Below are positions 1 through 64,000 of a stretch of DNA of 64,000 bases, one piece after another; the first letter of the stretch is position 1; each line of letters opens with the position of its first letter. Source of the DNA: Mycolicibacterium goodii (GTDB lineage: Bacteria; Actinomycetota; Actinomycetes; Mycobacteriales; Mycobacteriaceae); the NCBI RefSeq assembly GCF_022370755.2, contig NZ_CP092364.2:3100001-3164000 (forward strand), read 5' to 3'. The position numbers and the translations under genes are program-made. The notes beneath the pieces were generated by a model that searched no databases, was not told the origin of the DNA, and was given only the letters and a program-made list of their open reading frames with translations.

Positions 1-206
1 CCACCATCGTCGCGCTCGACACCCTGCCACTGACCACCAACGGAAAACTCGACACCCGCGCCCTGCCCGCCCCCCAATACCAAAGTGCCAACCACCACCG
101 CGCCCCCACCAACCCCATCGAAGACATCCTCACCGGCATCTACACCCACATCCTCGGCATCGACCACATCAGCATCGACGACTCCTTCTTCGACCTCGGC
201 GGAGAC
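1..206 (+). repeat. Third copy (partial) of the A-domain/carrier repeat
   Basis: Bases 1-206 are identical to 12171-12376 and 19788-19993. Identity stops exactly after the Asp codon of the carrier motif GGD-Ser. Downstream of it this copy switches to an epimerase-type carrier ([11 protein letters not shown]), while the other two continue as [11 protein letters not shown]. How far the copy extends to the left cannot be seen. Confidence 0.95.
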
Positions 207-3200
207 AGCATCCTGTCGATGCAAGTGGTCGCGCATGCCCGCGCGGCGGGACTGACCTGTCGGCCCCGGGACATCTTCGTCGAGCAGACCGTTGCCAGGC
301 TGGCACGTGTCGTCGAAGTGACCGACAGTTCGGACACAGTTTCCGATGACGGTGTCGGGCCGGTGTCGCCGACGCCGATCATGCACTGGCTGCACAACAT
401 CGACGGACCCACCGATCAGTTCAACCAAACAATCATGGTCCAAGCACCACCCGGGGTCACCGAAACCGACGTGATCACCATCCTGCAAGCCCTACTCGAC
501 CACCACGCCATGCTGCGCCTGCACGCCGAAAACAACGGCGAGAACACCGGCGAGAACTGGACACTCACCACCCTCCAACCCGGCACCATCAACGCCCACG
601 AATGCCTACACACCGTCGACACACTCACCCACGACACACTCACCCACGCCCGCTCACTGCTGAACCCCACCCACGGATCAGTCGTGCGTGCACTATGGGC
701 CACCCGCACCAGCCAACTCGCACTGATCATCCACCACCTGGCCATCGACGCAGTCTCCTGGCGAATCCTGCTCGAAGACCTCAACATCGCCTGGACCCAA
801 CACCAACGAAACCAATCGATAACTCTTCCGGCTCCGGCAACCTCATTCGCGCGGTGGGCGTCACTACTCGCCGAGCACGCTCATTCCACGGCAGTGGTTG
901 AGCAGGCTGATATTTGGCGGCGCACATGCGCCCGGGCGGCGGCTTCGACCGCTGTGCCCGCACCGGCGCCCGAGTCCGATACCTACGCCAGCGCGGGACA
1001 CCTGACGGTGTCGCTGGATCCCGAGGTCACGCGCCTGTTGCTCGGCGAGGTCCCCGCCGTGTTTCACACCGGCATCCACGACATCTTGCTGATCGCCTAC
1101 GCATTGGCGTGGGCCGAGTTCCTCGGCGCGTCAGGTGCGCCGGTCGCTATCGCCGTCGAGGGCCACGGCCGGCACGAAGAGTTGACGGATGAGCTTTCCG
1201 ACAACCTGGACCTCTCCCGCACCGTGGGCTGGTTCACCACGAAATATCCTGTGACCCTTCGCGTCGGCGGGCTGCACTGGGAAAATGTCGCAGCGGGTGA
1301 CGCCACGCTCGGCATGGTGATCAAGGACGCCAAAGAGCAGTTGCGTGCTCTGCCCGATCCTCTGACGTACGGGCTGCTGCGCTACCTCAACAGCGACGTC
1401 GACCTGTCCGGGCCCGACCCGACCATCGGATTCAATTATCTTGGGCGGCTGGGTGCGGGTGCCGGTGAACTCTCTCGAGAACTGTGGCACATTTGCGAGG
1501 ACAGCCTGGCTGTCGCAAGGGCCGCAGCCGCGGTGCCCGTGCCGCTTTCCCACAGCGCCGAGCTCAACGCCGCCACCATCGACACCCCTGAGGGCCCCTG
1601 CCTGCAAGCCACGTGGAGTTGGGCGCCGTCAGCGCTGAACCAGGCGCAGATCAGCCGGCTCAGCAGGCTGTGGTTCGAGGCCCTCGCCGGCATCTGCACC
1701 CACGTCCAAGACGGCGGCGGCGGACTCACCCCTTCCGACATCGCACCTGCCCGCCTCACCCAACCCGAGATCGACGATTTGCAGCAGCAATACCGCATCG
1801 CCGACATCTTGCCGCTCACTCCCATGCAGCAGGGGCTGCTGTTTCACACCACCACTGTGGGAGGCCACCAAGACGACGTGTATGCGATGCAGCTCGACAT
1901 CTCCGTCAGTGGTCCCCTGGATTCCGGTCGGCTGTACAAGGCAGTGCAGTTCGTCACCGCACGCCATCCGAACGTGGTGGCCCGGTTCTGTCAGCGAGTC
2001 GCCGAGCCTGTGCAGATCATCCCGGCCGACCCCGTGGCGGCATGGAGCTACGACGTCGTGGACAACGAGGACCAGATCCAGCGGGTGTGCGCGGCCGAAC
2101 GCGCCGCGGTTTGCCACCTCGGCGACGGTCCGGCCTTCCGAGTGGCGCTGATACGCACCGACGACGAGCGGCACCGGATTGTGTTGACCTTTCACCACAT
2201 CGTGCTGGACGGATGGTCACTACCGATCCTGTTGCAGGAGATCTTCGCCGGCTATTACGGGCGTGGGTTGCCCGCCGCCACGCCGTATCGCCGGTTCGTC
2301 ACCTGGCTCACCGAACGAGACCTCGACGCGGCCCGCACGGCCTGGAGCGAGGTGCTCACGGGCATCGACTCCCCGACCCTCATCGGCCCGCCCGGGCGGC
2401 TGAAACCAGGGCCGAAAAATACTGCCACGTTCCAGATTTCCGATCAGACCACCCGGGCCTTGAACGCTCTTGCCCGAGCGTGTCACACCACTGTCAACAC
2501 CGTGCTGCAGGCCGCGTGGGCACAAGTACTGTCGGCGCTCACCGGTCACCACGATGTCGTGTTCGGAACCGCGGTGTCCGGACGCCCCACCGATCTACCC
2601 GACGCGGAATCGATGGTGGGCTTGATGATCAACACCATCCCGGTGCGCGCGACCATCACACCGACCACCACCAACGCCGGCCTGATCGACCAGCTGCACG
2701 AGGCGCACAATCGCACTCTCGAACATCAGCACTTGGCGCTCAACGAGATTCACCGCGCCACCGGACACGACCAACTCTTCGACACCCTGTTCGTCTACGA
2801 GAACTACCCGATCGACACCGATGCACTGTCGGGAACCAACGGGTTGACCATCACCGGGTTCACCGGCCGTGAGACCAACCACTATCCACTGACCGTGCAG
2901 GCCACACCCGGTAGCCAGATCGGCTTCCGTATCGAGTACGACACCGACGTCTTCGATCCGCCGAGCGTCGACTCCGTGATCGACCGGTTGCAGCGCGTCC
3001 TGGTCACCATGACCGACTGTCCCACCCAACCGATATCGACCCTCGACATGCTGTCCGTCGATGAACACGCACGCCTGGACGATTTCGGCAACCGGGCGGT
3101 ACTGATCGCGCCTGATCCCGTGCGGGTGTCGATCCCGATGCTGTTCGCTGACCGCGTGGCGTGCACCCCGCAGGCACCGGCCATCAGTTCCGCGGGCCGT

Positions 3201-6200
3201 TGTGTCACCTACCGGGACCTCGATCAGGCGTCGAACCGGTTGGCCCACCTACTGAGTGGGTATGGTGCGGGTCCCGGCCGATGTGTCGCGCTGATGATGG
3301 AACGCTCGGCCGAAGCAGTCACGGCAATGCTGTCGATATTGAAGACCGGGGCGGCGTACCTGGCGATCGATCCGGCGTTGCCCGATGAGCGAATCGGATA
3401 CATGGTTTCCGACGCCACGCCGATGGCCGTCATCACCACAGCGGCTCTGCGGTCACGGATCAGCAGATCAGACCTTACGGTCATCGAGGTGGGCGATCCT
3501 TCTGCGACCGGCCAACCCAGCACCCCACTACCCGCACCCGCCGCCGAAGACATCGCCTACCTGATCTACACCTCGGGTACCACTGGTACGCCCAAAGGCG
3601 TTGCCGTCACGCACCGGAACGTGATTCATCTGGTCGAATCGTCCTCGGTCCACCTGCCTGAAGTCCAGGTGTGGACCCAGTGCCACTCCTACGCGTTCGA
3701 CTTCGCGGTCTGGGAGATCTGGGCTGCTCTGCTCGCGGGTGGGCGCCTCGTGATCATCCCCGAGGAGGTGACCGCCTCGCCACGAGACTTCCACGCCTTG
3801 CTCGTCAGGGAACAGGTCAACGTGCTGACACAAACCCCGTCCGCGGCCGCCGCACTGTCGCCCGACGGGCTGGATTCGGTCGCATTGATTCTCGGCGGGG
3901 AGGCGTGCCCGGCCGAACTTGTGGAGCGGTGGGCGCCCGGACGCGTGGTGATCAACGCCTACGGCCCCACCGAAACCACCGTCTACGCCACGCTCACCGC
4001 GCCGCTGACCACGGGTCCGACGCCTGTACCGATCGGTGCGCCCGCGTCAACCGTCACGTTGTTCGTGCTCGACGATTGGCTACGACCGGTGGCACCGGGG
4101 GTGGTGGGTGAGTTGTACGTCGCGGGCCGTGGTGTCGGCGTCGGTTATGTGCGCCGCCCCGGATTGACCGCATCTCGTTTCGTGGCCTGCCCGTTCGGGG
4201 GAACCGGGACCCGGATGTACCGCACCGGAGATCTGGTGCGCTGGGACTCCGACGGCCAACTGCACTACCACGGCCGCGTCGACGATCAGGTCAAGATCCG
4301 CGGCTACCGCATCGAACTCGGCGAAATCCAGACTGCCCTGGCCGCACTCGACGGCGTACAGCAAGCGGCGGTCATCGCCCGCGAAGACACCCCCGGCGAC
4401 AAACGCCTCATCGGCTACATCACCGGAACCGCCGACCCGATCGCCACGCGCACCACCCTCGCCGAACGCCTCCCCGCCTACATGGTCCCCGCCGCCATCG
4501 TCGTGCTCGACACCCTGCCACTGACCATCAACGGAAAACTCGACACCCGCGCCCTCCCCGCACCCGAATACCAGGGTGCCGACCGTTATCGCGCCCCCAC
4601 CAACGCCATCGAAGAAATCCTCACCGGCATCTACGCGCAAGTTCTCGGACTCGACCGCGTCGGCGTCGACGAATCCTTCTTCGACCTCGGCGGCGACTCG
4701 CTCACCGCCATGCGCCTCATCGCGGCCGTCAACACCAACCTCAACACCAACCTCTCCGTACACACCCTTTTCGACACACCGACGATCGCCCGGCTGGCAC
4801 CCCGGCTCAGCTCTGGCCCGGGGCGACGGCATCCACTTGTTCCCTACCCGCGGCCCGCGGTGATTCCGCTGTCGTTCACACAGAACCGGTTGTGGTTCGT
4901 CGACCAGTTGCACGGCCCGTCATCGGTTTACAACATCACCGCGGCATTGAACCTACGCGGATCGTTGGACACCGAAGCGTTGCAGATGGCGCTGGCCGAT
5001 GTGGTGGCCCGTCACGAAAGCCTGCGCACCCTGATCACCGCCCCGGACGGCATACCCCGACAGCAGGTCGTTCCCGCCGAGCGGGCCGAGTTCGGGTGGG
5101 AGGTCATCGACGCCCACGGGTGGTCGCGAACCAGGCTCGACCAGGCCATCGAACAAGCGTCACGTCACACGTTCGACCTCGATTCCGACATCCCGTTGCG
5201 GGCGCGACTTTTCCGCATCGCCGACGGCGAACACGTGTTGGTCGGCGTGGTGCATCACATTGCCTTTGACGGGTGGTCCTTGACTCCGATGGTGCGCGAC
5301 CTCGGCATGGCATACCAGGCGCGCAAACAGGGGTGTGCTCCCGATTGGCCACCGCTGCCGGTGCAATACATCGATTACGCGTTGTGGCAACGCGAACAGT
5401 TCGGCGACCTCACCGACACCGACAGCCCCATCGCCGCACAACTGGAATACTGGCGAGAAATGCTGGCCGGGCTACCCGACCGACTGCAGTTGCCCACAGA
5501 CCGGCCATATCCCCCTGTCGCCGATCAGCGCGGCTCCCGCGTGTCCGTGGACTGGCCGACACAACTTCACCGACAGATCCACGAGACAGCCCGTCAGCAC
5601 AACGCCACCAGCTTCATGGTGATCCAGACCGCCCTGGCGATCCTGCTGTCACGACTGAGCCAAAGCTCCGATATCGCAGTCGGATTCCCGGTCGCCGGAC
5701 GCACCGACCCCGCCCTCGACGAACTCATTGGCTTCTTCGTCAACACACTCGTACTACGCACCGACCTCACCGGCGACCCCACCATCACCGAACTCCTCAC
5801 CCAGGTACGCCAACGCAGCCTCGCCGCCGTGGAACACCAGGACATCCCGTTCGAAGTCCTCGTCGAACAACTCAACCCCAACCGCTCACTGACCCACCAC
5901 CCCCTGATCCAGGTCGCACTGGCCTGGCAAAACCTCCCCGGAACCACCAACGACGCCGCGGGCCTGACCCTCGGCGACGATATGCGGGTCACCCAGATAC
6001 CGCTGAACACCCACACCGCCCGAATGGACCTGACCTTCTCGCTCTCCGAACATCTCACCCCGGCCGGTGAACCTCAGGGAATCCAGGGATCCGTCGAATA
6101 CCGCACCGACGTGTACGAGACACAAACCGTCCGCACACTCATCGACCGCTTCGAGCGGGTACTGGTCGCCGTGACCACCGCTCCGGCACAGCGGATTTCG

Positions 6201-9200
6201 TCCATCGACCTGCTCAGTGAGACGGAGCGCACGTGCCTCGACCGCCTCGGCAACCGCGCAACACTCACCCGGCCCAGCACACCGGTGTCGATCCCGGAGT
6301 TGTTCGCAGCGTGGGTGGCCCGATCCCCCGAAGCAGTAGCGGTGAGCGACGGCACACGACCCACCGCCTACCGCGAGCTCGACGAAACCTCGAACCGGTT
6401 GGCCCACCTCCTGACTGAGTATGGCGCCGGCCCCGGCCAATGCGTCGCCCTACTACTGCCCCGCAGCACCGACGCCATCACCGCCATATTGGCCATCCTC
6501 AAAACCGGCGCGGCCTACCTGCCCATCGACCCCGCCACACCCGACACCCGCATCGAATTCACCCTCACCGACGCCACACCCGTGGCCACCGTCACCAACC
6601 AGACACTGCACACACGATCAGCCAAGTACGGCGTACCGACCGTCGACATCGACCACATCGACCTGACCACTCAACCCAGCACCCCGCTACCCGCCCCGGC
6701 CCCAGCCGACATCGCATATCTCATCTACACGTCGGGCACCACGGGTGTACCGAAAGGCGTTGCGATCAGCCATCACAACGTCACGCAGCTGCTGAGTTCA
6801 CTGGATGCCGGCCTGCCTCGCACGGGTGTCTGGCCGCTGTGTCACTCTTTGGCATTCGATGTTTCGGTGTGGGAGATCTTCGGCGCCCTCTTGCGGGGCG
6901 GGCGTGTCGTGGTCGTGGCAGAAGATGTTGTGACTTCGCCGACCGACTTTCACGAGATGCTGCTCACCGAGCATGTCGACGTGCTCACCCAGACTCCTTC
7001 TGCAGCACGGGCCTTGTCACCCGAGGGCTTGGAGTCAGCGGTATTGGTGGTCGTCGGGGAGGCGTGCGGCGCCGACGTGGTCGATCGATGGGCCTCCGGA
7101 CGCGTGATGATCAACGCCTACGGCCCCACCGAGACGACCATGTGCGTGGCAATCAGCGCCCCACTGTCCGCCGGGGTGGGCGCGGTACCCATCGGCGTTC
7201 CCGTGCCCGGGGCGGCTTTGTTTGTCCTGGACGACTGCCTGCGACCCGTACCGCCAGGGGCGACCGGTGAATTGTATGTCGCCGGAGATGGTGTCGGCAT
7301 CGGGTATGTGCGCCGGGCCGCGTTGACGGCATCTCGTTTCGTGGCATGCCCGTTCGGTATGCCGGGGGCGCGGATGTATCGCACGGGTGATCTCGTCTGT
7401 TGGGGTCCTGACGGCCAACTGCAGTACTTCGGGCGCGCCGACGAGCAGGTCAAGATCCGCGGCTACCGCATCGAACTCGGCGAAATCCAGACTGCCCTGG
7501 CCGCACTCGACGGCGTACAGCAAGCGGCGGTCATCGCCCGCGAAGACACCCCCGGCGACAAACGCCTCATCGGCTACATCACCGGAACCGCCGACCCGAT
7601 CGCCACGCGCACCACCCTCGCCGAACGCCTCCCCGCCTACATGGTCCCCGCCGCCATCGTCGTGCTCGACACCCTGCCACTGACCATCAACGGAAAACTC
7701 GACACCCGCGCCCTCCCCGCACCCGAATACCAGGGTGCCGACCGTTATCGCGCCCCCACCAACGCCATCGAGGGAATCCTCACCGGCATCTACGCGCAAG
7801 TTCTCGGACTCGACCGCGTCGGCGTCGACGAATCATTCTTCGACCTCGGCGGCGACAGCATCTCCGGGATGCAGGTGGTGACCCGCGCCCGGGCGGCCGG
7901 TGTGATGTGCCGTCCGCGCGATATTTTCCTCGAACAGACCGTCGCCGGGGTTGCGCGCGTGGCTCGAGTGGTCGCCGTGAGTGACCTCCAGGCCGGCCCG
8001 GTCGATGACGGTGTCGGGCCGGTGTCGCCGACGCCGATCATGCACTGGCTGCACAACATCGACGGACCCACCGATCAGTTCAACCAAACAATCATGGTCC
8101 AAGCACAACCCGGGGTCACCGAAACCGACGTGATCACCATCCTGCAAGCCCTACTCGACCACCACGCCATGCTGCGCCTGCACGCCGAAAACAACGGCGA
8201 GAACACCGGCGAGAACTGGACACTCACCACCCTCCAACCCGGCACCATCAACGCCCACGAATGCCTACACACCGTCGACACACTCACCCACGACACACTC
8301 ACCCACGCCCGCTCACTGCTGAACCCCACCCACGGATCAGTCGTGCGTGCACTATGGGCCACCCGCACCGGCCAACTCGCACTGATCATCCACCACCTGG
8401 CCATCGACGCAGTCTCCTGGCGAATCCTGCTCGAAGACCTCAACATCGCCTGGACCCAACATCGACAAAACCAACCGATCGTGTTGCCCGCGGGCGGGAC
8501 ATCCTTCCAGCAGTGGGCGTCTCGGCTTGCCGAGCACGCTCACGAGCCTGAGGTGGTGGAACAGGCTGCGGCCTGGCGACGCGTGACGGCGGCCGCGGCA
8601 GCCTTGCCCGGCCCCCGACCGGAGGCCGATACGTACGCCGGCGCCGGCCGTCTGACGGCGTCGCTGGATGCCGAGACGACGCGCCGGTTGCTGGGTGAGG
8701 TTCCCGCGGCGTTTCACACCGGCATACAGGACATCCTGCTGATCGCATTCGGACTGGCCTGCAGCGAATTCCTCGCCACCGACGGGCCTATCGCAATCGA
8801 CGTCGAGGGCCACGGCCGGCACGAAGACTTGACGAATGACTTGGCCGATGATCTCGACCTGTCCCGCACCGTGGGCTGGTTCACCACCAAATACCCTGTC
8901 GCGCTGAGCGTCGGCAACCTGCGCTGGGCGCAGGTTGTGGCGGGCCATGCGTCGCTGGGCCCGATCGTCAAGCGCGCCAAGGAACAACTGCGTGCACTGC
9001 CCGACCCGCTGACGTACGGGCTGCTGCGCTACCTCAACAGCGACGTCGACCTGTCCGGACCCGACCCGGGCATCGGATTCAATTACTTCGGGCGACTTGG
9101 CTCGGCCGCCGACGAACTCACTCATGAACTATGGCAGGTCAGCCAGGACGGTTTCGCGGTTGCCACCTCGGCGGCAGCGGTGCCGATGCCGCTGGCGCAC

Positions 9201-10688
9201 ACAGTGGAACTCAACGCCGGCACCGTTGACTCTGACTCCGGCCCGCATCTGCACGCGACCTGGACCTGGGCGCCGTCGGCACTCGATCACGCCCAGATCA
9301 GCAGGCTCAGCCAATTGTGGTTCGACGCCCTGACCGGCATCTGCACCCACGTGCAAAACGGCGGCAGCGGACTCACCCCCTCTGACATCCTCCCGGCACG
9401 CCTCACACAGACCCAGATCGACCAACTGCAGCAGCACTACCGCATCGCCGACATCCTGCCGCTCACGCCTCTGCAACAGGGACTGCTCTTCCACGCCAAG
9501 GTCCAGAACAGCGACCGCGACCTGTACGCAATGCAGCTCGACATCGCCGTCAGTGGTCCCCTCGACCCCGAGCGCCTGCACGACGCAGTGCACACCGTCG
9601 TCGCGCGCCACCCCAACCTGGCCGCCCGCTTCTCTCAACAATTCGACCAACCGGTCCAGATCATCCCCGCCGAACCCCAAATACCGTGGCAACATCTCGA
9701 ATTCGACACCGACGCCGAAGAGAAGATCCAGCAAGTGTGTGCGGCCGAACGCACCGCAGTCGGCGACCTCGGACACGGGCCGGTCTTCCGCGTCGCCGTG
9801 ATCCGCACCGCACCCGATCTACACCGGGTCGTGCTGACCAACCACCACATCCTGCTCGACGGCTGGTCACTACCGATCCTGCTGAGCGAGATCTTCGCTT
9901 GCTACCACGGGCAGCGACTACCCGCCGCCACACCATATCGCCGCTTCGTCACCTGGCTCACCGAACGAGATCTCGACGCGGCCCGCACGGCCTGGTGCGA
10001 GGTGCTCGACGGCTTCGACAAGCCCACCCTGGTGGGACAGCCGGGCCGGTCACGGCTGGGACCGCGCGGCCTCGCATCGTCTCGGGTGCCTGAGGACATC
10101 ACCCAAGCTGTCAACGAGCTGGCCCGCGCCTGTCGCACGACCGTCAACACCGTGCTGCAGGCCGCCTGGGGGCAGGTCCTGATGTCGGTGACCGGACGGC
10201 GTGACGTCGTGTTCGGCGCCGCGGTGTCCGGACGTCCCACCGATCTACCCGGCGCAGAGACCATGGTGGGCCTGATGATCAACACCGTCCCGGTGCGCGT
10301 GACCATCAGACCGACCACCACTGTCGAAGACCTGATCGACCAGCTGCACCACGAACACAACCGCACTCTCGACCATCAGCATTTGGCGCTCAACGAGATT
10401 CACCGCGCCACCGGCCACGACCAACTCTTCGACACCCTGTTCGTCTACGAGAACTACCCGATCGACACGGCCGCGCTGCTGAGCACCAACGGATTGGTTG
10501 TCACGGGGTTCACCGGCACCGAATCCACCCATTATCCGTTGACGATGCAAGCCCGTCCCGACCACGAGTTGATCCTTCGCGTCGAATACGACACCGATGT
10601 CTTCGACGCGGCCGGCATCGAGACGCTGATCGAGCGGTTCCATCGTGCCCTGGCGGCCATGACCACTGATACAGGGAGTCGACCGTGA
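1..10688 (+). CDS. Multimodular non-ribosomal peptide synthetase, upstream subunit (5' partial)
   Basis: The frame is open at base 3, so the gene begins upstream of the window. Domains in order by nucleotide: C-terminal A subdomain (3-110), carrier protein (Ser at 207-209), epimerase (about 360-1740, [10 protein letters not shown] and TVGWFT motifs), DCL-type condensation (1790-3080, HHIVLDG), adenylation (3120-4590, [11 protein letters not shown]), carrier (Ser 4698-4700), LCL condensation (4855-6190, HHIAFDG), adenylation (6270-7740), carrier (Ser 7857-7859), epimerase (8010-9400), DCL condensation (9430-10670). All core motifs look intact. The protein stops after a C domain that has no A domain of its own; that A domain opens the next gene, which overlaps by 4 nt (GTGA). 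Specificity-pocket residues read by eye: DFWTIGAVYK for the A at 3120 (closest to Thr codes known to me) and DVWTVVAMCK for the A at 6270 (partly like Phe codes). Substrate calls are weak; the NRPS assignment is certain. Confidence 0.97.
344..802 (+). repeat. Epimerase-domain repeat, copy 1
   Basis: About 459 bp at the start of the epimerase domain is almost identical to 8003-8461. The differences I could find are an APPG/AQPG change and a TRTSQ/TRTGQ change in the protein. Beyond base 802 the two epimerase domains diverge to ordinary paralogue similarity. Confidence 0.9.
4287..4697 (+). repeat. A10/carrier-domain repeat, copy 1
   Basis: About 411 bp covering the end of the adenylation domain and the first half of the carrier protein matches 7446-7856 with only a few mismatches (GAA GAA versus GAG GGA near 4612, and TCC versus TCA at 4676). 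The identity ends immediately before the phosphopantetheine Ser codon. Confidence 0.9.
7446..7856 (+). repeat. A10/carrier-domain repeat, copy 2
   Basis: Partner of 4287-4697. Here the following carrier segment is the epimerase-associated type ([11 protein letters not shown]). The shared block therefore joins different downstream halves at the GGD|S boundary. Confidence 0.9.
8003..8461 (+). repeat. Epimerase-domain repeat, copy 2
   Basis: Partner of 344-802, at a constant offset of 7659 bp. It lies in the second epimerase domain of the same gene. Confidence 0.9.
10659..10688 (+). promoter_or_regulatory. Translational junction between the two NRPS genes (RBS plus GTGA overlap)
   Basis: AGGGAG at 10673-10678 lies 6 nt before the GTG at 10685, and the upstream stop TGA occupies 10686-10688. 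Aligned with the homologous in-frame C-A linker at 18311-18350, this linker is 26 nt longer. It carries two similar starts, ATGACCACTGAT at 10659 and GTGACCACCAAT at 10685. Removing 26 nt would restore one continuous reading frame (linker [13 protein letters not shown] against [13 protein letters not shown]). Translation of the second gene is therefore probably coupled to the first. Confidence 0.8.
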
Positions 10689-13600
10689 CCACCAATCCGA
10701 CACGACGGTTCTTGTCCATCGACCTGCTCGGTGAGGACGAGCACACTCGGCTCGATGAGTTCGGTCATCGGTCGGTGTTGACTCAGCCGGTGGCACCGGT
10801 GTCGATCCCGGAGTTGTTCACCGCGTGGGCGGTTCGCTCACCCGAGGCAAATGCCGTGACATGCGATGGCCGCTCGATGACCTACCGCGAACTCGATGAG
10901 GCATCGAACCGACTGGCCCACCTATTGTCTGGGTACGGTGCCGGGCCCGGCCAATGCGTCGCTCTACTGCTGCCCCGTTGTGTCGACGCCATCACCGCCA
11001 TCCTCGCGATCCTCAAAACCGGCGCGGCCTACCTGCCCATCGACCCCGCCACACCCGACACCCGCATCGAATTCATCCACACCGACGCCACACCCATCGC
11101 CACCATCACCACCCCCACACTGCACCCACCGGTGGCAGCGTGCGGCGTACCCCTCATCGACACCAACGACCCTCGCCTTCACACCTGCCCCGATACCCCG
11201 CTCCCACCGCCGGCGCCCGACGACATCGCCCACATCATCTACACCTCCGGCACCACCGGAACCCCCAAAGGCGTCGCCGTCACCCACCACAACATCACCC
11301 GCCTGTTCGACCACCTCACCATCGGCATCGACCTCAACCCCGACCAGGTCTGGACCCAATGCCACTCCTACGCCTTCGACTACTCCGTCTGGGAAATCTG
11401 GGGCCCACTACTGCACGGCGCACGACTCGTCATCGTCCCCGAACACATCACCACCTCACCGGCCGACCTCCACCAACTACTGATCCACGAACACGTCACC
11501 ATATGGAGCCAAACCCCCACCGCCCTGGCCGCCCAAACCCCCGACGACCTCCCACCCCTCACACTCATGGCCGCCGGCGAAACCTGCCCCACCGACGTCG
11601 TCAACCACTGGGCACCCGGACGACTCATGATCAACGGCTACGGCCCCACCGAAACCACCATCTACGCCACCATCAGCCACCCACTCACACCCGGAGCGGA
11701 CACCGTCCCCATCGGGGTGCCCGTGCCCGGCACCGCCCTGTTCGTCCTCGACGAACTCCTCCAACCCCTCGCCCCCGGCGTGACCGGCGAACTCTACGTC
11801 GCCGGCCACGGCGTCAGCATCGGCTACCTCCACCGGGCCGGACTCACCGCCTCCCGATTCCTCGCCTGCCCCTACGGCCCACCCGGCACCCGCATGTACC
11901 GCACCGGCGACCTCGTCCACTGGGGCACCGACGGCCAACTGCACTACCACGGCCGCACCGACCACCAAATCAAAATCCGCGGCTACCGCATCGAACTCGA
12001 CGAAATCCGCCACGCTCTCACCACACTCGACGGTGTCACCCACGCCGCCGTCACCACCCGCGAAGACACCCCCGGCGACAAACGCCTCATCGGCTACATC
12101 ACCGGAACCGCCGACCCCACCCACGCACGCACCACCCTCGCCGAACAACTCCCCACCTACATGGTCCCCGCCACCATCGTCGCGCTCGACACCCTGCCAC
12201 TGACCACCAACGGAAAACTCGACACCCGCGCCCTGCCCGCCCCCCAATACCAAAGTGCCAACCACCACCGCGCCCCCACCAACCCCATCGAAGACATCCT
12301 CACCGGCATCTACACCCACATCCTCGGCATCGACCACATCAGCATCGACGACTCCTTCTTCGACCTCGGCGGAGACTCACTATCCGCCATGCGCCTCATC
12401 GCCGCCATCAACACCACCCTCGACACCGACCTGAGCGTGCACACCCTGTTCGACGCACCCACCGTCGCACAACTGGCACCGCGGATCAGTCGAGTAACCG
12501 GCCGGCGTAAGCCACTGGTGGCCGGTATGCGACCCGCGATCGTGCCCGTGTCGTTTGCCCAGAACCGGTTGTGGTTCATCGACCAGTTACACGGCCCGTC
12601 AGCGGCTTTCAACATGCCGGTGGCGTTGCGGTTGCACGGATGCCTCGACGTCGACGCACTCGCTGCGGCGTTGGCCGACGTGGTGGCCCGTCACGAAAGC
12701 CTGCGCACCCTGATCACCGCCCCGGATGGTGTACCTCACCAGCAGGTGGTTCCTGCCGACGACGCAGAGTTCGGATGGGAGGTCATCGATGCCCACGGGT
12801 GGCCGCAAACCCGACTCGACCAGGCCATCGAAGAGGCGGCGCGCCGTACCTTCGACCTGGAAGCCCAGATACCGCTGAGGGCAACTCTTTTCCACGTCAA
12901 CGATGACGAATACGTGTTGGTGGGCGTGGTTCACCACATCGCCGCCGACGGTTGGTCGATTGCGCCGCTCGTGCGTGATCTGGGAATGGCGTATGACGCC
13001 CGGTGTGCCGCGCGAGGCCCGGACTGGGCTCCATTACCGGTGCAGTATGTCGATTACGCGTTGTGGCAACGTGAACAGTTCGGCGATCTCGACGACGCCG
13101 AGAGCCCCGTCGCCACCCAACTGGCCTATTGGCGGGACGCATTGGACGGGCTGCCAGAACGCCTGCAATTGCCCACTGATCGGCCGTATCCGCCGGTCGC
13201 CGATCAGCGCGGCTCGCGGGTGTCCGTCGACTGGTCGGTGGCGCTTCAGCAGCAGGTTTGCGAGACGGCCCGTCAGCACAATGCGACCAGCTTCATGGTG
13301 ATCCAGGCCGCCCTGGCTGTACTGCTGTCACGCCTGAGCGGGAGTTCCGATGTCGCAGTCGGTTTCCCGGTCGCCGGACGCACCGACCCCGCACTCGACG
13401 AGCTGATCGGGTTCTTTGTCAACACCTTGGTGCTGCGTACCGACCTGACCGGCGACCCCACCATCACCGAACTCATCAGCCAGGTACGTCAACGCAGCCT
13501 CGCCGCCTACGATCACCAGGACGTCCCCTTCGAGGTCGTCGTCGAACACCTCAATCCCGCCCGGTCTCTGACCCATCACCCGCTTTTCCAGGTGATGCTG

Positions 13601-16600
13601 TCCTGGCAGAACCTCCCCGGGCACGGCGGCAACCACCAGGCAACTCGATTGGCGTTGGGCGATCTGCAGGTGACGCAGATGCCGATCGACACCCACACAT
13701 CGCGCGTGGATCTGTCGTTCTCCCTGGCTGAACGGTTCACCGATTCCGGTGGACCCGCGGGGATCGGCGGTGCGGTGGAGTATCGCACCGACGTGTTCGA
13801 CTCGGCCACCATCCACAGTCTCATCGAGCGGCTCCAACGCGTACTGGTGGCGATGACCTCCGACCCCGCGCAGCGCCTGTCGTCACTGGATGTGCTCGAT
13901 GGCGGTGAGCATGCCCGGCTGGACGAACTCGGCAACCGCGCCGCATTGTTCACCGTCGAACCGATGCCGGAGACCGTTCCGGAGTCGATCGCCGGCCACG
14001 CGGTGCGCACGCCGCGCGATATTGCGATCCGTGACGGCGGCCGCTCGTTGACCTACCGCGGGCTCGACGAGGCGGCGAACCGGTTGGCACACCTGCTTGC
14101 CGCTGACGGAGTGCGGGCGGGTTCGTGTGTGGCGCTGCTGTTGGAACGGTCGGCACACGCGGTCGTCGCGATGTTGGGAGTGCTCAAGTCCGGAGCTGCC
14201 TATCTGGCAATCGATCCAGCGCTACCCGACGTCCGGATCGAGTTCATGATCAGCGACGCCGCGCCAATCGTCGCGATCACCACTGCGGGCCTGCGGTCAC
14301 GCCTGCACGGCTTAGATCTGCCGGTCATCGACATCGACGATCCCGCCGTGGACAGACAGCCCAGTGCACCACTGCCGGCACCTGCCCTCGACGACATCGC
14401 GTATCTCATCTACACCTCGGGCACCACCGGTGTGCCCAAAGGCGTTGCCATCACTCACCGCAACCTGACCCACCTGGCGCAGTCACCGGCCCCCGGTCTC
14501 GACGGCCCACAAATATGGACCCAATGTCATTCCTACGCCTTCGATTTCTCGGTGTGGGAGATCTGGGCAGCACTGCTCGGCGGTGGGCGCCTGGTGATCG
14601 TGCCCGAGGAGGTCGTGACATCACCAGAAGATTTACGGGCCTTGCTGGTCAGCGAACACGTCACCGTGCTCACCCAGACCCCTTCTGCCGTGGCCGCTCT
14701 CGAGCCGCAGGGGCTCGATTCGGTGGCATTACTGCTCGGCGGCGAGGCGTGTCCTGCCGAGGTGGTCGATCAGTGGGCCCCCGGGCGGGTGATGATCAAC
14801 GCGTACGGACCCACCGAAGCCACGGTGTACGCATCGATGAGCGCTCCGCTCACCGCGGGTTCGGGTGCTGCGCCGATCGGGGCGCCGGTGCCGACCACGG
14901 CGTTGTTCGTCCTCGATGAATGGTTGCGTCCGGTTCCGACCGGCGTCGTCGGCGAGTTGTATGTCGCGGGTCGCGGCGTGGGAGTCGGCTATATCGGTCG
15001 CACCGGGCTGACTGCCTCCCGATTCCTGGCGTGCCCGTTCGGAACACCGGGGGCGCGCATGTATCGCACCGGAGACCTCGTCCGCTGGGGCGCCAACGGG
15101 CAATTGCACTATCTGGGCCGCGCCGACAACCAGGTCAAGATTCGAGGCTACCGCGTCGAACTCGGCGAAATCCAGACCGCGCTGGCCGCACTTGAGGGAG
15201 TCGGTCAGGCGGTGGTGATCGCTCGCGAGGACCGCGCCGGTGACAAACGCCTGGTCGGTTACGTCACGGGGACCGCTGACCCCATCGACGCGCGTGCTCA
15301 ACTGGCCCAACAACTCCCGTCATACATGGTTCCGAGCGCGGTGGTGGTTCTCGATGCGTTGCCCCTGACGGTCAGCAACAAGCTCGACACCCGCGCGCTT
15401 CCCGCGCCGGAGTATCAGGCTGCCGACCATTACGTCGCGCCCGCCGACGCTGTCGAGGCAGTCCTGGCCGGCATCTACGCCCAGGTGCTGGGGCTGGAGC
15501 GGGTCGGGGTCGACGAGTCGTTCTTCGATCTCGGTGGCGACAGTATTTTGTCGATGCAAGTGGTGGCTCAGGCGCGCGCGGCCGGGCTGACGTGCCGCCC
15601 GCGTGACATCTTCGTCGAGCAGACCGTGGCCCGACTGGCCCGAGTGGTCGCGGTGACCGACCGTCAGGCGGGGCCGGTCGATGACGGTGCCGGGCCGGTG
15701 ATTCCCACGCCGATCATGCACTGGCTCAACGCCATAGACGGTCCCATCGAACAGTTCAACCAGACAATGGTGGTCCAGTCACCACGCGGGGTGGCCCACG
15801 CCGACGTGGTGACCGTTCTTCAAGCCCTGCTCGACCACCACGCCATGCTGCGCCTGCACGCCGAAAACAACGGCGGGACCTGGACACTCACCCTCCCCGA
15901 ACCCGGCGCCATCAGCGCCGATACCTGCCTGACCACCGTCGACACACTCTCCGCCGACGCGCTCTCACAAGCCAGATCCCAGCTCAACCCTGCCCGCGGA
16001 GCAGTCGTACGTGCGCTGTGGGCCACCGGCACAGGCCAACTCGCACTGATCATCCACCATCTGGCCGTCGACGCAGTCTCCTGGCGAATCCTGCTGGAAG
16101 ACCTCAACATCGCCTGGGCACAGCACCGTGACGGCCAACCGATCGCCCTACCTGCGGTACGGACCTCATTTGCACGCTGGGCATCGCTGATCGACGAATA
16201 TTCCCGTTTGCCAGCGGTCACCACCCAGGCCGAACAATGGCAAGAAGTGTCGGCGACCCCGCCCTCGTTGCCGGCGGTACAGCCCGCGCTGGATACCTAC
16301 GCCGGTGCCGGGCATCTCACGGCATCACTGGACGCCGATACAACGCAACGACTGCTCGGCGAGGTTCCCGCAGCGTTCCACACCGGCGTCCAGGACATTC
16401 TATTGATCGCCTTTGCGCTGGCCTGCCGTGAATTCCTCGCCACCAGCGGGTCGATAGGGATCGATGTAGAAGCCCACGGCCGCCAGGATGACCTGGCCGA
16501 CAACCTGGACCTGTCCCGCACCGTGGGCTGGTTCACCATGAAATACCCTGTGGCGCTGAGTATCGGTGAGTTGCGTTGGGACCATGTGCTGACCGGGGAC

Positions 16601-19600
16601 GCCTCCCTGGGGCCGATCATCAAGCATGCCAAAGAGCAGTTGCGTGCACTGCCCGACCCCCTGACCTACGGGCCGCTGCGCTACCTCAACACCGACGTCG
16701 ACCTGTCCGGGCCCGACCCGACCATCGGTTTCAACTATCTGGGCCGACTGGGTGCTGCCACCGGCGAGCTCCCCCAGGAACTGTGGCGCGTGAGCCACGA
16801 CGGTGTACCGCTGTCTGCCACCGCTGTGCCCATGCCGCTGGCGCACACATTGGAACTCAACGCCGGCGCTGTCGAATCGGACTCCGGGCCACACCTGCAA
16901 GCGACGTGGACCTGGGCGCCGTCGGCACTCGATCACGCCCAGATCGGCAGGCTCAGCCAATTGTGGTTCGACGCCCTGGCCGGCATCTGCACCCACGTCC
17001 GAAACGGCGGCGGCGGACTCACACCCTCCGACATCGCCCCGGCACGCCTCACACAGACCCAGATCGACCAACTGCAGCAGCAGTACCGCATCGCCGACAT
17101 CCTGCCGCTCACACCCCTGCAAAAGGGACTGCTCTTCCACGCGGGCGCCGTTGCGGAGCTCGGTGATCTCTACGCGATGCAGCTCGACATCACCATCGCC
17201 GGTCCACTCGATACCGAGCGCCTGCACGACGCGGTGCACACCGTGGTCGCACGCCACGCCAACCTGGCCGCCCGCTTCTGCCTACAGTTCGACCAACCGG
17301 TGCAGGTCATCCCCGCCGACCCTGAAATCCCTTGGCAGTATCTTGAGCTCGACGACGCCACCGAAGATCAGATCCAGCAAGTTTGTGCGGCCGAACGCAC
17401 CGCAGTCGGCGACCTCGGACACGGACCGGTCTTCCGAATAGCCGTGATCCGCACTGCGCCAGAACAGTACCGGGTCGTGCTGACCAACCACCACATCGTG
17501 CTCGACGGCTGGTCACTACCGATCCTGCTGGGCGAGATCTTCGGCAGTTACCACGGCCAACGATTGCCGGCCGCGACACCGTATCGCCGCTTCGTCACCT
17601 GGCTCGCCGAACGAGATCTCGACGCGGCCCGCACCGCCTGGTGCGAGGTGCTCGACGGGTTCGACAGGCCTACCCTCGTCGGGCGATCGAGCACGCTTGA
17701 GGCAGGGCACCACGTGATTTCGTCTCGTGTGCCCGAGCAGACCGCCCGTGCACTGGCAGGTCTCGCGCGGTCGTGTCACACCACCGTCAACACCGTGCTA
17801 CAGGCCGCGTGGGCGCAGGTACTGACGGGACTGACCGGCCATCACGATGTTGTGTTCGGCACCGCGGTGTCCGGACGACCCACCGATCTACCCGGCGCAG
17901 AGACCATGGTGGGCCTGATGATCAACACCGTCCCGGTGCGCGCGACCATCAGACCGACCACCACTGTCGAAGACCTGATCCACCAACTCCACAACGCACA
18001 CCACCACACCCTCGACCATCAGCATTTGGCGCTCAACGAGATTCACCGCGCCACCGGACACGACCAACTCTTCGACACCCTGTTCGTCTACGAGAACTAC
18101 CCGATCGACACCCATGCGTCGCTCGACTTCCGCGAACTGGCCATCACCGGGTTCGCGAGCCGCGAATCCACCCACTACCCGTTGACGATGCAAGTCACCC
18201 CAGGAGATGAACTCCGTCTGCGCATCGAGTACGCCACCGACGTGTTCGATCCGGCGAGCATCGACTCATTGATCAACCGGTTGCAGCGTGTGCTGGCAGC
18301 CATGACCGACGACCCCACCCGAGTGGTGACGACCATCGACATGCTGTCCGCCGATGAACACACCCACCTCGATCAACTCGGTCATCGGTCGGTGTTGACT
18401 CAGCCGGTGGCGCCGGTGTCGATCCCGGAGTTGTTCACCGCGTGGGCGGTTCGCTCACCCGAGGCAATTGCCGTGACATGCGATGGCCGCTCGATGACCT
18501 ACCGCGAACTCGATGAGGCATCGAACCGACTGGCCCACCTATTGTCTGGGTACGGTGCCGGGCCCGGCCAATGCGTCGCTCTACTGCTGCCCCGTTGTGT
18601 CGACGCCATCACCGCCATCCTCGCGATCCTCAAAACCGGCGCGGCCTACCTGCCCATCGACCCCGCCACACCCGACACCCGCATCGAATTCATCCACACC
18701 GACGCCACACCCATCGCCACCATCACCACCCCCACACTGCACCCACCGGTGGCAGCGTGCGGCGTACCCCTCATCGACACCAACGACCCTCGCCTTCACA
18801 CCTGCCCCGATACCCCGCTCCCACCGCCGGCGCCCGACGACATCGCCCACATCATCTACACCTCCGGCACCACCGGAACCCCCAAAGGCGTCGCCGTCAC
18901 CCACCACAACATCACCCGCCTGTTCGACCACCTCACCATCGGCATCGACCTCAACCCCGACCAGGTCTGGACCCAATGCCACTCCTACGCCTTCGACTAC
19001 TCCGTCTGGGAAATCTGGGGCCCACTACTGCACGGCGCACGACTCGTCATCGTCCCCGAACACATCACCACCTCACCGGCCGACCTCCACCAACTACTGA
19101 TCCACGAACACGTCACCATATGGAGCCAAACCCCCACCGCCCTGGCCGCCCAAACCCCCGACGACCTCCCACCCCTCACACTCATGGCCGCCGGCGAAAC
19201 CTGCCCCACCGACGTCGTCAACCACTGGGCACCCGGACGACTCATGATCAACGGCTACGGCCCCACCGAAACCACCATCTACGCCACCATCAGCCACCCA
19301 CTCACACCCGGAGCGGACACCGTCCCCATCGGGGTGCCCGTGCCCGGCACCGCCCTGTTCGTCCTCGACGAACTCCTCCAACCCCTCGCCCCCGGCGTGA
19401 CCGGCGAACTCTACGTCGCCGGCCACGGCGTCAGCATCGGCTACCTCCACCGGGCCGGACTCACCGCCTCCCGATTCCTCGCCTGCCCCTACGGCCCACC
19501 CGGCACCCGCATGTACCGCACCGGCGACCTCGTCCACTGGGGCACCGACGGCCAACTGCACTACCACGGCCGCACCGACCACCAAATCAAAATCCGCGGC

Positions 19601-22600
19601 TACCGCATCGAACTCGACGAAATCCGCCACGCTCTCACCACACTCGACGGTGTCACCCACGCCGCCGTCACCACCCGCGAAGACACCCCCGGCGACAAAC
19701 GCCTCATCGGCTACATCACCGGAACCGCCGACCCCACCCACGCACGCACCACCCTCGCCGAACAACTCCCCACCTACATGGTCCCCGCCACCATCGTCGC
19801 GCTCGACACCCTGCCACTGACCACCAACGGAAAACTCGACACCCGCGCCCTGCCCGCCCCCCAATACCAAAGTGCCAACCACCACCGCGCCCCCACCAAC
19901 CCCATCGAAGACATCCTCACCGGCATCTACACCCACATCCTCGGCATCGACCACATCAGCATCGACGACTCCTTCTTCGACCTCGGCGGAGACTCACTAT
20001 CCGCCATGCGCCTCATCGCCGCCATCAACACCCGCTTCAGCACCGACCTGTCGGTACGGACACTGTTCGACGCACCGACCGTCGCACAACTGGCACCCCG
20101 GATAGCCAAGGCCGGGAGGCGGCGACAGCCGTTCGCGGTCGGCGAAGGGCCCGCAGTGGTCCCGCTCTCGTTCGCGCAGAGCCGGATGTGGTTCCTCAAT
20201 CGGTTCGAGGGTGGGGCGCCAACCTACAACCTGCCGATCGCTTTTCGCGTGAGCGGCGCGCTGGACGTCGAGGCGCTCGATGCGGCCCTCGATGATGTCA
20301 TCGCGCGGCACGAGTCGCTACGCACCATTTTCCCCGACATCGACGGCGTGCCCTTCCAAGAGGTGTTGCCGGCCCGGACCGGCATGTGGCGACGCGGCGG
20401 CGCGGCGACAGTATCGCTGCCTGAACAGGACGTGGCCGGTGAACTGCTGGCGCTGGCTGGATATCGGTTCGATCTGTCGGTGGAGATCCCGATCCGGGCT
20501 CAGATCTATTCGATCGGACCCGAACTGCATGTCGTGGGAATCGTGGTGCACCACATTGCCTTTGACGGGTGGTCGCTGGCCCCGATGTTCCGTGACCTGA
20601 GTGCGGCCTATCAAGCGAGACGCCGCGGCCACGCCCCGCACTGGGAGCCGTTGGGGGTGCAATACACCGACTACACAGTGTGGCAACAGAAGGTGTTGGG
20701 AGCGGAGTCCGATCCGGACAGTGTGATCTCCCAGCAACTGAGGTACTGGCGCGAGGAGTTGGCGGACCTGGCGGACGTGGTGTCGCTGCCGGCGGATCGG
20801 GCCCGCCCGCCGGTGGCCGGCTACCGCGGTGGCAGCATCGATATGCGTATCGATGCTCAGACATGGGCCGGGGTCAAAGCGCTTGCCGCAACACAGAATG
20901 TGACACCATCGATGGTGCTACAGGCAGCCGTTTCGGTACTGCTGCACCGGGTCGGGATGGGTGACGACGTGGTGATGGGCACGCCGATCGCCGGGCGGTC
21001 GGACGAGGCACTGGCAGATCTGATCGGGTTCTTCGTCAACACGTGGGTGTTACGCGTGCACGTCGATTCGGCGAGCCGATTCAGCGATGTGCTCCAACGG
21101 GTGCGCCAGAAGGCGCTGAATGCCTACGACAACCAGGATGTTCCGTTCGAGCGGCTGGTCGAGCAGCTCAACCCCGTGCGCTCCACGTCTCATCACCCAC
21201 TGTTCCAGGTGTTCATGGCATTCCAGAACAACGTGCGTCCCGAGGTTTTGGCGTTCGACGACCTCAGCGCCGAGCCGCTGTCGACATTGACCGGCACCGC
21301 CAAGTTCGACCTGGAGTTCGAGTTCAGTGAGGCAGCGACCGACGATCCTGCCGGTACGACGGCGGCCGGCGTGGTGACCTATGCGACGGACCTCTTCGAC
21401 CGCACCACCATCGAGCGGCTGGTCACGTGGTTCGGGCGTGTGCTTGACGCGGTGGTGACAGATGAGTCGGTCGTGGTGGGTGACATCCCGTTGCTCGATC
21501 CCGGTGAACGTGTTCTGCTGCAGTCGGTTTGGGCAGGGACCGGCACGGAAGCACGGGTGGGCCTGGCGCTCGACCTGTTGACGACGGCGGTGGCGGCCAA
21601 CCCCGACACGGTCGCGGTGATCGATGGTGCGCGTCAGGTGTCGTACCGCGAGCTCGACGAGTGGTCCACGCGGTTGGCGCGGGTACTGATCGAGGCGGGG
21701 GTCGGTCCCGAACGCGCGGTCGGCGTGGCGATCGGCCGGTGCCTGGAGTTGGTGGTGGCCTGGTGGGCCGTGATCAAGGCCGGCGGCGCGTATGTGCCGG
21801 TGGACTGCGCGTATCCGGCGGAGCGGGTCACCACGATGCTGCAGACGGTCGACGCCGTCTGTGTGATGACCTGCGGCACTGACAGCGTCGAGGGGGCCGG
21901 AGCGCTGCCGATACTGCGCATCGATGGTCTGGATCTGTCCGGACGATCGGCAGATCCGATCACCGACGCCGACCGGCCGGCACCGCTGATGGTCGACAAC
22001 ACCGCCTACGTGATGTTCACGTCTGGCTCCACCGGCGCCCCCAAAGCGGTCGCCGTCACCCACACCGGGTTGATGGGGGCGAGCACGCTGGCCGAGGTGT
22101 TCGGGCTGGGTCCGGGTTCACGGTTACTGATGGTTGCCGCACCGACCTTCGACGTGTCGATCGGCGAGTTGTTGTTGGCGGTCGCGGCGGGAGCGACACA
22201 GGTGGTCGCGCCGCCGGGCGCCTACGCGGGGGAAGCATTGACAGCGCTGATCGAAGATCAGCGGGTCAGCGCCGCGGTGTTCACGCCGACGGTGCTCGCG
22301 TCGCTGGGTGCTGTTCCTTTGGACGGGGTGCAGACACTGGCCACCATCGGGGAGGCTCTCCCCGGCGAGTTGGTTGCCAATCGGGCGCCGGGCCGGCACA
22401 TGTTCAACACCTACGGCCCCACCGAGACCACGATCTGGGTCACCTGCAGTGCACCGCTGTCGGCCGGCGAGCCGGTGCACGTGGGTGCGCCGATCCCGGG
22501 AGTGACGGCCCTGGTGCTCGACGCCAGGCTGAACCCGACCCCTGTCGGCGTGGTCGGTGAGCTCTATGTGGGCGGGTCGGCGCTGGCGCGCGGGTATGTG

Positions 22601-25600
22601 GGGCGTGCTGACCTGACCGCGGAACGATTCCTGCCCAACCCGTATGGGCCCGCCGGGTCACGCATGTACCGCACCGGTGACCTGGTGCGGTGGACGCCCG
22701 CAGGGACACTGGAGTACCTGGGCCGCGCCGACAGTCAGATCAAGCTGCGCGGACAGCGCATCGAACTGGGCGAAATCGAGAACGCCCTGCTCGCCTGCAC
22801 GGAGGTCACTCAGGCGGCCGCAACTGTGCACCGCGGCAGGACGGGCGCACATCTGGTGGCGTACGTGACACTCGAGCACACCTCCTCCACCGACCGTGAC
22901 GCCGAGATCCTCGGAGACTGGCGGGATGTCTGGGACGGGCTGTACGGGGCCGGGGGCACGGCGCCGGAGTTCGGCATGGATTTCCGGGGCTGGAACAGCA
23001 GCTACACCGACGATCCGATTCCGGTCGAGGAGATGCTGGAATGGCGTGCGGCGACAGTGGATCGGATCACGGCCCTGCAACCGCGGCGGGTGCTGGAGAT
23101 CGGAGCAGGCTCTGGTCTGCTGATGTCACAGGTCGCGCCGCGGTGCGAACGCTACGTCGCAACGGACATCTCGGCGAAGGCCGTCGACAATGTCGCCCAC
23201 ACGCTTGAGCAGATGCAGATCCCGTGGCGTGATCGAGTCCAGTTACTGACACGGCCGGCACACGTGGTCGAGGGGCTTCCGTCGGGGTACTTCGACACCG
23301 TCATCCTCAACTCGGTCATCCAGTACTTTCCAAACCGCGGATACTTGACGGACGTCATCAGCGCAGCCTTCGATCTGCTGGCACCCGGCGGCTCACTGTT
23401 CATCGGAGACGTCCGGAACCACGCCCTGCACGGGGCGTTTCACACCGCGGTCGCGCTCGCCCGCGCCACCACCGCGGACGCCGATGAGGTCTACCGGCGA
23501 GTCCAGCAGGCCACACTCAACGAGCGCGAACTTCTGGTGGCTCCAGAGTTTTTCACCGCGTGGGCCGCCGATCATCCGACGGTCGCGGGCATCGACATCC
23601 GAGTCAAAGCAGGAACGGCCGACAACGAACTGAATCGGTACCGCTACGACGTCGCGGTTCACAAGAACCCGTCACCGGTGCGATCGCTGGCGACCGTGCC
23701 CACCTGGCCGTGGTCTCGATGTGCAGGCCTCGGCGGTCTGCGTGCCCAGTTGACGACGCAACGTCCCGAGGCCGTGCGCATCACCGGGATCCCCCGCGCC
23801 GCAGTCATTGCCGACGTGCACATCGAACAGGCACTTGCCGCGGGGCTGCCGTTGGCCGATGCACTCGACCGAGCCCGCGCCGCAACGACCGCCGACGTCA
23901 CACCCGACCAATTGCACCGCGTTGGCGAGTCGATCGGATACCACGCAGCCGTGACCTGGGGCGCCATTCCGGGCACCATGGATGCCGTTTTCGTCAGTAC
24001 CTCAGACGGTCCCGCACACCGCGGTTCGCGGCTGACCGACCTCTACCTGCCCGCGGACGGGAGCCGGCGAAACACCGCCCACACCAACGATCCACGCAGC
24101 AACAGCAAGATCGGCGCGGTGCGCGGGCAGTTGAGTTCACGGCTACCCGACTACATGGTGCCGTCCCACATTGTCGTGCTCGACGAATTTCCATTGACGT
24201 CCTCAGGCAAGATCGACCGGAAGGCGCTGCCCGCACCGGTATTCGCCGCCACCGCCTACCGGGCGCCGCAGACCCAGACCGAGAAGATCGTCGCGGACAT
24301 CTACGCAAAGGTCTTGGGTGTCGACCGCGTGGGAGTCGACGAATCGTTCTTCGACCTGGGCGGGGATTCCCTTTCGGCGATGCCCGTGATCGACGCGATC
24401 AACAAGACCCTCGACACCGATCTCGCGGTGCGCACGATCTTCGACGCACCGTCCGTCCGAGACCTGAGCCGGCGGTTGGACAGCCGCGCGAGCACGGCGA
24501 CCACCACCTTTGCGCGCGTGCACGGCCGGCCCGCCGCTGATGCGGATGGACATCCAGGTGTCGTCCATGCCGCTGACCTCACGCTGGACAAGTTCATCGA
24601 CGCCACAGCGCTGTCCGCCGCCCCGGTGCCGACGCGGGTCGGCACCGATCCGCGAACGGTCCTGCTGACCGGCGCCACCGGGTTCCTCGGGCGCTACCTG
24701 GCTCTCGAATGGCTGCAGCGAATGGCACTGACCGGGGGCACGCTGATCTGCCTGGTGCGCGCCAGGTCCGACGAGGACGCATGGCGCCGCCTCGAAAAGA
24801 CCTTCGACAACGGCGACCCGGAACTGTTGCGGCACTTCCGGGAACTGGCGGCCGACCATCTCGAGGTCATCGCCGGGGACAAGTCCGAGGCAAACCTCGG
24901 GTTGGACCCCCAGACCTGGCGGCGACTGGCCGACGACGTCGATCAGATCGTCGACTCCGCGGCCGTGGTCAACGGCGTCATGCCCTACAAGGAACTTTTC
25001 CGGCCCAACGTCGTGGGCACGGCCGAACTGATCCGCCTGGCGCTCGCCACAAGGATCAAGCCCTACATCTACGTCTCGACGGGCAGTGTGGGCGATCAGA
25101 TCGAACCGTCAAAGTTCACCGAGGACGCCGACATCCGGGTCATCAGCCCCACTCGCAGGATCGAGGACAACTTCGGCGATGGTTACGCCAACAGCAAGTG
25201 GGCCGGCGAAGTGCTGCTGCGCGAGGCGAACGACCTGTGCGGCCTGCCGGTCGCGGTGTTCCGTTGCGACGTGATCCTCGCTGACACCACCTATGCGGGC
25301 CAGCTCAATGTGGCGGACATGTTCACGCGGACCATGCTCAGCCTGATGGCCACCGGCATCGCTCCCCGATCCATCTACCGGCTGGATCCCGACGGTAACC
25401 GACAACCCGCGCACTTCGACGGGCTGCCAGTCGAATTCATCGCCGAGGCGATCACCACACTGGGCGCCCAACTGGGCCGCGATCCCGACGGAGGCTTCCT
25501 CACCTATCACGTGATGAACCCGCACGACGACAACATCGGGCTCGACGAGTTCGTCGACTGGCTGATCGAGGCCGGCTACCCGATCAAACGCATCGACGAC

Positions 25601-25882
25601 TTCGGCGAGTGGCTGCAACGTTTCGAGATCGCCTTGCGTGCTCTGCCGGATCGACAGCGCAGGCACTCGGTCCTCGATGTCATGCAGTTCCTGTTGCACA
25701 CGGCCAAGCAGCTGCAGCCACCCGAGCCGACTCGCAGGCCCTTCGGGCCGACCGACCGATTCCGGGCTGCGGTGCGCCGAGCCAGGATCGGCGCAGACAA
25801 GGACCACCCGGATATTCCGCACATCACGGCGCCCGTCATCGTCAAATACGTCACGGACCTACAACTGCTCGGGCTGCTCTGA
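10685..25882 (+). CDS. Multimodular NRPS, terminal subunit with N-methyltransferase and reductase release domain
   Basis: A 5065-residue protein. Domains by residue: A (26-519), carrier (Ser565), LCL C (618-1062), A (1093-1579), carrier (Ser1620), E (1669-2133), DCL C (2136-2549), A (2564-3059), carrier (Ser3104), LCL C (3156-3599), A (3619-4062) interrupted by a SAM N-methyltransferase (4066-4469, [11 protein letters not shown]), A C-terminal part (4473-4519), carrier (Ser4562), reductase (4657-5065, TGATGFLG and YANSK). The N-terminal A has no C domain; it must pair with the C domain ending the upstream gene. The R domain replaces a thioesterase, so the peptide should leave as an aldehyde or alcohol. 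Pocket residues read by eye: DYWSMAGIYK (first and third A, which are near-identical copies), DFWTLGAVYK (second), DVGVAITIWK (last). Oddities: the last A domain has PKAV instead of PKGV, and the second has SNK at the A10 lysine. GTG start with an RBS at 10673. Confidence 0.97.
10761..12415 (+). repeat. 1.65-kb adenylation/carrier repeat, copy 1
   Basis: Nearly identical to 18378-20032 (offset 7617) over 1655 bp. The two differences I found are 10795 A versus G and 10851 A versus T (Asn/Ile). It spans the whole adenylation domain and most of the carrier protein. Flanking C domains are not copies, so this is a domain-sized exchange rather than a whole-module duplication. Confidence 0.95.
18378..20032 (+). 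repeat. 1.65-kb adenylation/carrier repeat, copy 2
   Basis: Partner of 10761-12415. The right edge falls inside the carrier helix (INTTLDT versus INTRFST). The two modules should select the same amino acid because all pocket residues are identical. Confidence 0.95.
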
Positions 25883-25896
25883 AATGGTCGCCGCCC

Positions 25897-26820
25897 TCAG
25901 GTCCGGGAAGCCTCCAAGGGCTTGCGTGCCGACGCGATCACGTAGTCCGCCAGGCCGGTGGCCCGTTCCCACAGTGACACGCCGCGGCACTTCGCACGAT
26001 CGTCGTCGGTCACCTCGACGACCACCTCGGCCATGGCCTTGTTGTCCCGAACGCGCTGCCGGACATACTCGGCCATCGCGGGATACACGTCTTCCCGGAT
26101 CGATTCCACGACGACATCACCGAATCCGGCGGCGGCCAATCGCCGGGGGTATTCCTCCCGGTCGTAGAAATTGGCTTTCGGAATGTGACCGTACTTGCGA
26201 CCGAAAACAGTTTTCAGTCCGGCTTTCCTACCCGGAATTGGCAGCATGTCGGCGAGTGCGACGGTTCCTCCGGGTTTGAGAACGCGAAAAGCCTCGCGCA
26301 TGAATTGGTCACGCGTGTCGAAATGAAATGCGCATTCCAAGGCCAGCACCTTGTCGAACGTCGCTTCCGGAAATTCCGTCGCGGTCGCTGAACCGAGTCG
26401 AATGTCGATGCGCGCCTCCAGCCCTCGCGCAGCCACGCGCTCCCGCCCCTTGTCGACGTGCACAGGCGTGATGTCGATGCCGACGATGTGAGCGACCTCG
26501 AACCGGTCGAGCAGGACGAAGTCCTGTTCGGCGAAGCCGACACCGACGTCAAGGACGGTGTCGCCAGGGCTCAGCCCGGCCCGCGTGCCGAGGAGTTCGA
26601 CCATCGCGGCACACGCGTCGGGGTAAGTGCGTGCGGCTCTCCAGTAACCGAGGTTGAGCCACAGCGGCTTGGAGATGTCGACGTAATCTTCGTTCATGAA
26701 GTCGATGACGTCGTCACCGATCATCGTGTAATACGCGGCGGCATCCTTTTGTCTCATCAGACCGAAGGAATGAACCACCGTACGAACGCCTGTACGTATC
26801 GAAAAGTCTGTTCGGTCCAT
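25897..26820 (-). CDS. SAM-dependent class I methyltransferase
   Basis: 307 residues. The SAM motif VLDVGVGFAEQD lies near residue 90, followed by a post-I acidic stretch (VGIDITP) and a LKPGGTVALAD motif. The N-terminal LWLNLGYW segment is typical of the natural-product and sterol-type methyltransferases in the UbiE/EryG group. The ATG is preceded by a strong GGAGG (26829-26833). The gene is convergent with the NRPS, 14 nt from its stop. By position it probably methylates the NRPS product or a precursor; the acceptor cannot be told from sequence. Confidence 0.85.
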   Translation of the reverse strand: MDRTDFSIRTGVRTVVHSFGLMRQKDAAAYYTMIGDDVIDFMNEDYVDISKPLWLNLGYWRAARTYPDACAAMVELLGTRAGLSPGDTVLDVGVGFAEQDFVLLDRFEVAHIVGIDITPVHVDKGRERVAARGLEARIDIRLGSATATEFPEATFDKVLALECAFHFDTRDQFMREAFRVLKPGGTVALADMLPIPGRKAGLKTVFGRKYGHIPKANFYDREEYPRRLAAAGFGDVVVESIREDVYPAMAEYVRQRVRDNKAMAEVVVEVTDDDRAKCRGVSLWERATGLADYVIASARKPLEASRT

Positions 26821-26832
26821 GGCATTCCTCCG

Positions 26833-26884
26833 GAAACCGGTGTTTCATCCTAACGCGTTCACATTGCCGCTTGTTTACGCAAAC
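26833..26884. promoter_or_regulatory. Divergent methyltransferase promoter region with two inverted repeats
   Basis: The 102-nt gap between the two methyltransferase starts is AT-richer than its surroundings. It holds GAAAC-CGGT-GTTTC (26833-26846) and GTTTACGCAAAC (26873-26884), the latter an imperfect palindrome with a central CG. Either could be an operator for a regulator not encoded nearby. No regulator family can be assigned. Confidence 0.35.
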
Positions 26885-26922
26885 CGAAGTGGATCACTGC
26901 CACGATCATTCATCATTACTAC

Positions 26923-27678
26923 ATGAGCAACACGGCCGGCGATATTGCGAATATGCCGAGAGGCGGCCCGGATGCCTCGCGGTTGGACCGTCGCCTGCAG
27001 ACCGACAGACTGGAGTACCTCGACCGCGACGACGTCGACGAACTCAAGAGCAAGGTCGTCAACGCGCTCGACCGCGGCGGCAGGCGGCCGCGGCTCGGCA
27101 TCTACGGGAAGTGTGCCCAGATCGCACTCGCCGAGGTGACCGATAACCCCGCCCCCAAGATCCTCGAGCTCGGAGCGGGCCTCGGCGGGCTGTCGCGCAA
27201 GCTGCTGGAAGCGCATCCCACCGCCGAGGTCACCGTGACCGACATCGATCCCACCTTCGTCGCCACTGTGGCAGCGAGTGACCTCGGCAGCCACCCACGC
27301 GCCGTTGTGCGCCAGATGGACGCCACCGCAATCGATTCCCCGGACAAGACTTACGACCTTGCGGTGTTTGCGTTGTCGCTGCATCACCTGCCTCCGCAAC
27401 TCGCAGCGCGGGTTTTCGCCGAGGGAACCCGCGTGGCGAGCAAGTTGCTGATCATCGATCTCCGCAGGCCGACACCACCGCTTCATGTGGCGGTGTTGGC
27501 ATGTGTATTCCCGTTCACGCGGTTGATCCCGATGGCACACGACGGATTCATCAGTTCGCTTCGCGCCTACAGTCCGTCGGCCTTGCGCGCCCTCGCCCAC
27601 CACGCCGACCCCGCGATCACCGTCGAGTTCCGCACACGAAGGTTCGGACCGACCGTTGCCGTCGCCGGCCGCGCCTAG
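26923..27678 (+). CDS. SAM-dependent methyltransferase
   Basis: 251 residues. Motif I is [12 protein letters not shown] (about residues 75-86), the acidic-loop motif is VTDIDPTF, and a LSLHHLPP stretch follows. The C-terminal half is hydrophobic around residues 185-200 and may associate with membrane. It is transcribed divergently from the first methyltransferase and runs tail-to-tail into the acyl-AMP ligase, with a 4-nt CTAG overlap of the two stop codons. The tight packing with NRPS and FAAL genes suggests a tailoring role. Not closely related in sequence to the neighbouring methyltransferase beyond the fold. Confidence 0.8.
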
Positions 27679-29396
27679 ATGTCAAGACGACGGAACCCGC
27701 CGGTTCGATAGAGTTCGACACAAGTCGCCCGCCTCACTTTTCCGCTGGTGGTGATGGGAATCGAACCCGGTGCCACCAGCACGACATCATGGACGCTCAC
27801 GCCGTGTGAGTTGGATATCGCAGAGGTGATCTCTTCGCTGCGTTTTCGGATGTGCTCGGCCACTTCTTCCTCGGACGCGCCACGCTTCTTGTATTCGACG
27901 ATCACGGCAAGCTTTTCGGTGTGCTCGTCGGTGACCGCGATAGCCGCTGCCCGGCCTCCTGAGACCTCCTGGACGGTGGCCTCGATGTCGTCGGGATAAT
28001 GGTTGCGCCCGCGCACGATCAGCAGATCCTTGATCCGGCCCACGATGAAAAGCTCACCCGCGGAGAGAAATCCGAGGTCCCCGGATCGCAGCCAACCGTC
28101 CTCGGGTGTTCCGGGTGATGGGATGTTGATCCTGGCACCGAAGGTCTGTGCCGTTTCGTCGGGCCGGTGCCAGTAACCGGGGCTGACATTCTCACCGTGC
28201 ACCCAGATCTCACCGATCATTCCGTCGGGCTTCTCGGTCGAGGTTTCTGGATCGACGATCCGCACGGTCGGAGACCGCGGTTTTCCATAACTCACCAACG
28301 GTGTTCCCCCCGCGCAGCGCTGCGCGAACCCGGCGGACAGCTTCTCGGGTTCGAACTCGACGAAATCGAGCGGACCCCCCGGCGGGTGAGTGGCCACGAA
28401 CAACGTTGCCTCGGCAAGGCCATATGAGGGTCGGATCACCGCTTCGGACATGTTGAAGCGCGCGAAGCGCTGCGTGAAGCGCCTGATCGTGGTCGGGCTC
28501 ACCCGCTCGGCACCGCTGATGATGTACAGCACCTCACCGAGGTCGAGCCCGGCCATTTCTTCGTCCGAGGTGCGCGCGGCCGCGAGTTCGAAGGCGAAAT
28601 TGGGTGCGGCAGAAAGCACCTGCGGATTACACGCCAGCAGTCGCATCCAGCGGGCCGGTCGCTGCAGGAACGCCATCGGACTCATGATGACCGTCGGCCA
28701 GCCGCCCAGTATCCCTGCGCACAGGCCCAGCATCAATCCCATGTCGTGATAGAACGGCAGCCACGACACCGCGGTTCTCGGCATCCGGTAATCCGGGAGA
28801 TAACCGGCGATGATCTGTTCCCAGTTCGCCGACAGATTGGCGTTGGAGACCACCACCCCGGTCGGTGTGCGGGTCGACCCCGAGGTGTACTGCAGGTACG
28901 CGATATCCGGTCGGTCAGGCGGCAGGGCACCCGACTCCCCGATCAAATCCGGGTCGAGCGAATCGATCTCGACGACCGAAGGCGCGGACAGGTCGGTGAG
29001 TGCCCGTGAATAAGGGACCACATTCTCAGCGACGCCGGAGGTCGTGAGAATCACCGAAGGTGCCGCGTCCCGCAGCACGGCCGTGACTCGCTCGTCGTGA
29101 ACACCGACCGTCGGTACCGATAGCGGAACGGCGATGAATCCCGCCTCCAATGCGGCCAGAAACGCGACGACGTAATCCAGGCCCTGCGGCGCCAGTATCA
29201 CCGCTCGGTCACCGGAGGATCCGCGACGGCCGAGCTCGGCAGCAAGTGTGCGCGACCGCCGATACAACTGTGCCCACGTCAGCGTTTCGGCGACACCTTC
29301 CCAATCCTGCTCGTAGTCAACGAATGTGAATGCGGTGTCATTGGGCTGCAGGCTCGCGCGCTCACGCAGGACTGCACGAATCGAAGACTCAGTCAT
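27675..29396 (-). CDS. Fatty-acyl-AMP ligase (FAAL/FadD type)
   Basis: 573 residues. It has the adenylate-forming motif [15 protein letters not shown] (FAAL-style STRxP rather than the TTGxPKG of NRPS A domains), [23 protein letters not shown], and the hinge region [20 protein letters not shown], ending with the TTSGKVRR lysine. FAALs activate fatty acids as acyl-adenylates and pass them to a carrier protein instead of CoA. Beside an NRPS this is the usual way to start a lipopeptide. The start is ATG at 29396, preceded by GGAGAGGGG. A longer frame to 29573 overlaps dfrA and has no better start. The acyl chain length and the acceptor carrier are not visible here. Confidence 0.9.
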
Positions 29397-29497
29397 GGGC
29401 GGAGCCCCTCTCCAGCTGACCCCGGAACAATGTACCGAGCCAGATGGTGGTCTCGCTGGTGGTTCGGTCCGGATTCCTGAAATCGAGACCGCGGACC

Positions 29498-29968
29498 TCA
29501 GCGCCGGTAGCTGCAGAACCGGAAGCGCAGGCCTGACGTACTCGTCTGCCACTCGCCCGTCGTCGCGACCCACGACTCGTCGAGCACCGGAGCGTGCGCA
29601 TCACCGTCGACGCGCGTCAGGTCGATGTCGACCTCGGTGACCTCACAGCGGTCGGCCCGCGGAAGTGCCAGCGCATAGATCTGGGCGCCGCCGATGACCC
29701 AGGCATCGGGTTCGTCGGGCAGGCCGGTGACCACCTCGGCGCCCTCGGCCCGGTAGTCGGCGTCACGGGTGACGACGATGTTGCGGCGCCCTAGCAGCGG
29801 GCGCACCGAGGCAGGCAGCGACTCCCAGGTGAGCCGTCCCATCACGACGGGATGGCCCATGGTCAGCTCCTTGAACCGCGCGAGGTCCTCGGGCAGGCGC
29901 CAGGGGATGGAATTGTCCCGGCCGATGATCCCTGAGGTCGACTGGGCCCAGATCAACCTCATACTCAT
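29498..29968 (-). CDS. dfrA: Dihydrofolate reductase
   Basis: 156 residues. It has the signatures [40 protein letters not shown] and [14 protein letters not shown], all standard for chromosomal mycobacterial DHFR. It reduces dihydrofolate to tetrahydrofolate for thymidylate, purine and Met synthesis and is the trimethoprim target. It lies downstream of thyA on the same strand, separated by a tandem repeat. Two ATGs are possible (29968, MSMRLI; 29962, MRLI). I chose 29968, but its upstream sequence is repeat-derived, so the true start is uncertain by a few codons. Confidence 0.95.
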
Positions 29969-30059
29969 GATTCGGACCTGCAAGCAGTCCTCATGCTCAT
30001 GATTCGAACCCGCAAGCAGTCCTCATGCTCATGATTCGAACCCGCAAGCAGTCCTCATA
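29964..30059. repeat. Three tandem copies of a 32-bp unit between thyA and dfrA
   Basis: Units start at 29964, 29996 and 30028, each beginning CTCATGATTCG and ending AAGCAGTCCTCAT. Copies 2 and 3 are nearly identical; copy 1 has two changes (GGACCTG for GAACCCG). Read in the direction of the genes, each unit carries ATGAGGACTGC. The first unit encountered contains the thyA stop (30055-30057) and the last contains the dfrA start region. The period of 32 is not a multiple of three, so this is not a coding repeat. Confidence 0.95.
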
Positions 30060-30855
30060 CCGCTACGGGCGCCTTGATGGCCGGGTGCGGATCGTAGTTC
30101 ACGATCGCGATGTCCTCGTAGGTGTAGTCGAAGATCGAATCACGCGGTGCGAGAACCAGTTCCGGATACGGCCTGGGTTCGCGGCTGAGCTGCAGGGCCA
30201 CCTGCTCGGTGTGGTTGTCGTAGATGTGGCAATCCCCGCCGGTCCAGATGAACTCGCCGACGTCCAGGCCGGCCTGGGCGGCCATCATGTGCGTCAGCAA
30301 CGCGTAGCTGGCGATGTTGAACGGCACGCCGAGGAACAGGTCGGCACTGCGCTGGTACAGCTGGCAGCTCAGCTTGCCGTCGGCGACGTAGAACTGGAAG
30401 AACGCATGGCACGGCGGCAGCGCCATCTGCGGGATCTCGCCGACGTTCCAGGCCGAGACGATGTTGCGCCGCGAGTCCGGATCGCTCTTGAGCAGTTCCA
30501 GCGCCCCCGAGATCTGGTCGATGTGCTCACCCGACGGGGTGGGCCACGACCGCCACTGCACGCCGTAAACCGGACCCAGATCACCGGTCTCGCTGGCCCA
30601 TTCGTCCCAGATCGTGACGCCGTGCTCCTGCAGCCAGCGCACGTTGGAGTCGCCGCGCAAGAACCACAGCAGCTCGTAGATCACCGACTTGGTGTGCACC
30701 TTCTTGGTGGTGATCAGCGGGAACCCGGCTGACAGGTCGTAGCGCATCTGATGCCCGAACAGGCTGCGGGTCCCGGTGCCCGTGCGATCGGATTTCGGCG
30801 TGCCACGCTCGGTCACCAGTCGCAGAAGGTCCTCATACGGCGTGTCGATCGGCAC
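30055..30855 (-). CDS. thyA: Thymidylate synthase (ThyA)
   Basis: 266 residues, the usual length. The active-site Cys149 lies in [12 protein letters not shown]. The dUMP and folate-binding segments [33 protein letters not shown] and [10 protein letters not shown] are all present. It converts dUMP to dTMP using methylene-THF, producing the dihydrofolate that DfrA recycles, which explains the thyA-dfrA pairing. The ATG (30855) sits 42 nt from the divergently transcribed hydrolase start, so the two share a short promoter region. The C-terminus (IKAPVAV) matches the family end, so the adjacent repeat has not truncated it. Confidence 0.98.
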
Positions 30856-30897
30856 GCTCTCAGCTTACGTCCATCGACACGGAGTAGAACGGAGGCC

Positions 30898-31647
30898 ATG
30901 CCGACGATCAACGACACCATCACCACGCCCGATGGCACCTGCCCGGTCACCGTCGCCACCCCCGAGGGCTCCGGCCCGTGGCCAGGGGTCGTGCTGTTCC
31001 CCGACGCAGGCGGTCTGCGCCCCACCATGGAGGAGATGGCGGCCAAGTTGGCTGGCTTCGGATACGTCGTACTCGTCCCCGATGTCTATTACCGCATCCC
31101 GAACTGGGGACCGATCGACCTCAACACCGTCTTCAGCGATCAGGAACAGCGCAAGAAGCTCTTCGAGATGATGGGCACCCTCACCCCCGAGGTCATCGCG
31201 TCGGACGCCGAGGCGTTCTTCGACTACCTGGCCGCGCGGCCCGACGTGACCGGTGAGCGGTTCGGCACCACCGGTTACTGCATGGGTGGACGGGCGTCGC
31301 TTATCGTCGCGACCCGCGTACCCGACCGCGTCGCGGCGGCGCTGTCGTTCCACGGCGGACGGATCGCGGTCGCGGACGACCCGGACAGCCCCCATCTGCT
31401 GGCCGACAAGATCCAGGCCGTCGTCTACGTCGCCGGGGCCGAGAACGACGCGTCGTTCACCGAGGACGACGCCAAACGGCTCGAAGACGCCCTGTCCGGC
31501 GCATCGGTCGAGCACACCATCGAGTTCTATCCGGCCGGGCACGGCTTCGCGGTGCCCGATCACCTCTCGGTGTACGACGAGGCCGCCGCACAGCGTCACT
31601 GGGAGAACACCGAGCGCGTCTTCGGGGCCGTATTGGCGTCTGCCTAG
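30898..31647 (+). CDS. Dienelactone hydrolase family protein
   Basis: 249 residues, alpha/beta hydrolase fold. The nucleophile elbow GYCMGG places Cys128 as nucleophile, typical of dienelactone hydrolases, with the catalytic His probably in GHGFAVPDH near the C-terminus. The ATG at 30898 has GGAGG 2-6 nt upstream. A longer frame to 30751 runs antisense into thyA and is rejected. An orthologue next to thyA is a conserved mycobacterial arrangement; the physiological ester or lactone substrate is unknown. Confidence 0.92.
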   Translation: MPTINDTITTPDGTCPVTVATPEGSGPWPGVVLFPDAGGLRPTMEEMAAKLAGFGYVVLVPDVYYRIPNWGPIDLNTVFSDQEQRKKLFEMMGTLTPEVIASDAEAFFDYLAARPDVTGERFGTTGYCMGGRASLIVATRVPDRVAAALSFHGGRIAVADDPDSPHLLADKIQAVVYVAGAENDASFTEDDAKRLEDALSGASVEHTIEFYPAGHGFAVPDHLSVYDEAAAQRHWENTERVFGAVLASA

Positions 31648-31668
31648 CCCGTACGCCACGATTGACGG

Positions 31669-32589
31669 GTGTACGACCAGCCGATCCATGACCCGGATCC
31701 CAGCGCTTCGCCGGGATTTCGCATCGACCCCGTACTGGCGCGCAGCTGGCTGCTGGTGAACGGGGCGCAGTACGAGCGGTTCGCCCCCGCGTCGCGCTCA
31801 CGCGCCGACATCGTGATTCTCGACATCGAGGACGCGGTGGCGCCCAAGGACAAGACCGCGGCCCGAGACAACGTGGTGCGGTGGCTGTCCGAGGGCAACA
31901 CCGACTGGGTGCGCGTCAACGGCTTCGGCACGCCGTGGTGGGCCGACGACCTCGACACCCTGAAGGGGACGTCGGTGGGCGGCATCATGCTGGCCATGGT
32001 CGAATCCGTCGACCATGTCACCGAGACCGCCAACCGGCTGCCGGACGTGCCCATCGTCGCGTTGGTGGAGACCGCGCGCGGGCTGGAGCGCATCACCGAG
32101 ATCGCGGCGACCAAGGGCACGTTCCGGCTCGCGTTCGGGATCGGTGACTTCCGTCGCGACACCGGTTTCGGCGAGAACCCCGCGACGTTGGCCTATGCGC
32201 GGTCCCGCTTCACCATCGCGGCCAAGGCCGCGCATCTGCCGAGCGCGATCGACGGCCCGACGGTGGGTTCGAGTCCCTTGAAGTTGGCGGAGGCGGCGGC
32301 CGTGTCGGCAGAGTTCGGCATGACCGGCAAGATCTGCCTCACGCCGGACCAGTGCCAGACGGTCAACGAGGGCCTGTCTCCGTCGCAGGACGAGATCAGT
32401 TGGGCCAAGGAGTTTTTCGCGGAGTTCCAGCGCGACGGCGGCGAGATCCGCAACGGATCGGACCTACCGCGAATCGCGCGGGCGAACAAGATTCTCGAGC
32501 TCGCGCGGGCCTACGGCATCCACGAGCCGGAATACAGCAGTGACGATCCCGATCACGTGCCCGCCCCGTCGGACACCTACCACTACTGA
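31669..32589 (+). CDS. CitE-like HpcH/HpaI aldolase/citrate-lyase family protein
   Basis: 306 residues, GTG start. It has the family motifs RSWLLVNGA, ILDIEDAVAPKDK (metal-binding acidic residues), RVNGFGTPWW, VALVETARGLE and FGIGDF. CitE-like proteins are TIM-barrel C-C lyases acting on CoA thioesters such as citramalyl- or malyl-CoA. There is no citrate lyase alpha or gamma partner here, so a stand-alone lyase or thioesterase activity is more likely. It starts 21 nt after the hydrolase stop, probably co-transcribed, and its 3' end overlaps the opposing membrane-protein gene by 7 nt. Confidence 0.88.
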   Translation: MYDQPIHDPDPSASPGFRIDPVLARSWLLVNGAQYERFAPASRSRADIVILDIEDAVAPKDKTAARDNVVRWLSEGNTDWVRVNGFGTPWWADDLDTLKGTSVGGIMLAMVESVDHVTETANRLPDVPIVALVETARGLERITEIAATKGTFRLAFGIGDFRRDTGFGENPATLAYARSRFTIAAKAAHLPSAIDGPTVGSSPLKLAEAAAVSAEFGMTGKICLTPDQCQTVNEGLSPSQDEISWAKEFFAEFQRDGGEIRNGSDLPRIARANKILELARAYGIHEPEYSSDDPDHVPAPSDTYHY

Positions 32590-33056
32590 GATTCGTCGGA
32601 TCCTCCGGCGGACTTACGGCGTGCGAACGTCTGCAGTGCCCGCAGGATGCCTCTGCCTGCGTAGATACCCGCCACCACCGAGATGACGATCATGATCACG
32701 AACATCGGCAGCCAGTTGGTGCGGCCGTGGTCGATGTTCCACCAGACGATCGTGAACAGCACCGCGCAGATGAAGACGACGATGTCGCGCCAGTTCCCCT
32801 GGTAGGACGTCGCCGCCAGCCGGATCTCGCGGCTGCGTTCACCTGCGGTGATGAGGTCGCTGATGCGTTGGTTGATGCTCGCGCGCAGTCGGTTCCGCAG
32901 TTCGACTTCGTCGTCGGGAAGCCGCTCCAGCAGGTCCATGTCCTTGGCGATCATGCCGCGGACGTCCGGCGGCCGAAGGTTGCCTGCGATGACGCCCAGC
33001 ATGGCGCCGCCGGCGATCGGCGCGGCGCCCAGGGCGAGTTCGGCAATGCCGGGCAT
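32583..33056 (-). CDS. Conserved membrane protein of unknown function
   Basis: 157 residues. There is a glycine/alanine-rich hydrophobic N-terminus (about residues 5-25), a charged central helix (residues 30-80, rich in Arg/Glu/Asp) and two membrane helices (about 90-107 and 116-135), ending in a basic and polar tail. I see no catalytic motif. It stands upstream-to-downstream in a minus-strand run with the flavodoxin-like, TPR and dapB genes (18 nt from the next), so it may be part of that transcript. Function unknown. Confidence 0.8.
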   Translation of the reverse strand: MPGIAELALGAAPIAGGAMLGVIAGNLRPPDVRGMIAKDMDLLERLPDDEVELRNRLRASINQRISDLITAGERSREIRLAATSYQGNWRDIVVFICAVLFTIVWWNIDHGRTNWLPMFVIMIVISVVAGIYAGRGILRALQTFARRKSAGGSDESQ

Positions 33057-33074
33057 CGGATCTCCTTCGGTCCC

Positions 33075-33526
33075 TCAGTCCATCAACGTCGCGGCCAGCG
33101 TGCCGCCCAGCTCGTAGGCGGATTCCCGAACAGCCGCGTCGACGGCCCCGGTGATCTCCAGGGTGTCGGCGGCCTTCGTCAGGGTCAGCCCCGTGACGAT
33201 GCGGTCCACGGCACTGGCGGCGCCTGCGGTGTCGTTGTTGCCGTGCACCCATAACCCATACGGTCGGCCGGCAACGTGGTCAAGCACCGGGTAGTACACC
33301 GTGTCGAAGAAGTGTTTGAGCGCTCCGCTCATGTAGCCGAAGTTTGCCGTGGTGCCGAACAGGTAACCGTCGGCGTCGAGCATGTCGGTAACGGTCGCGG
33401 CCAGCGCGGGACGGGTGACGACGTCGACTCCGGTGATATCGGGATCTTTCGCCCCGGCGAGGACGGCCTCGAGCAGTTCACGTGTCGCGGGAGACGGCGT
33501 GTGGTGCACGACCAGCAGCGTCCTGC

Positions 33527-33530
<4 letters not shown>
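33075..33530 (-). CDS. Flavodoxin-like / NADPH-dependent FMN reductase family protein
   Basis: 151 residues. The N-terminal LLVVHHTPSPATREL forms the flavodoxin phosphate-binding loop. TTANFGYMSGALKHFFDTVYYP is the usual FMN-contact segment of WrbA/FMN-reductase-like proteins, and GLWVHGNNDTAGA is the next contact. It probably binds FMN, but the redox partner is unknown. It overlaps the TPR protein gene by 4 nt (ATGA), so the two are translationally coupled, downstream of dapB. Confidence 0.85.
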
Positions 33531-35006
<1,476 letters not shown>

Positions 35007-35022
35007 TCGAACTAGTGTTCGA
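35007..35022. promoter_or_regulatory. SOS box (LexA operator) with embedded -10
   Basis: TCGAACTAGTGTTCGA is a perfect palindromic match to the mycobacterial LexA site TCGAAC-N4-GTTCGA. The central TAGTGT (35013-35018) fits a TANNNT -10 element, with a transcription start expected at about 35025-35026, which is the A of the downstream ATG. LexA binding would block this promoter directly, and the message would be leaderless. Confidence 0.9.
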
Positions 35023-35025
35023 AAC

Positions 35026-36768
35026 ATGGCAGCAGAAGTGGAGTCAGCGGTCGCAGCCCTGGACGCGGCGCTCGACACCCTGCTCGCACTCCCCTGCGCC
35101 TCGCTCACCGACGCTGCACTGCTGAACATCTGCGCCGCCCTGCAAGACGCCCGCAACCGCATTCCCGCCGTCGAGCACCGCGCCATCGCCGCCCTGGCCG
35201 AACAGACCACCCCCACCGCGATCGGCGCCAAATCCTGGCCGGTGGTGCTCGCGACCCGCCTGGGCATCTCAGTCAAGCAAGCCCGCCGCCGCTGCACCGA
35301 TGCTGCGGAGTTGGGGCCGCGGGTGTCGTTGACCGGCGAAGTACTGGCCCCCAAGCGTGAACACATCGCCGCCGCCCAAACCGACGGGGCACTGACGCCT
35401 GATCATGTGGTCGAACTGTTCAAATTCTTCGCCAAATGCCCCGACTGGGTCAGCCACCAGCAGCAATGCCGCATCGAGAAACGACTGGTCACCGGCGCGG
35501 TCGGAGCCGACCCCGAAACCGTGCGCCAAGCCGTCGACCACGCCGTGTTCCTGCTCGACCAAGACGGACCCGCCCCCACCGACAACCCACCAAAAAAACC
35601 GTTCGGCATCACCTTCGGCCCCCAACAACCCGACGGCTCCTACCACCTGCGCGGCAAAGTCAGCGCCGAATTCAAAGCCACCTTCGACCCCATCGACGAA
35701 AAACTGGCCGCCCCCGGCATGTGCAACCCCGCCGACAAGACCCCGTGCATCTCCGGCACACCCTCACAACAACAGATCGACAGCGACCAGCGCACCGCCC
35801 CCGAACGACGCCACGACGCCATGCACACCGCGATGCGGCTACTGCTGGCGAACAAAAACCTCGGCCAGATCAACGGCCTACCCGCCACCCTGCTGGTCAC
35901 CACCACCCTGCAAGAACTCGAAAAAGCCGCCGGAGTCGCCATCACCGCCGGCGGCACCAAACTGTCCATCCCCGACCTGATCCGCCTGGCCTCCCAAGCG
36001 CTTCACTACCTCGCCATCTACGACGAACACACCGGGGTTCCCCTCTATTTGGGGCGGGCCCGGCGCACCGCCTCCGCCGGACAACGCCTGGCCATCTGGG
36101 CACGCGACCGTGGCTGCACCCGCCCCGGCTGCACCGCCAACGGCTACCGCTGCCAAGCCCACCACGCCACCACTGACTACTCCCAAGGCGGACTCACCGA
36201 CGCCGACGCCCTCGCCCTGGCCTGCGGATGCGACAACCGCCTCGTCGGCAACCAACCCAACAAATGGACCACCCGCATCAACAACCACGGCCAATGCGAA
36301 TGGATCCCACCGGCACTCCTCGACCGCGGCCAACACCGCACCAACACCTACCACCACCCCGAAACCCTCCTCGCCAACACCACAAGCGGGGTCACCGACG
36401 ACAACGCAGACAGCGGGAGCGAGACAAGCCAGACCACCGGCGGCGACACCGGCGCGAAGCACGACACAGACACCGAGCCACACACAGGAACAGTCCGTGG
36501 CAACGGCCAAGGCGCATGGGACCTGATCCCAACCGAACCGCTCGACCACAGCGAAAGGCCGGCAATCCCACCCGAACTGCTCAACCACAGCCAACCACCC
36601 AACACCAACCACCACCCCGACACCCAGCCCGCAGACCACACCCGAGACACCACAAGCAGCCCCACCACCAGAGATACCAACCGCCACAACGGGAACGGGG
36701 ACAGAAGCAGCGGCGAGAACAACAACGGCAATGGCGGCGATGGCGAATCAGACTGTCACCCAGCATGA
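35026..36768 (+). CDS. DUF222 / HNH endonuclease-like protein (13E12 repeat family)
   Basis: 580 residues. An N-terminal helical DUF222 region (about 1-330) is followed by the HNH-type module CTRPGCTANGYRCQAHH (near residue 365) and the family tail WTTRINNHGQCEWIPP. The final HNH His is replaced in ACGCDNRLV, as is common in this mycobacterial subfamily, so nuclease activity is not assured. Residues after about 455 are low-complexity Thr/Asn/Gly/Asp/His. The start is fixed by the SOS box: the ATG lies 3 nt after it with no room for a Shine-Dalgarno, so it is probably leaderless and DNA-damage induced. 13E12 genes in M. tuberculosis are also known LexA targets. Confidence 0.88.
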   Translation: MAAEVESAVAALDAALDTLLALPCASLTDAALLNICAALQDARNRIPAVEHRAIAALAEQTTPTAIGAKSWPVVLATRLGISVKQARRRCTDAAELGPRVSLTGEVLAPKREHIAAAQTDGALTPDHVVELFKFFAKCPDWVSHQQQCRIEKRLVTGAVGADPETVRQAVDHAVFLLDQDGPAPTDNPPKKPFGITFGPQQPDGSYHLRGKVSAEFKATFDPIDEKLAAPGMCNPADKTPCISGTPSQQQIDSDQRTAPERRHDAMHTAMRLLLANKNLGQINGLPATLLVTTTLQELEKAAGVAITAGGTKLSIPDLIRLASQALHYLAIYDEHTGVPLYLGRARRTASAGQRLAIWARDRGCTRPGCTANGYRCQAHHATTDYSQGGLTDADALALACGCDNRLVGNQPNKWTTRINNHGQCEWIPPALLDRGQHRTNTYHHPETLLANTTSGVTDDNADSGSETSQTTGGDTGAKHDTDTEPHTGTVRGNGQGAWDLIPTEPLDHSERPAIPPELLNHSQPPNTNHHPDTQPADHTRDTTSSPTTRDTNRHNGNGDRSSGENNNGNGGDGESDCHPA

Positions 36769-36964
36769 TCGTGCCGCCCACACCACGGACGGAAACAGAA
36801 CGAGCCCCGCCGTCCCCACGTGTGGCGTCCCGACACGAGAACACTCCGAGGACACCGGAGTGGGCCACTCACGTGCGTACTCATCACAACGTTGTCGCGA
36901 TGTGCGAACGTACGGCGACGATCTCGTCGAGCACCGGGAAGAGGGCGACGACGAATAACCCGAA
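36769..36964. other. Short convergent intergenic region
   Basis: This lies between the converging HNH-protein and secreted-protein genes. It holds a 7-bp hairpin (CACTCCG/CGGAGTG, 36842-36862) without a T-run. A weak terminator is possible; nothing else is seen. Confidence 0.35.
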
Positions 36965-37276
36965 TCAGCAAGTGACGTCGACGTATACCGTCTTCGCCGT
37001 CACGCTGGTACGCAGATCGTTCATGGCCCCAGGAAATCCCGAGTCGGTGCGCGTGAACGTCTGCCCGGGCCGAATCGCCTTCACCGCACAGCCATCCAAC
37101 GAACCGGCGCCTACGGTGTTGACCACGACGTGATAACCCTGCGCCCGAAGCTCGCTGACAGTCTGCGACGGCGACGACGGACCCTCCGGCGCGGCGGAAG
37201 CGATGCCGGCTGAACCCAGGACCGTACCGACAGCCGCGGCTGCTGAAGCACACGCGACCACCAAGAGAGACTTCAT
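36965..37276 (-). CDS. Small secreted protein with signal peptide
   Basis: 103 residues from the ATG at 37276, which has an AAGGA just upstream. A typical signal peptide (MKSLLVVACASAAAAVG, cleavage probably after GIASA-A) is followed by a mature domain of about 75 residues with two Cys (GCAVKAI and the final DVTC) that could form a disulfide. The YHVVVNTVGAG...LDGC pattern resembles a family of small exported mycobacterial proteins. A longer frame starting at 37321 would bury the signal peptide and is rejected. Function unknown. Confidence 0.82.
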   Translation of the reverse strand: MKSLLVVACASAAAAVGTVLGSAGIASAAPEGPSSPSQTVSELRAQGYHVVVNTVGAGSLDGCAVKAIRPGQTFTRTDSGFPGAMNDLRTSVTAKTVYVDVTC

Positions 37277-37414
37277 TGCAATTCCTTCGCTGTTTTTCCG
37301 TGAGGCCAGAACGGCCGACACCTCATGACACGACGGCGCACGAATGCAGGTTCAACCGCAAGTCATTACCGATTCATTACCGGGTGAACGGGAGGAACCG
37401 ATTTACGGTGAGCT

Positions 37415-38176
37415 ATGCGACTCGTACCGGTAGTGCTCGCGGTCCTGGCAGTCACGGCGTGTGCGAACAGCGTGAACGCCGACGATCGAACCCTCGACGG
37501 CCGCACGTTCGTCTCGGTGGAGGTCGAGGGCGAACAGATCCCTGGCGGCGGCCCGTTGACCGTGCAGTTCGACGGCGGGCAGATCAGTACGTTTGCCGGG
37601 TGCAACCACGGGTCGGGGACGGCCGACCTCTCGGAGGGCCATATCGCGACGCAACTCGCCAGCACGATGATGGCCTGCCCGCGACCGGTCGGCGATGCCG
37701 ATCAGTGGATGTCACGGTTCTTCGACGCCCGGCCGTCGTGGTCGCTCGACGGTGACACGCTCGTCCTCCAGACCGACAGCGCCACCGTCACACTGCAGGA
37801 CAAGAAGGTGGTCCATCCGGATCGTCCCCTCACCGGAACCACGTGGCAGGTGACAAGCCTCGTGTCGTCACAGTCGGTCAGCACGTCGCGCGCCCTGCAG
37901 GACTCGAAGCCCACGCTGACAATCGCCGACGACGGCACCGTCACCGGGTTCACCGGCTGCAATCAGTTCAACGGGCACGCCGAGGTGTCCGGCACCCCGG
38001 CGATCATCGAGTTCGGGCCGCTGGCAACGACACGCAAAGCGTGCCAGGAAGACATCGACGACGTCGAACGTGCCGTGCTGCGGGTGCTGGCGGGCAAGGT
38101 GCAGACCGAGATCGCCTCCGATGAACTCCGCCTGACCGGTGCGGACGGTTACGGCCTGGTGCTGCGGGCCCAGTAG
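37415..38176 (+). CDS. META-domain (HslJ-like) lipoprotein
   Basis: 253 residues. The lipobox is VTAC with Cys16 as lipidated residue. There are two META domains, each with the core glycine-Cys-Asn motif: FAGCNHGSGTA (about residues 63-73) and FTGCNQFNGHA (about 178-188), plus later paired Cys residues. It is probably anchored on the outer face of the cytoplasmic membrane. Such proteins are linked to stress tolerance in other bacteria; a role here is inferred only. TACGGT at 37404-37409, 5 nt before the ATG, would fit a leaderless -10. Confidence 0.85.
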   Translation: MRLVPVVLAVLAVTACANSVNADDRTLDGRTFVSVEVEGEQIPGGGPLTVQFDGGQISTFAGCNHGSGTADLSEGHIATQLASTMMACPRPVGDADQWMSRFFDARPSWSLDGDTLVLQTDSATVTLQDKKVVHPDRPLTGTTWQVTSLVSSQSVSTSRALQDSKPTLTIADDGTVTGFTGCNQFNGHAEVSGTPAIIEFGPLATTRKACQEDIDDVERAVLRVLAGKVQTEIASDELRLTGADGYGLVLRAQ

Positions 38177-38186
38177 CCACACACAG

Positions 38187-38681
38187 TCACAGCGGTGACG
38201 CGCCCCGCAGATGCTCGAAGATCAGCGACGTCTGCGTGCCCGCCACGTCGGAATCGGCATTGAGGTTCTCCACCACGAACTTTCGCAGGTCCTCGGTGTC
38301 GCGGGCGGCCACGTGCAGGATGAAGTCGTCCCCGCCGGCGAGAAAGTACACGTCCATCACCTGAGGCCGTGTCCGGATCTGCGCGATGAAGCTGCGGATC
38401 TTGCCGCGGGCGTTGGATTGCAGGCTGACCGAGATCATCGCCTGAAGCCCCAGTCCGACAGCCGCCGGGTCTATATCGGTGTAGAACCCGCGGATCACAC
38501 CGATCTCCTGCAGGCGGCGAACCCGCCCGTGGCAGGTCGAAGGAGCGATGCCGACGAGTTCGGCGAGCGCACTGTTGGGCATGCGCGCATCGTCGTGCAG
38601 GGCCAGCAGGATACGGCGGTCGACGTCATCGAGATCGCGGGCCCGAACATCCTTCGGCGAACCGGGCGTTTGGCCGCCCAT
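38187..38681 (-). CDS. aldR: Lrp/AsnC-family regulator of alanine dehydrogenase
   Basis: 164 residues from the ATG at 38681, which is preceded by AAGGA at a good distance. A GTG at 38702 in the same frame would add seven residues. N-terminal HTH (LDDVDRRILLALHDDARMPNSALAE, with APSTCHGRVRRL as recognition helix) and a C-terminal RAM/AsnC effector domain (GLQAMISVSL, VMDVYFLAGGDDFILHV). It is divergent from ald, as AldR is in mycobacteria, where the protein senses amino acids such as alanine and controls ald. Confidence 0.9.
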   Translation of the reverse strand: MGGQTPGSPKDVRARDLDDVDRRILLALHDDARMPNSALAELVGIAPSTCHGRVRRLQEIGVIRGFYTDIDPAAVGLGLQAMISVSLQSNARGKIRSFIAQIRTRPQVMDVYFLAGGDDFILHVAARDTEDLRKFVVENLNADSDVAGTQTSLIFEHLRGASPL

Positions 38682-38730
38682 GGATGATGATCCTTCAGTC
38701 ACAGCACGATCTTAGCGAATCTTCGACACA

Positions 38731-38746
38731 GATATTGATCAGTATC
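38731..38746. promoter_or_regulatory. Candidate AldR operator between aldR and ald
   Basis: GATATTGATCAGTATC is a 16-bp near-perfect palindrome (14 of 16 symmetric, centre TGATCA) in the divergent gap. It is surrounded by AT-rich sequence and flanked by GAATCTTCG (38717-38725) and CGAAGGTTC (38747-38755), which pair with one mismatch. Multiple dyads are usual for Lrp-family control; assignment to AldR is by position only. Confidence 0.5.
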
Positions 38747-38797
38747 CGAAGGTTCTTCACACTTAAAGATGACACTACCCCTTCTGAAGGAGCGATC

Positions 38798-39913
38798 ATG
38801 CTCGTCGGAATCCCGACCGAGATCAAGAACAACGAGTACCGAGTCGCCATCACCCCCGCCGGTGTGGCAGAGCTGACCCGCAGAGGTCACGAGGTGATCA
38901 TCCAGGCCGGCGCAGGTGAGGGCTCGGCCATCTCGGATCGTGACTTCAAGGCCGCCGGCGCCGAGATCGTCAACTCCGCTGACCAGGTGTGGTCCGACGC
39001 CGAACTGTTGCTCAAGGTGAAGGAACCGATCGAGGCCGAGTACGCGCGCATGCGCAAGGGCCAAACGCTGTTCACCTACCTCCACCTCGCGGCGTCCAAG
39101 CCGTGCACCGACGCACTGCTCGAATCCGGCACCACGTCGATCGCGTACGAGACCGTGCAGACCGCGGACGGCGCGCTGCCGCTGCTGGCACCGATGAGCG
39201 AGGTTGCCGGCCGGCTCTCTGCCCAGGTCGGCGCGTACCACCTGATGCGTAGCCACGGCGGCCGCGGCGTGCTGATGGGTGGCGTCCCCGGTGTCGCCCC
39301 CGCTGAGGTCGTCGTGATCGGCGCGGGCACTGCGGGTTACAACGCTGCGCGCGTGGCCGCGGGTATGGGTGCCCACGTGACGGTGTTCGACCTCAACATC
39401 AACACGCTCCGCCGTGTCGACGGCGAGTTCGGCGGACGTATCGAGACCCGGTACTCATCGAGCCTGGAACTGGAAGAAGCCGTCAAGCGGGCCGACCTGG
39501 TGATCGGCGCGGTCCTGGTCCCCGGCGCCAAGGCTCCCAAGCTGGTCAGCAATTCGACTGTCGCGCACATGAAGTCGGGCGCGGTGCTCGTCGACATCGC
39601 GATCGACCAGGGCGGCTGCTTCGAGGACTCGCGACCGACCACGCACGACGATCCGACCTTCAACGTCCACGACACGGTGTTCTACTGCGTGGCGAACATG
39701 CCAGGCGCGGTGCCGCGCACGTCGACGTTCGCGCTGACCAACTCGACCATGCCGTACGTCCTCAAGCTCGCCGACAAGGGCTGGCAGGACGCCTGTGCGG
39801 CCGACCCCGCACTCGCAAAGGGCCTCTCGACCCACGACGGCAAGCTGCTGTCCGAAGCTGTCGCGAAGGATCTGGAGCTGCCGTACACCGACCCGGCTGA
39901 GTTCCTGAAGTAA
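38798..39913 (+). CDS. ald: L-alanine dehydrogenase
   Basis: 371 residues, the standard length. It has N-terminal MLVGIPTEIKNNEYRVA, substrate-site LLKVKEP and FTYLHLA, the NAD-binding GAGTAGYNAARVAAGMGAHV, and the conserved VDIAIDQGGCFE. It interconverts alanine with pyruvate plus ammonia using NAD(H), as a hexamer in the cytoplasm, for alanine use and redox balance under low oxygen. The ATG at 38798 has GAAGGAG upstream. It is followed by a strong terminator. Confidence 0.98.
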   Translation: MLVGIPTEIKNNEYRVAITPAGVAELTRRGHEVIIQAGAGEGSAISDRDFKAAGAEIVNSADQVWSDAELLLKVKEPIEAEYARMRKGQTLFTYLHLAASKPCTDALLESGTTSIAYETVQTADGALPLLAPMSEVAGRLSAQVGAYHLMRSHGGRGVLMGGVPGVAPAEVVVIGAGTAGYNAARVAAGMGAHVTVFDLNINTLRRVDGEFGGRIETRYSSSLELEEAVKRADLVIGAVLVPGAKAPKLVSNSTVAHMKSGAVLVDIAIDQGGCFEDSRPTTHDDPTFNVHDTVFYCVANMPGAVPRTSTFALTNSTMPYVLKLADKGWQDACAADPALAKGLSTHDGKLLSEAVAKDLELPYTDPAEFLK

Positions 39914-39926
39914 CGATGCACCGTTG

Positions 39927-39962
39927 ATCGCCCGGCCGGATCCGTTCCGGCCGGGCGATTTT
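39927..39962 (+). terminator. Rho-independent terminator of ald
   Basis: A perfect 14-bp stem, ATCGCCCGGCCGGA (39927-39940) with TCCGGCCGGGCGAT (39946-39959), has a 5-nt loop and a T-run through 39962. It sits 14 nt after the ald stop, between convergent genes. The T-run is on the ald side only. Confidence 0.9.
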
Positions 39963-39968
39963 CGTCGT

Positions 39969-40844
39969 TCACAGCAGGTTGGGCAACACCAGCGCCGTGA
40001 CTTCACCGATGAGCGGCCGAAGCCCCGGCGCGCCGGGATCGTCATCGCGCGAACGCGTCATCACCGCCAGCAGGATTCGTTGTCCCTGTGGCCCGTACGC
40101 GATGCCCACGTCGTTGGTGCTGCCGTAGTCGCCGCTGCCCGTCTTGTCGGCACTCGTCCAACCGTCGGGCAATCCGGCCCGCATGCTCGACGTCTGGTTG
40201 GCGCGCATCCACTCGTCGAGACGCTGCCGCTGCGGCGGGCTCAAGGCATCGCCGGCCAGCAGCGCGCGGTAACCGCCGCCCAGCGCGGCCGGGGTGCTGG
40301 TGTCGCGCGGGTCACCGGGTATCGCGGAGTTGAGTTCGATCTCCCAGCGGTCCAGTCGTGTGCGCTGGTCACCGATGGAGCGGGCGAACGCGGTGATCTC
40401 GGCGGGGCCACCGATCTTTGTCAGCAGCAGATTGGCCGCGGCGTTGTCGCTGCGCTGCAGTGCCGCCTGGCACAACTCGGCCAGTGTCATCTCGCCTCCG
40501 GCGTGCGTCTCGGTGATCGGCGAATTGACCAGCAGGACGGACGGATCCACGAAGACTCGATCGTCGAGTGACAATTCGCCACGCTCGGCCTTCTGCAGGA
40601 CCCGGGCAGCGAGATAGGTCTTGAACGTCGAGCACATCGCAAACGGTTCGTCGGCGCGGTGCGCCACGGTCCGGTTCGAATCGAGGTTGGCGGCGAAGAT
40701 ACCGATCAGTGCGTTGTGGCGTCGTTCGAGATCAGCGATCCCGCCGACGACAGGCGCCGCGGACGCGGCCGGCATTCGCACGCCGGCCGCCGCCACCACT
40801 GCCAGGGATCCGATCAACACACTGCGTCGTGAGAGACCTGTCAT
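39969..40844 (-). CDS. blaS: Class A beta-lactamase (BlaS type), Tat-exported
   Basis: 291 residues. A twin-arginine signal (SRRSVLIG, cleaved near ASAA) directs export by Tat. Catalytic motifs are complete: MCSTFK (Ser72), SDN at 132-134, the omega-loop Glu168 in RWEIELN, and KTG at 234-236. It hydrolyses penicillins and cephalosporins in the periplasm. The sequence is close in pattern to BlaS/BlaF of fast-growing mycobacteria, which supports the organism assignment. It converges on ald across the terminator, and its 5' end is 18 nt from the pepR stop. Confidence 0.96.
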
Positions 40845-40862
40845 CGGACCAACCCTAGCCGA

Positions 40863-42212
40863 TCAGCTGGCGATATCCTGAAGACGTTGGGGCAGTGTCT
40901 TTTCCGAGGTCTCCGGCCCGAGTACCGCGGCGCCGTAATCGCGGGTGAGCAATTGCCGGGCCACCGCGTTGACCTCGTCGAGGGTGACCGCGTCGATCTG
41001 CGCAAGCGTCTGCTCGATGCTGCGGTGCTCGCCGTAATTCAGTTCGGCGCGGCCGATCCGGTGCATGCGTGACGCGGAATCCTCCAGGCCGAGCACCAGA
41101 CCACCACGCAACGAACCCTTGGCGATGCGGCATTCGTTCGCGGTGATGCCGTCGCGGGCAACGGTTTCCAGAACATCGGTGGTGACCCGCACGACTTCCT
41201 CGAACCGTTCCGGTAGGCATCCGGCGTAGATCGACAACGCGCCGCTGTCGGAGAAGGTGTCCACGGTCGAGTACACCGAGTACGCCAACCCTCGGGTCTC
41301 CCGGATCTCCTGGAACAGACGTGAACTCAGACCACCGCCGAGTGCGGTGTTGAGAACCGAGAGCGCCCACCGGTGGTCCCAGTGCCGACCCGGCGTCCGC
41401 ACCCCCAGCGACACGTGTGTCTGCTCGCCGTCGCGTTCGACGACACGCAGCGACGGCCGGCCCGGCACCCGGCCGGATCCCCTGCGGGGCGGCACAGCGA
41501 TGCGACCTTCGACCAACCGCCTGCCGAAATGCTCACGAGCCAACGCCACGACGTCGTCGTGGTCGACGTTGCCTGCCACCGCGAGCACCATCCGGTCCGG
41601 CGTGTAGCGCCGGACGTGAAACGAATGCAGTTGCGCCCGAGTCATGTCCGAGATCGACTCGACGCTGCCGATGACCGGCCGCCCGACGGGATGGTTCCCG
41701 AACATCGCCGACAGGAAGACATCTCCGAGGGTGTCCTCGGGATCGTCGTCGCGCATCGCGATCTCTTCGAGCACCACGTCGCGTTCGACCTCGACGTCCT
41801 CCGCGGCGCAGCGGCCACGCAACACGACGTCGGCCACCAGATCGACCGCGAGTTCCAGATCGGAATCCAGAACGTGGGCGTAGTAGCACGTGTGCTCACG
41901 CGCGGTGAACGCGTTCAGCTCGCCACCCACCGCGTCGACCGCCTGGGCGATGTCCACCGCGGTGCGGGTCGGAGTGGCCTTGAACAACAGGTGCTCCAGG
42001 AAATGCGCGGCTCCCGCGACGCTGCGTCCCTCGTCGCGGGAACCGACACCGACCCACACCCCCACCGATGCCGAATGCACGTATGGGAGGTACTCAGTGA
42101 CGACGCGCAGTCCGCCGGGCAGCGTGGTCCGGCGGACCTGCGACGTTTCCAGTCTGGTCTCGCTCAATGACGATGCCGACGACGCCGGATCAGGCCTCGG
42201 CCGGCGCAGCAT
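40863..42212 (-). CDS. pepR: M16-family zinc metallopeptidase PepR
   Basis: 449 residues. It has the inverted zinc motif HFLEH with downstream Glu in the [11 protein letters not shown] region, and the GLAYSVYS segment of the second M16 half. The start ATG at 42212 (MLRRPRPDP) lies 23 nt inside the 3' end of gpsI and gives the family length; a longer frame reaching 42392 is antisense-like low-quality sequence inside gpsI. The gpsI-pepR arrangement is conserved in mycobacteria. Confidence 0.93.
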
Positions 42213-44526
42213 CGGTGGCGGCGTCACCGGCGGCCTTGTCAGCCTTGTCAGCCTTGTCGGCCTTGTCACCGGACCCCGAGGACTCCGACGAACCCGAGGG
42301 CTCCGACGACTCCGAGGACTCTTCGGCGACCAGCACCAGCGAGATCTTGCCGCGGTTGTCGATGTCGGCGATCTCCACGCGGAGCTTGTCACCGACCTTC
42401 ACCACGTCTTCGACCTTGGCGATGCGCTTGCCCTTGCCGAGCTTGGAGATGTGCACCAGCCCGTCACGGCCCGGCAACAGCGACACGAACGCACCGAAGT
42501 CGGTGGTCTTGACGACCGTGCCGAGGAACCGCTCCCCGACCTTGGGCAGCTGCGGGTTGGCGATCGCGTTGATCTTGTCGATCGCGGCCTGAGCGGAAAG
42601 TCCGTCGGCGGCACCGACGAACACCGTGCCGTCGTCCTCGATCGAGATCTGGGCGCCGGTCTCCTCGGTGATCGAGTTGATCATCTTGCCCTTGGGGCCG
42701 ATGACCTCGCCGATCTTGTCCACCGGAACCTTGATCGTGGTGATCCGCGGCGCGTAAGGGCTCATCTCGTCGGGACGATCGATGGCCTCGGCCATCACCT
42801 CGAGGATCGTCAGACGCGCGTCCTTGGCCTGGCTCAGCGCGCCCGCGAGCACCTGCGACGGGATGCCGTCGAGCTTGGTGTCGAGCTGCAGGGCCGTCAC
42901 GAAGTCCTTGGTTCCCGCGACCTTGAAGTCCATGTCGCCGAAGGCGTCCTCGGCACCGAGGATGTCGGTGAGGGCGACGTAGCGCTTCTCCACGCGGCCA
43001 CCCTCGACCTCGACATCGTCGGAGACCAGGCCCATGGCGATACCGGCGACCGGCGCTTTGAGCGGCACACCCGCGTTGAGCAGGGCGAGCGTCGAGGCGC
43101 ACACCGAACCCATGGAGGTCGAGCCGTTGGAGCCGAGCGCCTCCGACACCTGGCGGATGGCGTACGGAAACTCCTCGATGCTCGGCAGCACCGGCACCAG
43201 GGCCCGCTCGGCCAGCGCGCCATGGCCGATCTCGCGACGCTTCGGTGAGCCGACGCGACCGGTCTCACCGGTCGAGTACGGCGGGAAGTTGTAGTGGTGC
43301 ATGTAGCGCTTGGTGTTCTCCGGACCCAGCGAGTCGATCTGCTGGGCCATCTTGATCATGTCCAGCGTGGTGACACCCAGGATCTGGGTCTCGCCGCGCT
43401 CGAACAGCGCGCTGCCGTGCGCCCGCGGGATCACCGCCACCTCGGCGCTCAGCGCACGGATGTCGGTGATGCCACGGCCGTCGATGCGGAAGTGGTCCGT
43501 CAGAATACGCTGGCGCACAAGCTTTTTCGTCAGCGAACGGAATGCTGCGCCGATTTCCTTCTCACGCCCGGCGTAGGTCTCGGCGAGGCGCTCGAGCACC
43601 TCGACCTTGATCTCGTCGGTGCGGTCGTTGCGCTCGGTCTTGCCCGCGATGGTCAGGGCCTCCGAGAGCGCGTCGGTGGCCACCGAGGCCACCGCGTAGT
43701 ACACGTCTTCCTCGTAGTCGGGGAACACCGGGTACTCGCCGGCCGGCTTGGCGGCACGATCGGCCAGCTCCTGCTGCGCGGCGCACAGAACCTTGATGAA
43801 CGGCTTGGCGGCCTCGAGACCCTCGGCGACGACCGCCTCGGTCGGGGCCTGGGCGCCGTTGGCAACGAGTTCGACGACGTTCTCGGTGGCCTCGGCCTCG
43901 ACCATCATGATCGCCACATCGGCACTGTCGCCGTCTCCGACAATCCGCCCGGCGACAACCATGTCGAACACGGCGCGCTCAAGCTGCTCGACGGTGGGGA
44001 ACGCGACCCACTGGCCGTCGATCAACGCGATCCGGGTGCCACCGACGGGCCCCGAGAACGGCAGACCGGCCAGCTGCGTCGACGCCGAGGCGGCGTTGAT
44101 CGCGAGCACGTCGTACAGATCATTGGGATCCAGACTCAGCACGGTGACGACGACCTGGATCTCGTTGCGCAGGCCGTCGACGAACGACGGACGCAGCGGA
44201 CGGTCGATCAGGCGGCAGGTCAGGATCGCGTCGGTCGAGGGACGGCCCTCACGACGGAAGAACGAACCAGGGATCCGGCCCGCGGCGTACATGCGCTCCT
44301 CGACGTCCACCGTCAGGGGGAAGAAGTCGAAGTGGTCCTTGGGGTTCTTGCTGGCGGTCGTCGCGCTCAGCAGCATGGTCTCGTCATCGAGGTAGGCGAC
44401 GGCGGAACCGGCGGCCTGCTGGGCGAGGCGCCCGGTCTCGAAACGGATGGTGCGGGTGCCGAAGCTCCCGTTGTCGATGACTGCGGTGGATTCGTACACA
44501 CCGTCTTCGAGTTCGACTACAGACAT
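42190..44526 (-). CDS. gpsI: Polyribonucleotide nucleotidyltransferase (PNPase)
   Basis: 778 residues. Two RNase PH domains (the first from [15 protein letters not shown], the second from [13 protein letters not shown] on), a KH domain ([28 protein letters not shown], about 600-660) and an S1 domain ([23 protein letters not shown]) are present. The C-terminal tail is acidic and repetitive (SSESSEPSG, then repeated DKA). It degrades RNA phosphorolytically and takes part in mRNA and stable-RNA turnover. ATG start, preceded by a 318-nt gene-free leader region; it is probably co-transcribed with pepR. Confidence 0.98.
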
Positions 44527-44844
44527 TTAGTCCAGTGGCCTCTTTCGGATTCATTACCTTTTCGCGTCGTCACGCTCAGAAAGCCACTGCTCTTGATACG
44601 GCTACGGCCGTCGATCGAAGCTGTCGGGAGACACCTGTTTGGATTCCCGGCAGCCACTACCGAAGACCGCCCGATCAGGCTGGCCCTGACGTGACTCGCA
44701 GGAACAGCACCCACGGATCGCGGGCGTCGCACCTGACGTTCGTACGACCGACGAGCGCCCACTGGGCAGACTTCGGCCATCGAACGACCTCATGTTACAC
44801 GGCAGCAACAGCCGGAACGCCAGTGCAGTGACTGTTGGCCCTGG
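44527..44844. other. Long upstream region of gpsI
   Basis: 318 nt without a gene between lppU and gpsI. On the minus strand a TAACAT hexamer (44797-44792) could be a -10, without a good -35, giving a leader of roughly 260 nt. AAAGAGG lies about 12 nt before the gpsI ATG. No clear hairpin terminator or small ORF is seen. A long leader would fit PNPase autoregulation as known in E. coli, but that is inference. Confidence 0.35.
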
Positions 44845-45363
44845 TTATGCCGACGGCGAGCGGACGTTCTCGACGCATACCGTGAACTGGCGCTCGTCGT
44901 ACGCGTAGCCAAGACCGGTCGCGCACTGGTCCGGATTGGATATCCCCTGGAGGATCTCGGTGGCCCGCTGCCGGTGCGGCGCACCGGCGTCCGAGCAGTC
45001 CACCCGGTAGGGGTCGGCGGCGTTCTGGGGGTCGACGTTCATACATCCGCCGACGACCCAGTCGATGTCCATGCAGACCGTGTGTGATTCACCACCGAAC
45101 CGGCTGGTCATCGTGTAGTAGGAGTCCACGTCGGTGGGGCACTCATCGGTGTCGTCGGCCCCGACGAGCACCGAGACCACCTTGTAGTTCGATTCCTTGC
45201 TGCCGCACGCCGCCCTGGTGGCCTCGGGACGTTCGAAGGTCCCGCCCATCTTGAGACAGTCCCCCGCCTGCATGTCCGCGGACGCCGCGGACGCACACCC
45301 GGTAAGACCCACGAAAGCCAGAACCGCGGCCGCCCCGAGGGCGGCCGCGGGAATGGACCCCAC
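44845..45363 (-). CDS. lppU: Lipoprotein LppU
   Basis: 172 residues. The lipobox is LTGC with Cys23. The mature part has eight or so Cys in pairs (GDCLKMGG, RAACGSK, DECPTD, HTVCMD, GGCMNVD, RVDCSD, DQCATG, FTVCVE), suggesting a disulfide-rich extracytoplasmic fold. GTG start. It lies 11 nt downstream of rpsO on the same strand and between rpsO and gpsI, the same place as lppU in other mycobacteria. Function unknown. Confidence 0.85.
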   Translation of the reverse strand: MGSIPAAALGAAAVLAFVGLTGCASAASADMQAGDCLKMGGTFERPEATRAACGSKESNYKVVSVLVGADDTDECPTDVDSYYTMTSRFGGESHTVCMDIDWVVGGCMNVDPQNAADPYRVDCSDAGAPHRQRATEILQGISNPDQCATGLGYAYDERQFTVCVENVRSPSA

Positions 45364-45374
45364 CTAGGACCGCG

Positions 45375-45644
45375 TCAGCGACGCAGCCCGAGGCGCTCGA
45401 TCAGCGAGCGGTAGCGGGCGACGTCGACCTGCGCGACGTACTTCAGCAGCCGGCGGCGACGACCCACGAGCAGCAGCAGACCGCGCCGCGAGTGGTGATC
45501 GTGCTTGTGCACCTTGAGGTGCTCGGTCAGGTCCTGGATACGCTTGGTCAGCAGTGCGACCTGGGCTTCCGGGGAACCGGTGTCGGTCTCATGCAGACCG
45601 TACGAGCTCAGGATCTCTTTTTTCTGCTCGGCAGTAAGCGCCAC
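45375..45644 (-). CDS. rpsO: 30S ribosomal protein S15
   Basis: 89 residues, exactly the family length. It has the conserved [26 protein letters not shown] core (contact with 16S rRNA helix 22) and [21 protein letters not shown] start. It lies downstream of ribF (102-nt gap) and upstream of lppU. Confidence 0.98.
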
Positions 45645-45746
45645 GAAACAACTCCATCAAATCGGTCCGCGAACAAGTTCTCGGCACAGCCACCGCGGCC
45701 TGCAGCATGCGCCGGATCGCCGAGAAGTGTAGCAGCGCCCGAGCCG

Positions 45747-46724
45747 CTAGACAGAATCGCGCAGGATCGCGCGGGCCCGCTCGGTATCGCGCTCCATCGC
45801 CACCACGAGGTCCTTGACGGATTCGAACTTCTCCTGGCCACGGATGCGGGACACGAAGTCGACCGCGACGTGCTGGCCGTAGAGGTCGGCGGAGGTGTCG
45901 AGCACGAACGCCTCGACCGTGCGGGTGCGGCCCGAGAACGTCGGGTTGGTACCCACCGAGACCGCGGCCTGATACCGCTCACCCGGCACCACGGTCCCGA
46001 CCTGTGGCCCCTGGCCCAACACGGTGAACCAGGCCGCGTACACGCCGTCGGCGGGGATCGCCGAGTACATCGGAGGCGCCACGTTGGCGGTCGGGAACCC
46101 GAGCACCCGGCCACGGCCGTCGCCGCGCACCACGACACCCTCGACGCGGTGCGGGCGGCCCAGGGCCTCGGCGGCGGCGACCATGTCACCGGCGTCGACG
46201 CAGGCGCGGATGTACGTCGACGAGAACGTCACGGTCTCGTTGCGGTGATGTTCGGCGACCAGCGACATCCCCTCGACCGCGAACCCGAAGCGTTCACCGG
46301 CCGCCCGCAGCATGTCGACGTTGCCCGCGGCCTTCTTGCCGAACGTGAAGTTCTCCCCCACCACCACCTCGACGACGTGCAGGTGCTCCACGAGCAGTTC
46401 GTGGATGTAGCGCTCCGGGGTGAGCTTCATGAAGTCGGACGTGAACGGCATCACCAGGAACACGTCGACCCCGAGCTCCTCGACCAGCTCGGCGCGCCTG
46501 GTCAGGGTGGTCAGCTGCGCCGGGTGGTTTCCCGGGAACACCACCTCCATCGGATGGGGGTCGAACGTCATCAGCACCACGGGGACACCCCGGGTCCGAC
46601 CCGCCTTCACCGCATGGCTGATCAGCTCCGCATGTCCACGGTGGACGCCGTCGAACACCCCGATGGTCAGAACGCACCGGCCCCAGTCCGTGGGGATCTC
46701 GTCTTGCCCACGCCAGCGTTGCAC
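45747..46724 (-). CDS. ribF: Bifunctional riboflavin kinase / FAD synthetase
   Basis: 325 residues. N-terminal FMN adenylyltransferase domain (TIGVFDGVHRGHAELI, FDPHPMEVVFPG, VGENFTFGKKAAGN) and C-terminal riboflavin kinase domain (VEGVVVRGDGRGRVLGFPTANV, ADGVYAAWF, SVGTNPTF). It makes FMN and FAD from riboflavin. The GTG start at 46724 (MQRWRGQDEIPTDWG) reproduces the conserved mycobacterial N-terminus. It is divergent from sirR across 81 nt. Confidence 0.97.
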   Translation of the reverse strand: MQRWRGQDEIPTDWGRCVLTIGVFDGVHRGHAELISHAVKAGRTRGVPVVLMTFDPHPMEVVFPGNHPAQLTTLTRRAELVEELGVDVFLVMPFTSDFMKLTPERYIHELLVEHLHVVEVVVGENFTFGKKAAGNVDMLRAAGERFGFAVEGMSLVAEHHRNETVTFSSTYIRACVDAGDMVAAAEALGRPHRVEGVVVRGDGRGRVLGFPTANVAPPMYSAIPADGVYAAWFTVLGQGPQVGTVVPGERYQAAVSVGTNPTFSGRTRTVEAFVLDTSADLYGQHVAVDFVSRIRGQEKFESVKDLVVAMERDTERARAILRDSV

Positions 46725-46805
46725 AGCAGTCAGCCTACGACCCGCCCGCTCGACGGGCGGCTCTAGATCCCCAGATCAGATGACGATTGCCTAAACTTCC
46801 CTACT

Positions 46806-47516
46806 GTGAGTCCAGACGGTAACCATCGCGACCTCTCGTCGGTTGCCCAGGATTATCTGAAAACGATCTGGACAGCCCAGGAATGGTCTCGCGAGAAGGT
46901 CAGCACGAAACTGCTGGCCGAACGCATCGGCGTCTCGGCGTCGACCGCATCCGAATCGATCCGCAAGCTCGCCGATCAGGGTCTGGTCGACCACGAGAAG
47001 TACGGCGCGGTCACCCTGACCGAGGCCGGCAGGCGCGCCGCCCTGGCAATGGTGCGCAGGCACCGGCTGATGGAGACGTTCCTGGTGCAGGAACTCGGCT
47101 ACAGCTGGGACGAGGTGCACGACGAGGCGGAGATCCTCGAGCACGCGGTGTCGGACCGCATGCTCGATCGCATCGACGCCAAGCTGGGCCACCCCACCCG
47201 CGACCCGCACGGCGATCCCATCCCGGCCGCCGACGGCCGGGTACCCACCCCGCCGGCCCGGCAGCTGTCGGTGTGCCAGGACGGCGACGCGGGCACGGTG
47301 GCCCGAATCTCCGACGCCGACCCGGAGATGCTGCGCTACTTCGACAGCGTCGGTATCAGCCTGGACTCCCGCCTGCGCGTCGTGGCGCGACGCGACTTCG
47401 CGGGCACCATCTCGGTGGCCATCGAGGACCCCGCGACACCCGAGGGCGACCCCGAAGCCACGGTCGACCTGGGCAGCCCCGCGGCCGAGGCCATCTGGGT
47501 GGTCGGCGCGAGCTGA
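46806..47516 (+). CDS. sirR: DtxR/SirR-family metal-dependent transcriptional regulator
   Basis: 236 residues. It has an N-terminal winged HTH (VAQDYLKTIWTAQEW; LAERIGVSASTASESIRKL), a dimerisation domain with metal-site residues (HRLMETFLVQELGYSWDEVHDEAE, LEHAVSD), and a C-terminal FeoA/SH3-like domain (about 160-236). Probably a Mn- or Fe-responsive repressor. The GTG at 46806 has no Shine-Dalgarno; TAAACT at 46792-46797 ends 8 nt before it, so the message is probably leaderless. It is next to ribF, as in other mycobacteria. Confidence 0.92.
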   Translation: MSPDGNHRDLSSVAQDYLKTIWTAQEWSREKVSTKLLAERIGVSASTASESIRKLADQGLVDHEKYGAVTLTEAGRRAALAMVRRHRLMETFLVQELGYSWDEVHDEAEILEHAVSDRMLDRIDAKLGHPTRDPHGDPIPAADGRVPTPPARQLSVCQDGDAGTVARISDADPEMLRYFDSVGISLDSRLRVVARRDFAGTISVAIEDPATPEGDPEATVDLGSPAAEAIWVVGAS

Positions 47517-47590
47517 TCCGGTCCGGCGTTCGGATCACGCCGATTTTTACCGGTGCGCCGGACCCGGCGTCCACCCACAATGAACGCTTT

Positions 47591-48760
47591 GTGACGGTTT
47601 CCCTGCACTGGTTCCTGCCCACCTACGGCGATAGCCGGCTCATCGTCGGAGGTGGCCACGGCACACCCCTCGGCGCCGCCGGCGGCGACCGTGAGGCCAG
47701 CATCGACTACCTCGCGTCGATCGTGCGGGCGGCCGAGCGCTTCGGCTTCACCGGTGCCCTGATCCCGACGGGCGCCTGGTGTGAGGACGCGTTCATCACC
47801 GCCGCGCTGCTGGCGCGCGAGACCACGTCGCTGGCGTTCCTGGTCGCGTTCCGTCCCGGGCTGGTGAGCCCGACGCTGTCGGCGCAGATGGCCGCGACGT
47901 TCGCGCGGCACGCCCCGGGCCGGATCCTGCTCAACGTCGTCGTCGGCGGGGAGGCCCACGAGCAGCGCGCGTTCGGCGACCACCTCGACAAGGACGAGCG
48001 TTACGCGCGGTGCGACGAGTTCCTCGACGTGGTTCGCCGGTTGTGGGCCGGTGAGACCGTGACGCATCGGGGCACGTACATCGACGTCGAGGAGGCCTCG
48101 CTGGCCGTGCCGCCGAATCCGGTGCCGCCGTTGTATTTCGGCGGCAGCTCGCAGGCGGCGGGCCCGGTCGCGGCTCGACATTCCGACGTGTACCTCACGT
48201 GGGGCGAACCGCCGGAGGCGGTGCGGGAGAAGATCGACTGGATCCGCAGGCTCGGCGAGGAGCAGGGCCGCAGGCTGCGCTCCGGCATCCGGTTGCACAC
48301 CATCTCCCGCGACACCTCCGACGAGGCGTGGGCGCAGGCCGACAAGCTGGTCGCCGCGCTGGACGAGGAGACCGTGCGCAAGGCCCAGTTGGGCCTGGCC
48401 CGCAGCCAGTCGGAGGGTCAGCGCCGCATGCTGGCGCTGCACGAGGCGAACCGCCTCAACGGAACCTGGAGTGACGCACGGAGTCTGGAGATCGCACCGA
48501 ACCTGTGGGCCGGTGTCGGGCTGGTGCGCGGCGGCGCGGGCACCGCGCTGGTGGGCAGCCACACCGAGGTCGCCGACCGCATCGCCGAGTACGCAGAGAT
48601 CGGTATCGACGAGTTCATCTTCTCGGGCTACCCGCACCTCGAGGAGTTGTTCTGGTTCGGCGAGGGCGTGGTGCCGATCCTGCGCAAGCGCGGTCTGTTC
48701 GATGCCGGAGCGCTGGACCGCGCGCCTGCCTCCATCCCGTTCGTCGGCGCTGCGCGCTGA
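47591..48760 (+). CDS. Luciferase-like FMN-dependent monooxygenase (SsuD-type)
   Basis: 389 residues from the GTG at 47591 (VTVSLHWFLPTYGDSR). It has the LLM-family motifs GFTGALIPTGAWCEDAF, LAFLVAFRPGLVSPTLSAQMAATF, GRILLNVVVGGE and PPLYFGGSSQAAG, which are the alkanesulfonate-monooxygenase signatures. It would need reduced FMN from a separate reductase, and desulfonation of alkanesulfonates is the likely reaction. No ssuABC transporter is adjacent, so sulfur scavenging is inferred from family only. A longer in-frame stretch overlaps sirR and is not supported. Confidence 0.87.
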   Translation: MTVSLHWFLPTYGDSRLIVGGGHGTPLGAAGGDREASIDYLASIVRAAERFGFTGALIPTGAWCEDAFITAALLARETTSLAFLVAFRPGLVSPTLSAQMAATFARHAPGRILLNVVVGGEAHEQRAFGDHLDKDERYARCDEFLDVVRRLWAGETVTHRGTYIDVEEASLAVPPNPVPPLYFGGSSQAAGPVAARHSDVYLTWGEPPEAVREKIDWIRRLGEEQGRRLRSGIRLHTISRDTSDEAWAQADKLVAALDEETVRKAQLGLARSQSEGQRRMLALHEANRLNGTWSDARSLEIAPNLWAGVGLVRGGAGTALVGSHTEVADRIAEYAEIGIDEFIFSGYPHLEELFWFGEGVVPILRKRGLFDAGALDRAPASIPFVGAAR

Positions 48761-48805
48761 TCACCGACCGGATCGTCGCGTGCCGCGAGATGCCGTTGGG
48801 CGTGA

Positions 48806-49714
48806 CTACAGGGTGGCCGGCCGCAGCACGACGACGTTGCTGGTGCGGCCGGCACCGTCCTGCAGCAGCGCGATGACCTGACCGTCGGGCGCTGTCGCGG
48901 CGTACACACCGTCGATCCCCGCCGGCCGCAACGGCCTTCCGTGCCTGGCATCCTCGGCTTCCTCAAGGCTGAGATCCCGACGCGGGAACCCGACCAGGCA
49001 TGCGGTGTCGAGGCTGTAGCTCAGCTGGGGGCGCTCGGCGAGGTCGTCGAGTGTGTGAGCCTCGGCGAGGCCGTAGCGGCCCACGCGCGTGCGACGCAGC
49101 GCGGTGAGATGTCCGCCCACGCCGAGTGCCGCACCCACGTCGCGGGCCAGCGCCCGGATGTAGGTGCCCGACGAGCAGTCCACCTCGACGTCAACGTCGA
49201 CACAATCTCCCGATCGCCGGATGTCGAGCACATCGAACCGGTCGATGCGCACCGGCCGGGCCGCCAGTGCGACGCTCTGCCCCTCACGGGCGAGTTTGTA
49301 GGCGCGTTGTCCGCCCACCTTGATGGCACTGACCGTCGAAGGCACCTGCTCGATGTCGCCGCGTAGCTCGTCAACGGCGGCCCGGATCCGCTCATCGGTG
49401 ACGGCACCGGCCGGAACATCCTGCAGCACTTCACCTTCGGCGTCGTCGGTGGTGGTCGTGCGACCCAGCCGGATGGTCGCGGTGTAGGACTTGTCGGTGG
49501 CGGTGAGCAGACCGAGGATCTTGGTGGCGCGTTCGATGCCGATCACGAGGACACCGGTCGCCATCGGGTCGAGCGTGCCCGCGTGGCCGACCTTACGGGT
49601 GCCGAACAGGCGGCGGCACCGCCCCACGACATCGTGACTGGTCATTCCCGCCGGCTTGTCCACGATGACCAGGCCTGCCTCTGACTTGCTCCTCGCCGCC
49701 GCGGCCCGGCTCAC
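48806..49714 (-). CDS. truB: tRNA pseudouridine(55) synthase
   Basis: 302 residues. It has the catalytic motif [15 protein letters not shown] with the nucleophilic Asp, N-terminal [17 protein letters not shown], and [18 protein letters not shown]. It isomerises U55 in tRNA T-loops. The start is GTG at 49714, overlapping the pptT stop by 4 nt (GTGA); frames extending further upstream lie antisense-like within pptT. It is last in the metallophosphoesterase-pptT-truB run. Confidence 0.97.
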
Positions 49715-50376
49715 AGGACGATCGCCGTCACGGCCAGGCCGTCGCGCACCGTCCAGCGCCCGCCAAGTGCGGTGAGTGGTGGTCCGTGCTCGGCCGCCGG
49801 ATCGATGAGAATCTCCGACCGGAACGAACCCGCGGTTCCGGAGCCATCGACGGCGAAAGTGATGTGGGCATCCTCGAAGCCCAGCCACCGGTGGGTCAGC
49901 GGGTACCACGCCTTGTACGTTGCCTCCTTGGCACAGAACAGGATCCGGTCCCAGTGCAGATCGCCGGGCAGTGCGCGCAGTTCGTCTCGCTCGACCGGGA
50001 GCGTGATCGCTTCGAGGACCCCGTTGGGCAGCACGTCGTGCGGTTCGGCGTCGATGCCCACAGAGCGCACGTCACCAGCGCGGCCCACGACCGCGCCGCG
50101 GAACCCCTGGCAGTGCGTCAGGCTTCCGACCACACCGTCTGGCCAGCACGGTTCGCCCTTGTCGCCCTTGAGGATCGGGACGGGGCCGACGCCGAGCTCG
50201 CGCAGCGCCTGGCGCGCGCAGTACCGCACCGTGACGAATTCGTTGCGACGCTTGGCGACCGAGCGCGCGATCAGCGGCTCCTCTTCGGGCAGCGGCGTGA
50301 GGCCGGGCGGGTCCTCGTAGAGTTCGGCCGAGGCGACGCGGTCCGGAAGAACCAGGGAAAGCAGGCTGTCTGTCAT
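49711..50376 (-). CDS. pptT: 4'-phosphopantetheinyl transferase PptT (Sfp type)
   Basis: 221 residues. It has the Sfp-family motifs VGIDAEPHD (Mg binding) and [13 protein letters not shown], plus LTHCQGF near the middle. It transfers phosphopantetheine from CoA to the Ser of carrier proteins, including type I PKS and NRPS carriers, and would be the natural activator of the carrier domains at 1-25.9 kb. ATG at 50376 overlaps the upstream metallophosphoesterase by 4 nt and the downstream truB by 4 nt, so all three are translationally coupled. Confidence 0.96.
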
Positions 50377-51338
50377 AGTCCTCGTCTGGATTTGATGCGG
50401 TCCTGCATCTGCTTTGCGTTGGCCCGCATCTCGGCGGTGATCTCGAAATGTCCGCCGAACTCGTTGAGATAGCCCGGCGCGTAGTTGGGGTCCGGCAGGA
50501 TCTGGCGCAACCAGCGGTACGGCTTGCGGCGGCGCCACTCACGCGGGTAGCCGACCGACACCTCTTCGAAGCGGACGTCGTCGTACCACGTGGTGCGCGG
50601 AATGTGCAGGTGGCCGTACACCGAGCAGACTGCGTTGTAGCGCGTGTGCCAGTCGGCGGTGGCCGTGGTGCCGCACCACAGCGAGAACTCCGGGTAGAAC
50701 ATCGCGTCGCAGGGTTCGCGGACCAGCGGGAAGTGGTTGACCAGCACCGTCGGCGTCATCCAATCGAGGCCCTCGAGGCGTTTGCGGGTCAACGCCACGC
50801 GGTCGCGGCACCACGCGTCGCGCGTCGCGTACGGCTCGCACGACAGCAGGAACTCATCGGTGCCGACGATGTTGCGTTCCTTGGCGATTGCGAGGCCCTC
50901 GGCCTTGGACGACGCGCCCTCGGGCAAAAACGTGTAGTCGTACAGGAGGAACATCGGCACGATCGTGGCCGGTCCGCCCTGTTCGGTCCACACCGGGAAC
51001 GGGTGCTCCGGGGTGACGACGCCCATCTGGTCACACATGTCGACCAGGTAGTCGTAGCGGGCGCGCCCGAAGATCTGCATCGGGTCCTTGTTCGTCGTCC
51101 ACAGTTCGTGGTTGCCGGGGACCCAGATGACCTTCGCGAACCGCTTCCGCAGCAGGTCGAGCGCCCACCGGATCTCGTCGGTGCGCTCACCGACGTCGCC
51201 CGCGACGATCAGCCAGTCGTCCGGCGTCGCGGGGTACAGCGACTCGGTGACCGGCTTGTTGCCGGTGTGACCGGTGTGCAGATCGCTGATCGCCCACAGA
51301 ACCGGCTGTCGATCCCTCGAATCATGGTCAGTCACCAC
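50373..51338 (-). CDS. pptH: Metallophosphoesterase, PptH-like (phosphopantetheinyl hydrolase)
   Basis: 321 residues. All calcineurin-type metal motifs are visible: ISDLHTGH, VAGDVGE, VPGNHELW, NHFPL and VYGHLH. The position directly before pptT with a 4-nt overlap matches the mycobacterial gene described as PptH, which removes phosphopantetheine from carrier proteins and opposes PptT. The function here is by family and context. ATG at 51338. Confidence 0.85.
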   Translation of the reverse strand: MVTDHDSRDRQPVLWAISDLHTGHTGNKPVTESLYPATPDDWLIVAGDVGERTDEIRWALDLLRKRFAKVIWVPGNHELWTTNKDPMQIFGRARYDYLVDMCDQMGVVTPEHPFPVWTEQGGPATIVPMFLLYDYTFLPEGASSKAEGLAIAKERNIVGTDEFLLSCEPYATRDAWCRDRVALTRKRLEGLDWMTPTVLVNHFPLVREPCDAMFYPEFSLWCGTTATADWHTRYNAVCSVYGHLHIPRTTWYDDVRFEEVSVGYPREWRRRKPYRWLRQILPDPNYAPGYLNEFGGHFEITAEMRANAKQMQDRIKSRRGL

Positions 51339-51394
51339 AACCGTTCAGCCTAACCGGGCGGCGCCACCGGAAAACCTGGTAGGACGCTGGCAAC

Positions 51395-51408
51395 TAGAAC
51401 GTGTTCTC
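51395..51408. promoter_or_regulatory. KstR-like palindrome upstream of the DUF3558 gene
   Basis: TAGAACGTGTTCTC in the divergent gap fits the KstR half-site pattern TnnAACnnGTTnnA except for the last base. It contains a perfect AGAAC-GT-GTTCT dyad. KstR is the TetR-family repressor of sterol catabolism genes. The site is about 83 nt before the ATG at 51491. Confidence 0.5.
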
Positions 51409-51490
51409 GTTTATGGTCGAGTCTGCTGTGGCGGACCGCTACACTCCCGGCAGGCCGGGGAGCGATATCGCTGGACTTCGAGGGGGTGTG

Positions 51491-52075
51491 ATGGCCGCCA
51501 GGGTGCGCCTGCTGTCGGCTTTGTCTGCGCTGGTCGCGGCGGTGATCCTGGTGTGGCAGACCGATCCGGTCGCCGGAACGGGTTCGACGACGCTGCGGCT
51601 GGAAGCCACCGACCTGCCGATGACAAACGTGTCCACCACGATCAAGTGGCCGGTGATCGAGACCACCGATCCCAAGCCGTTCGATCCGTGCAACGACATC
51701 CCGATCGACGTGATCGAGCGCATCGGTCTGGCGTGGACGCCGCCGATGCCCGAGGACGGGTTGCGATGCCACTACGACGCCGGCAACTACCAGATGGCGG
51801 TCGAGGCGTTCGTGTGGCGCACGTACGAGGAGACCATCCCGCCCGACGCGCTCGAGCTCGACATCGACGGCCACCGCGCTGCGCAGTACTGGGTCATGAA
51901 GCCGACCGACTGGAACGACCGGTGGTGGACCACGTGCATGATCGCGTTCGACACCAGCTACGGCGTCATCCAGCAGTCGCTGTTCTACTCGCCGATCCAT
52001 TCCCCGGACCGGCCGGACTGCCTGCAGATCAACCTGCAGCGCGCCCACGAGCTCGCGCCGTACTACAAGTTCTGA
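51491..52075 (+). CDS. DUF3558-like exported/membrane-anchored protein
   Basis: 194 residues. An N-terminal hydrophobic segment (VRLLSALSALVAAVILVW) acts as anchor or signal, without a lipobox Cys. The mature part has the DUF3558 pattern: FDPCNDIP, GLRCHYDAGNY, TTCMIAFDT and DCLQINL, giving four Cys. ATG at 51491 is preceded by GAGGGGG. It is followed after 36 nt by the CocE/NonD hydrolase on the same strand, a conserved mycobacterial pair. Function unknown; sterol-related control is hinted by the KstR-like site. Confidence 0.8.
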   Translation: MAARVRLLSALSALVAAVILVWQTDPVAGTGSTTLRLEATDLPMTNVSTTIKWPVIETTDPKPFDPCNDIPIDVIERIGLAWTPPMPEDGLRCHYDAGNYQMAVEAFVWRTYEETIPPDALELDIDGHRAAQYWVMKPTDWNDRWWTTCMIAFDTSYGVIQQSLFYSPIHSPDRPDCLQINLQRAHELAPYYKF

Positions 52076-52111
52076 CCGCTCGCACCGACGGCCGTCAGTA
52101 ACCTCGGTGCC

Positions 52112-53791
52112 GTGCCTGGACTTCGTAGCTTCACCGGCAGGGCCGTGGCCCGACTGCTCGGTCTGCCGCCTCACAGCACCGACTTCACCGTCCACCACGG
52201 CCTTCGCGTGCCCATGCGCGACGGTGTCGAGCTGGTCGCCGACCACTACGCACCCCACACCGCGCGTCCGGCGGGCACGCTGCTGGTGCGTGGACCGTAC
52301 GGCCGGCGGTTCCCGTTCTCGGCGATCTTCGCCGAGGTGTACGCCGCCCGCGGGTACCACGTGGTGCTGCAGAGTGTGCGCGGCACGTTCGGTTCGGGTG
52401 GCGAGTTCACCCCGATGGTCCACGAGATGGACGACGGTGCCGACACCGTCGTGTGGTTGCGCACCCAACCGTGGTTCACCGGATCGTTCGCCACCGTGGG
52501 CCTGTCCTATCTGGGTTTCACCCAGTGGGCGCTGCTCGCAGACCCCCCACCGGAGATGAAGGCCGCCGTCATCACCGTCGGCCCGCACGACTTCAGTCAA
52601 TCGGCCTGGGGCACCGGCTCCTTCACCCTCAACGACTTCCTGGGTTGGAGTGCGATGGTGGCCCGCCAGGAAGAGCCCGGCGTGGTGCGCGCGCTGGCCC
52701 GTCAGTTGCGCTCACCGGCCGAGGTCGCCAAGGCCGCCGCCGGCGTGCCCGCCGGCGCGTCGGGCCGACGGCTGCTCGGCGAGGGTGCGCCCTGGTTCGA
52801 GTCCTGGCTGGAGCATCCCGACCGCGACGACCCGTTCTGGGACAGGCTGCGGTTCAACGAGGCCGTCGAACACGTCGAGGTGCCGATCCTGCTGCTCAGC
52901 GGTTGGCAGGACCTGTTCCTGGACCAGACGCTGGAGCAGTACACGCAACTGCACCGGCGTGGTGTGCCCGTCGCGATGACCGTCGGTCCGTGGACGCACA
53001 CGCAGATGATGACCAGGGGTGCGCCGACCGTGATCGGCGAATCCCTCGACTGGCTGGGCACCCATCTCGCGGGCGACACCGGCAGCGGTGCCCGCAACCA
53101 CGTCCGGATCTTCGTCAACCACCACGGCTGGATCGACCTGCCCGAGTGGCCGCCCACCGACTGGCCGACGCGCGGTGAGCACGAGTTGTTCCTGCAGCCC
53201 ACGGGGCGGCTCACCGACAGCGCCCCGTCGCCGACGGCTCCCCCGTCGTCGTTCACCTACCACCCGGCACGCCCCACGCCGACGATCGGTGGCCGCCTGC
53301 TGGCCAGGGAGGGCGGCTACCGCGACGACACACGGCTGGCCGGGCGCGACGACGTCGTCACCTTCACGGGCGATCCGCTGCCCGCCGACCTCTACGTGGT
53401 CGGCAACCCCGTGGTCGAACTGGTACACAGCTGCGACAACCCACACAACGACGTGTTCGTCCGGATCAGCGAGGTCGACGCCAAGGGGCGGTCCCGCAAC
53501 GTCACCGACGCGTTCCGACGGCGGACCGGTCAGGTCGGCACGCCCGAGCCGTTGCGGCTCGAGTTCGACGCCGTGGCACATCGTTTCGCGGCAGGTACCC
53601 GGATTCGGCTGCTGGTGGCCGGCGGATCGCATCCGCGGTTCGCGCGCAACCTGGGCACCGGTGAACCACAGGTCTCCGGCTCACGCCTGGTGCGGGCGCG
53701 GCATTCGGTGCACCACGGCGACGGTGGCGTGTCGCGATTGATCCTGCCTGCGGGTTCGACGCCGCCGGTGGGTCTCCCGTTAAGGCACTGA
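52112..53791 (+). CDS. CocE/NonD family hydrolase
   Basis: 559 residues. An alpha/beta hydrolase domain with nucleophile GLSYLG (Ser132), preceded by VRGPYGRR and VLQSVRGTFGSGG, which are typical of the X-Pro dipeptidyl-peptidase/CocE group. A C-terminal jelly-roll domain follows (about 330-559; PLPADLYVVGNPVVEL, RLLVAGGSHPRFARN). It probably cleaves an ester or amide of unknown identity. GTG start at 52112; co-directional with the DUF3558 gene. Confidence 0.9.
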   Translation: MPGLRSFTGRAVARLLGLPPHSTDFTVHHGLRVPMRDGVELVADHYAPHTARPAGTLLVRGPYGRRFPFSAIFAEVYAARGYHVVLQSVRGTFGSGGEFTPMVHEMDDGADTVVWLRTQPWFTGSFATVGLSYLGFTQWALLADPPPEMKAAVITVGPHDFSQSAWGTGSFTLNDFLGWSAMVARQEEPGVVRALARQLRSPAEVAKAAAGVPAGASGRRLLGEGAPWFESWLEHPDRDDPFWDRLRFNEAVEHVEVPILLLSGWQDLFLDQTLEQYTQLHRRGVPVAMTVGPWTHTQMMTRGAPTVIGESLDWLGTHLAGDTGSGARNHVRIFVNHHGWIDLPEWPPTDWPTRGEHELFLQPTGRLTDSAPSPTAPPSSFTYHPARPTPTIGGRLLAREGGYRDDTRLAGRDDVVTFTGDPLPADLYVVGNPVVELVHSCDNPHNDVFVRISEVDAKGRSRNVTDAFRRRTGQVGTPEPLRLEFDAVAHRFAAGTRIRLLVAGGSHPRFARNLGTGEPQVSGSRLVRARHSVHHGDGGVSRLILPAGSTPPVGLPLRH

Positions 53792-53796
53792 ACACG

Positions 53797-54369
53797 TCAC
53801 CCCACCGAACGCCGCACCCGAGCCGCGATGTCGCGCAGGTACGCCGCGTCGTGCACGGGTGGCGCGGTCTGCGCCCGCACCGGCAGGTCGACCCAGCTCC
53901 TGCAGCCGCCATAGTCGGGGGTGCGCGCCAGCGCGACCGGATCCACGAGGGGGCTGACCTGCATCACCAGCACGGTCAGCCGGTGTCTGGGCCGGAAGTC
54001 CAACCGGTCGGCGCGCACCGATTCAGCGGTCCAGATGTGCAGATCCGCGATCTCGTCGATCGACTCGGGTCGCTCGACGGGCACGGCCGCGACGACGTTG
54101 GCCGCCGCCCGGATCGTCAGTGTGTCCTCGGTGCTGTCGGCGGCGGCCGCGGCCAGCAGATCGCGGTGTTCGGGGCGCACGCGTTCGGCGTGGCTGTGCG
54201 CGACCGTCGGGAACAGCAGGAACTGTCCTGTGCCGGGGGGCGCCGCCTCGAACCGCTTCTCGTGGATCCCGCCCTTGCGCAGCAGCACGGTCTGACGACC
54301 GTCGAGCATCGCGTGGATCGCCGCGCTCCACTCCTTGAGCGCGGTCTGACACACCGAGGGTGCGCTCAC
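53797..54369 (-). CDS. DUF1802 family protein
   Basis: 190 residues from the GTG at 54369. The family pattern ALKEWSAAIHAMLDGRQTVLLRKGGIHEK, then QFLLFPTVAHSH and LHIWTAESV, is visible. These proteins have no established activity. The GTG overlaps the stop of the DUF2277 gene by 4 nt (GTGA), so the two are co-translated. A longer frame reaching 55296 runs antisense through the enoyl-CoA hydratase gene and is rejected. Confidence 0.8.
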   Translation of the reverse strand: MSAPSVCQTALKEWSAAIHAMLDGRQTVLLRKGGIHEKRFEAAPPGTGQFLLFPTVAHSHAERVRPEHRDLLAAAAADSTEDTLTIRAAANVVAAVPVERPESIDEIADLHIWTAESVRADRLDFRPRHRLTVLVMQVSPLVDPVALARTPDYGGCRSWVDLPVRAQTAPPVHDAAYLRDIAARVRRSVG

Positions 54370-54632
54370 CGCGCGGCCATTCGGGCGCGAACCTCCGGAC
54401 GACGCAGCGGCGGAACGGATTTCGGTGGCTGGCGCCGCGGTGCCAGCCCGGCGAGCAGCCGGGTCGTGGTCGCGGTGACCTCGGCGACCGCGGTCTCGAA
54501 CGCCTCGACGTTGGCCCCGGTCGGGCGCGTGATGCCGCTGACCTTGCGCACGTACTGACGTGCCGCGGCCTCGATCTCTTCGGCGGTGGCGGCGGGCTCC
54601 AGCCCCCGCAACTCGGTGATGTTCCGGCACAT
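54366..54632 (-). CDS. DUF2277 family protein
   Basis: 88 residues from ATG at 54632 (MCRNITELRGLEPAATAEEI). The N-terminal MCRNI.LRGLEP pattern is the DUF2277 hallmark, followed by a helical ARQYVRKVSG segment and a basic C-terminus. It is divergent from the enoyl-CoA hydratase gene (46-nt gap) and coupled to the DUF1802 gene. Function unknown. Confidence 0.8.
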   Translation of the reverse strand: MCRNITELRGLEPAATAEEIEAAARQYVRKVSGITRPTGANVEAFETAVAEVTATTTRLLAGLAPRRQPPKSVPPLRRPEVRARMAAR

Positions 54633-54678
54633 GAGACCCACGATAGGCGCGTCTCGGTCGGCAGTTACGGTGAGCGGC

Positions 54679-55437
54679 ATGGCTGACACCCCCGTTCTGC
54701 TCATCGACACGACCGACCGCGTCCGGACTTTGACGCTGAACCGGCCGGAGTCCCGCAACGCGCTTTCGGCGGAGCTTCGAAGCGTGTTCTTCCATGCGCT
54801 GCGCGAAGCCCAGAGTGACGACGACGTCGACGTCGTGATCGTCACCGGGGCCGACCCGGTGTTCTGTGCCGGCCTCGATCTCAAGGAACTCGGTGCCACG
54901 ACCGAGCTGCCCGACATCTCGCCCAAGTGGCCGGACATGTCCAAACCGGTGATCGGGGCGATCAACGGGGCCGCGGTCACCGGCGGGCTGGAGTTGGCGC
55001 TGTACTGCGACATCCTGATCGCGTCCGAGAACGCCCGGTTCGCCGACACCCACGCCCGCGTGGGCCTGCTGCCGACGTGGGGGTTGTCGGTGCGGTTGCC
55101 CCAGAAGGTCGGCGTCGGCCTGGCCCGGCGGATGAGCCTGACCGGTGACTACCTGTCGGCCGAGGATGCACTGCGTGCCGGTCTGGTCACCGAGGTCGTG
55201 CCGCACCACGAGCTGTTGCCCGCGGCGCGACGCGTGGCCGCGGCGATCGTGGGCAACAATCAGGCCGCGGTGCGGGCGCTGCTGAGGTCCTGCCACCGCA
55301 TCGACGAGGCTCAGACCAACGAGGGCCTGTGGATCGAGGCCACATCGGCCAGGGCCTGGATGAGCACGGCCACCGGCGATGACATCGCCGCGAGTCGCGC
55401 GTCGGTGATCGAACGGGGCCGCGCGCAGGTGCGCTGA
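54679..55437 (+). CDS. Enoyl-CoA hydratase/isomerase family protein
   Basis: 252 residues, crotonase fold. It has LNRPESRNALSAEL, the CoA and oxyanion-hole segments FCAGLDLKEL and GAINGAAVTGGLELALYCDI, and FADTHARVGLLPTWGLSVRLP. The second catalytic Glu position (LLPTWG) carries Thr rather than the Glu of true hydratases, so an isomerase or other crotonase activity is possible. ATG at 54679; a GTG nine bases upstream is an alternative. Confidence 0.88.
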   Translation: MADTPVLLIDTTDRVRTLTLNRPESRNALSAELRSVFFHALREAQSDDDVDVVIVTGADPVFCAGLDLKELGATTELPDISPKWPDMSKPVIGAINGAAVTGGLELALYCDILIASENARFADTHARVGLLPTWGLSVRLPQKVGVGLARRMSLTGDYLSAEDALRAGLVTEVVPHHELLPAARRVAAAIVGNNQAAVRALLRSCHRIDEAQTNEGLWIEATSARAWMSTATGDDIAASRASVIERGRAQVR

Positions 55438-55979
55438 GAGCCGCGGCCTCTCGAAGCTGTGGTTACCGATCCCCGCACTCGCACTTCTGCTCGCTAACTA
55501 CAGCCTCGGCGTTACCGGACGAGAAAATCGGTGGACTCCCGGCCGTCGAGAGGGTTCGCTGGCGTTATCGGGACCTCGCCGCACATCAGCCGGAACTCGC
55601 ACGCAACATCGGTGCGGCCGACCCAGCCGATCTGCGCCACTGGCACGAGACCGCGGCGCTGCGTGCCATCCGATTTCGTACGGCCGCATCTGTTGCGACG
55701 GTCGGGGCGCTGGCCGTGGTACCGGGCGCCATCGGCTGGATCGCCGGCGACGAGATCAACTAAGAGGTCATCGCCACGCCCCACAACGGGCACGGCTCGG
55801 CGGTGTCCGCGCAGACCGCATGGGCGGCCACGGTCGCGACCGACCCGGACCGGTTCCTCGTCGGCACCATCGACCGGCACAACCCGGCATCACGGCTGAC
55901 GGCGGTACGTGCCGGGCGACCGCGCGTGCTCGACGATGTGTTCGTCGCCCTCGGTACCGCCCCGGCTCGCGGACGCTGA
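55436..55979 (+). pseudogene. Decayed gene for a small membrane-anchored protein
   Basis: Two frames give one coherent protein. Frame 2 from about 55454 reads KLWLPIPALALLLANYSLG, a membrane anchor. After an extra C at about 55520 the sense continues in frame 3 (EKIGGLPAVERVRWRYRDL, then HWHETAALRAIRFRTAASV and a second hydrophobic stretch). It meets TAA at 55761 and continues sensibly (EVIATPHNGHGSAV to LDDVFVALGTAPARGR) to TGA at 55977. A frameshift plus an in-frame stop, and no start codon, argue for a pseudogene. The family is not recognised. Confidence 0.6.
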
Positions 55980-56017
55980 CGCCGGCCGGTTAGGTTGGGG
56001 GCCTGTCTTTTTCCGTC

Positions 56018-56842
56018 GTGCTCGCCGTGCTGCTGGCAGCGTTTCTGCATGCCGTCTGGAACTCGTTGGCGCATGCGATCTCCGACCGGGTCGTCGGTTT
56101 CGCCCTGATCGGTGTGGTCGACGCCCTCGGCGGTGCGACCATGATCGCGGTGGGCGGTCTGCCGCCGACGGGTGCGTGGCCGTTCATCATCGCCTCGGCC
56201 GCCGTGCACGTGCTCTACAACCTGCTGCTGCTCGCGAGTTATCAACTCGGCGAGTTCAGTCAGATGTACCCGCTGGCGCGGGGCACGTCGCCGTGGCTGG
56301 TCGCCGTGGTGGCGCTCGTGGTGCTCGGCCACGACATGCCGGTCACCGAACTGGCCGGGGTGCTGACGATCTCGGCAGGTCTGATCGCGCTGGTGTTCCT
56401 CGGCGGCCGACCCACGCGCAAGGATCTTCCCGCGCTGGGTGCTGCGACGCTCACGGGCGTGACGATCGCCGGCTACACCGTGATCGACGGCGTCGGGGTG
56501 CAGCAGGCTTCGCTGCTGGCCTACACCGGGTGGATGTTTCTGCTGCAGGGTCCGCCGCTGGCGATCTTCGCCGCGATCCGCCGCGGTCCGCGCCTGCTCG
56601 GCGCCGTCCGCGATTGTGCGGTACCGGGTCTGGCCGGTGGGGCGATCTCGCTGGGCGCGTACACGATCGTGCTGGCCGCGCAGCGCACCGGCGCCCTGGC
56701 ACCCATCGCCGCGCTACGCGAGACCAGCATCGTGTTCGGTGCGTTGATCGGCGCGTTTTTCCTCGGGGAGCGACTCGGCGCGCGCCGCGCGATCGCATCG
56801 GCCGTGGTGCTCGCAGGTGTGCTGCTGATCAGCCTGCCGTGA
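56018..56842 (+). CDS. EamA/DMT-family transporter
   Basis: 274 residues, about ten membrane helices in two EamA halves. The first begins LAVLLAAFLHAVWNSLAHAISD (conserved HAxWN motif) and the second GAATLTGVTIAGYTVIDGVGV, ending FLGERLGARRAIASAVVLAGVLLI. DMT proteins export or import metabolites; the substrate cannot be read. GTG at 56018, with no obvious Shine-Dalgarno. The 3' end overlaps the opposing isomerase gene by 14 nt. Confidence 0.87.
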   Translation: MLAVLLAAFLHAVWNSLAHAISDRVVGFALIGVVDALGGATMIAVGGLPPTGAWPFIIASAAVHVLYNLLLLASYQLGEFSQMYPLARGTSPWLVAVVALVVLGHDMPVTELAGVLTISAGLIALVFLGGRPTRKDLPALGAATLTGVTIAGYTVIDGVGVQQASLLAYTGWMFLLQGPPLAIFAAIRRGPRLLGAVRDCAVPGLAGGAISLGAYTIVLAAQRTGALAPIAALRETSIVFGALIGAFFLGERLGARRAIASAVVLAGVLLISLP

Positions 56843-57662
56843 GCGACGGCGCCACCAGATCGCGGTACCGCTGTTTCATGGTGTCGATGACGACGTCCGG
56901 ATCGGTCGCCCAGACCTCCTCGTTGAAGATCTCGACTTCGACGTCGCCGTCGTAACCGGCGGCCCGGACCATTGCCGTGATCGCCCCGAAATCGATGACG
57001 CCGTCGCCCATCATCCCGCGGGACACCAACGGGTCGGCGGCCATGGGGACCAGCCAGTCGCACACCTGATAGGAGCTGATCCGATCTTGTTCGCCTGCGG
57101 CGGCGATGCCCTCGGCCAACTGGGGATCCCACCAGACGTGGAAGGTGTCGACGACGACGCCGACGGCCTCCGCCGGGTACGGCGCCGCAAGCGCGAGGGC
57201 CAGTCCGATGGTCGAGATCACCGCGCGGTCGGCGCAGAACACCGGGTGCAGGGGTTCCAGCGCCAACCGGACGCCGTGGTCGACGGCGTAGGGCACGAGC
57301 TTCTCGAGCCGCTGCACCACACGCTGTCTGGCGGCGGCGAGGTCGCGGTCGGGGACGCCGCCGACGACCAGGACCAGTTCCCGGGTCCCGAGAGTGGCGG
57401 CCTCCTCGATGGCGCGACGATTGTCGACCAGTGCGGCGTCCTCGTCGTACCCGGTCAGGAAACCGCCCCGGCACAGACTGGACACGCGAAGTCCGTTGTC
57501 GTGCACCAGCTTCGAAGCGATGTCCAGCCCCACCTCGGCCACCCGGTCGCGCCATGGCCCGATCGCCTCAAGCCCGGCCGCCGCAGCGGCCTCGACAGCC
57601 TCGCGCAGGGTGAGGCGTTTGGTGGTCATGGTGTTCAGGGACAGTCGTCTCTCGGCACTCAT
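56829..57662 (-). CDS. Sugar phosphate isomerase/epimerase family protein (TIM barrel)
   Basis: 277 residues. The AP-endonuclease-2-like TIM-barrel pattern is visible: LSLNTMTTKRLTLREAVEAAAAAGLEAIGPW, ELVLVVGG, RLALEPLHP (metal Glu), VGVVVDTFHVWWD (metal Asp and His) and VEIFNEEVW (metal Glu). ATG at 57662 overlaps the DUF993 stop by 4 nt. It is third gene of the minus-strand catabolic operon and probably isomerises a keto-sugar or inositol-like intermediate. Confidence 0.87.
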   Translation of the reverse strand: MSAERRLSLNTMTTKRLTLREAVEAAAAAGLEAIGPWRDRVAEVGLDIASKLVHDNGLRVSSLCRGGFLTGYDEDAALVDNRRAIEEAATLGTRELVLVVGGVPDRDLAAARQRVVQRLEKLVPYAVDHGVRLALEPLHPVFCADRAVISTIGLALALAAPYPAEAVGVVVDTFHVWWDPQLAEGIAAAGEQDRISSYQVCDWLVPMAADPLVSRGMMGDGVIDFGAITAMVRAAGYDGDVEVEIFNEEVWATDPDVVIDTMKQRYRDLVAPSLTAG

Positions 57663-58849
57663 GCCCGCACCCCGTTCGTCTCGAGAAACACGCGCATCCG
57701 GTGCGCGGCGCCGTCCGGGTCGGCGAGCAGGCCGGCGCGGTCGGCGAGGACGAACAGTTCGCAGAGATGCGTCAGGGACCGTCCGCTCGACAATCCGCCC
57801 ACCATCGTGAAACCGGGTTGCAGGCCGTTGAGCCACGCCAGGAACGCGATCCCGGTCTTGTAGTAGTACGTCGGCGCGGCGAAGATGTGTCGGCCCAGTG
57901 CGCGGGTGGATTCGAGGATCTCGCTCGCCTCCGCATCGTTGCCCTCGTCGAGCGCCTGCAGCGCGGTGGCGGCCGCGGGATAGATCGCGGCGAAGATGCC
58001 CAGCAACGCATCGGAATGGCCGTGATCGTCACCGATGATCAGTTCCGGGTAGTTGAAGTCGTCTCCCGTGTACAGCCGTACGCCGTCGGGCAGGGCGCGA
58101 CGCAAGGCGATTTCGTGCCCGGCGTCGAGCAGCGAGACCTTCACGCCGTCGACCTTGTCGACGTTGTTCGCGATCAGTTCGAGGAAAGTGGTTGTCGCGG
58201 TGTCGATCCGGTCAGATCCCCAATAGCCGCGCAGCGCCGGGTCGAACATCTCGCCCAGCCAGTGCAGGATCACCGGGCGGTCGGTGTGCGCGAGCACGGC
58301 CTCATAGACCGTCAGATAGTCCGCCGGTGACTGCGCCACGCGCGCCAGCGCCCGCGACGCCATGAGGATCACCTGCGCCCCGGCCTCGCGGACCACGTCG
58401 ATCTGTTCTCGGTAGGCATCGGTGATCATCGACAGCCCCCGATCCCCCGGCGGCACGTCGTCGAGAACAAGCTGATCCGTTCCGGCTCCGCATGCCAGCC
58501 GCCCTCCGACCGCGCCGGCCTCGGCGCCGCTGCGCCGGATCAGCTCGGCGGCCGCGCCCCAGTCCAGGCCCATGCCGCGTTGTGCGGTGTCCATCGCATC
58601 GGCCACGCCGAGTCCGTACGACCACAGCTCGCGCCGGTAGGCCATGGTGGCATCCCAATCGAGGTCAGCGGGCGCACCAGGGGTGTTGTCGGCCAAGGTT
58701 TTCGGGACCACGTGGGCCGCGGCGTAGGCGATGCGGGAGGTGATCGGGCGCTGCGGTCTGCGCCACGGCCCAGGTGGGCCGAGTTCGACACGCCGCAACT
58801 CGCCGTCGATGGGCAGTGACAGCACCGTGCCGGTGTGCAGCGCGGTCAC
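57659..58849 (-). CDS. DUF993 dihydrodipicolinate synthase-like protein
   Basis: 396 residues from GTG at 58849. It resembles DHDPS/aldolase-superfamily TIM barrels of the DUF993 type (LDWDATMAYRRELWSYGLGVADAMDTAQRG, VILHWLGEMFDPALRGYWG, VDGVKVSLLDAGHE with a candidate Schiff-base Lys, LYTGDDFNYPELI, YYYKTGIAFLAWLNG). It may be a lyase for the product of the oxidoreductase. It overlaps the genes on each side by 4 nt (GTGA and ATGA), so the three are one translational unit. Confidence 0.83.
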   Translation of the reverse strand: MTALHTGTVLSLPIDGELRRVELGPPGPWRRPQRPITSRIAYAAAHVVPKTLADNTPGAPADLDWDATMAYRRELWSYGLGVADAMDTAQRGMGLDWGAAAELIRRSGAEAGAVGGRLACGAGTDQLVLDDVPPGDRGLSMITDAYREQIDVVREAGAQVILMASRALARVAQSPADYLTVYEAVLAHTDRPVILHWLGEMFDPALRGYWGSDRIDTATTTFLELIANNVDKVDGVKVSLLDAGHEIALRRALPDGVRLYTGDDFNYPELIIGDDHGHSDALLGIFAAIYPAAATALQALDEGNDAEASEILESTRALGRHIFAAPTYYYKTGIAFLAWLNGLQPGFTMVGGLSSGRSLTHLCELFVLADRAGLLADPDGAAHRMRVFLETNGVRA

Positions 58850-60003
58850 AGCACGATCTCCGGCACATCGAGGCGCCTGCCTTCGGCGGAACTCTGCAGT
58901 CCCAGTTCGGCGAGTTGCACACCGCGGGCCGCCGACAGCAGGTCGTAGCGATGTGCACGGCCCGCGAGCACGTCGCGCAGGTACTCCTCCCACTGCAGTT
59001 TGAATCCGTTGTCCAGATCGGCATTGTCGGGAACCTCGAGCCACTGATCCCGGAATGCCTCGGTGACGGGGAGGTCGGGGTTCCAGACGGGCTTGGGGGT
59101 GTGCGCGCGGTGTTGCGCTCGGCAGCGGCGCAGGCCCGCGACCGCTGACCCGTGGGTGCCGTCGACCTGGAACTCGACGAGTTCGTCGCGGAACACCCGC
59201 ACCGCCCACGACGAATTGATCTGGGCGACAATCCCACCGGCGATCTCGAAGATCCCGTACACGGCGTCGTCGGCGGTCACCGGATAGGGCCGGTGCGCCT
59301 CGTCCCACCGCGTCGGGATGTGGGTGACGGCCTTCGCGGTGACGGTCTCGACCTTGCCGAGGATCCCTTCCATCACGTAGTTCCAGTGACAGAACATGTC
59401 GACGGTGATGCCGCCGCCGTCCTCGGCGCGGTAGTTCCAGCTCGGGCGCTGTGCAGGCTGACCGTCACCCTCGAACACCCAGTAGCCGAACTCGCCGCGC
59501 ATGGACAGGATCCGGCCGAAGAAGCCCTCGTCGACCAGACGCCGCAACTTGACCAGGCCGGGCAGGTACAGCTTGTCGTGCACGACACCTGCGGTGACAC
59601 CGGCGTTGCGCGCCATCCGCGCCAGTTCGACCGCCTCGGTGAGGGTTTCGGCCGTCGGCTTCTCGGTGTAGACGTGCTTGCCCGCCTTGATCGCGGCCGT
59701 GAGGGCCTCGAATCGACGCGAGGTGACCTGGGCGTCGAAGTACACGTCGACGGTCGGGTCGGAGATCACCGACGTGACGTCGGTCGTCCAGTGCTCGATG
59801 CCGTGCTCGGCGGCCATGTCGGCGAGCCGGTCGGCGTTGCGGCCGACAAGGATCGGCTCGACGGCGACGCGGGAGCCGTCCTCTGCGGTGAGACCGGTTT
59901 CGCGCAGCGGCAGGATGGAGCGGAGCAAGTGCTGACGGTAGCCCATCCGGCCGGTCACGCCGTTCATGGCAATGCGCAGGGTACGAGTCATACTGGTGGT
60001 CAT
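58846..60003 (-). CDS. Gfo/Idh/MocA family oxidoreductase
   Basis: 385 residues from ATG at 60003. The N-terminal Rossmann motif is the unusual NGVTGRMGYRQH rather than GxGxxG. The family EKP motif (VYTEKPTAETLTEAVEL) and a substrate-domain stretch with MFCHWNYV are present. It is predicted to oxidise a sugar, polyol or cyclitol with NAD(P). First gene of the minus-strand operon; promoter and operator lie between it and the divergent lacI-type gene. Confidence 0.88.
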   Translation of the reverse strand: MTTSMTRTLRIAMNGVTGRMGYRQHLLRSILPLRETGLTAEDGSRVAVEPILVGRNADRLADMAAEHGIEHWTTDVTSVISDPTVDVYFDAQVTSRRFEALTAAIKAGKHVYTEKPTAETLTEAVELARMARNAGVTAGVVHDKLYLPGLVKLRRLVDEGFFGRILSMRGEFGYWVFEGDGQPAQRPSWNYRAEDGGGITVDMFCHWNYVMEGILGKVETVTAKAVTHIPTRWDEAHRPYPVTADDAVYGIFEIAGGIVAQINSSWAVRVFRDELVEFQVDGTHGSAVAGLRRCRAQHRAHTPKPVWNPDLPVTEAFRDQWLEVPDNADLDNGFKLQWEEYLRDVLAGRAHRYDLLSAARGVQLAELGLQSSAEGRRLDVPEIVL

Positions 60004-60104
60004 CGAGGGATGCCTTATCTGATCGGCCGGCGACGCCGGCAAATGCGGTCGATTGACCTGCACCGCAGAACACGCCGTCGGGGCGTTCGCGATGTCAGCA
60101 CTTC

Positions 60105-60148
60105 GGAATGCGCTTTCCACGGTAAGCTCATGCGGCAGTCCCGGTCAA
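60105..60148 (-). promoter_or_regulatory. Promoter and LacI-type operator of the catabolic operon
   Basis: On the minus strand, TTGACC (60148-60143) and TACCGT (60124-60119) are separated by 18 nt. Directly after the -10 lies GGAAAGCGCATTCC (minus strand, 60118-60105), a LacI-type near-palindrome with a central CG. The same 14-mer recurs at 61309-61322. It serves the Gfo/Idh operon and may also affect the divergent regulator gene. Confidence 0.75.
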
Positions 60149-60203
60149 CCCGTGACTTTCGGCGTGGCCGACTCCACATCACGACATCACGGCGGGAGCT
60201 CAG

Positions 60204-61235
60204 ATGGCAGCGGTGACACTGCAGGACGTGGCGGCCCGCGCCGGCGTCTCTCAGGCGACGGCATCACGCGTGCTCAACGGCTCGAGCCGCATCCCGGGCG
60301 AAGGCGTAGCCGACCGGGTGCGCGCGGCCGCCCGCGAACTCGGATACGTCCCGAATGCGCAGGCCCAGGCCCTGGCCCGCGCTTCGACGGGCCTGCTGGG
60401 CCTGATCGTGCACGACATCGCCGACCCATACTTCTCGTCGATCGCCCGTGGCGTGCAGACGGCGGCCCGCACCGCACGCAAGCAGGTGCTGCTCGCGAGC
60501 ACCGACCGCGACTTCGACATCGAACGCGAATCGGTCAGCACGTTCATCGCGCACCGCGCCGACGCGATCGTCCTCGCCGGCTCGCGGCAGAGCGGCGATC
60601 TGGACCGCGACCTCGAAACCGAGTTCGGCCGGTACCGCGCCAACGGCGGTCGCGTCGTCGTCATCGGCCAGCCACTGGCCTTCGGTGGTGCCGTGGAGCC
60701 CGAAAACCACCTAGGCGCAGCACAATTGGCTGATGCACTGGTGGCGTCGGGACACACCCAGTTCGCGGTCATCGGCGGTCCGGGCAGCATTCGCACCGCC
60801 GTCGACCGGCGCAACGGGTTCGTGGAGGCGCTGGGCCGGCGTGGGCTGACGCCACTGGTGGAGGTCTCGGGCGAGTTCACGCGCGACGGCGGCTATTCCG
60901 CCGCACGTCGACTCGCAAGCGCACTGCAGCTCAGCCCGGGTGCGCCGGGAGAGCCGGTGTGCGTATTCGCGGTCACCGACGTGATGGCGATCGGCGCCGT
61001 CGCCGCCTGGCGCGAGCTGGGCCTCTCGGTGCCAGAGGATGTCGGGATCGCGGGGTTCGACGACATTCCGACGCTGCGGGACTACACGCCCGCGCTGACC
61101 ACCGTGGTCCTGCCGCTGCAGGACATCGGCGCCCGCGCGGTCGAGCTCGCACTACGTACCGAATCCGACTGCGATGACCTGCGAGAACGGATTCCGGGGC
61201 AGGTGGTCCTGCGTGACAGCACGCGCTTGCCGTGA
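60204..61235 (+). CDS. LacI-family transcriptional regulator
   Basis: 343 residues. N-terminal HTH VTLQDVAARAGVSQATASRVLNGSSRI, the hinge helix region (ELGYVPNAQAQALA), and a periplasmic-binding-protein-like effector domain (GLIVHDIADPYFSSIARGVQ, GVTL-type FAVTDVMAIGAVAA, PEDVGIAGFDDI). It probably represses both the Gfo/Idh operon and the ABC importer through the shared operator, and may regulate itself. The inducer is unknown but should be the transported compound or an early catabolite. Confidence 0.93.
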   Translation: MAAVTLQDVAARAGVSQATASRVLNGSSRIPGEGVADRVRAAARELGYVPNAQAQALARASTGLLGLIVHDIADPYFSSIARGVQTAARTARKQVLLASTDRDFDIERESVSTFIAHRADAIVLAGSRQSGDLDRDLETEFGRYRANGGRVVVIGQPLAFGGAVEPENHLGAAQLADALVASGHTQFAVIGGPGSIRTAVDRRNGFVEALGRRGLTPLVEVSGEFTRDGGYSAARRLASALQLSPGAPGEPVCVFAVTDVMAIGAVAAWRELGLSVPEDVGIAGFDDIPTLRDYTPALTTVVLPLQDIGARAVELALRTESDCDDLRERIPGQVVLRDSTRLP

Positions 61236-61266
61236 TGCGCCCCAAGCAGCGGGGACCATGGCATCG

Positions 61267-61322
61267 TTGACAGTGTGCGCTGAGTCACGTTAGGGTCGGA
61301 ATCGCTTCGGAAAGCGCATTCC
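61267..61322 (+). promoter_or_regulatory. Promoter and LacI-type operator of the ABC transporter operon
   Basis: TTGACA (61267-61272), an 18-nt spacer and TAGGGT (61291-61296) form a good housekeeping-type promoter. GGAAAGCGCATTCC (61309-61322) lies just downstream of the expected start, where a repressor would block elongation or initiation. It is identical to the operator before the catabolic operon, including the preceding CTTCGG shared on one strand. Confidence 0.8.
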
Positions 61323-61368
61323 CAACCCGGGTTCTCCTCCCGCGACACTGCAACCTTAGGACTCATCC

Positions 61369-62274
61369 ATGGCGGTAACCGCTTCGGCAGGTGTGCGCCC
61401 CACCGGGGCCCAGGGGTCACCCCCACCCTCGTCCCCATCGTCTGGACCGGCACCCCGACGCCGAACCCTCGCCCTCTTCGGAACCAACTCCCTGCAGCGC
61501 ACCGCATCGGCGCTGTGGCGCCCGTTGGCGCTCGTCGCGGTGCTGCTCGCCGCGTGGTGGGCGGTCACCGAGGCCGAGCTCGTGGCGCCCTACATCCTGC
61601 CCTCCCCCGCCGACACCTGGCTTGCCGCACACGACAACGCCGCCTACCTCGCCGAGAACACCTGGGTGACCGCGTGGGAGACCGTGATCGGCTTCGTGAT
61701 CGCCGCCATCGTCGGTGAACTCGTCGCCGTGGTGATGATCTACTCGGCGGGCGTCGAGAAGACCGTCTATCCGCTCATCCTGTTCGCTCAGGTGGTGCCC
61801 AAGATCGCGATCGCGCCGCTGTTCATCGTGTGGCTGGGCTTCGGCCCGTCGCCGAAGATCCTGGTGGCAGTGCTGATGGCGTTCTTCCCCATCGTCATCT
61901 CGGGACTCGCAGGCCTGCGCTCGGTCGACCCCGAGATCCTCGAGCTCACTTCGACCATGGGCGCCAGCCGGTTCAAGACGTTCCTCAAGATCCGGTTCCC
62001 GGCTTCCCTGCCGCAGTTGATGTCGGGCCTCAAGGTGGCCGCGACACTCGCGGTGACCGGCGCCGTCGTCGGTGAATTCGTGGGCGCCAACGAAGGTTTG
62101 GGTTATGTGATCCTGCAGGCCAACGGCAATGTCGACACCGCGATGCTCTTCGCCGCGCTGATCATCATGTCGCTTCTCGGGATCGCGCTGTTCGCGGTCA
62201 TCGAACTCGCCGAGAAGATGCTCATCCCGTGGCATTCGTCCCGCCGCACCACCCGTTCCGCAACGTCCGCCTGA
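61369..62274 (+). CDS. ABC transporter permease (SsuC/TauC/ThiX type)
   Basis: 301 residues. A Pro/Ser/Arg-rich cytoplasmic N-terminus (about 1-45) is followed by about six membrane helices. The permease-ATPase coupling loop ELTSTMGASRFKTFLKIRFPASLPQL (EAA-type motif) is at about 185-210. ATG at 61369, with a leader of about 65 nt. First gene of the importer operon, in the family that moves sulfonates, nitrate, pyrimidine precursors and related small molecules. Confidence 0.92.
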   Translation: MAVTASAGVRPTGAQGSPPPSSPSSGPAPRRRTLALFGTNSLQRTASALWRPLALVAVLLAAWWAVTEAELVAPYILPSPADTWLAAHDNAAYLAENTWVTAWETVIGFVIAAIVGELVAVVMIYSAGVEKTVYPLILFAQVVPKIAIAPLFIVWLGFGPSPKILVAVLMAFFPIVISGLAGLRSVDPEILELTSTMGASRFKTFLKIRFPASLPQLMSGLKVAATLAVTGAVVGEFVGANEGLGYVILQANGNVDTAMLFAALIIMSLLGIALFAVIELAEKMLIPWHSSRRTTRSATSA

Positions 62275-62308
62275 CCGCCCATCACCAGCAGCCACGAGGA
62301 GTGAAACC

Positions 62309-63358
62309 ATGATCTCGACCCCACGCCGCGCGACCGTCGCGCTGGCCTCCGCCGCGATCCTCGCACTGTCCGGATGCGGCGGCAGCGGCACCGACAATGC
62401 CGAGAACAGTTCCGGCGAAGCCGGTTCGGCCGGTGAGGCAACCGCGGCCACGCTCATGCTGAACTGGTACCCGTACGGCGAACACGCCCCCTTCTACTAC
62501 GGCGTCCAGGAGGGCATCTTCGCCAAGCACGGCATCGACCTGACCATCGACGCCGGGCAGGGTTCCACCAAGACCGTGCAGGCCGTCGGGTCGAAGCAGG
62601 TCGACTTCGGATGGGCCGACACCCCCGCGGTGCTGACCAACATCGACAAAGGCGTGAAGGTCAAGAGCACCGGCGTGTTCCTCCAGACCACGCCGTCGGC
62701 AGTACAGGTGTTCGCCGATTCGGGGATCAACTCACCGCAGGACTTGGTGGGCCGTACCATCGCGGTGTCCGCGGGCGACGCCCCCACCACGACGTTCCCG
62801 ATCTACCTGGACAAGGTGGGGGTGCCCGAAGACCAGGTCACGCAGCAGAGCCTCGACGCCGCGGGCAAGATGTCGGCGATGATGTCCGGTCGGGTGGACG
62901 GCCTGATCGGTTTCGCCCACGACCAGGGACCGACCATCGCCAGCAAGAGCGGCCGCGAGGTGCGTTACCTCAAGTACTCAGACGCCGGGTTGAACTTCTA
63001 CAGCAACGGCCTGATCGCGAACACCGAAACGATCTCCGACAATCCCGAGCTGGTGCAGGCCATGGTCGATGCCACCAGCGAGGCGTTCGCCGCGGCCGCA
63101 GCCGATCCCGACGCAGCCGTACAGGCCATGGCGGGCAAGGATCCGCAGATGCCTCCGCAGGACGTGCTGCTGCATCAGTGGCAGCAGACCATCCCGTTGT
63201 TGAGCACGCCCACGACCACCAACCAGCCACCCGGCACCAACGCCGAGGCGGACTGGACCAACACGATCACCACGCTCACCGACGCCGGCCTACTGGAAAC
63301 CGCGAAACCGGCTGCGGAGTACTGGGATTCGTCGTTCACACCGAAACCGTCACAGTAG
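62309..63358 (+). CDS. ABC transporter substrate-binding lipoprotein (NMT1/THI5-like)
   Basis: 349 residues. The lipobox is LSGC with Cys23, followed by a Gly/Ser/Glu-rich linker. The NMT1/THI5-type binding domain starts LMLNWYPYGEHAPFYYGVQEGIF, then DLTIDAGQGSTKTVQAV, VDFGWADTPAVL and GRTIAVSAGDAPTTTFP. This fold binds pyrimidine precursors, riboflavin, aliphatic sulfonates and similar ligands, and rarely sugars. ATG at 62309 with GAGGAG upstream. The exact ligand is unknown. Confidence 0.92.
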   Translation: MISTPRRATVALASAAILALSGCGGSGTDNAENSSGEAGSAGEATAATLMLNWYPYGEHAPFYYGVQEGIFAKHGIDLTIDAGQGSTKTVQAVGSKQVDFGWADTPAVLTNIDKGVKVKSTGVFLQTTPSAVQVFADSGINSPQDLVGRTIAVSAGDAPTTTFPIYLDKVGVPEDQVTQQSLDAAGKMSAMMSGRVDGLIGFAHDQGPTIASKSGREVRYLKYSDAGLNFYSNGLIANTETISDNPELVQAMVDATSEAFAAAAADPDAAVQAMAGKDPQMPPQDVLLHQWQQTIPLLSTPTTTNQPPGTNAEADWTNTITTLTDAGLLETAKPAAEYWDSSFTPKPSQ

Positions 63359-63375
63359 CCGGGAGCCGACGCGAC

Positions 63376-64000
63376 ATGAACACCTCAACGATCAGCGCAC
63401 CGAAAACGTCCATGACACATGAAGCCGCCGAGGCGATCTCCGTCGAGGGCGTGACCGTAACGTTCACCTCGAAACGCGCCGCCACCACCGCGCTCGACGA
63501 CATCAACCTGCGCATCGCCGACGGCGAGTTCGTCTCGATCGCGGGACCGTCCGGATGCGGCAAGTCGACGCTGTTGAAGGTGATCGCCGGCCTGACCGAC
63601 GCCACCGCAGGGCAGGTGCGCCTGCGTGGCAACCGGGTGAAGGGTCCACAGCGCGAGATCGGCTACGTCTTCCAGCGCGCGGCGCTTCTGGAGTGGCGCT
63701 CGGTGCGCAAGAACATCCTGTTGCAGGCCGAGATGCGCGGAATGTCACGCCAGGCCGCGGCGCGACGCTGTGACCAACTCATCGAGATGACCGGGCTGGC
63801 AGGATTCGAGAACGCTCTGCCGCACGAGCTGTCCGGCGGTATGCAGCAACGCGTTTCGCTCTGCCGTGCGTTGTTGCACGAGCCGGATGTGCTGTTGATG
63901 GACGAACCGTTCGGCGCACTCGACGCCCTCACACGCGAGAAGATGAACATCGAGCTGCACCGGATCTGGCGCGAGACCGGCACCACGGTGGTGCTGGTGA
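63376..64000 (+). CDS. ABC transporter ATP-binding protein (3' partial)
   Basis: The window ends in this gene after about 208 codons. Walker A GPSGCGKST, Q-loop VFQRAALLEW, signature LSGGMQQRVSLCRALL, and Walker B VLLMDEPFGALD are all present. It powers the importer formed with the two preceding genes. ATG at 63376, 17 nt after the binding-protein stop; a second ATG at 63412 would lose only a polar N-terminal stretch. Confidence 0.95.
   Translation, partial: MNTSTISAPKTSMTHEAAEAISVEGVTVTFTSKRAATTALDDINLRIADGEFVSIAGPSGCGKSTLLKVIAGLTDATAGQVRLRGNRVKGPQREIGYVFQRAALLEWRSVRKNILLQAEMRGMSRQAAARRCDQLIEMTGLAGFENALPHELSGGMQQRVSLCRALLHEPDVLLMDEPFGALDALTREKMNIELHRIWRETGTTVVLV

Follow-up and report, generated by a model that had tools for sequence, protein, structure and literature searches.

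The window analysed here is a 64,000-nucleotide stretch of the Mycolicibacterium goodii genome (contig NZ_CP092364.2, positions 3,100,001 to 3,164,000). It opens with two open reading frames of a nonribosomal peptide synthetase (NRPS) line, located at 3–10688 (open at the window edge) and 10685–25882. The whole NRPS1 gene is 16.6 kb long (genome positions 3094093–3110688, 5531 aa) and starts 5,908 bp upstream of the first base of the window, which opens inside module 2. Domain calling with Pfam and NCBIfam profiles and custom-built HMMs gave the following features:

1..10688, + strand, NRPS1 gene, 3' part (the whole gene carries modules 1–4 and C5)
117..320, + strand, T2 carrier (GGDSI)
369..1793, + strand, E2 epimerase (tree, motifs, TIGR01720)
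1794..3086, + strand, C3, DCL type
3087..4574, + strand, A3, code DFWTIGAVY
4605..4811, + strand, T3 carrier
4851..6245, + strand, C4, LCL type
6249..7733, + strand, A4, code DVWTVVAMC, Phe-like
7764..7970, + strand, T4 carrier (GGDSI)
8028..9440, + strand, E4 epimerase
9441..10685, + strand, C5, DCL type, C-terminus of NRPS1
10685..25882, + strand, NRPS2 gene (5065 aa, 15.2 kb), begins with A5, 4-bp overlap with NRPS1
10763..12253, + strand, A5, code DYWSMAGIY
12287..12490, + strand, T5 carrier
12530..13927, + strand, C6, LCL type
13931..15418, + strand, A6, code DFWTLGAVY
15449..15655, + strand, T6 carrier (GGDSI)
15704..17086, + strand, E6 epimerase
17087..18379, + strand, C7, DCL type
18380..19870, + strand, A7, code DYWSMAGIY
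19904..20107, + strand, T7 carrier, directly followed by C8 here, whereas six relative assemblies have an additional R domain at this point
20147..21523, + strand, C8, LCL type
21572..24244, + strand, A8, code DVGVAITIW, split by an inserted methyltransferase (MT, 22922–24046)
24281..24484, + strand, T8 carrier
24617..25879, + strand, R8, terminal thioester reductase (GATGFLG, YANSK)

The domain order in the window is thus T2-E2 / C3-A3-T3 / C4-A4-T4-E4 / C5 // A5-T5 / C6-A6-T6-E6 / C7-A7-T7 / C8-A8-MT-T8-R. The profile searches bore out the seven carriers of the first-pass annotation, with epimerases after the first, third and fifth, as well as the methylating and reducing domains that it placed in the last module; the N-methyltransferase lies inside A8 and the reductase at the protein end. 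Upstream of the window, where the same annotation had pointed to a loading module, a starter C-A-T module without an E domain (module 1) was found, and the full line therefore comprises eight modules. The carriers preceding an E domain read GGDSI, the remaining ones GGDSL.

The proposed register of DCL and LCL domains is borne out by start motifs, phylogeny and matches to solved structures. C3, C5 and C7 start with LPLTPxQxGLLFH, and C4, C6 and C8 with [VI]P[LV]SFxQxRxWF. In a tree of C and E domains, for which the glycopeptidolipid (GPL) line of the same genome served as a yardstick and in which, by a warning of the program, long branches meet between the domain groups, C3, C5 and C7 group with the GPL DCL domains (100/99), the E domains with the GPL E domains (100/100) and C1 with the GPL starter C (100/100), and C2, C4, C6 and C8 are set apart (95/95). 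Among solved structures, C7 scores 245, 199 and 189 bits to PvdL, TycB and SrfA-C and 103 to TycC, C6 scores 192 bits to TycC and 92 to SrfA-C, and C1 143 bits to 7c1k. The HHxxxD motif is kept in all eight C and three E domains of the line and VE[GA]HGR in each of the three E domains.

The predicted product of such a line is acyl-L1-D2-L3-D4-L5-D6-L7-(N-methyl)L8 with a reduced end. The strict D/L alternation originally claimed is thus retained for predicted residues 1–7 but not for the end, which should be L-L, module 8 following an L residue and lacking an E domain. The starts of C2, C4 and C6 are 7,662 and 7,679 bp apart, and long DNA repeats occur at the same spacing. The alternation arose through triplication of a two-module unit, LCL-A-T-E-DCL-A-T, three copies of which (7.66–7.68 kb) make up this part of the line.

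The specificity codes of the A domains come from nine alignment columns, placed by means of the core motifs and without a structure; Lys as the tenth letter is a convention and not a reading of the sequence. Most of the codes are without a close calibrated match, and the side chains may only weakly be suggested as Phe-like at position 4, identical at positions 2, 5 and 7, and possibly basic at position 1. The code of A1, DAESLAGVC, resembles a bacitracin Lys code. Lysine at position 1 is a weak lead only, as the A domains of the mycobactin-type locus of the same genome are unlike DAESLAGVC. At the DNA level, the A5 tract (10736–12376) is 99.4% identical to the A2 region, and the A7 tract (18332–19993) is its exact 1,662-bp copy; A2, A5 and A7 thus have in common a 1.6-kb tract of 99.4–100% identity, which ends at the carrier motif, GGD|S. 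These near-identical tracts show that A domains have recently been exchanged in nature, and both edges of the exchanged piece can be seen, a point of relevance to the engineering of such enzymes.

In the last module, the methyltransferase is inserted between the core (21572–22870) and the end (24116–24244) of A8, and A8-MT matches the N-methylating enzyme 5wmm over residues 5–887 of 971. The terminal R8 scores 648 bits to the R domain of a M. tuberculosis NRP (4dqv) and is 67% identical to the GPL R domain of the same genome. Both domains support the N-methylated last residue and reductive release suggested earlier. R8 probably releases the peptide as an alcohol, as in GPL; release could also stop at the aldehyde.

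Three further genes lie downstream of NRPS2:

25897..26820, − strand, SAM methyltransferase gene MTa, also beside NRPS2 in G066, G235, G337, G091 and M. nebraskense
26923..27678, + strand, SAM methyltransferase gene MTb, shared with G235, G337, G091 and M. nebraskense
27675..29573, − strand, fatty-acyl-AMP ligase (FAAL) gene of FadD23/FadD28 type, also downstream in G066

The FAAL scores 708 bits to FadD23, 597 to FadD28, and 932 to NCBIfam NF004509 (cut-off 775). A phthioceranic-type polyketide synthase (PKS; 3628 bits to NF041183, cut-off 2400) lies 15 bp before the NRPS gene that carries the starter C domain. It contains the KS Cys and both His (EAHGPGT, NFGH) and the AT, ER, KR and ACP motifs, and its putative DH region, missed by a narrow DH motif pattern, reads GDHRIRDVAVLP. 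An MmpL gene (906 bits to TIGR00833, cut-off 875) and, in the gap between MmpL and PKS, an MbtH-like gene (101 bits) were also found. This neighbourhood is partially conserved: MTb has no match in the G066 flank, the FAAL was not found downstream of NRPS2 in G235 and G091 (~20 kb covered) or in G337 and M. nebraskense, where the examined flanks are shorter (3 kb and under 6 kb, respectively), and MmpL and MbtH have no match in the examined upstream flank of G235.

It is quite likely that the cluster makes an exported, probably non-glycosylated lipooctapeptide amino alcohol of the cell envelope, built like GPL. The FAAL would activate a fatty acid, the phthioceranic/mycocerosic-type PKS would elongate it, probably with methyl-branched units, and the starter C domain would load the acyl chain onto residue 1. 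The eight modules, helped by MbtH, would then assemble the peptide, R8 would release it and MmpL would export the product. The order and types of the domains, their intact catalytic motifs and the partly conserved neighbourhood are read directly from the sequence, whereas the D/L configuration, the backbone N-methyl group, release to the alcohol, the branching of the acyl chain and export rest on homology. The acylated peptide supposed in the first-pass annotation is supported by the starter C domain, FAAL and PKS, and the neighbouring MmpL, MbtH, PKS and FAAL genes suggest an envelope lipid. As in the Pks2/Mas-type PKS systems with FadD23/FadD28-type ligases, both enzymes exceed their family cut-offs; unlike in those systems, the PKS adjoins an NRPS with a starter C domain, and the acyl chain would thus pass to a peptide.

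Among the matches listed in the open-licence literature, no mycobacterial compound with this layout was found, in agreement with the earlier statement that none was known. An M. avium lipooctapeptide was reportedly described by Riviere in 1996. The cluster predicts a mycobacterial envelope lipid for which no description was found, and its stereochemistry, N-methyl group and reduced end are checkable by ordinary lipid analysis.

The closest known system is GPL synthetase Mps1/Mps2. The two have in common a starter C domain, DCL and E domains of common clades, a C domain and the next A domain split across two genes, the terminal R domain, an MbtH-like protein (83% identical), MmpL (54%) and a PKS in the locus, which in GPL is distant (segments 30–37% identical). 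GPL synthetase has four modules with E domains in the first three, and neither an LCL nor an N-methyltransferase domain, whereas here there are eight modules with E domains in modules 2, 4 and 6. The GPL peptide is D-Phe-D-aThr-D-Ala-L-alaninol, according to the consulted part of PMC3537567. Membership in GPL is ruled out by the module number and E pattern, and the GPL-type line of the same genome lies elsewhere. That the GPL synthetases make only a tetrapeptide holds for GPL; as to larger products, mycobacterial octapeptide lipids have been published, namely GL8P, a glycosylated lipooctapeptide of M. abscessus reported in 2025 (PMC11978893, in part). As far as the consulted part of that source goes, the GL8P synthetases MAB_4690c/MAB_4691c likewise make an acylated octapeptide of the envelope; they are encoded, together with MbtH-type, MmpL, methyltransferase and fatty-acid ligase genes, at a second locus in addition to that for GPL. 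They differ in having D residues predicted at 1, 3, 6 and 8, a predicted thioesterase end instead of R, glycosyltransferases, a stearyl chain, and two plus six modules (PMC11978893, same part). GL8P membership is ruled out by E pattern and release type. The line is therefore neither GPL nor GL8P, and is a variant of known mycobacterial surface-lipopeptide machinery.

That the product is nevertheless a second glycopeptidolipid, its core being glycosylated later by enzymes encoded elsewhere, we regard as unlikely. The GPL-type line in the same genome and the resemblance of R, C, E, MbtH and MmpL to their GPL counterparts speak for it, as do the second loci that GL8P exemplifies in GPL producers (PMC11978893, in part). 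GPL is glycosylated, but a Pfam scan of 25 distinct proteins of the neighbourhood gave no glycosyltransferase, so that an unlinked one may exist; moreover, no A code is near the GPL Thr code, the closest (A2/A5/A7) having just 4/9 letters in common.

The first-pass annotation had inferred a possible membrane-active or pore-type acyl peptide from the layout. Linear gramicidin is an N-formylated peptide of 15 residues that alternates D and L through the chain, and its synthetase LgrA-D, a Bacillus-group enzyme, has an alternating D/L layout and a reductase end. The alternation predicted for residues 1–7, though not for 7–8, and the reductive end are in line with a membrane pore or ionophore of this type, a beta-helix channel. 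Linear gramicidin synthetase A is also the best solved-structure match of A5-T5, which says little, since A8 gives the same match. However, synthesis would start at a starter C domain and not with formylation, the N-terminus would be fatty-acylated (starter C, FAAL, PKS), and eight residues of an alternating helix make little over one turn. D and L residues also occur together in GPL and GL8P, and the cluster contains MmpL and an envelope-lipid PKS. The pore inference is not supported, and we consider it very improbable. Very improbable, too, is a silent or decaying cluster retained by chance. In favour of it, a related line in M. genavense (L073) is spread over many broken frames; against it, the 16.6- and 15.2-kb frames here are intact with catalytic motifs retained, and the layout is kept in three further single-contig genomes.

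These genomes (G066, G235 and G337) have the eight-module layout, the C5/A5 frame break and the PKS in front. The A codes of G066 differ, so that the peptide should vary from one genome to another. The line of G246 also ends in A-MT-T-R, but its layout (E-DCL-A-T-E-DCL) is not the alternating one, and its best PKS match (55%) is not a close orthologue.

Six relative assemblies (G235, G337, G091, G048/E2733, M. nebraskense and Mycobacterium sp. 852014-52450) carry a second reductase, R7, between modules 7 and 8, and its motifs are intact in the four assemblies where R7 is complete. Its presence suggests an assembly line with two exits. If R7 works, each sister synthetase would yield two alcohols, one of a lipoheptapeptide and one of an N-methyl lipooctapeptide, their proportions depending on how R7 and C8 compete, the line of the window would be the one-exit form, and both would belong to a new class of methyl-branched acyl lipopeptides. 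We hold this only as a tentative possibility, lowered because R7 of the draft assembly of sp. 852014-52450 has an R8-type middle (YPNSK), against the otherwise kept difference between R7 and R8. The relatives offer natural one-exit and two-exit versions and thus a direct test of a mid-line release domain. The consulted part of PMC5473758 describes 'two reductase domains' in a fungal hybrid; these are one ketoreductase and one thioester reductase, an arrangement unlike that considered here. The dN/dS figures are disturbed by gene conversion between R7 and R8. Two 16S genes and a line read as exochelin-like suggest a rapid grower.

The line is encoded on the 6.74 Mb single-contig chromosome by two genes overlapping by 4 bp, and only the 3' part of the first lies inside the window (genome 3100001–3164000). 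The features are listed below.

Genome 3087421–3087642: MbtH-like gene, upstream of the PKS gene
Upstream of the PKS gene: MmpL gene
15 bp upstream of NRPS1: PKS gene, KS-AT-DH-ER-KR-ACP, 2092 aa
Genome 3094093 to window 10688, + strand: NRPS1, 5531 aa
Window 10685–25882, + strand: NRPS2, 5065 aa
Downstream of NRPS2: two methyltransferase genes and a fatty-acyl-AMP ligase (FAAL) gene of FadD23/FadD28 type
Genome 3098545–3100206, window 10736–12376 and window 18332–19993: near-identical A tracts, ~1.6 kb, 99.4–100% DNA identity, in otherwise different modules
L035:10133–11371 (relative genome G235): extra thioester reductase R7 separating modules 7 and 8 in the NRPS2 orthologue; also in L137 (G337), L036 (G091), L043 (M. 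nebraskense), L045 and L055

Pfam and NCBIfam searches of module-sized pieces, together with purpose-made HMMs, gave the layout starter C-A1-T1, LCL-A2-T2-E, DCL-A3-T3, LCL-A4-T4-E, DCL // A5-T5, LCL-A6-T6-E, DCL-A7-T7, LCL-A8(MT)-T8-R, with // marking the gene boundary. The seven carriers, E positions, C-domain register, MT and R described in the first-pass annotation were all right for the window; module 1, absent from that account, was found upstream. The MT is inserted in A8, and A8-MT aligns to 5wmm across 5–887 of 971 residues.

A GPL-type line of the same genome (~5435.5–5453.5 kb; starter C-A-T-E-DCL-A-T-E-DCL // A-T-E-DCL-A-T-R) provided three DCL and three E domains as a yardstick, since the stereochemistry of its product is published: PMC3537567 gives the GPL peptide as D-Phe-D-aThr-D-Ala-L-alaninol. 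In that locus (5414–5454 kb; L128, L129), a C domain and the next A domain are likewise split across two frames. In a 56-row tree, for which the program warned of long branches meeting between domain groups, C3, C5 and C7 cluster with the DCL domains of the GPL line (support 100/99), and the E domains (100/100) and C1 (100/100) with that line's E and starter C domains, respectively; C2, C4, C6 and C8 stand apart as an LCL group (95/95). Against solved structures, C7 scored 245, 199 and 189 bits to PvdL, TycB and SrfA-C, which we take to be DCL, versus 103 bits to TycC, presumably LCL; C6 scored 192 bits to TycC versus 92 to SrfA-C. These scores agree with the predicted types, and the earlier DCL/LCL calls are upheld by both the phylogeny and the structures. 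HHxxxD is present in all eight C and all three E domains, VE[GA]HGR in the three E domains (VEAHGR in E6), and GGDS in all eight carriers.

The starts of C2, C4 and C6 are spaced 7,662 and 7,679 bp apart, and long DNA repeats recur at roughly the same intervals: units 2 and 3 share 3.9 kb at 89%, units 1 and 2 share 3.7 kb at 79%. The line consists of an LCL-A-T-E-DCL-A-T unit repeated three times between a starter and a terminal module, and the D/L alternation would have arisen because one two-module unit was copied. A2 and A7 share 1,662 bp with zero mismatches, and A2 and A5 share 1,641 bp at 99.4%. The A2/A7 tract runs from the final bases of the C domain to the carrier's GGD|S; these limits indicate that the A domain was swapped and the carrier kept its own type, I before an E domain and L elsewhere, and the swap is read as recent. 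PMC8097286 and PMC9205934 describe recombination as a driver of NRPS diversity. Alternatively, the near-identical tracts may be an assembly error.

The best solved matches of C1 (143 bits to 7c1k, 111 bits to the CDA synthetase C domain) are presumably starter-type by function. With 3628 bits, the PKS exceeds the 2400-bit cut-off of the Pks2 phthioceranic acid synthase model, and it has the KS Cys and both KS His as well as the AT, ER, KR and ACP motifs. R8 matches the solved M. tuberculosis NRP R domain at 648 bits and shares 67% identity with the R domain of the same genome's GPL line; release as an alcohol is likely, because the product of that similar domain ends in alaninol. In the proposed pathway, the FAAL and PKS would make an acyl chain that C1 passes to residue 1, modules 2–8 would elongate it with epimerisation at 2, 4 and 6 and N-methylation at 8, R8 would free a reduced lipooctapeptide, and MmpL would carry it out. 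A DUF222 protein (34768–36768) lies between the cluster and genes for alanine dehydrogenase, M16 peptidase and polynucleotide phosphorylase.

Alignment gave the nine-letter codes DAESLAGVC (A1), DYWSMAGIY (A2, A5 and A7), DFWTIGAVY (A3), DVWTVVAMC (A4), DFWTLGAVY (A6) and DVGVAITIW (A8); those of the GPL line were DAWTVVGIC (Phe), DYWSVGMVH (Thr), DVWCIAAIY (Ala) and DVWYVAAIY (alaninol). A4 shares 6/9 letters with the Phe code and is therefore Phe-like. GPL and the GL8P of M. abscessus are the nearest known systems; because it departs from both in features that were tested (number of modules, D pattern, mode of release, glycosyltransferases at the locus), the line is filed as a separate variant of mycobacterial lipopeptide synthesis. 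The earlier idea of a gramicidin-like pore found no support.

Among the matches listed, with two candidates scored per genome, the MT-T-R end was matched fully or up to the contig end in at least 7 of 297 genus genomes, including the window's own. G066, G235 and G337, all single-contig genomes, have the whole eight-module layout with the C5/A5 frame break; in G091, whose contig stops within NRPS1, it is seen from T3 to R8. G066 has the layout with different A codes. Relative to the codes of the window's line, those of G235 and G337 show 0–3 changes among the nine letters per position, and none at A1, A4 and A6, which suggests that these species have kept the peptide. A PKS orthologue (73–77% identity) is present in six of seven genomes queried, G246 having no close one (best 55%), and adjoins NRPS1 in G066, G235 and G337. 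The methyltransferase gene MTa adjoins NRPS2 in these three, G091 and M. nebraskense; MTb is near NRPS2 in the same genomes except G066. The G066 locus includes MbtH and MmpL, neither of which was matched in the G235 upstream flank examined. Among the relatives' flanks FAAL was found in G066 only, being absent downstream from ~20 kb of G235 and G091, 3 kb of G337 and <6 kb of M. nebraskense. A related NRPS in M. genavense ATCC 51234 (L073) is scattered over many broken frames and may be decaying. Nocardia lines (L042, L044, L046, L047) have a related MT-bearing A domain directly after a starter-like C, and a Chloroflexi metagenome bin contig (L072), possibly misbinned, carries a mycobacterium-like NRPS module.

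In G235, G337, G091 and M. nebraskense, module 7 ends in T7-R7, followed by C8-A8-MT-T8-R8, and in G235 and G091 T7-R7 through R8 lie in one open frame. The R-C junction also appears in Mycobacterium sp. E2733 (L045) and sp. 852014-52450 (L055), where the contig start truncates R7, giving six assemblies of possibly fewer species (two collections overlap). A junction-spanning query matched 4 of 396 genus genomes; no bacterial case of internal or tandem reductase domains appeared among the literature matches listed. In the two lines whose T7 sequence was inspected, G235 and G091, this carrier is of T8 type and has the T-R linker LTLDKFIDA, so module 7 seems to have received a copied T-R cassette. 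Across the five windows covering the first 150 columns, R7 and R8 of one species are 85–100% identical in DNA, and 91–100% in all but one of the four species, a pattern expected under gene conversion. In columns 150–240, around YxxxK, within-species identity is only 77–90%, and R7 is 89–93% identical between species in the two pairs compared. All four complete R7 copies retain the NADPH loop and read YG[NS]SK, where the R8 of those lines reads YPNSK; given these kept motifs and this divergence, the four lines hold two reductases that are intact and differ at the active site. The dN/dS was 0.23–0.39 for R7 and 0.27–0.39 for R8 (six pairs each). Counting against the distinction, R7 of sp. 852014-52450 has an R8-type middle (YPNSK) and an R7-type C-terminus: either gene conversion extended into the middle in that line, or the assembly confused near-identical repeats at the end of the contig. 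We read the four as two-exit lines; R7 may instead have a structural role or be a leaky relic.

The window's own genome carries a third reductase-ended line (2100001–2112000, L139; part covered, A-T-E-DCL-A-T-R), whose first code is close to the GPL Ala code. A large NRPS at 5828–5860 kb (L130, L131) with ornithine- and threonine-like codes is read as exochelin-like, and is accompanied by an MbtH-like gene at 5856 kb.
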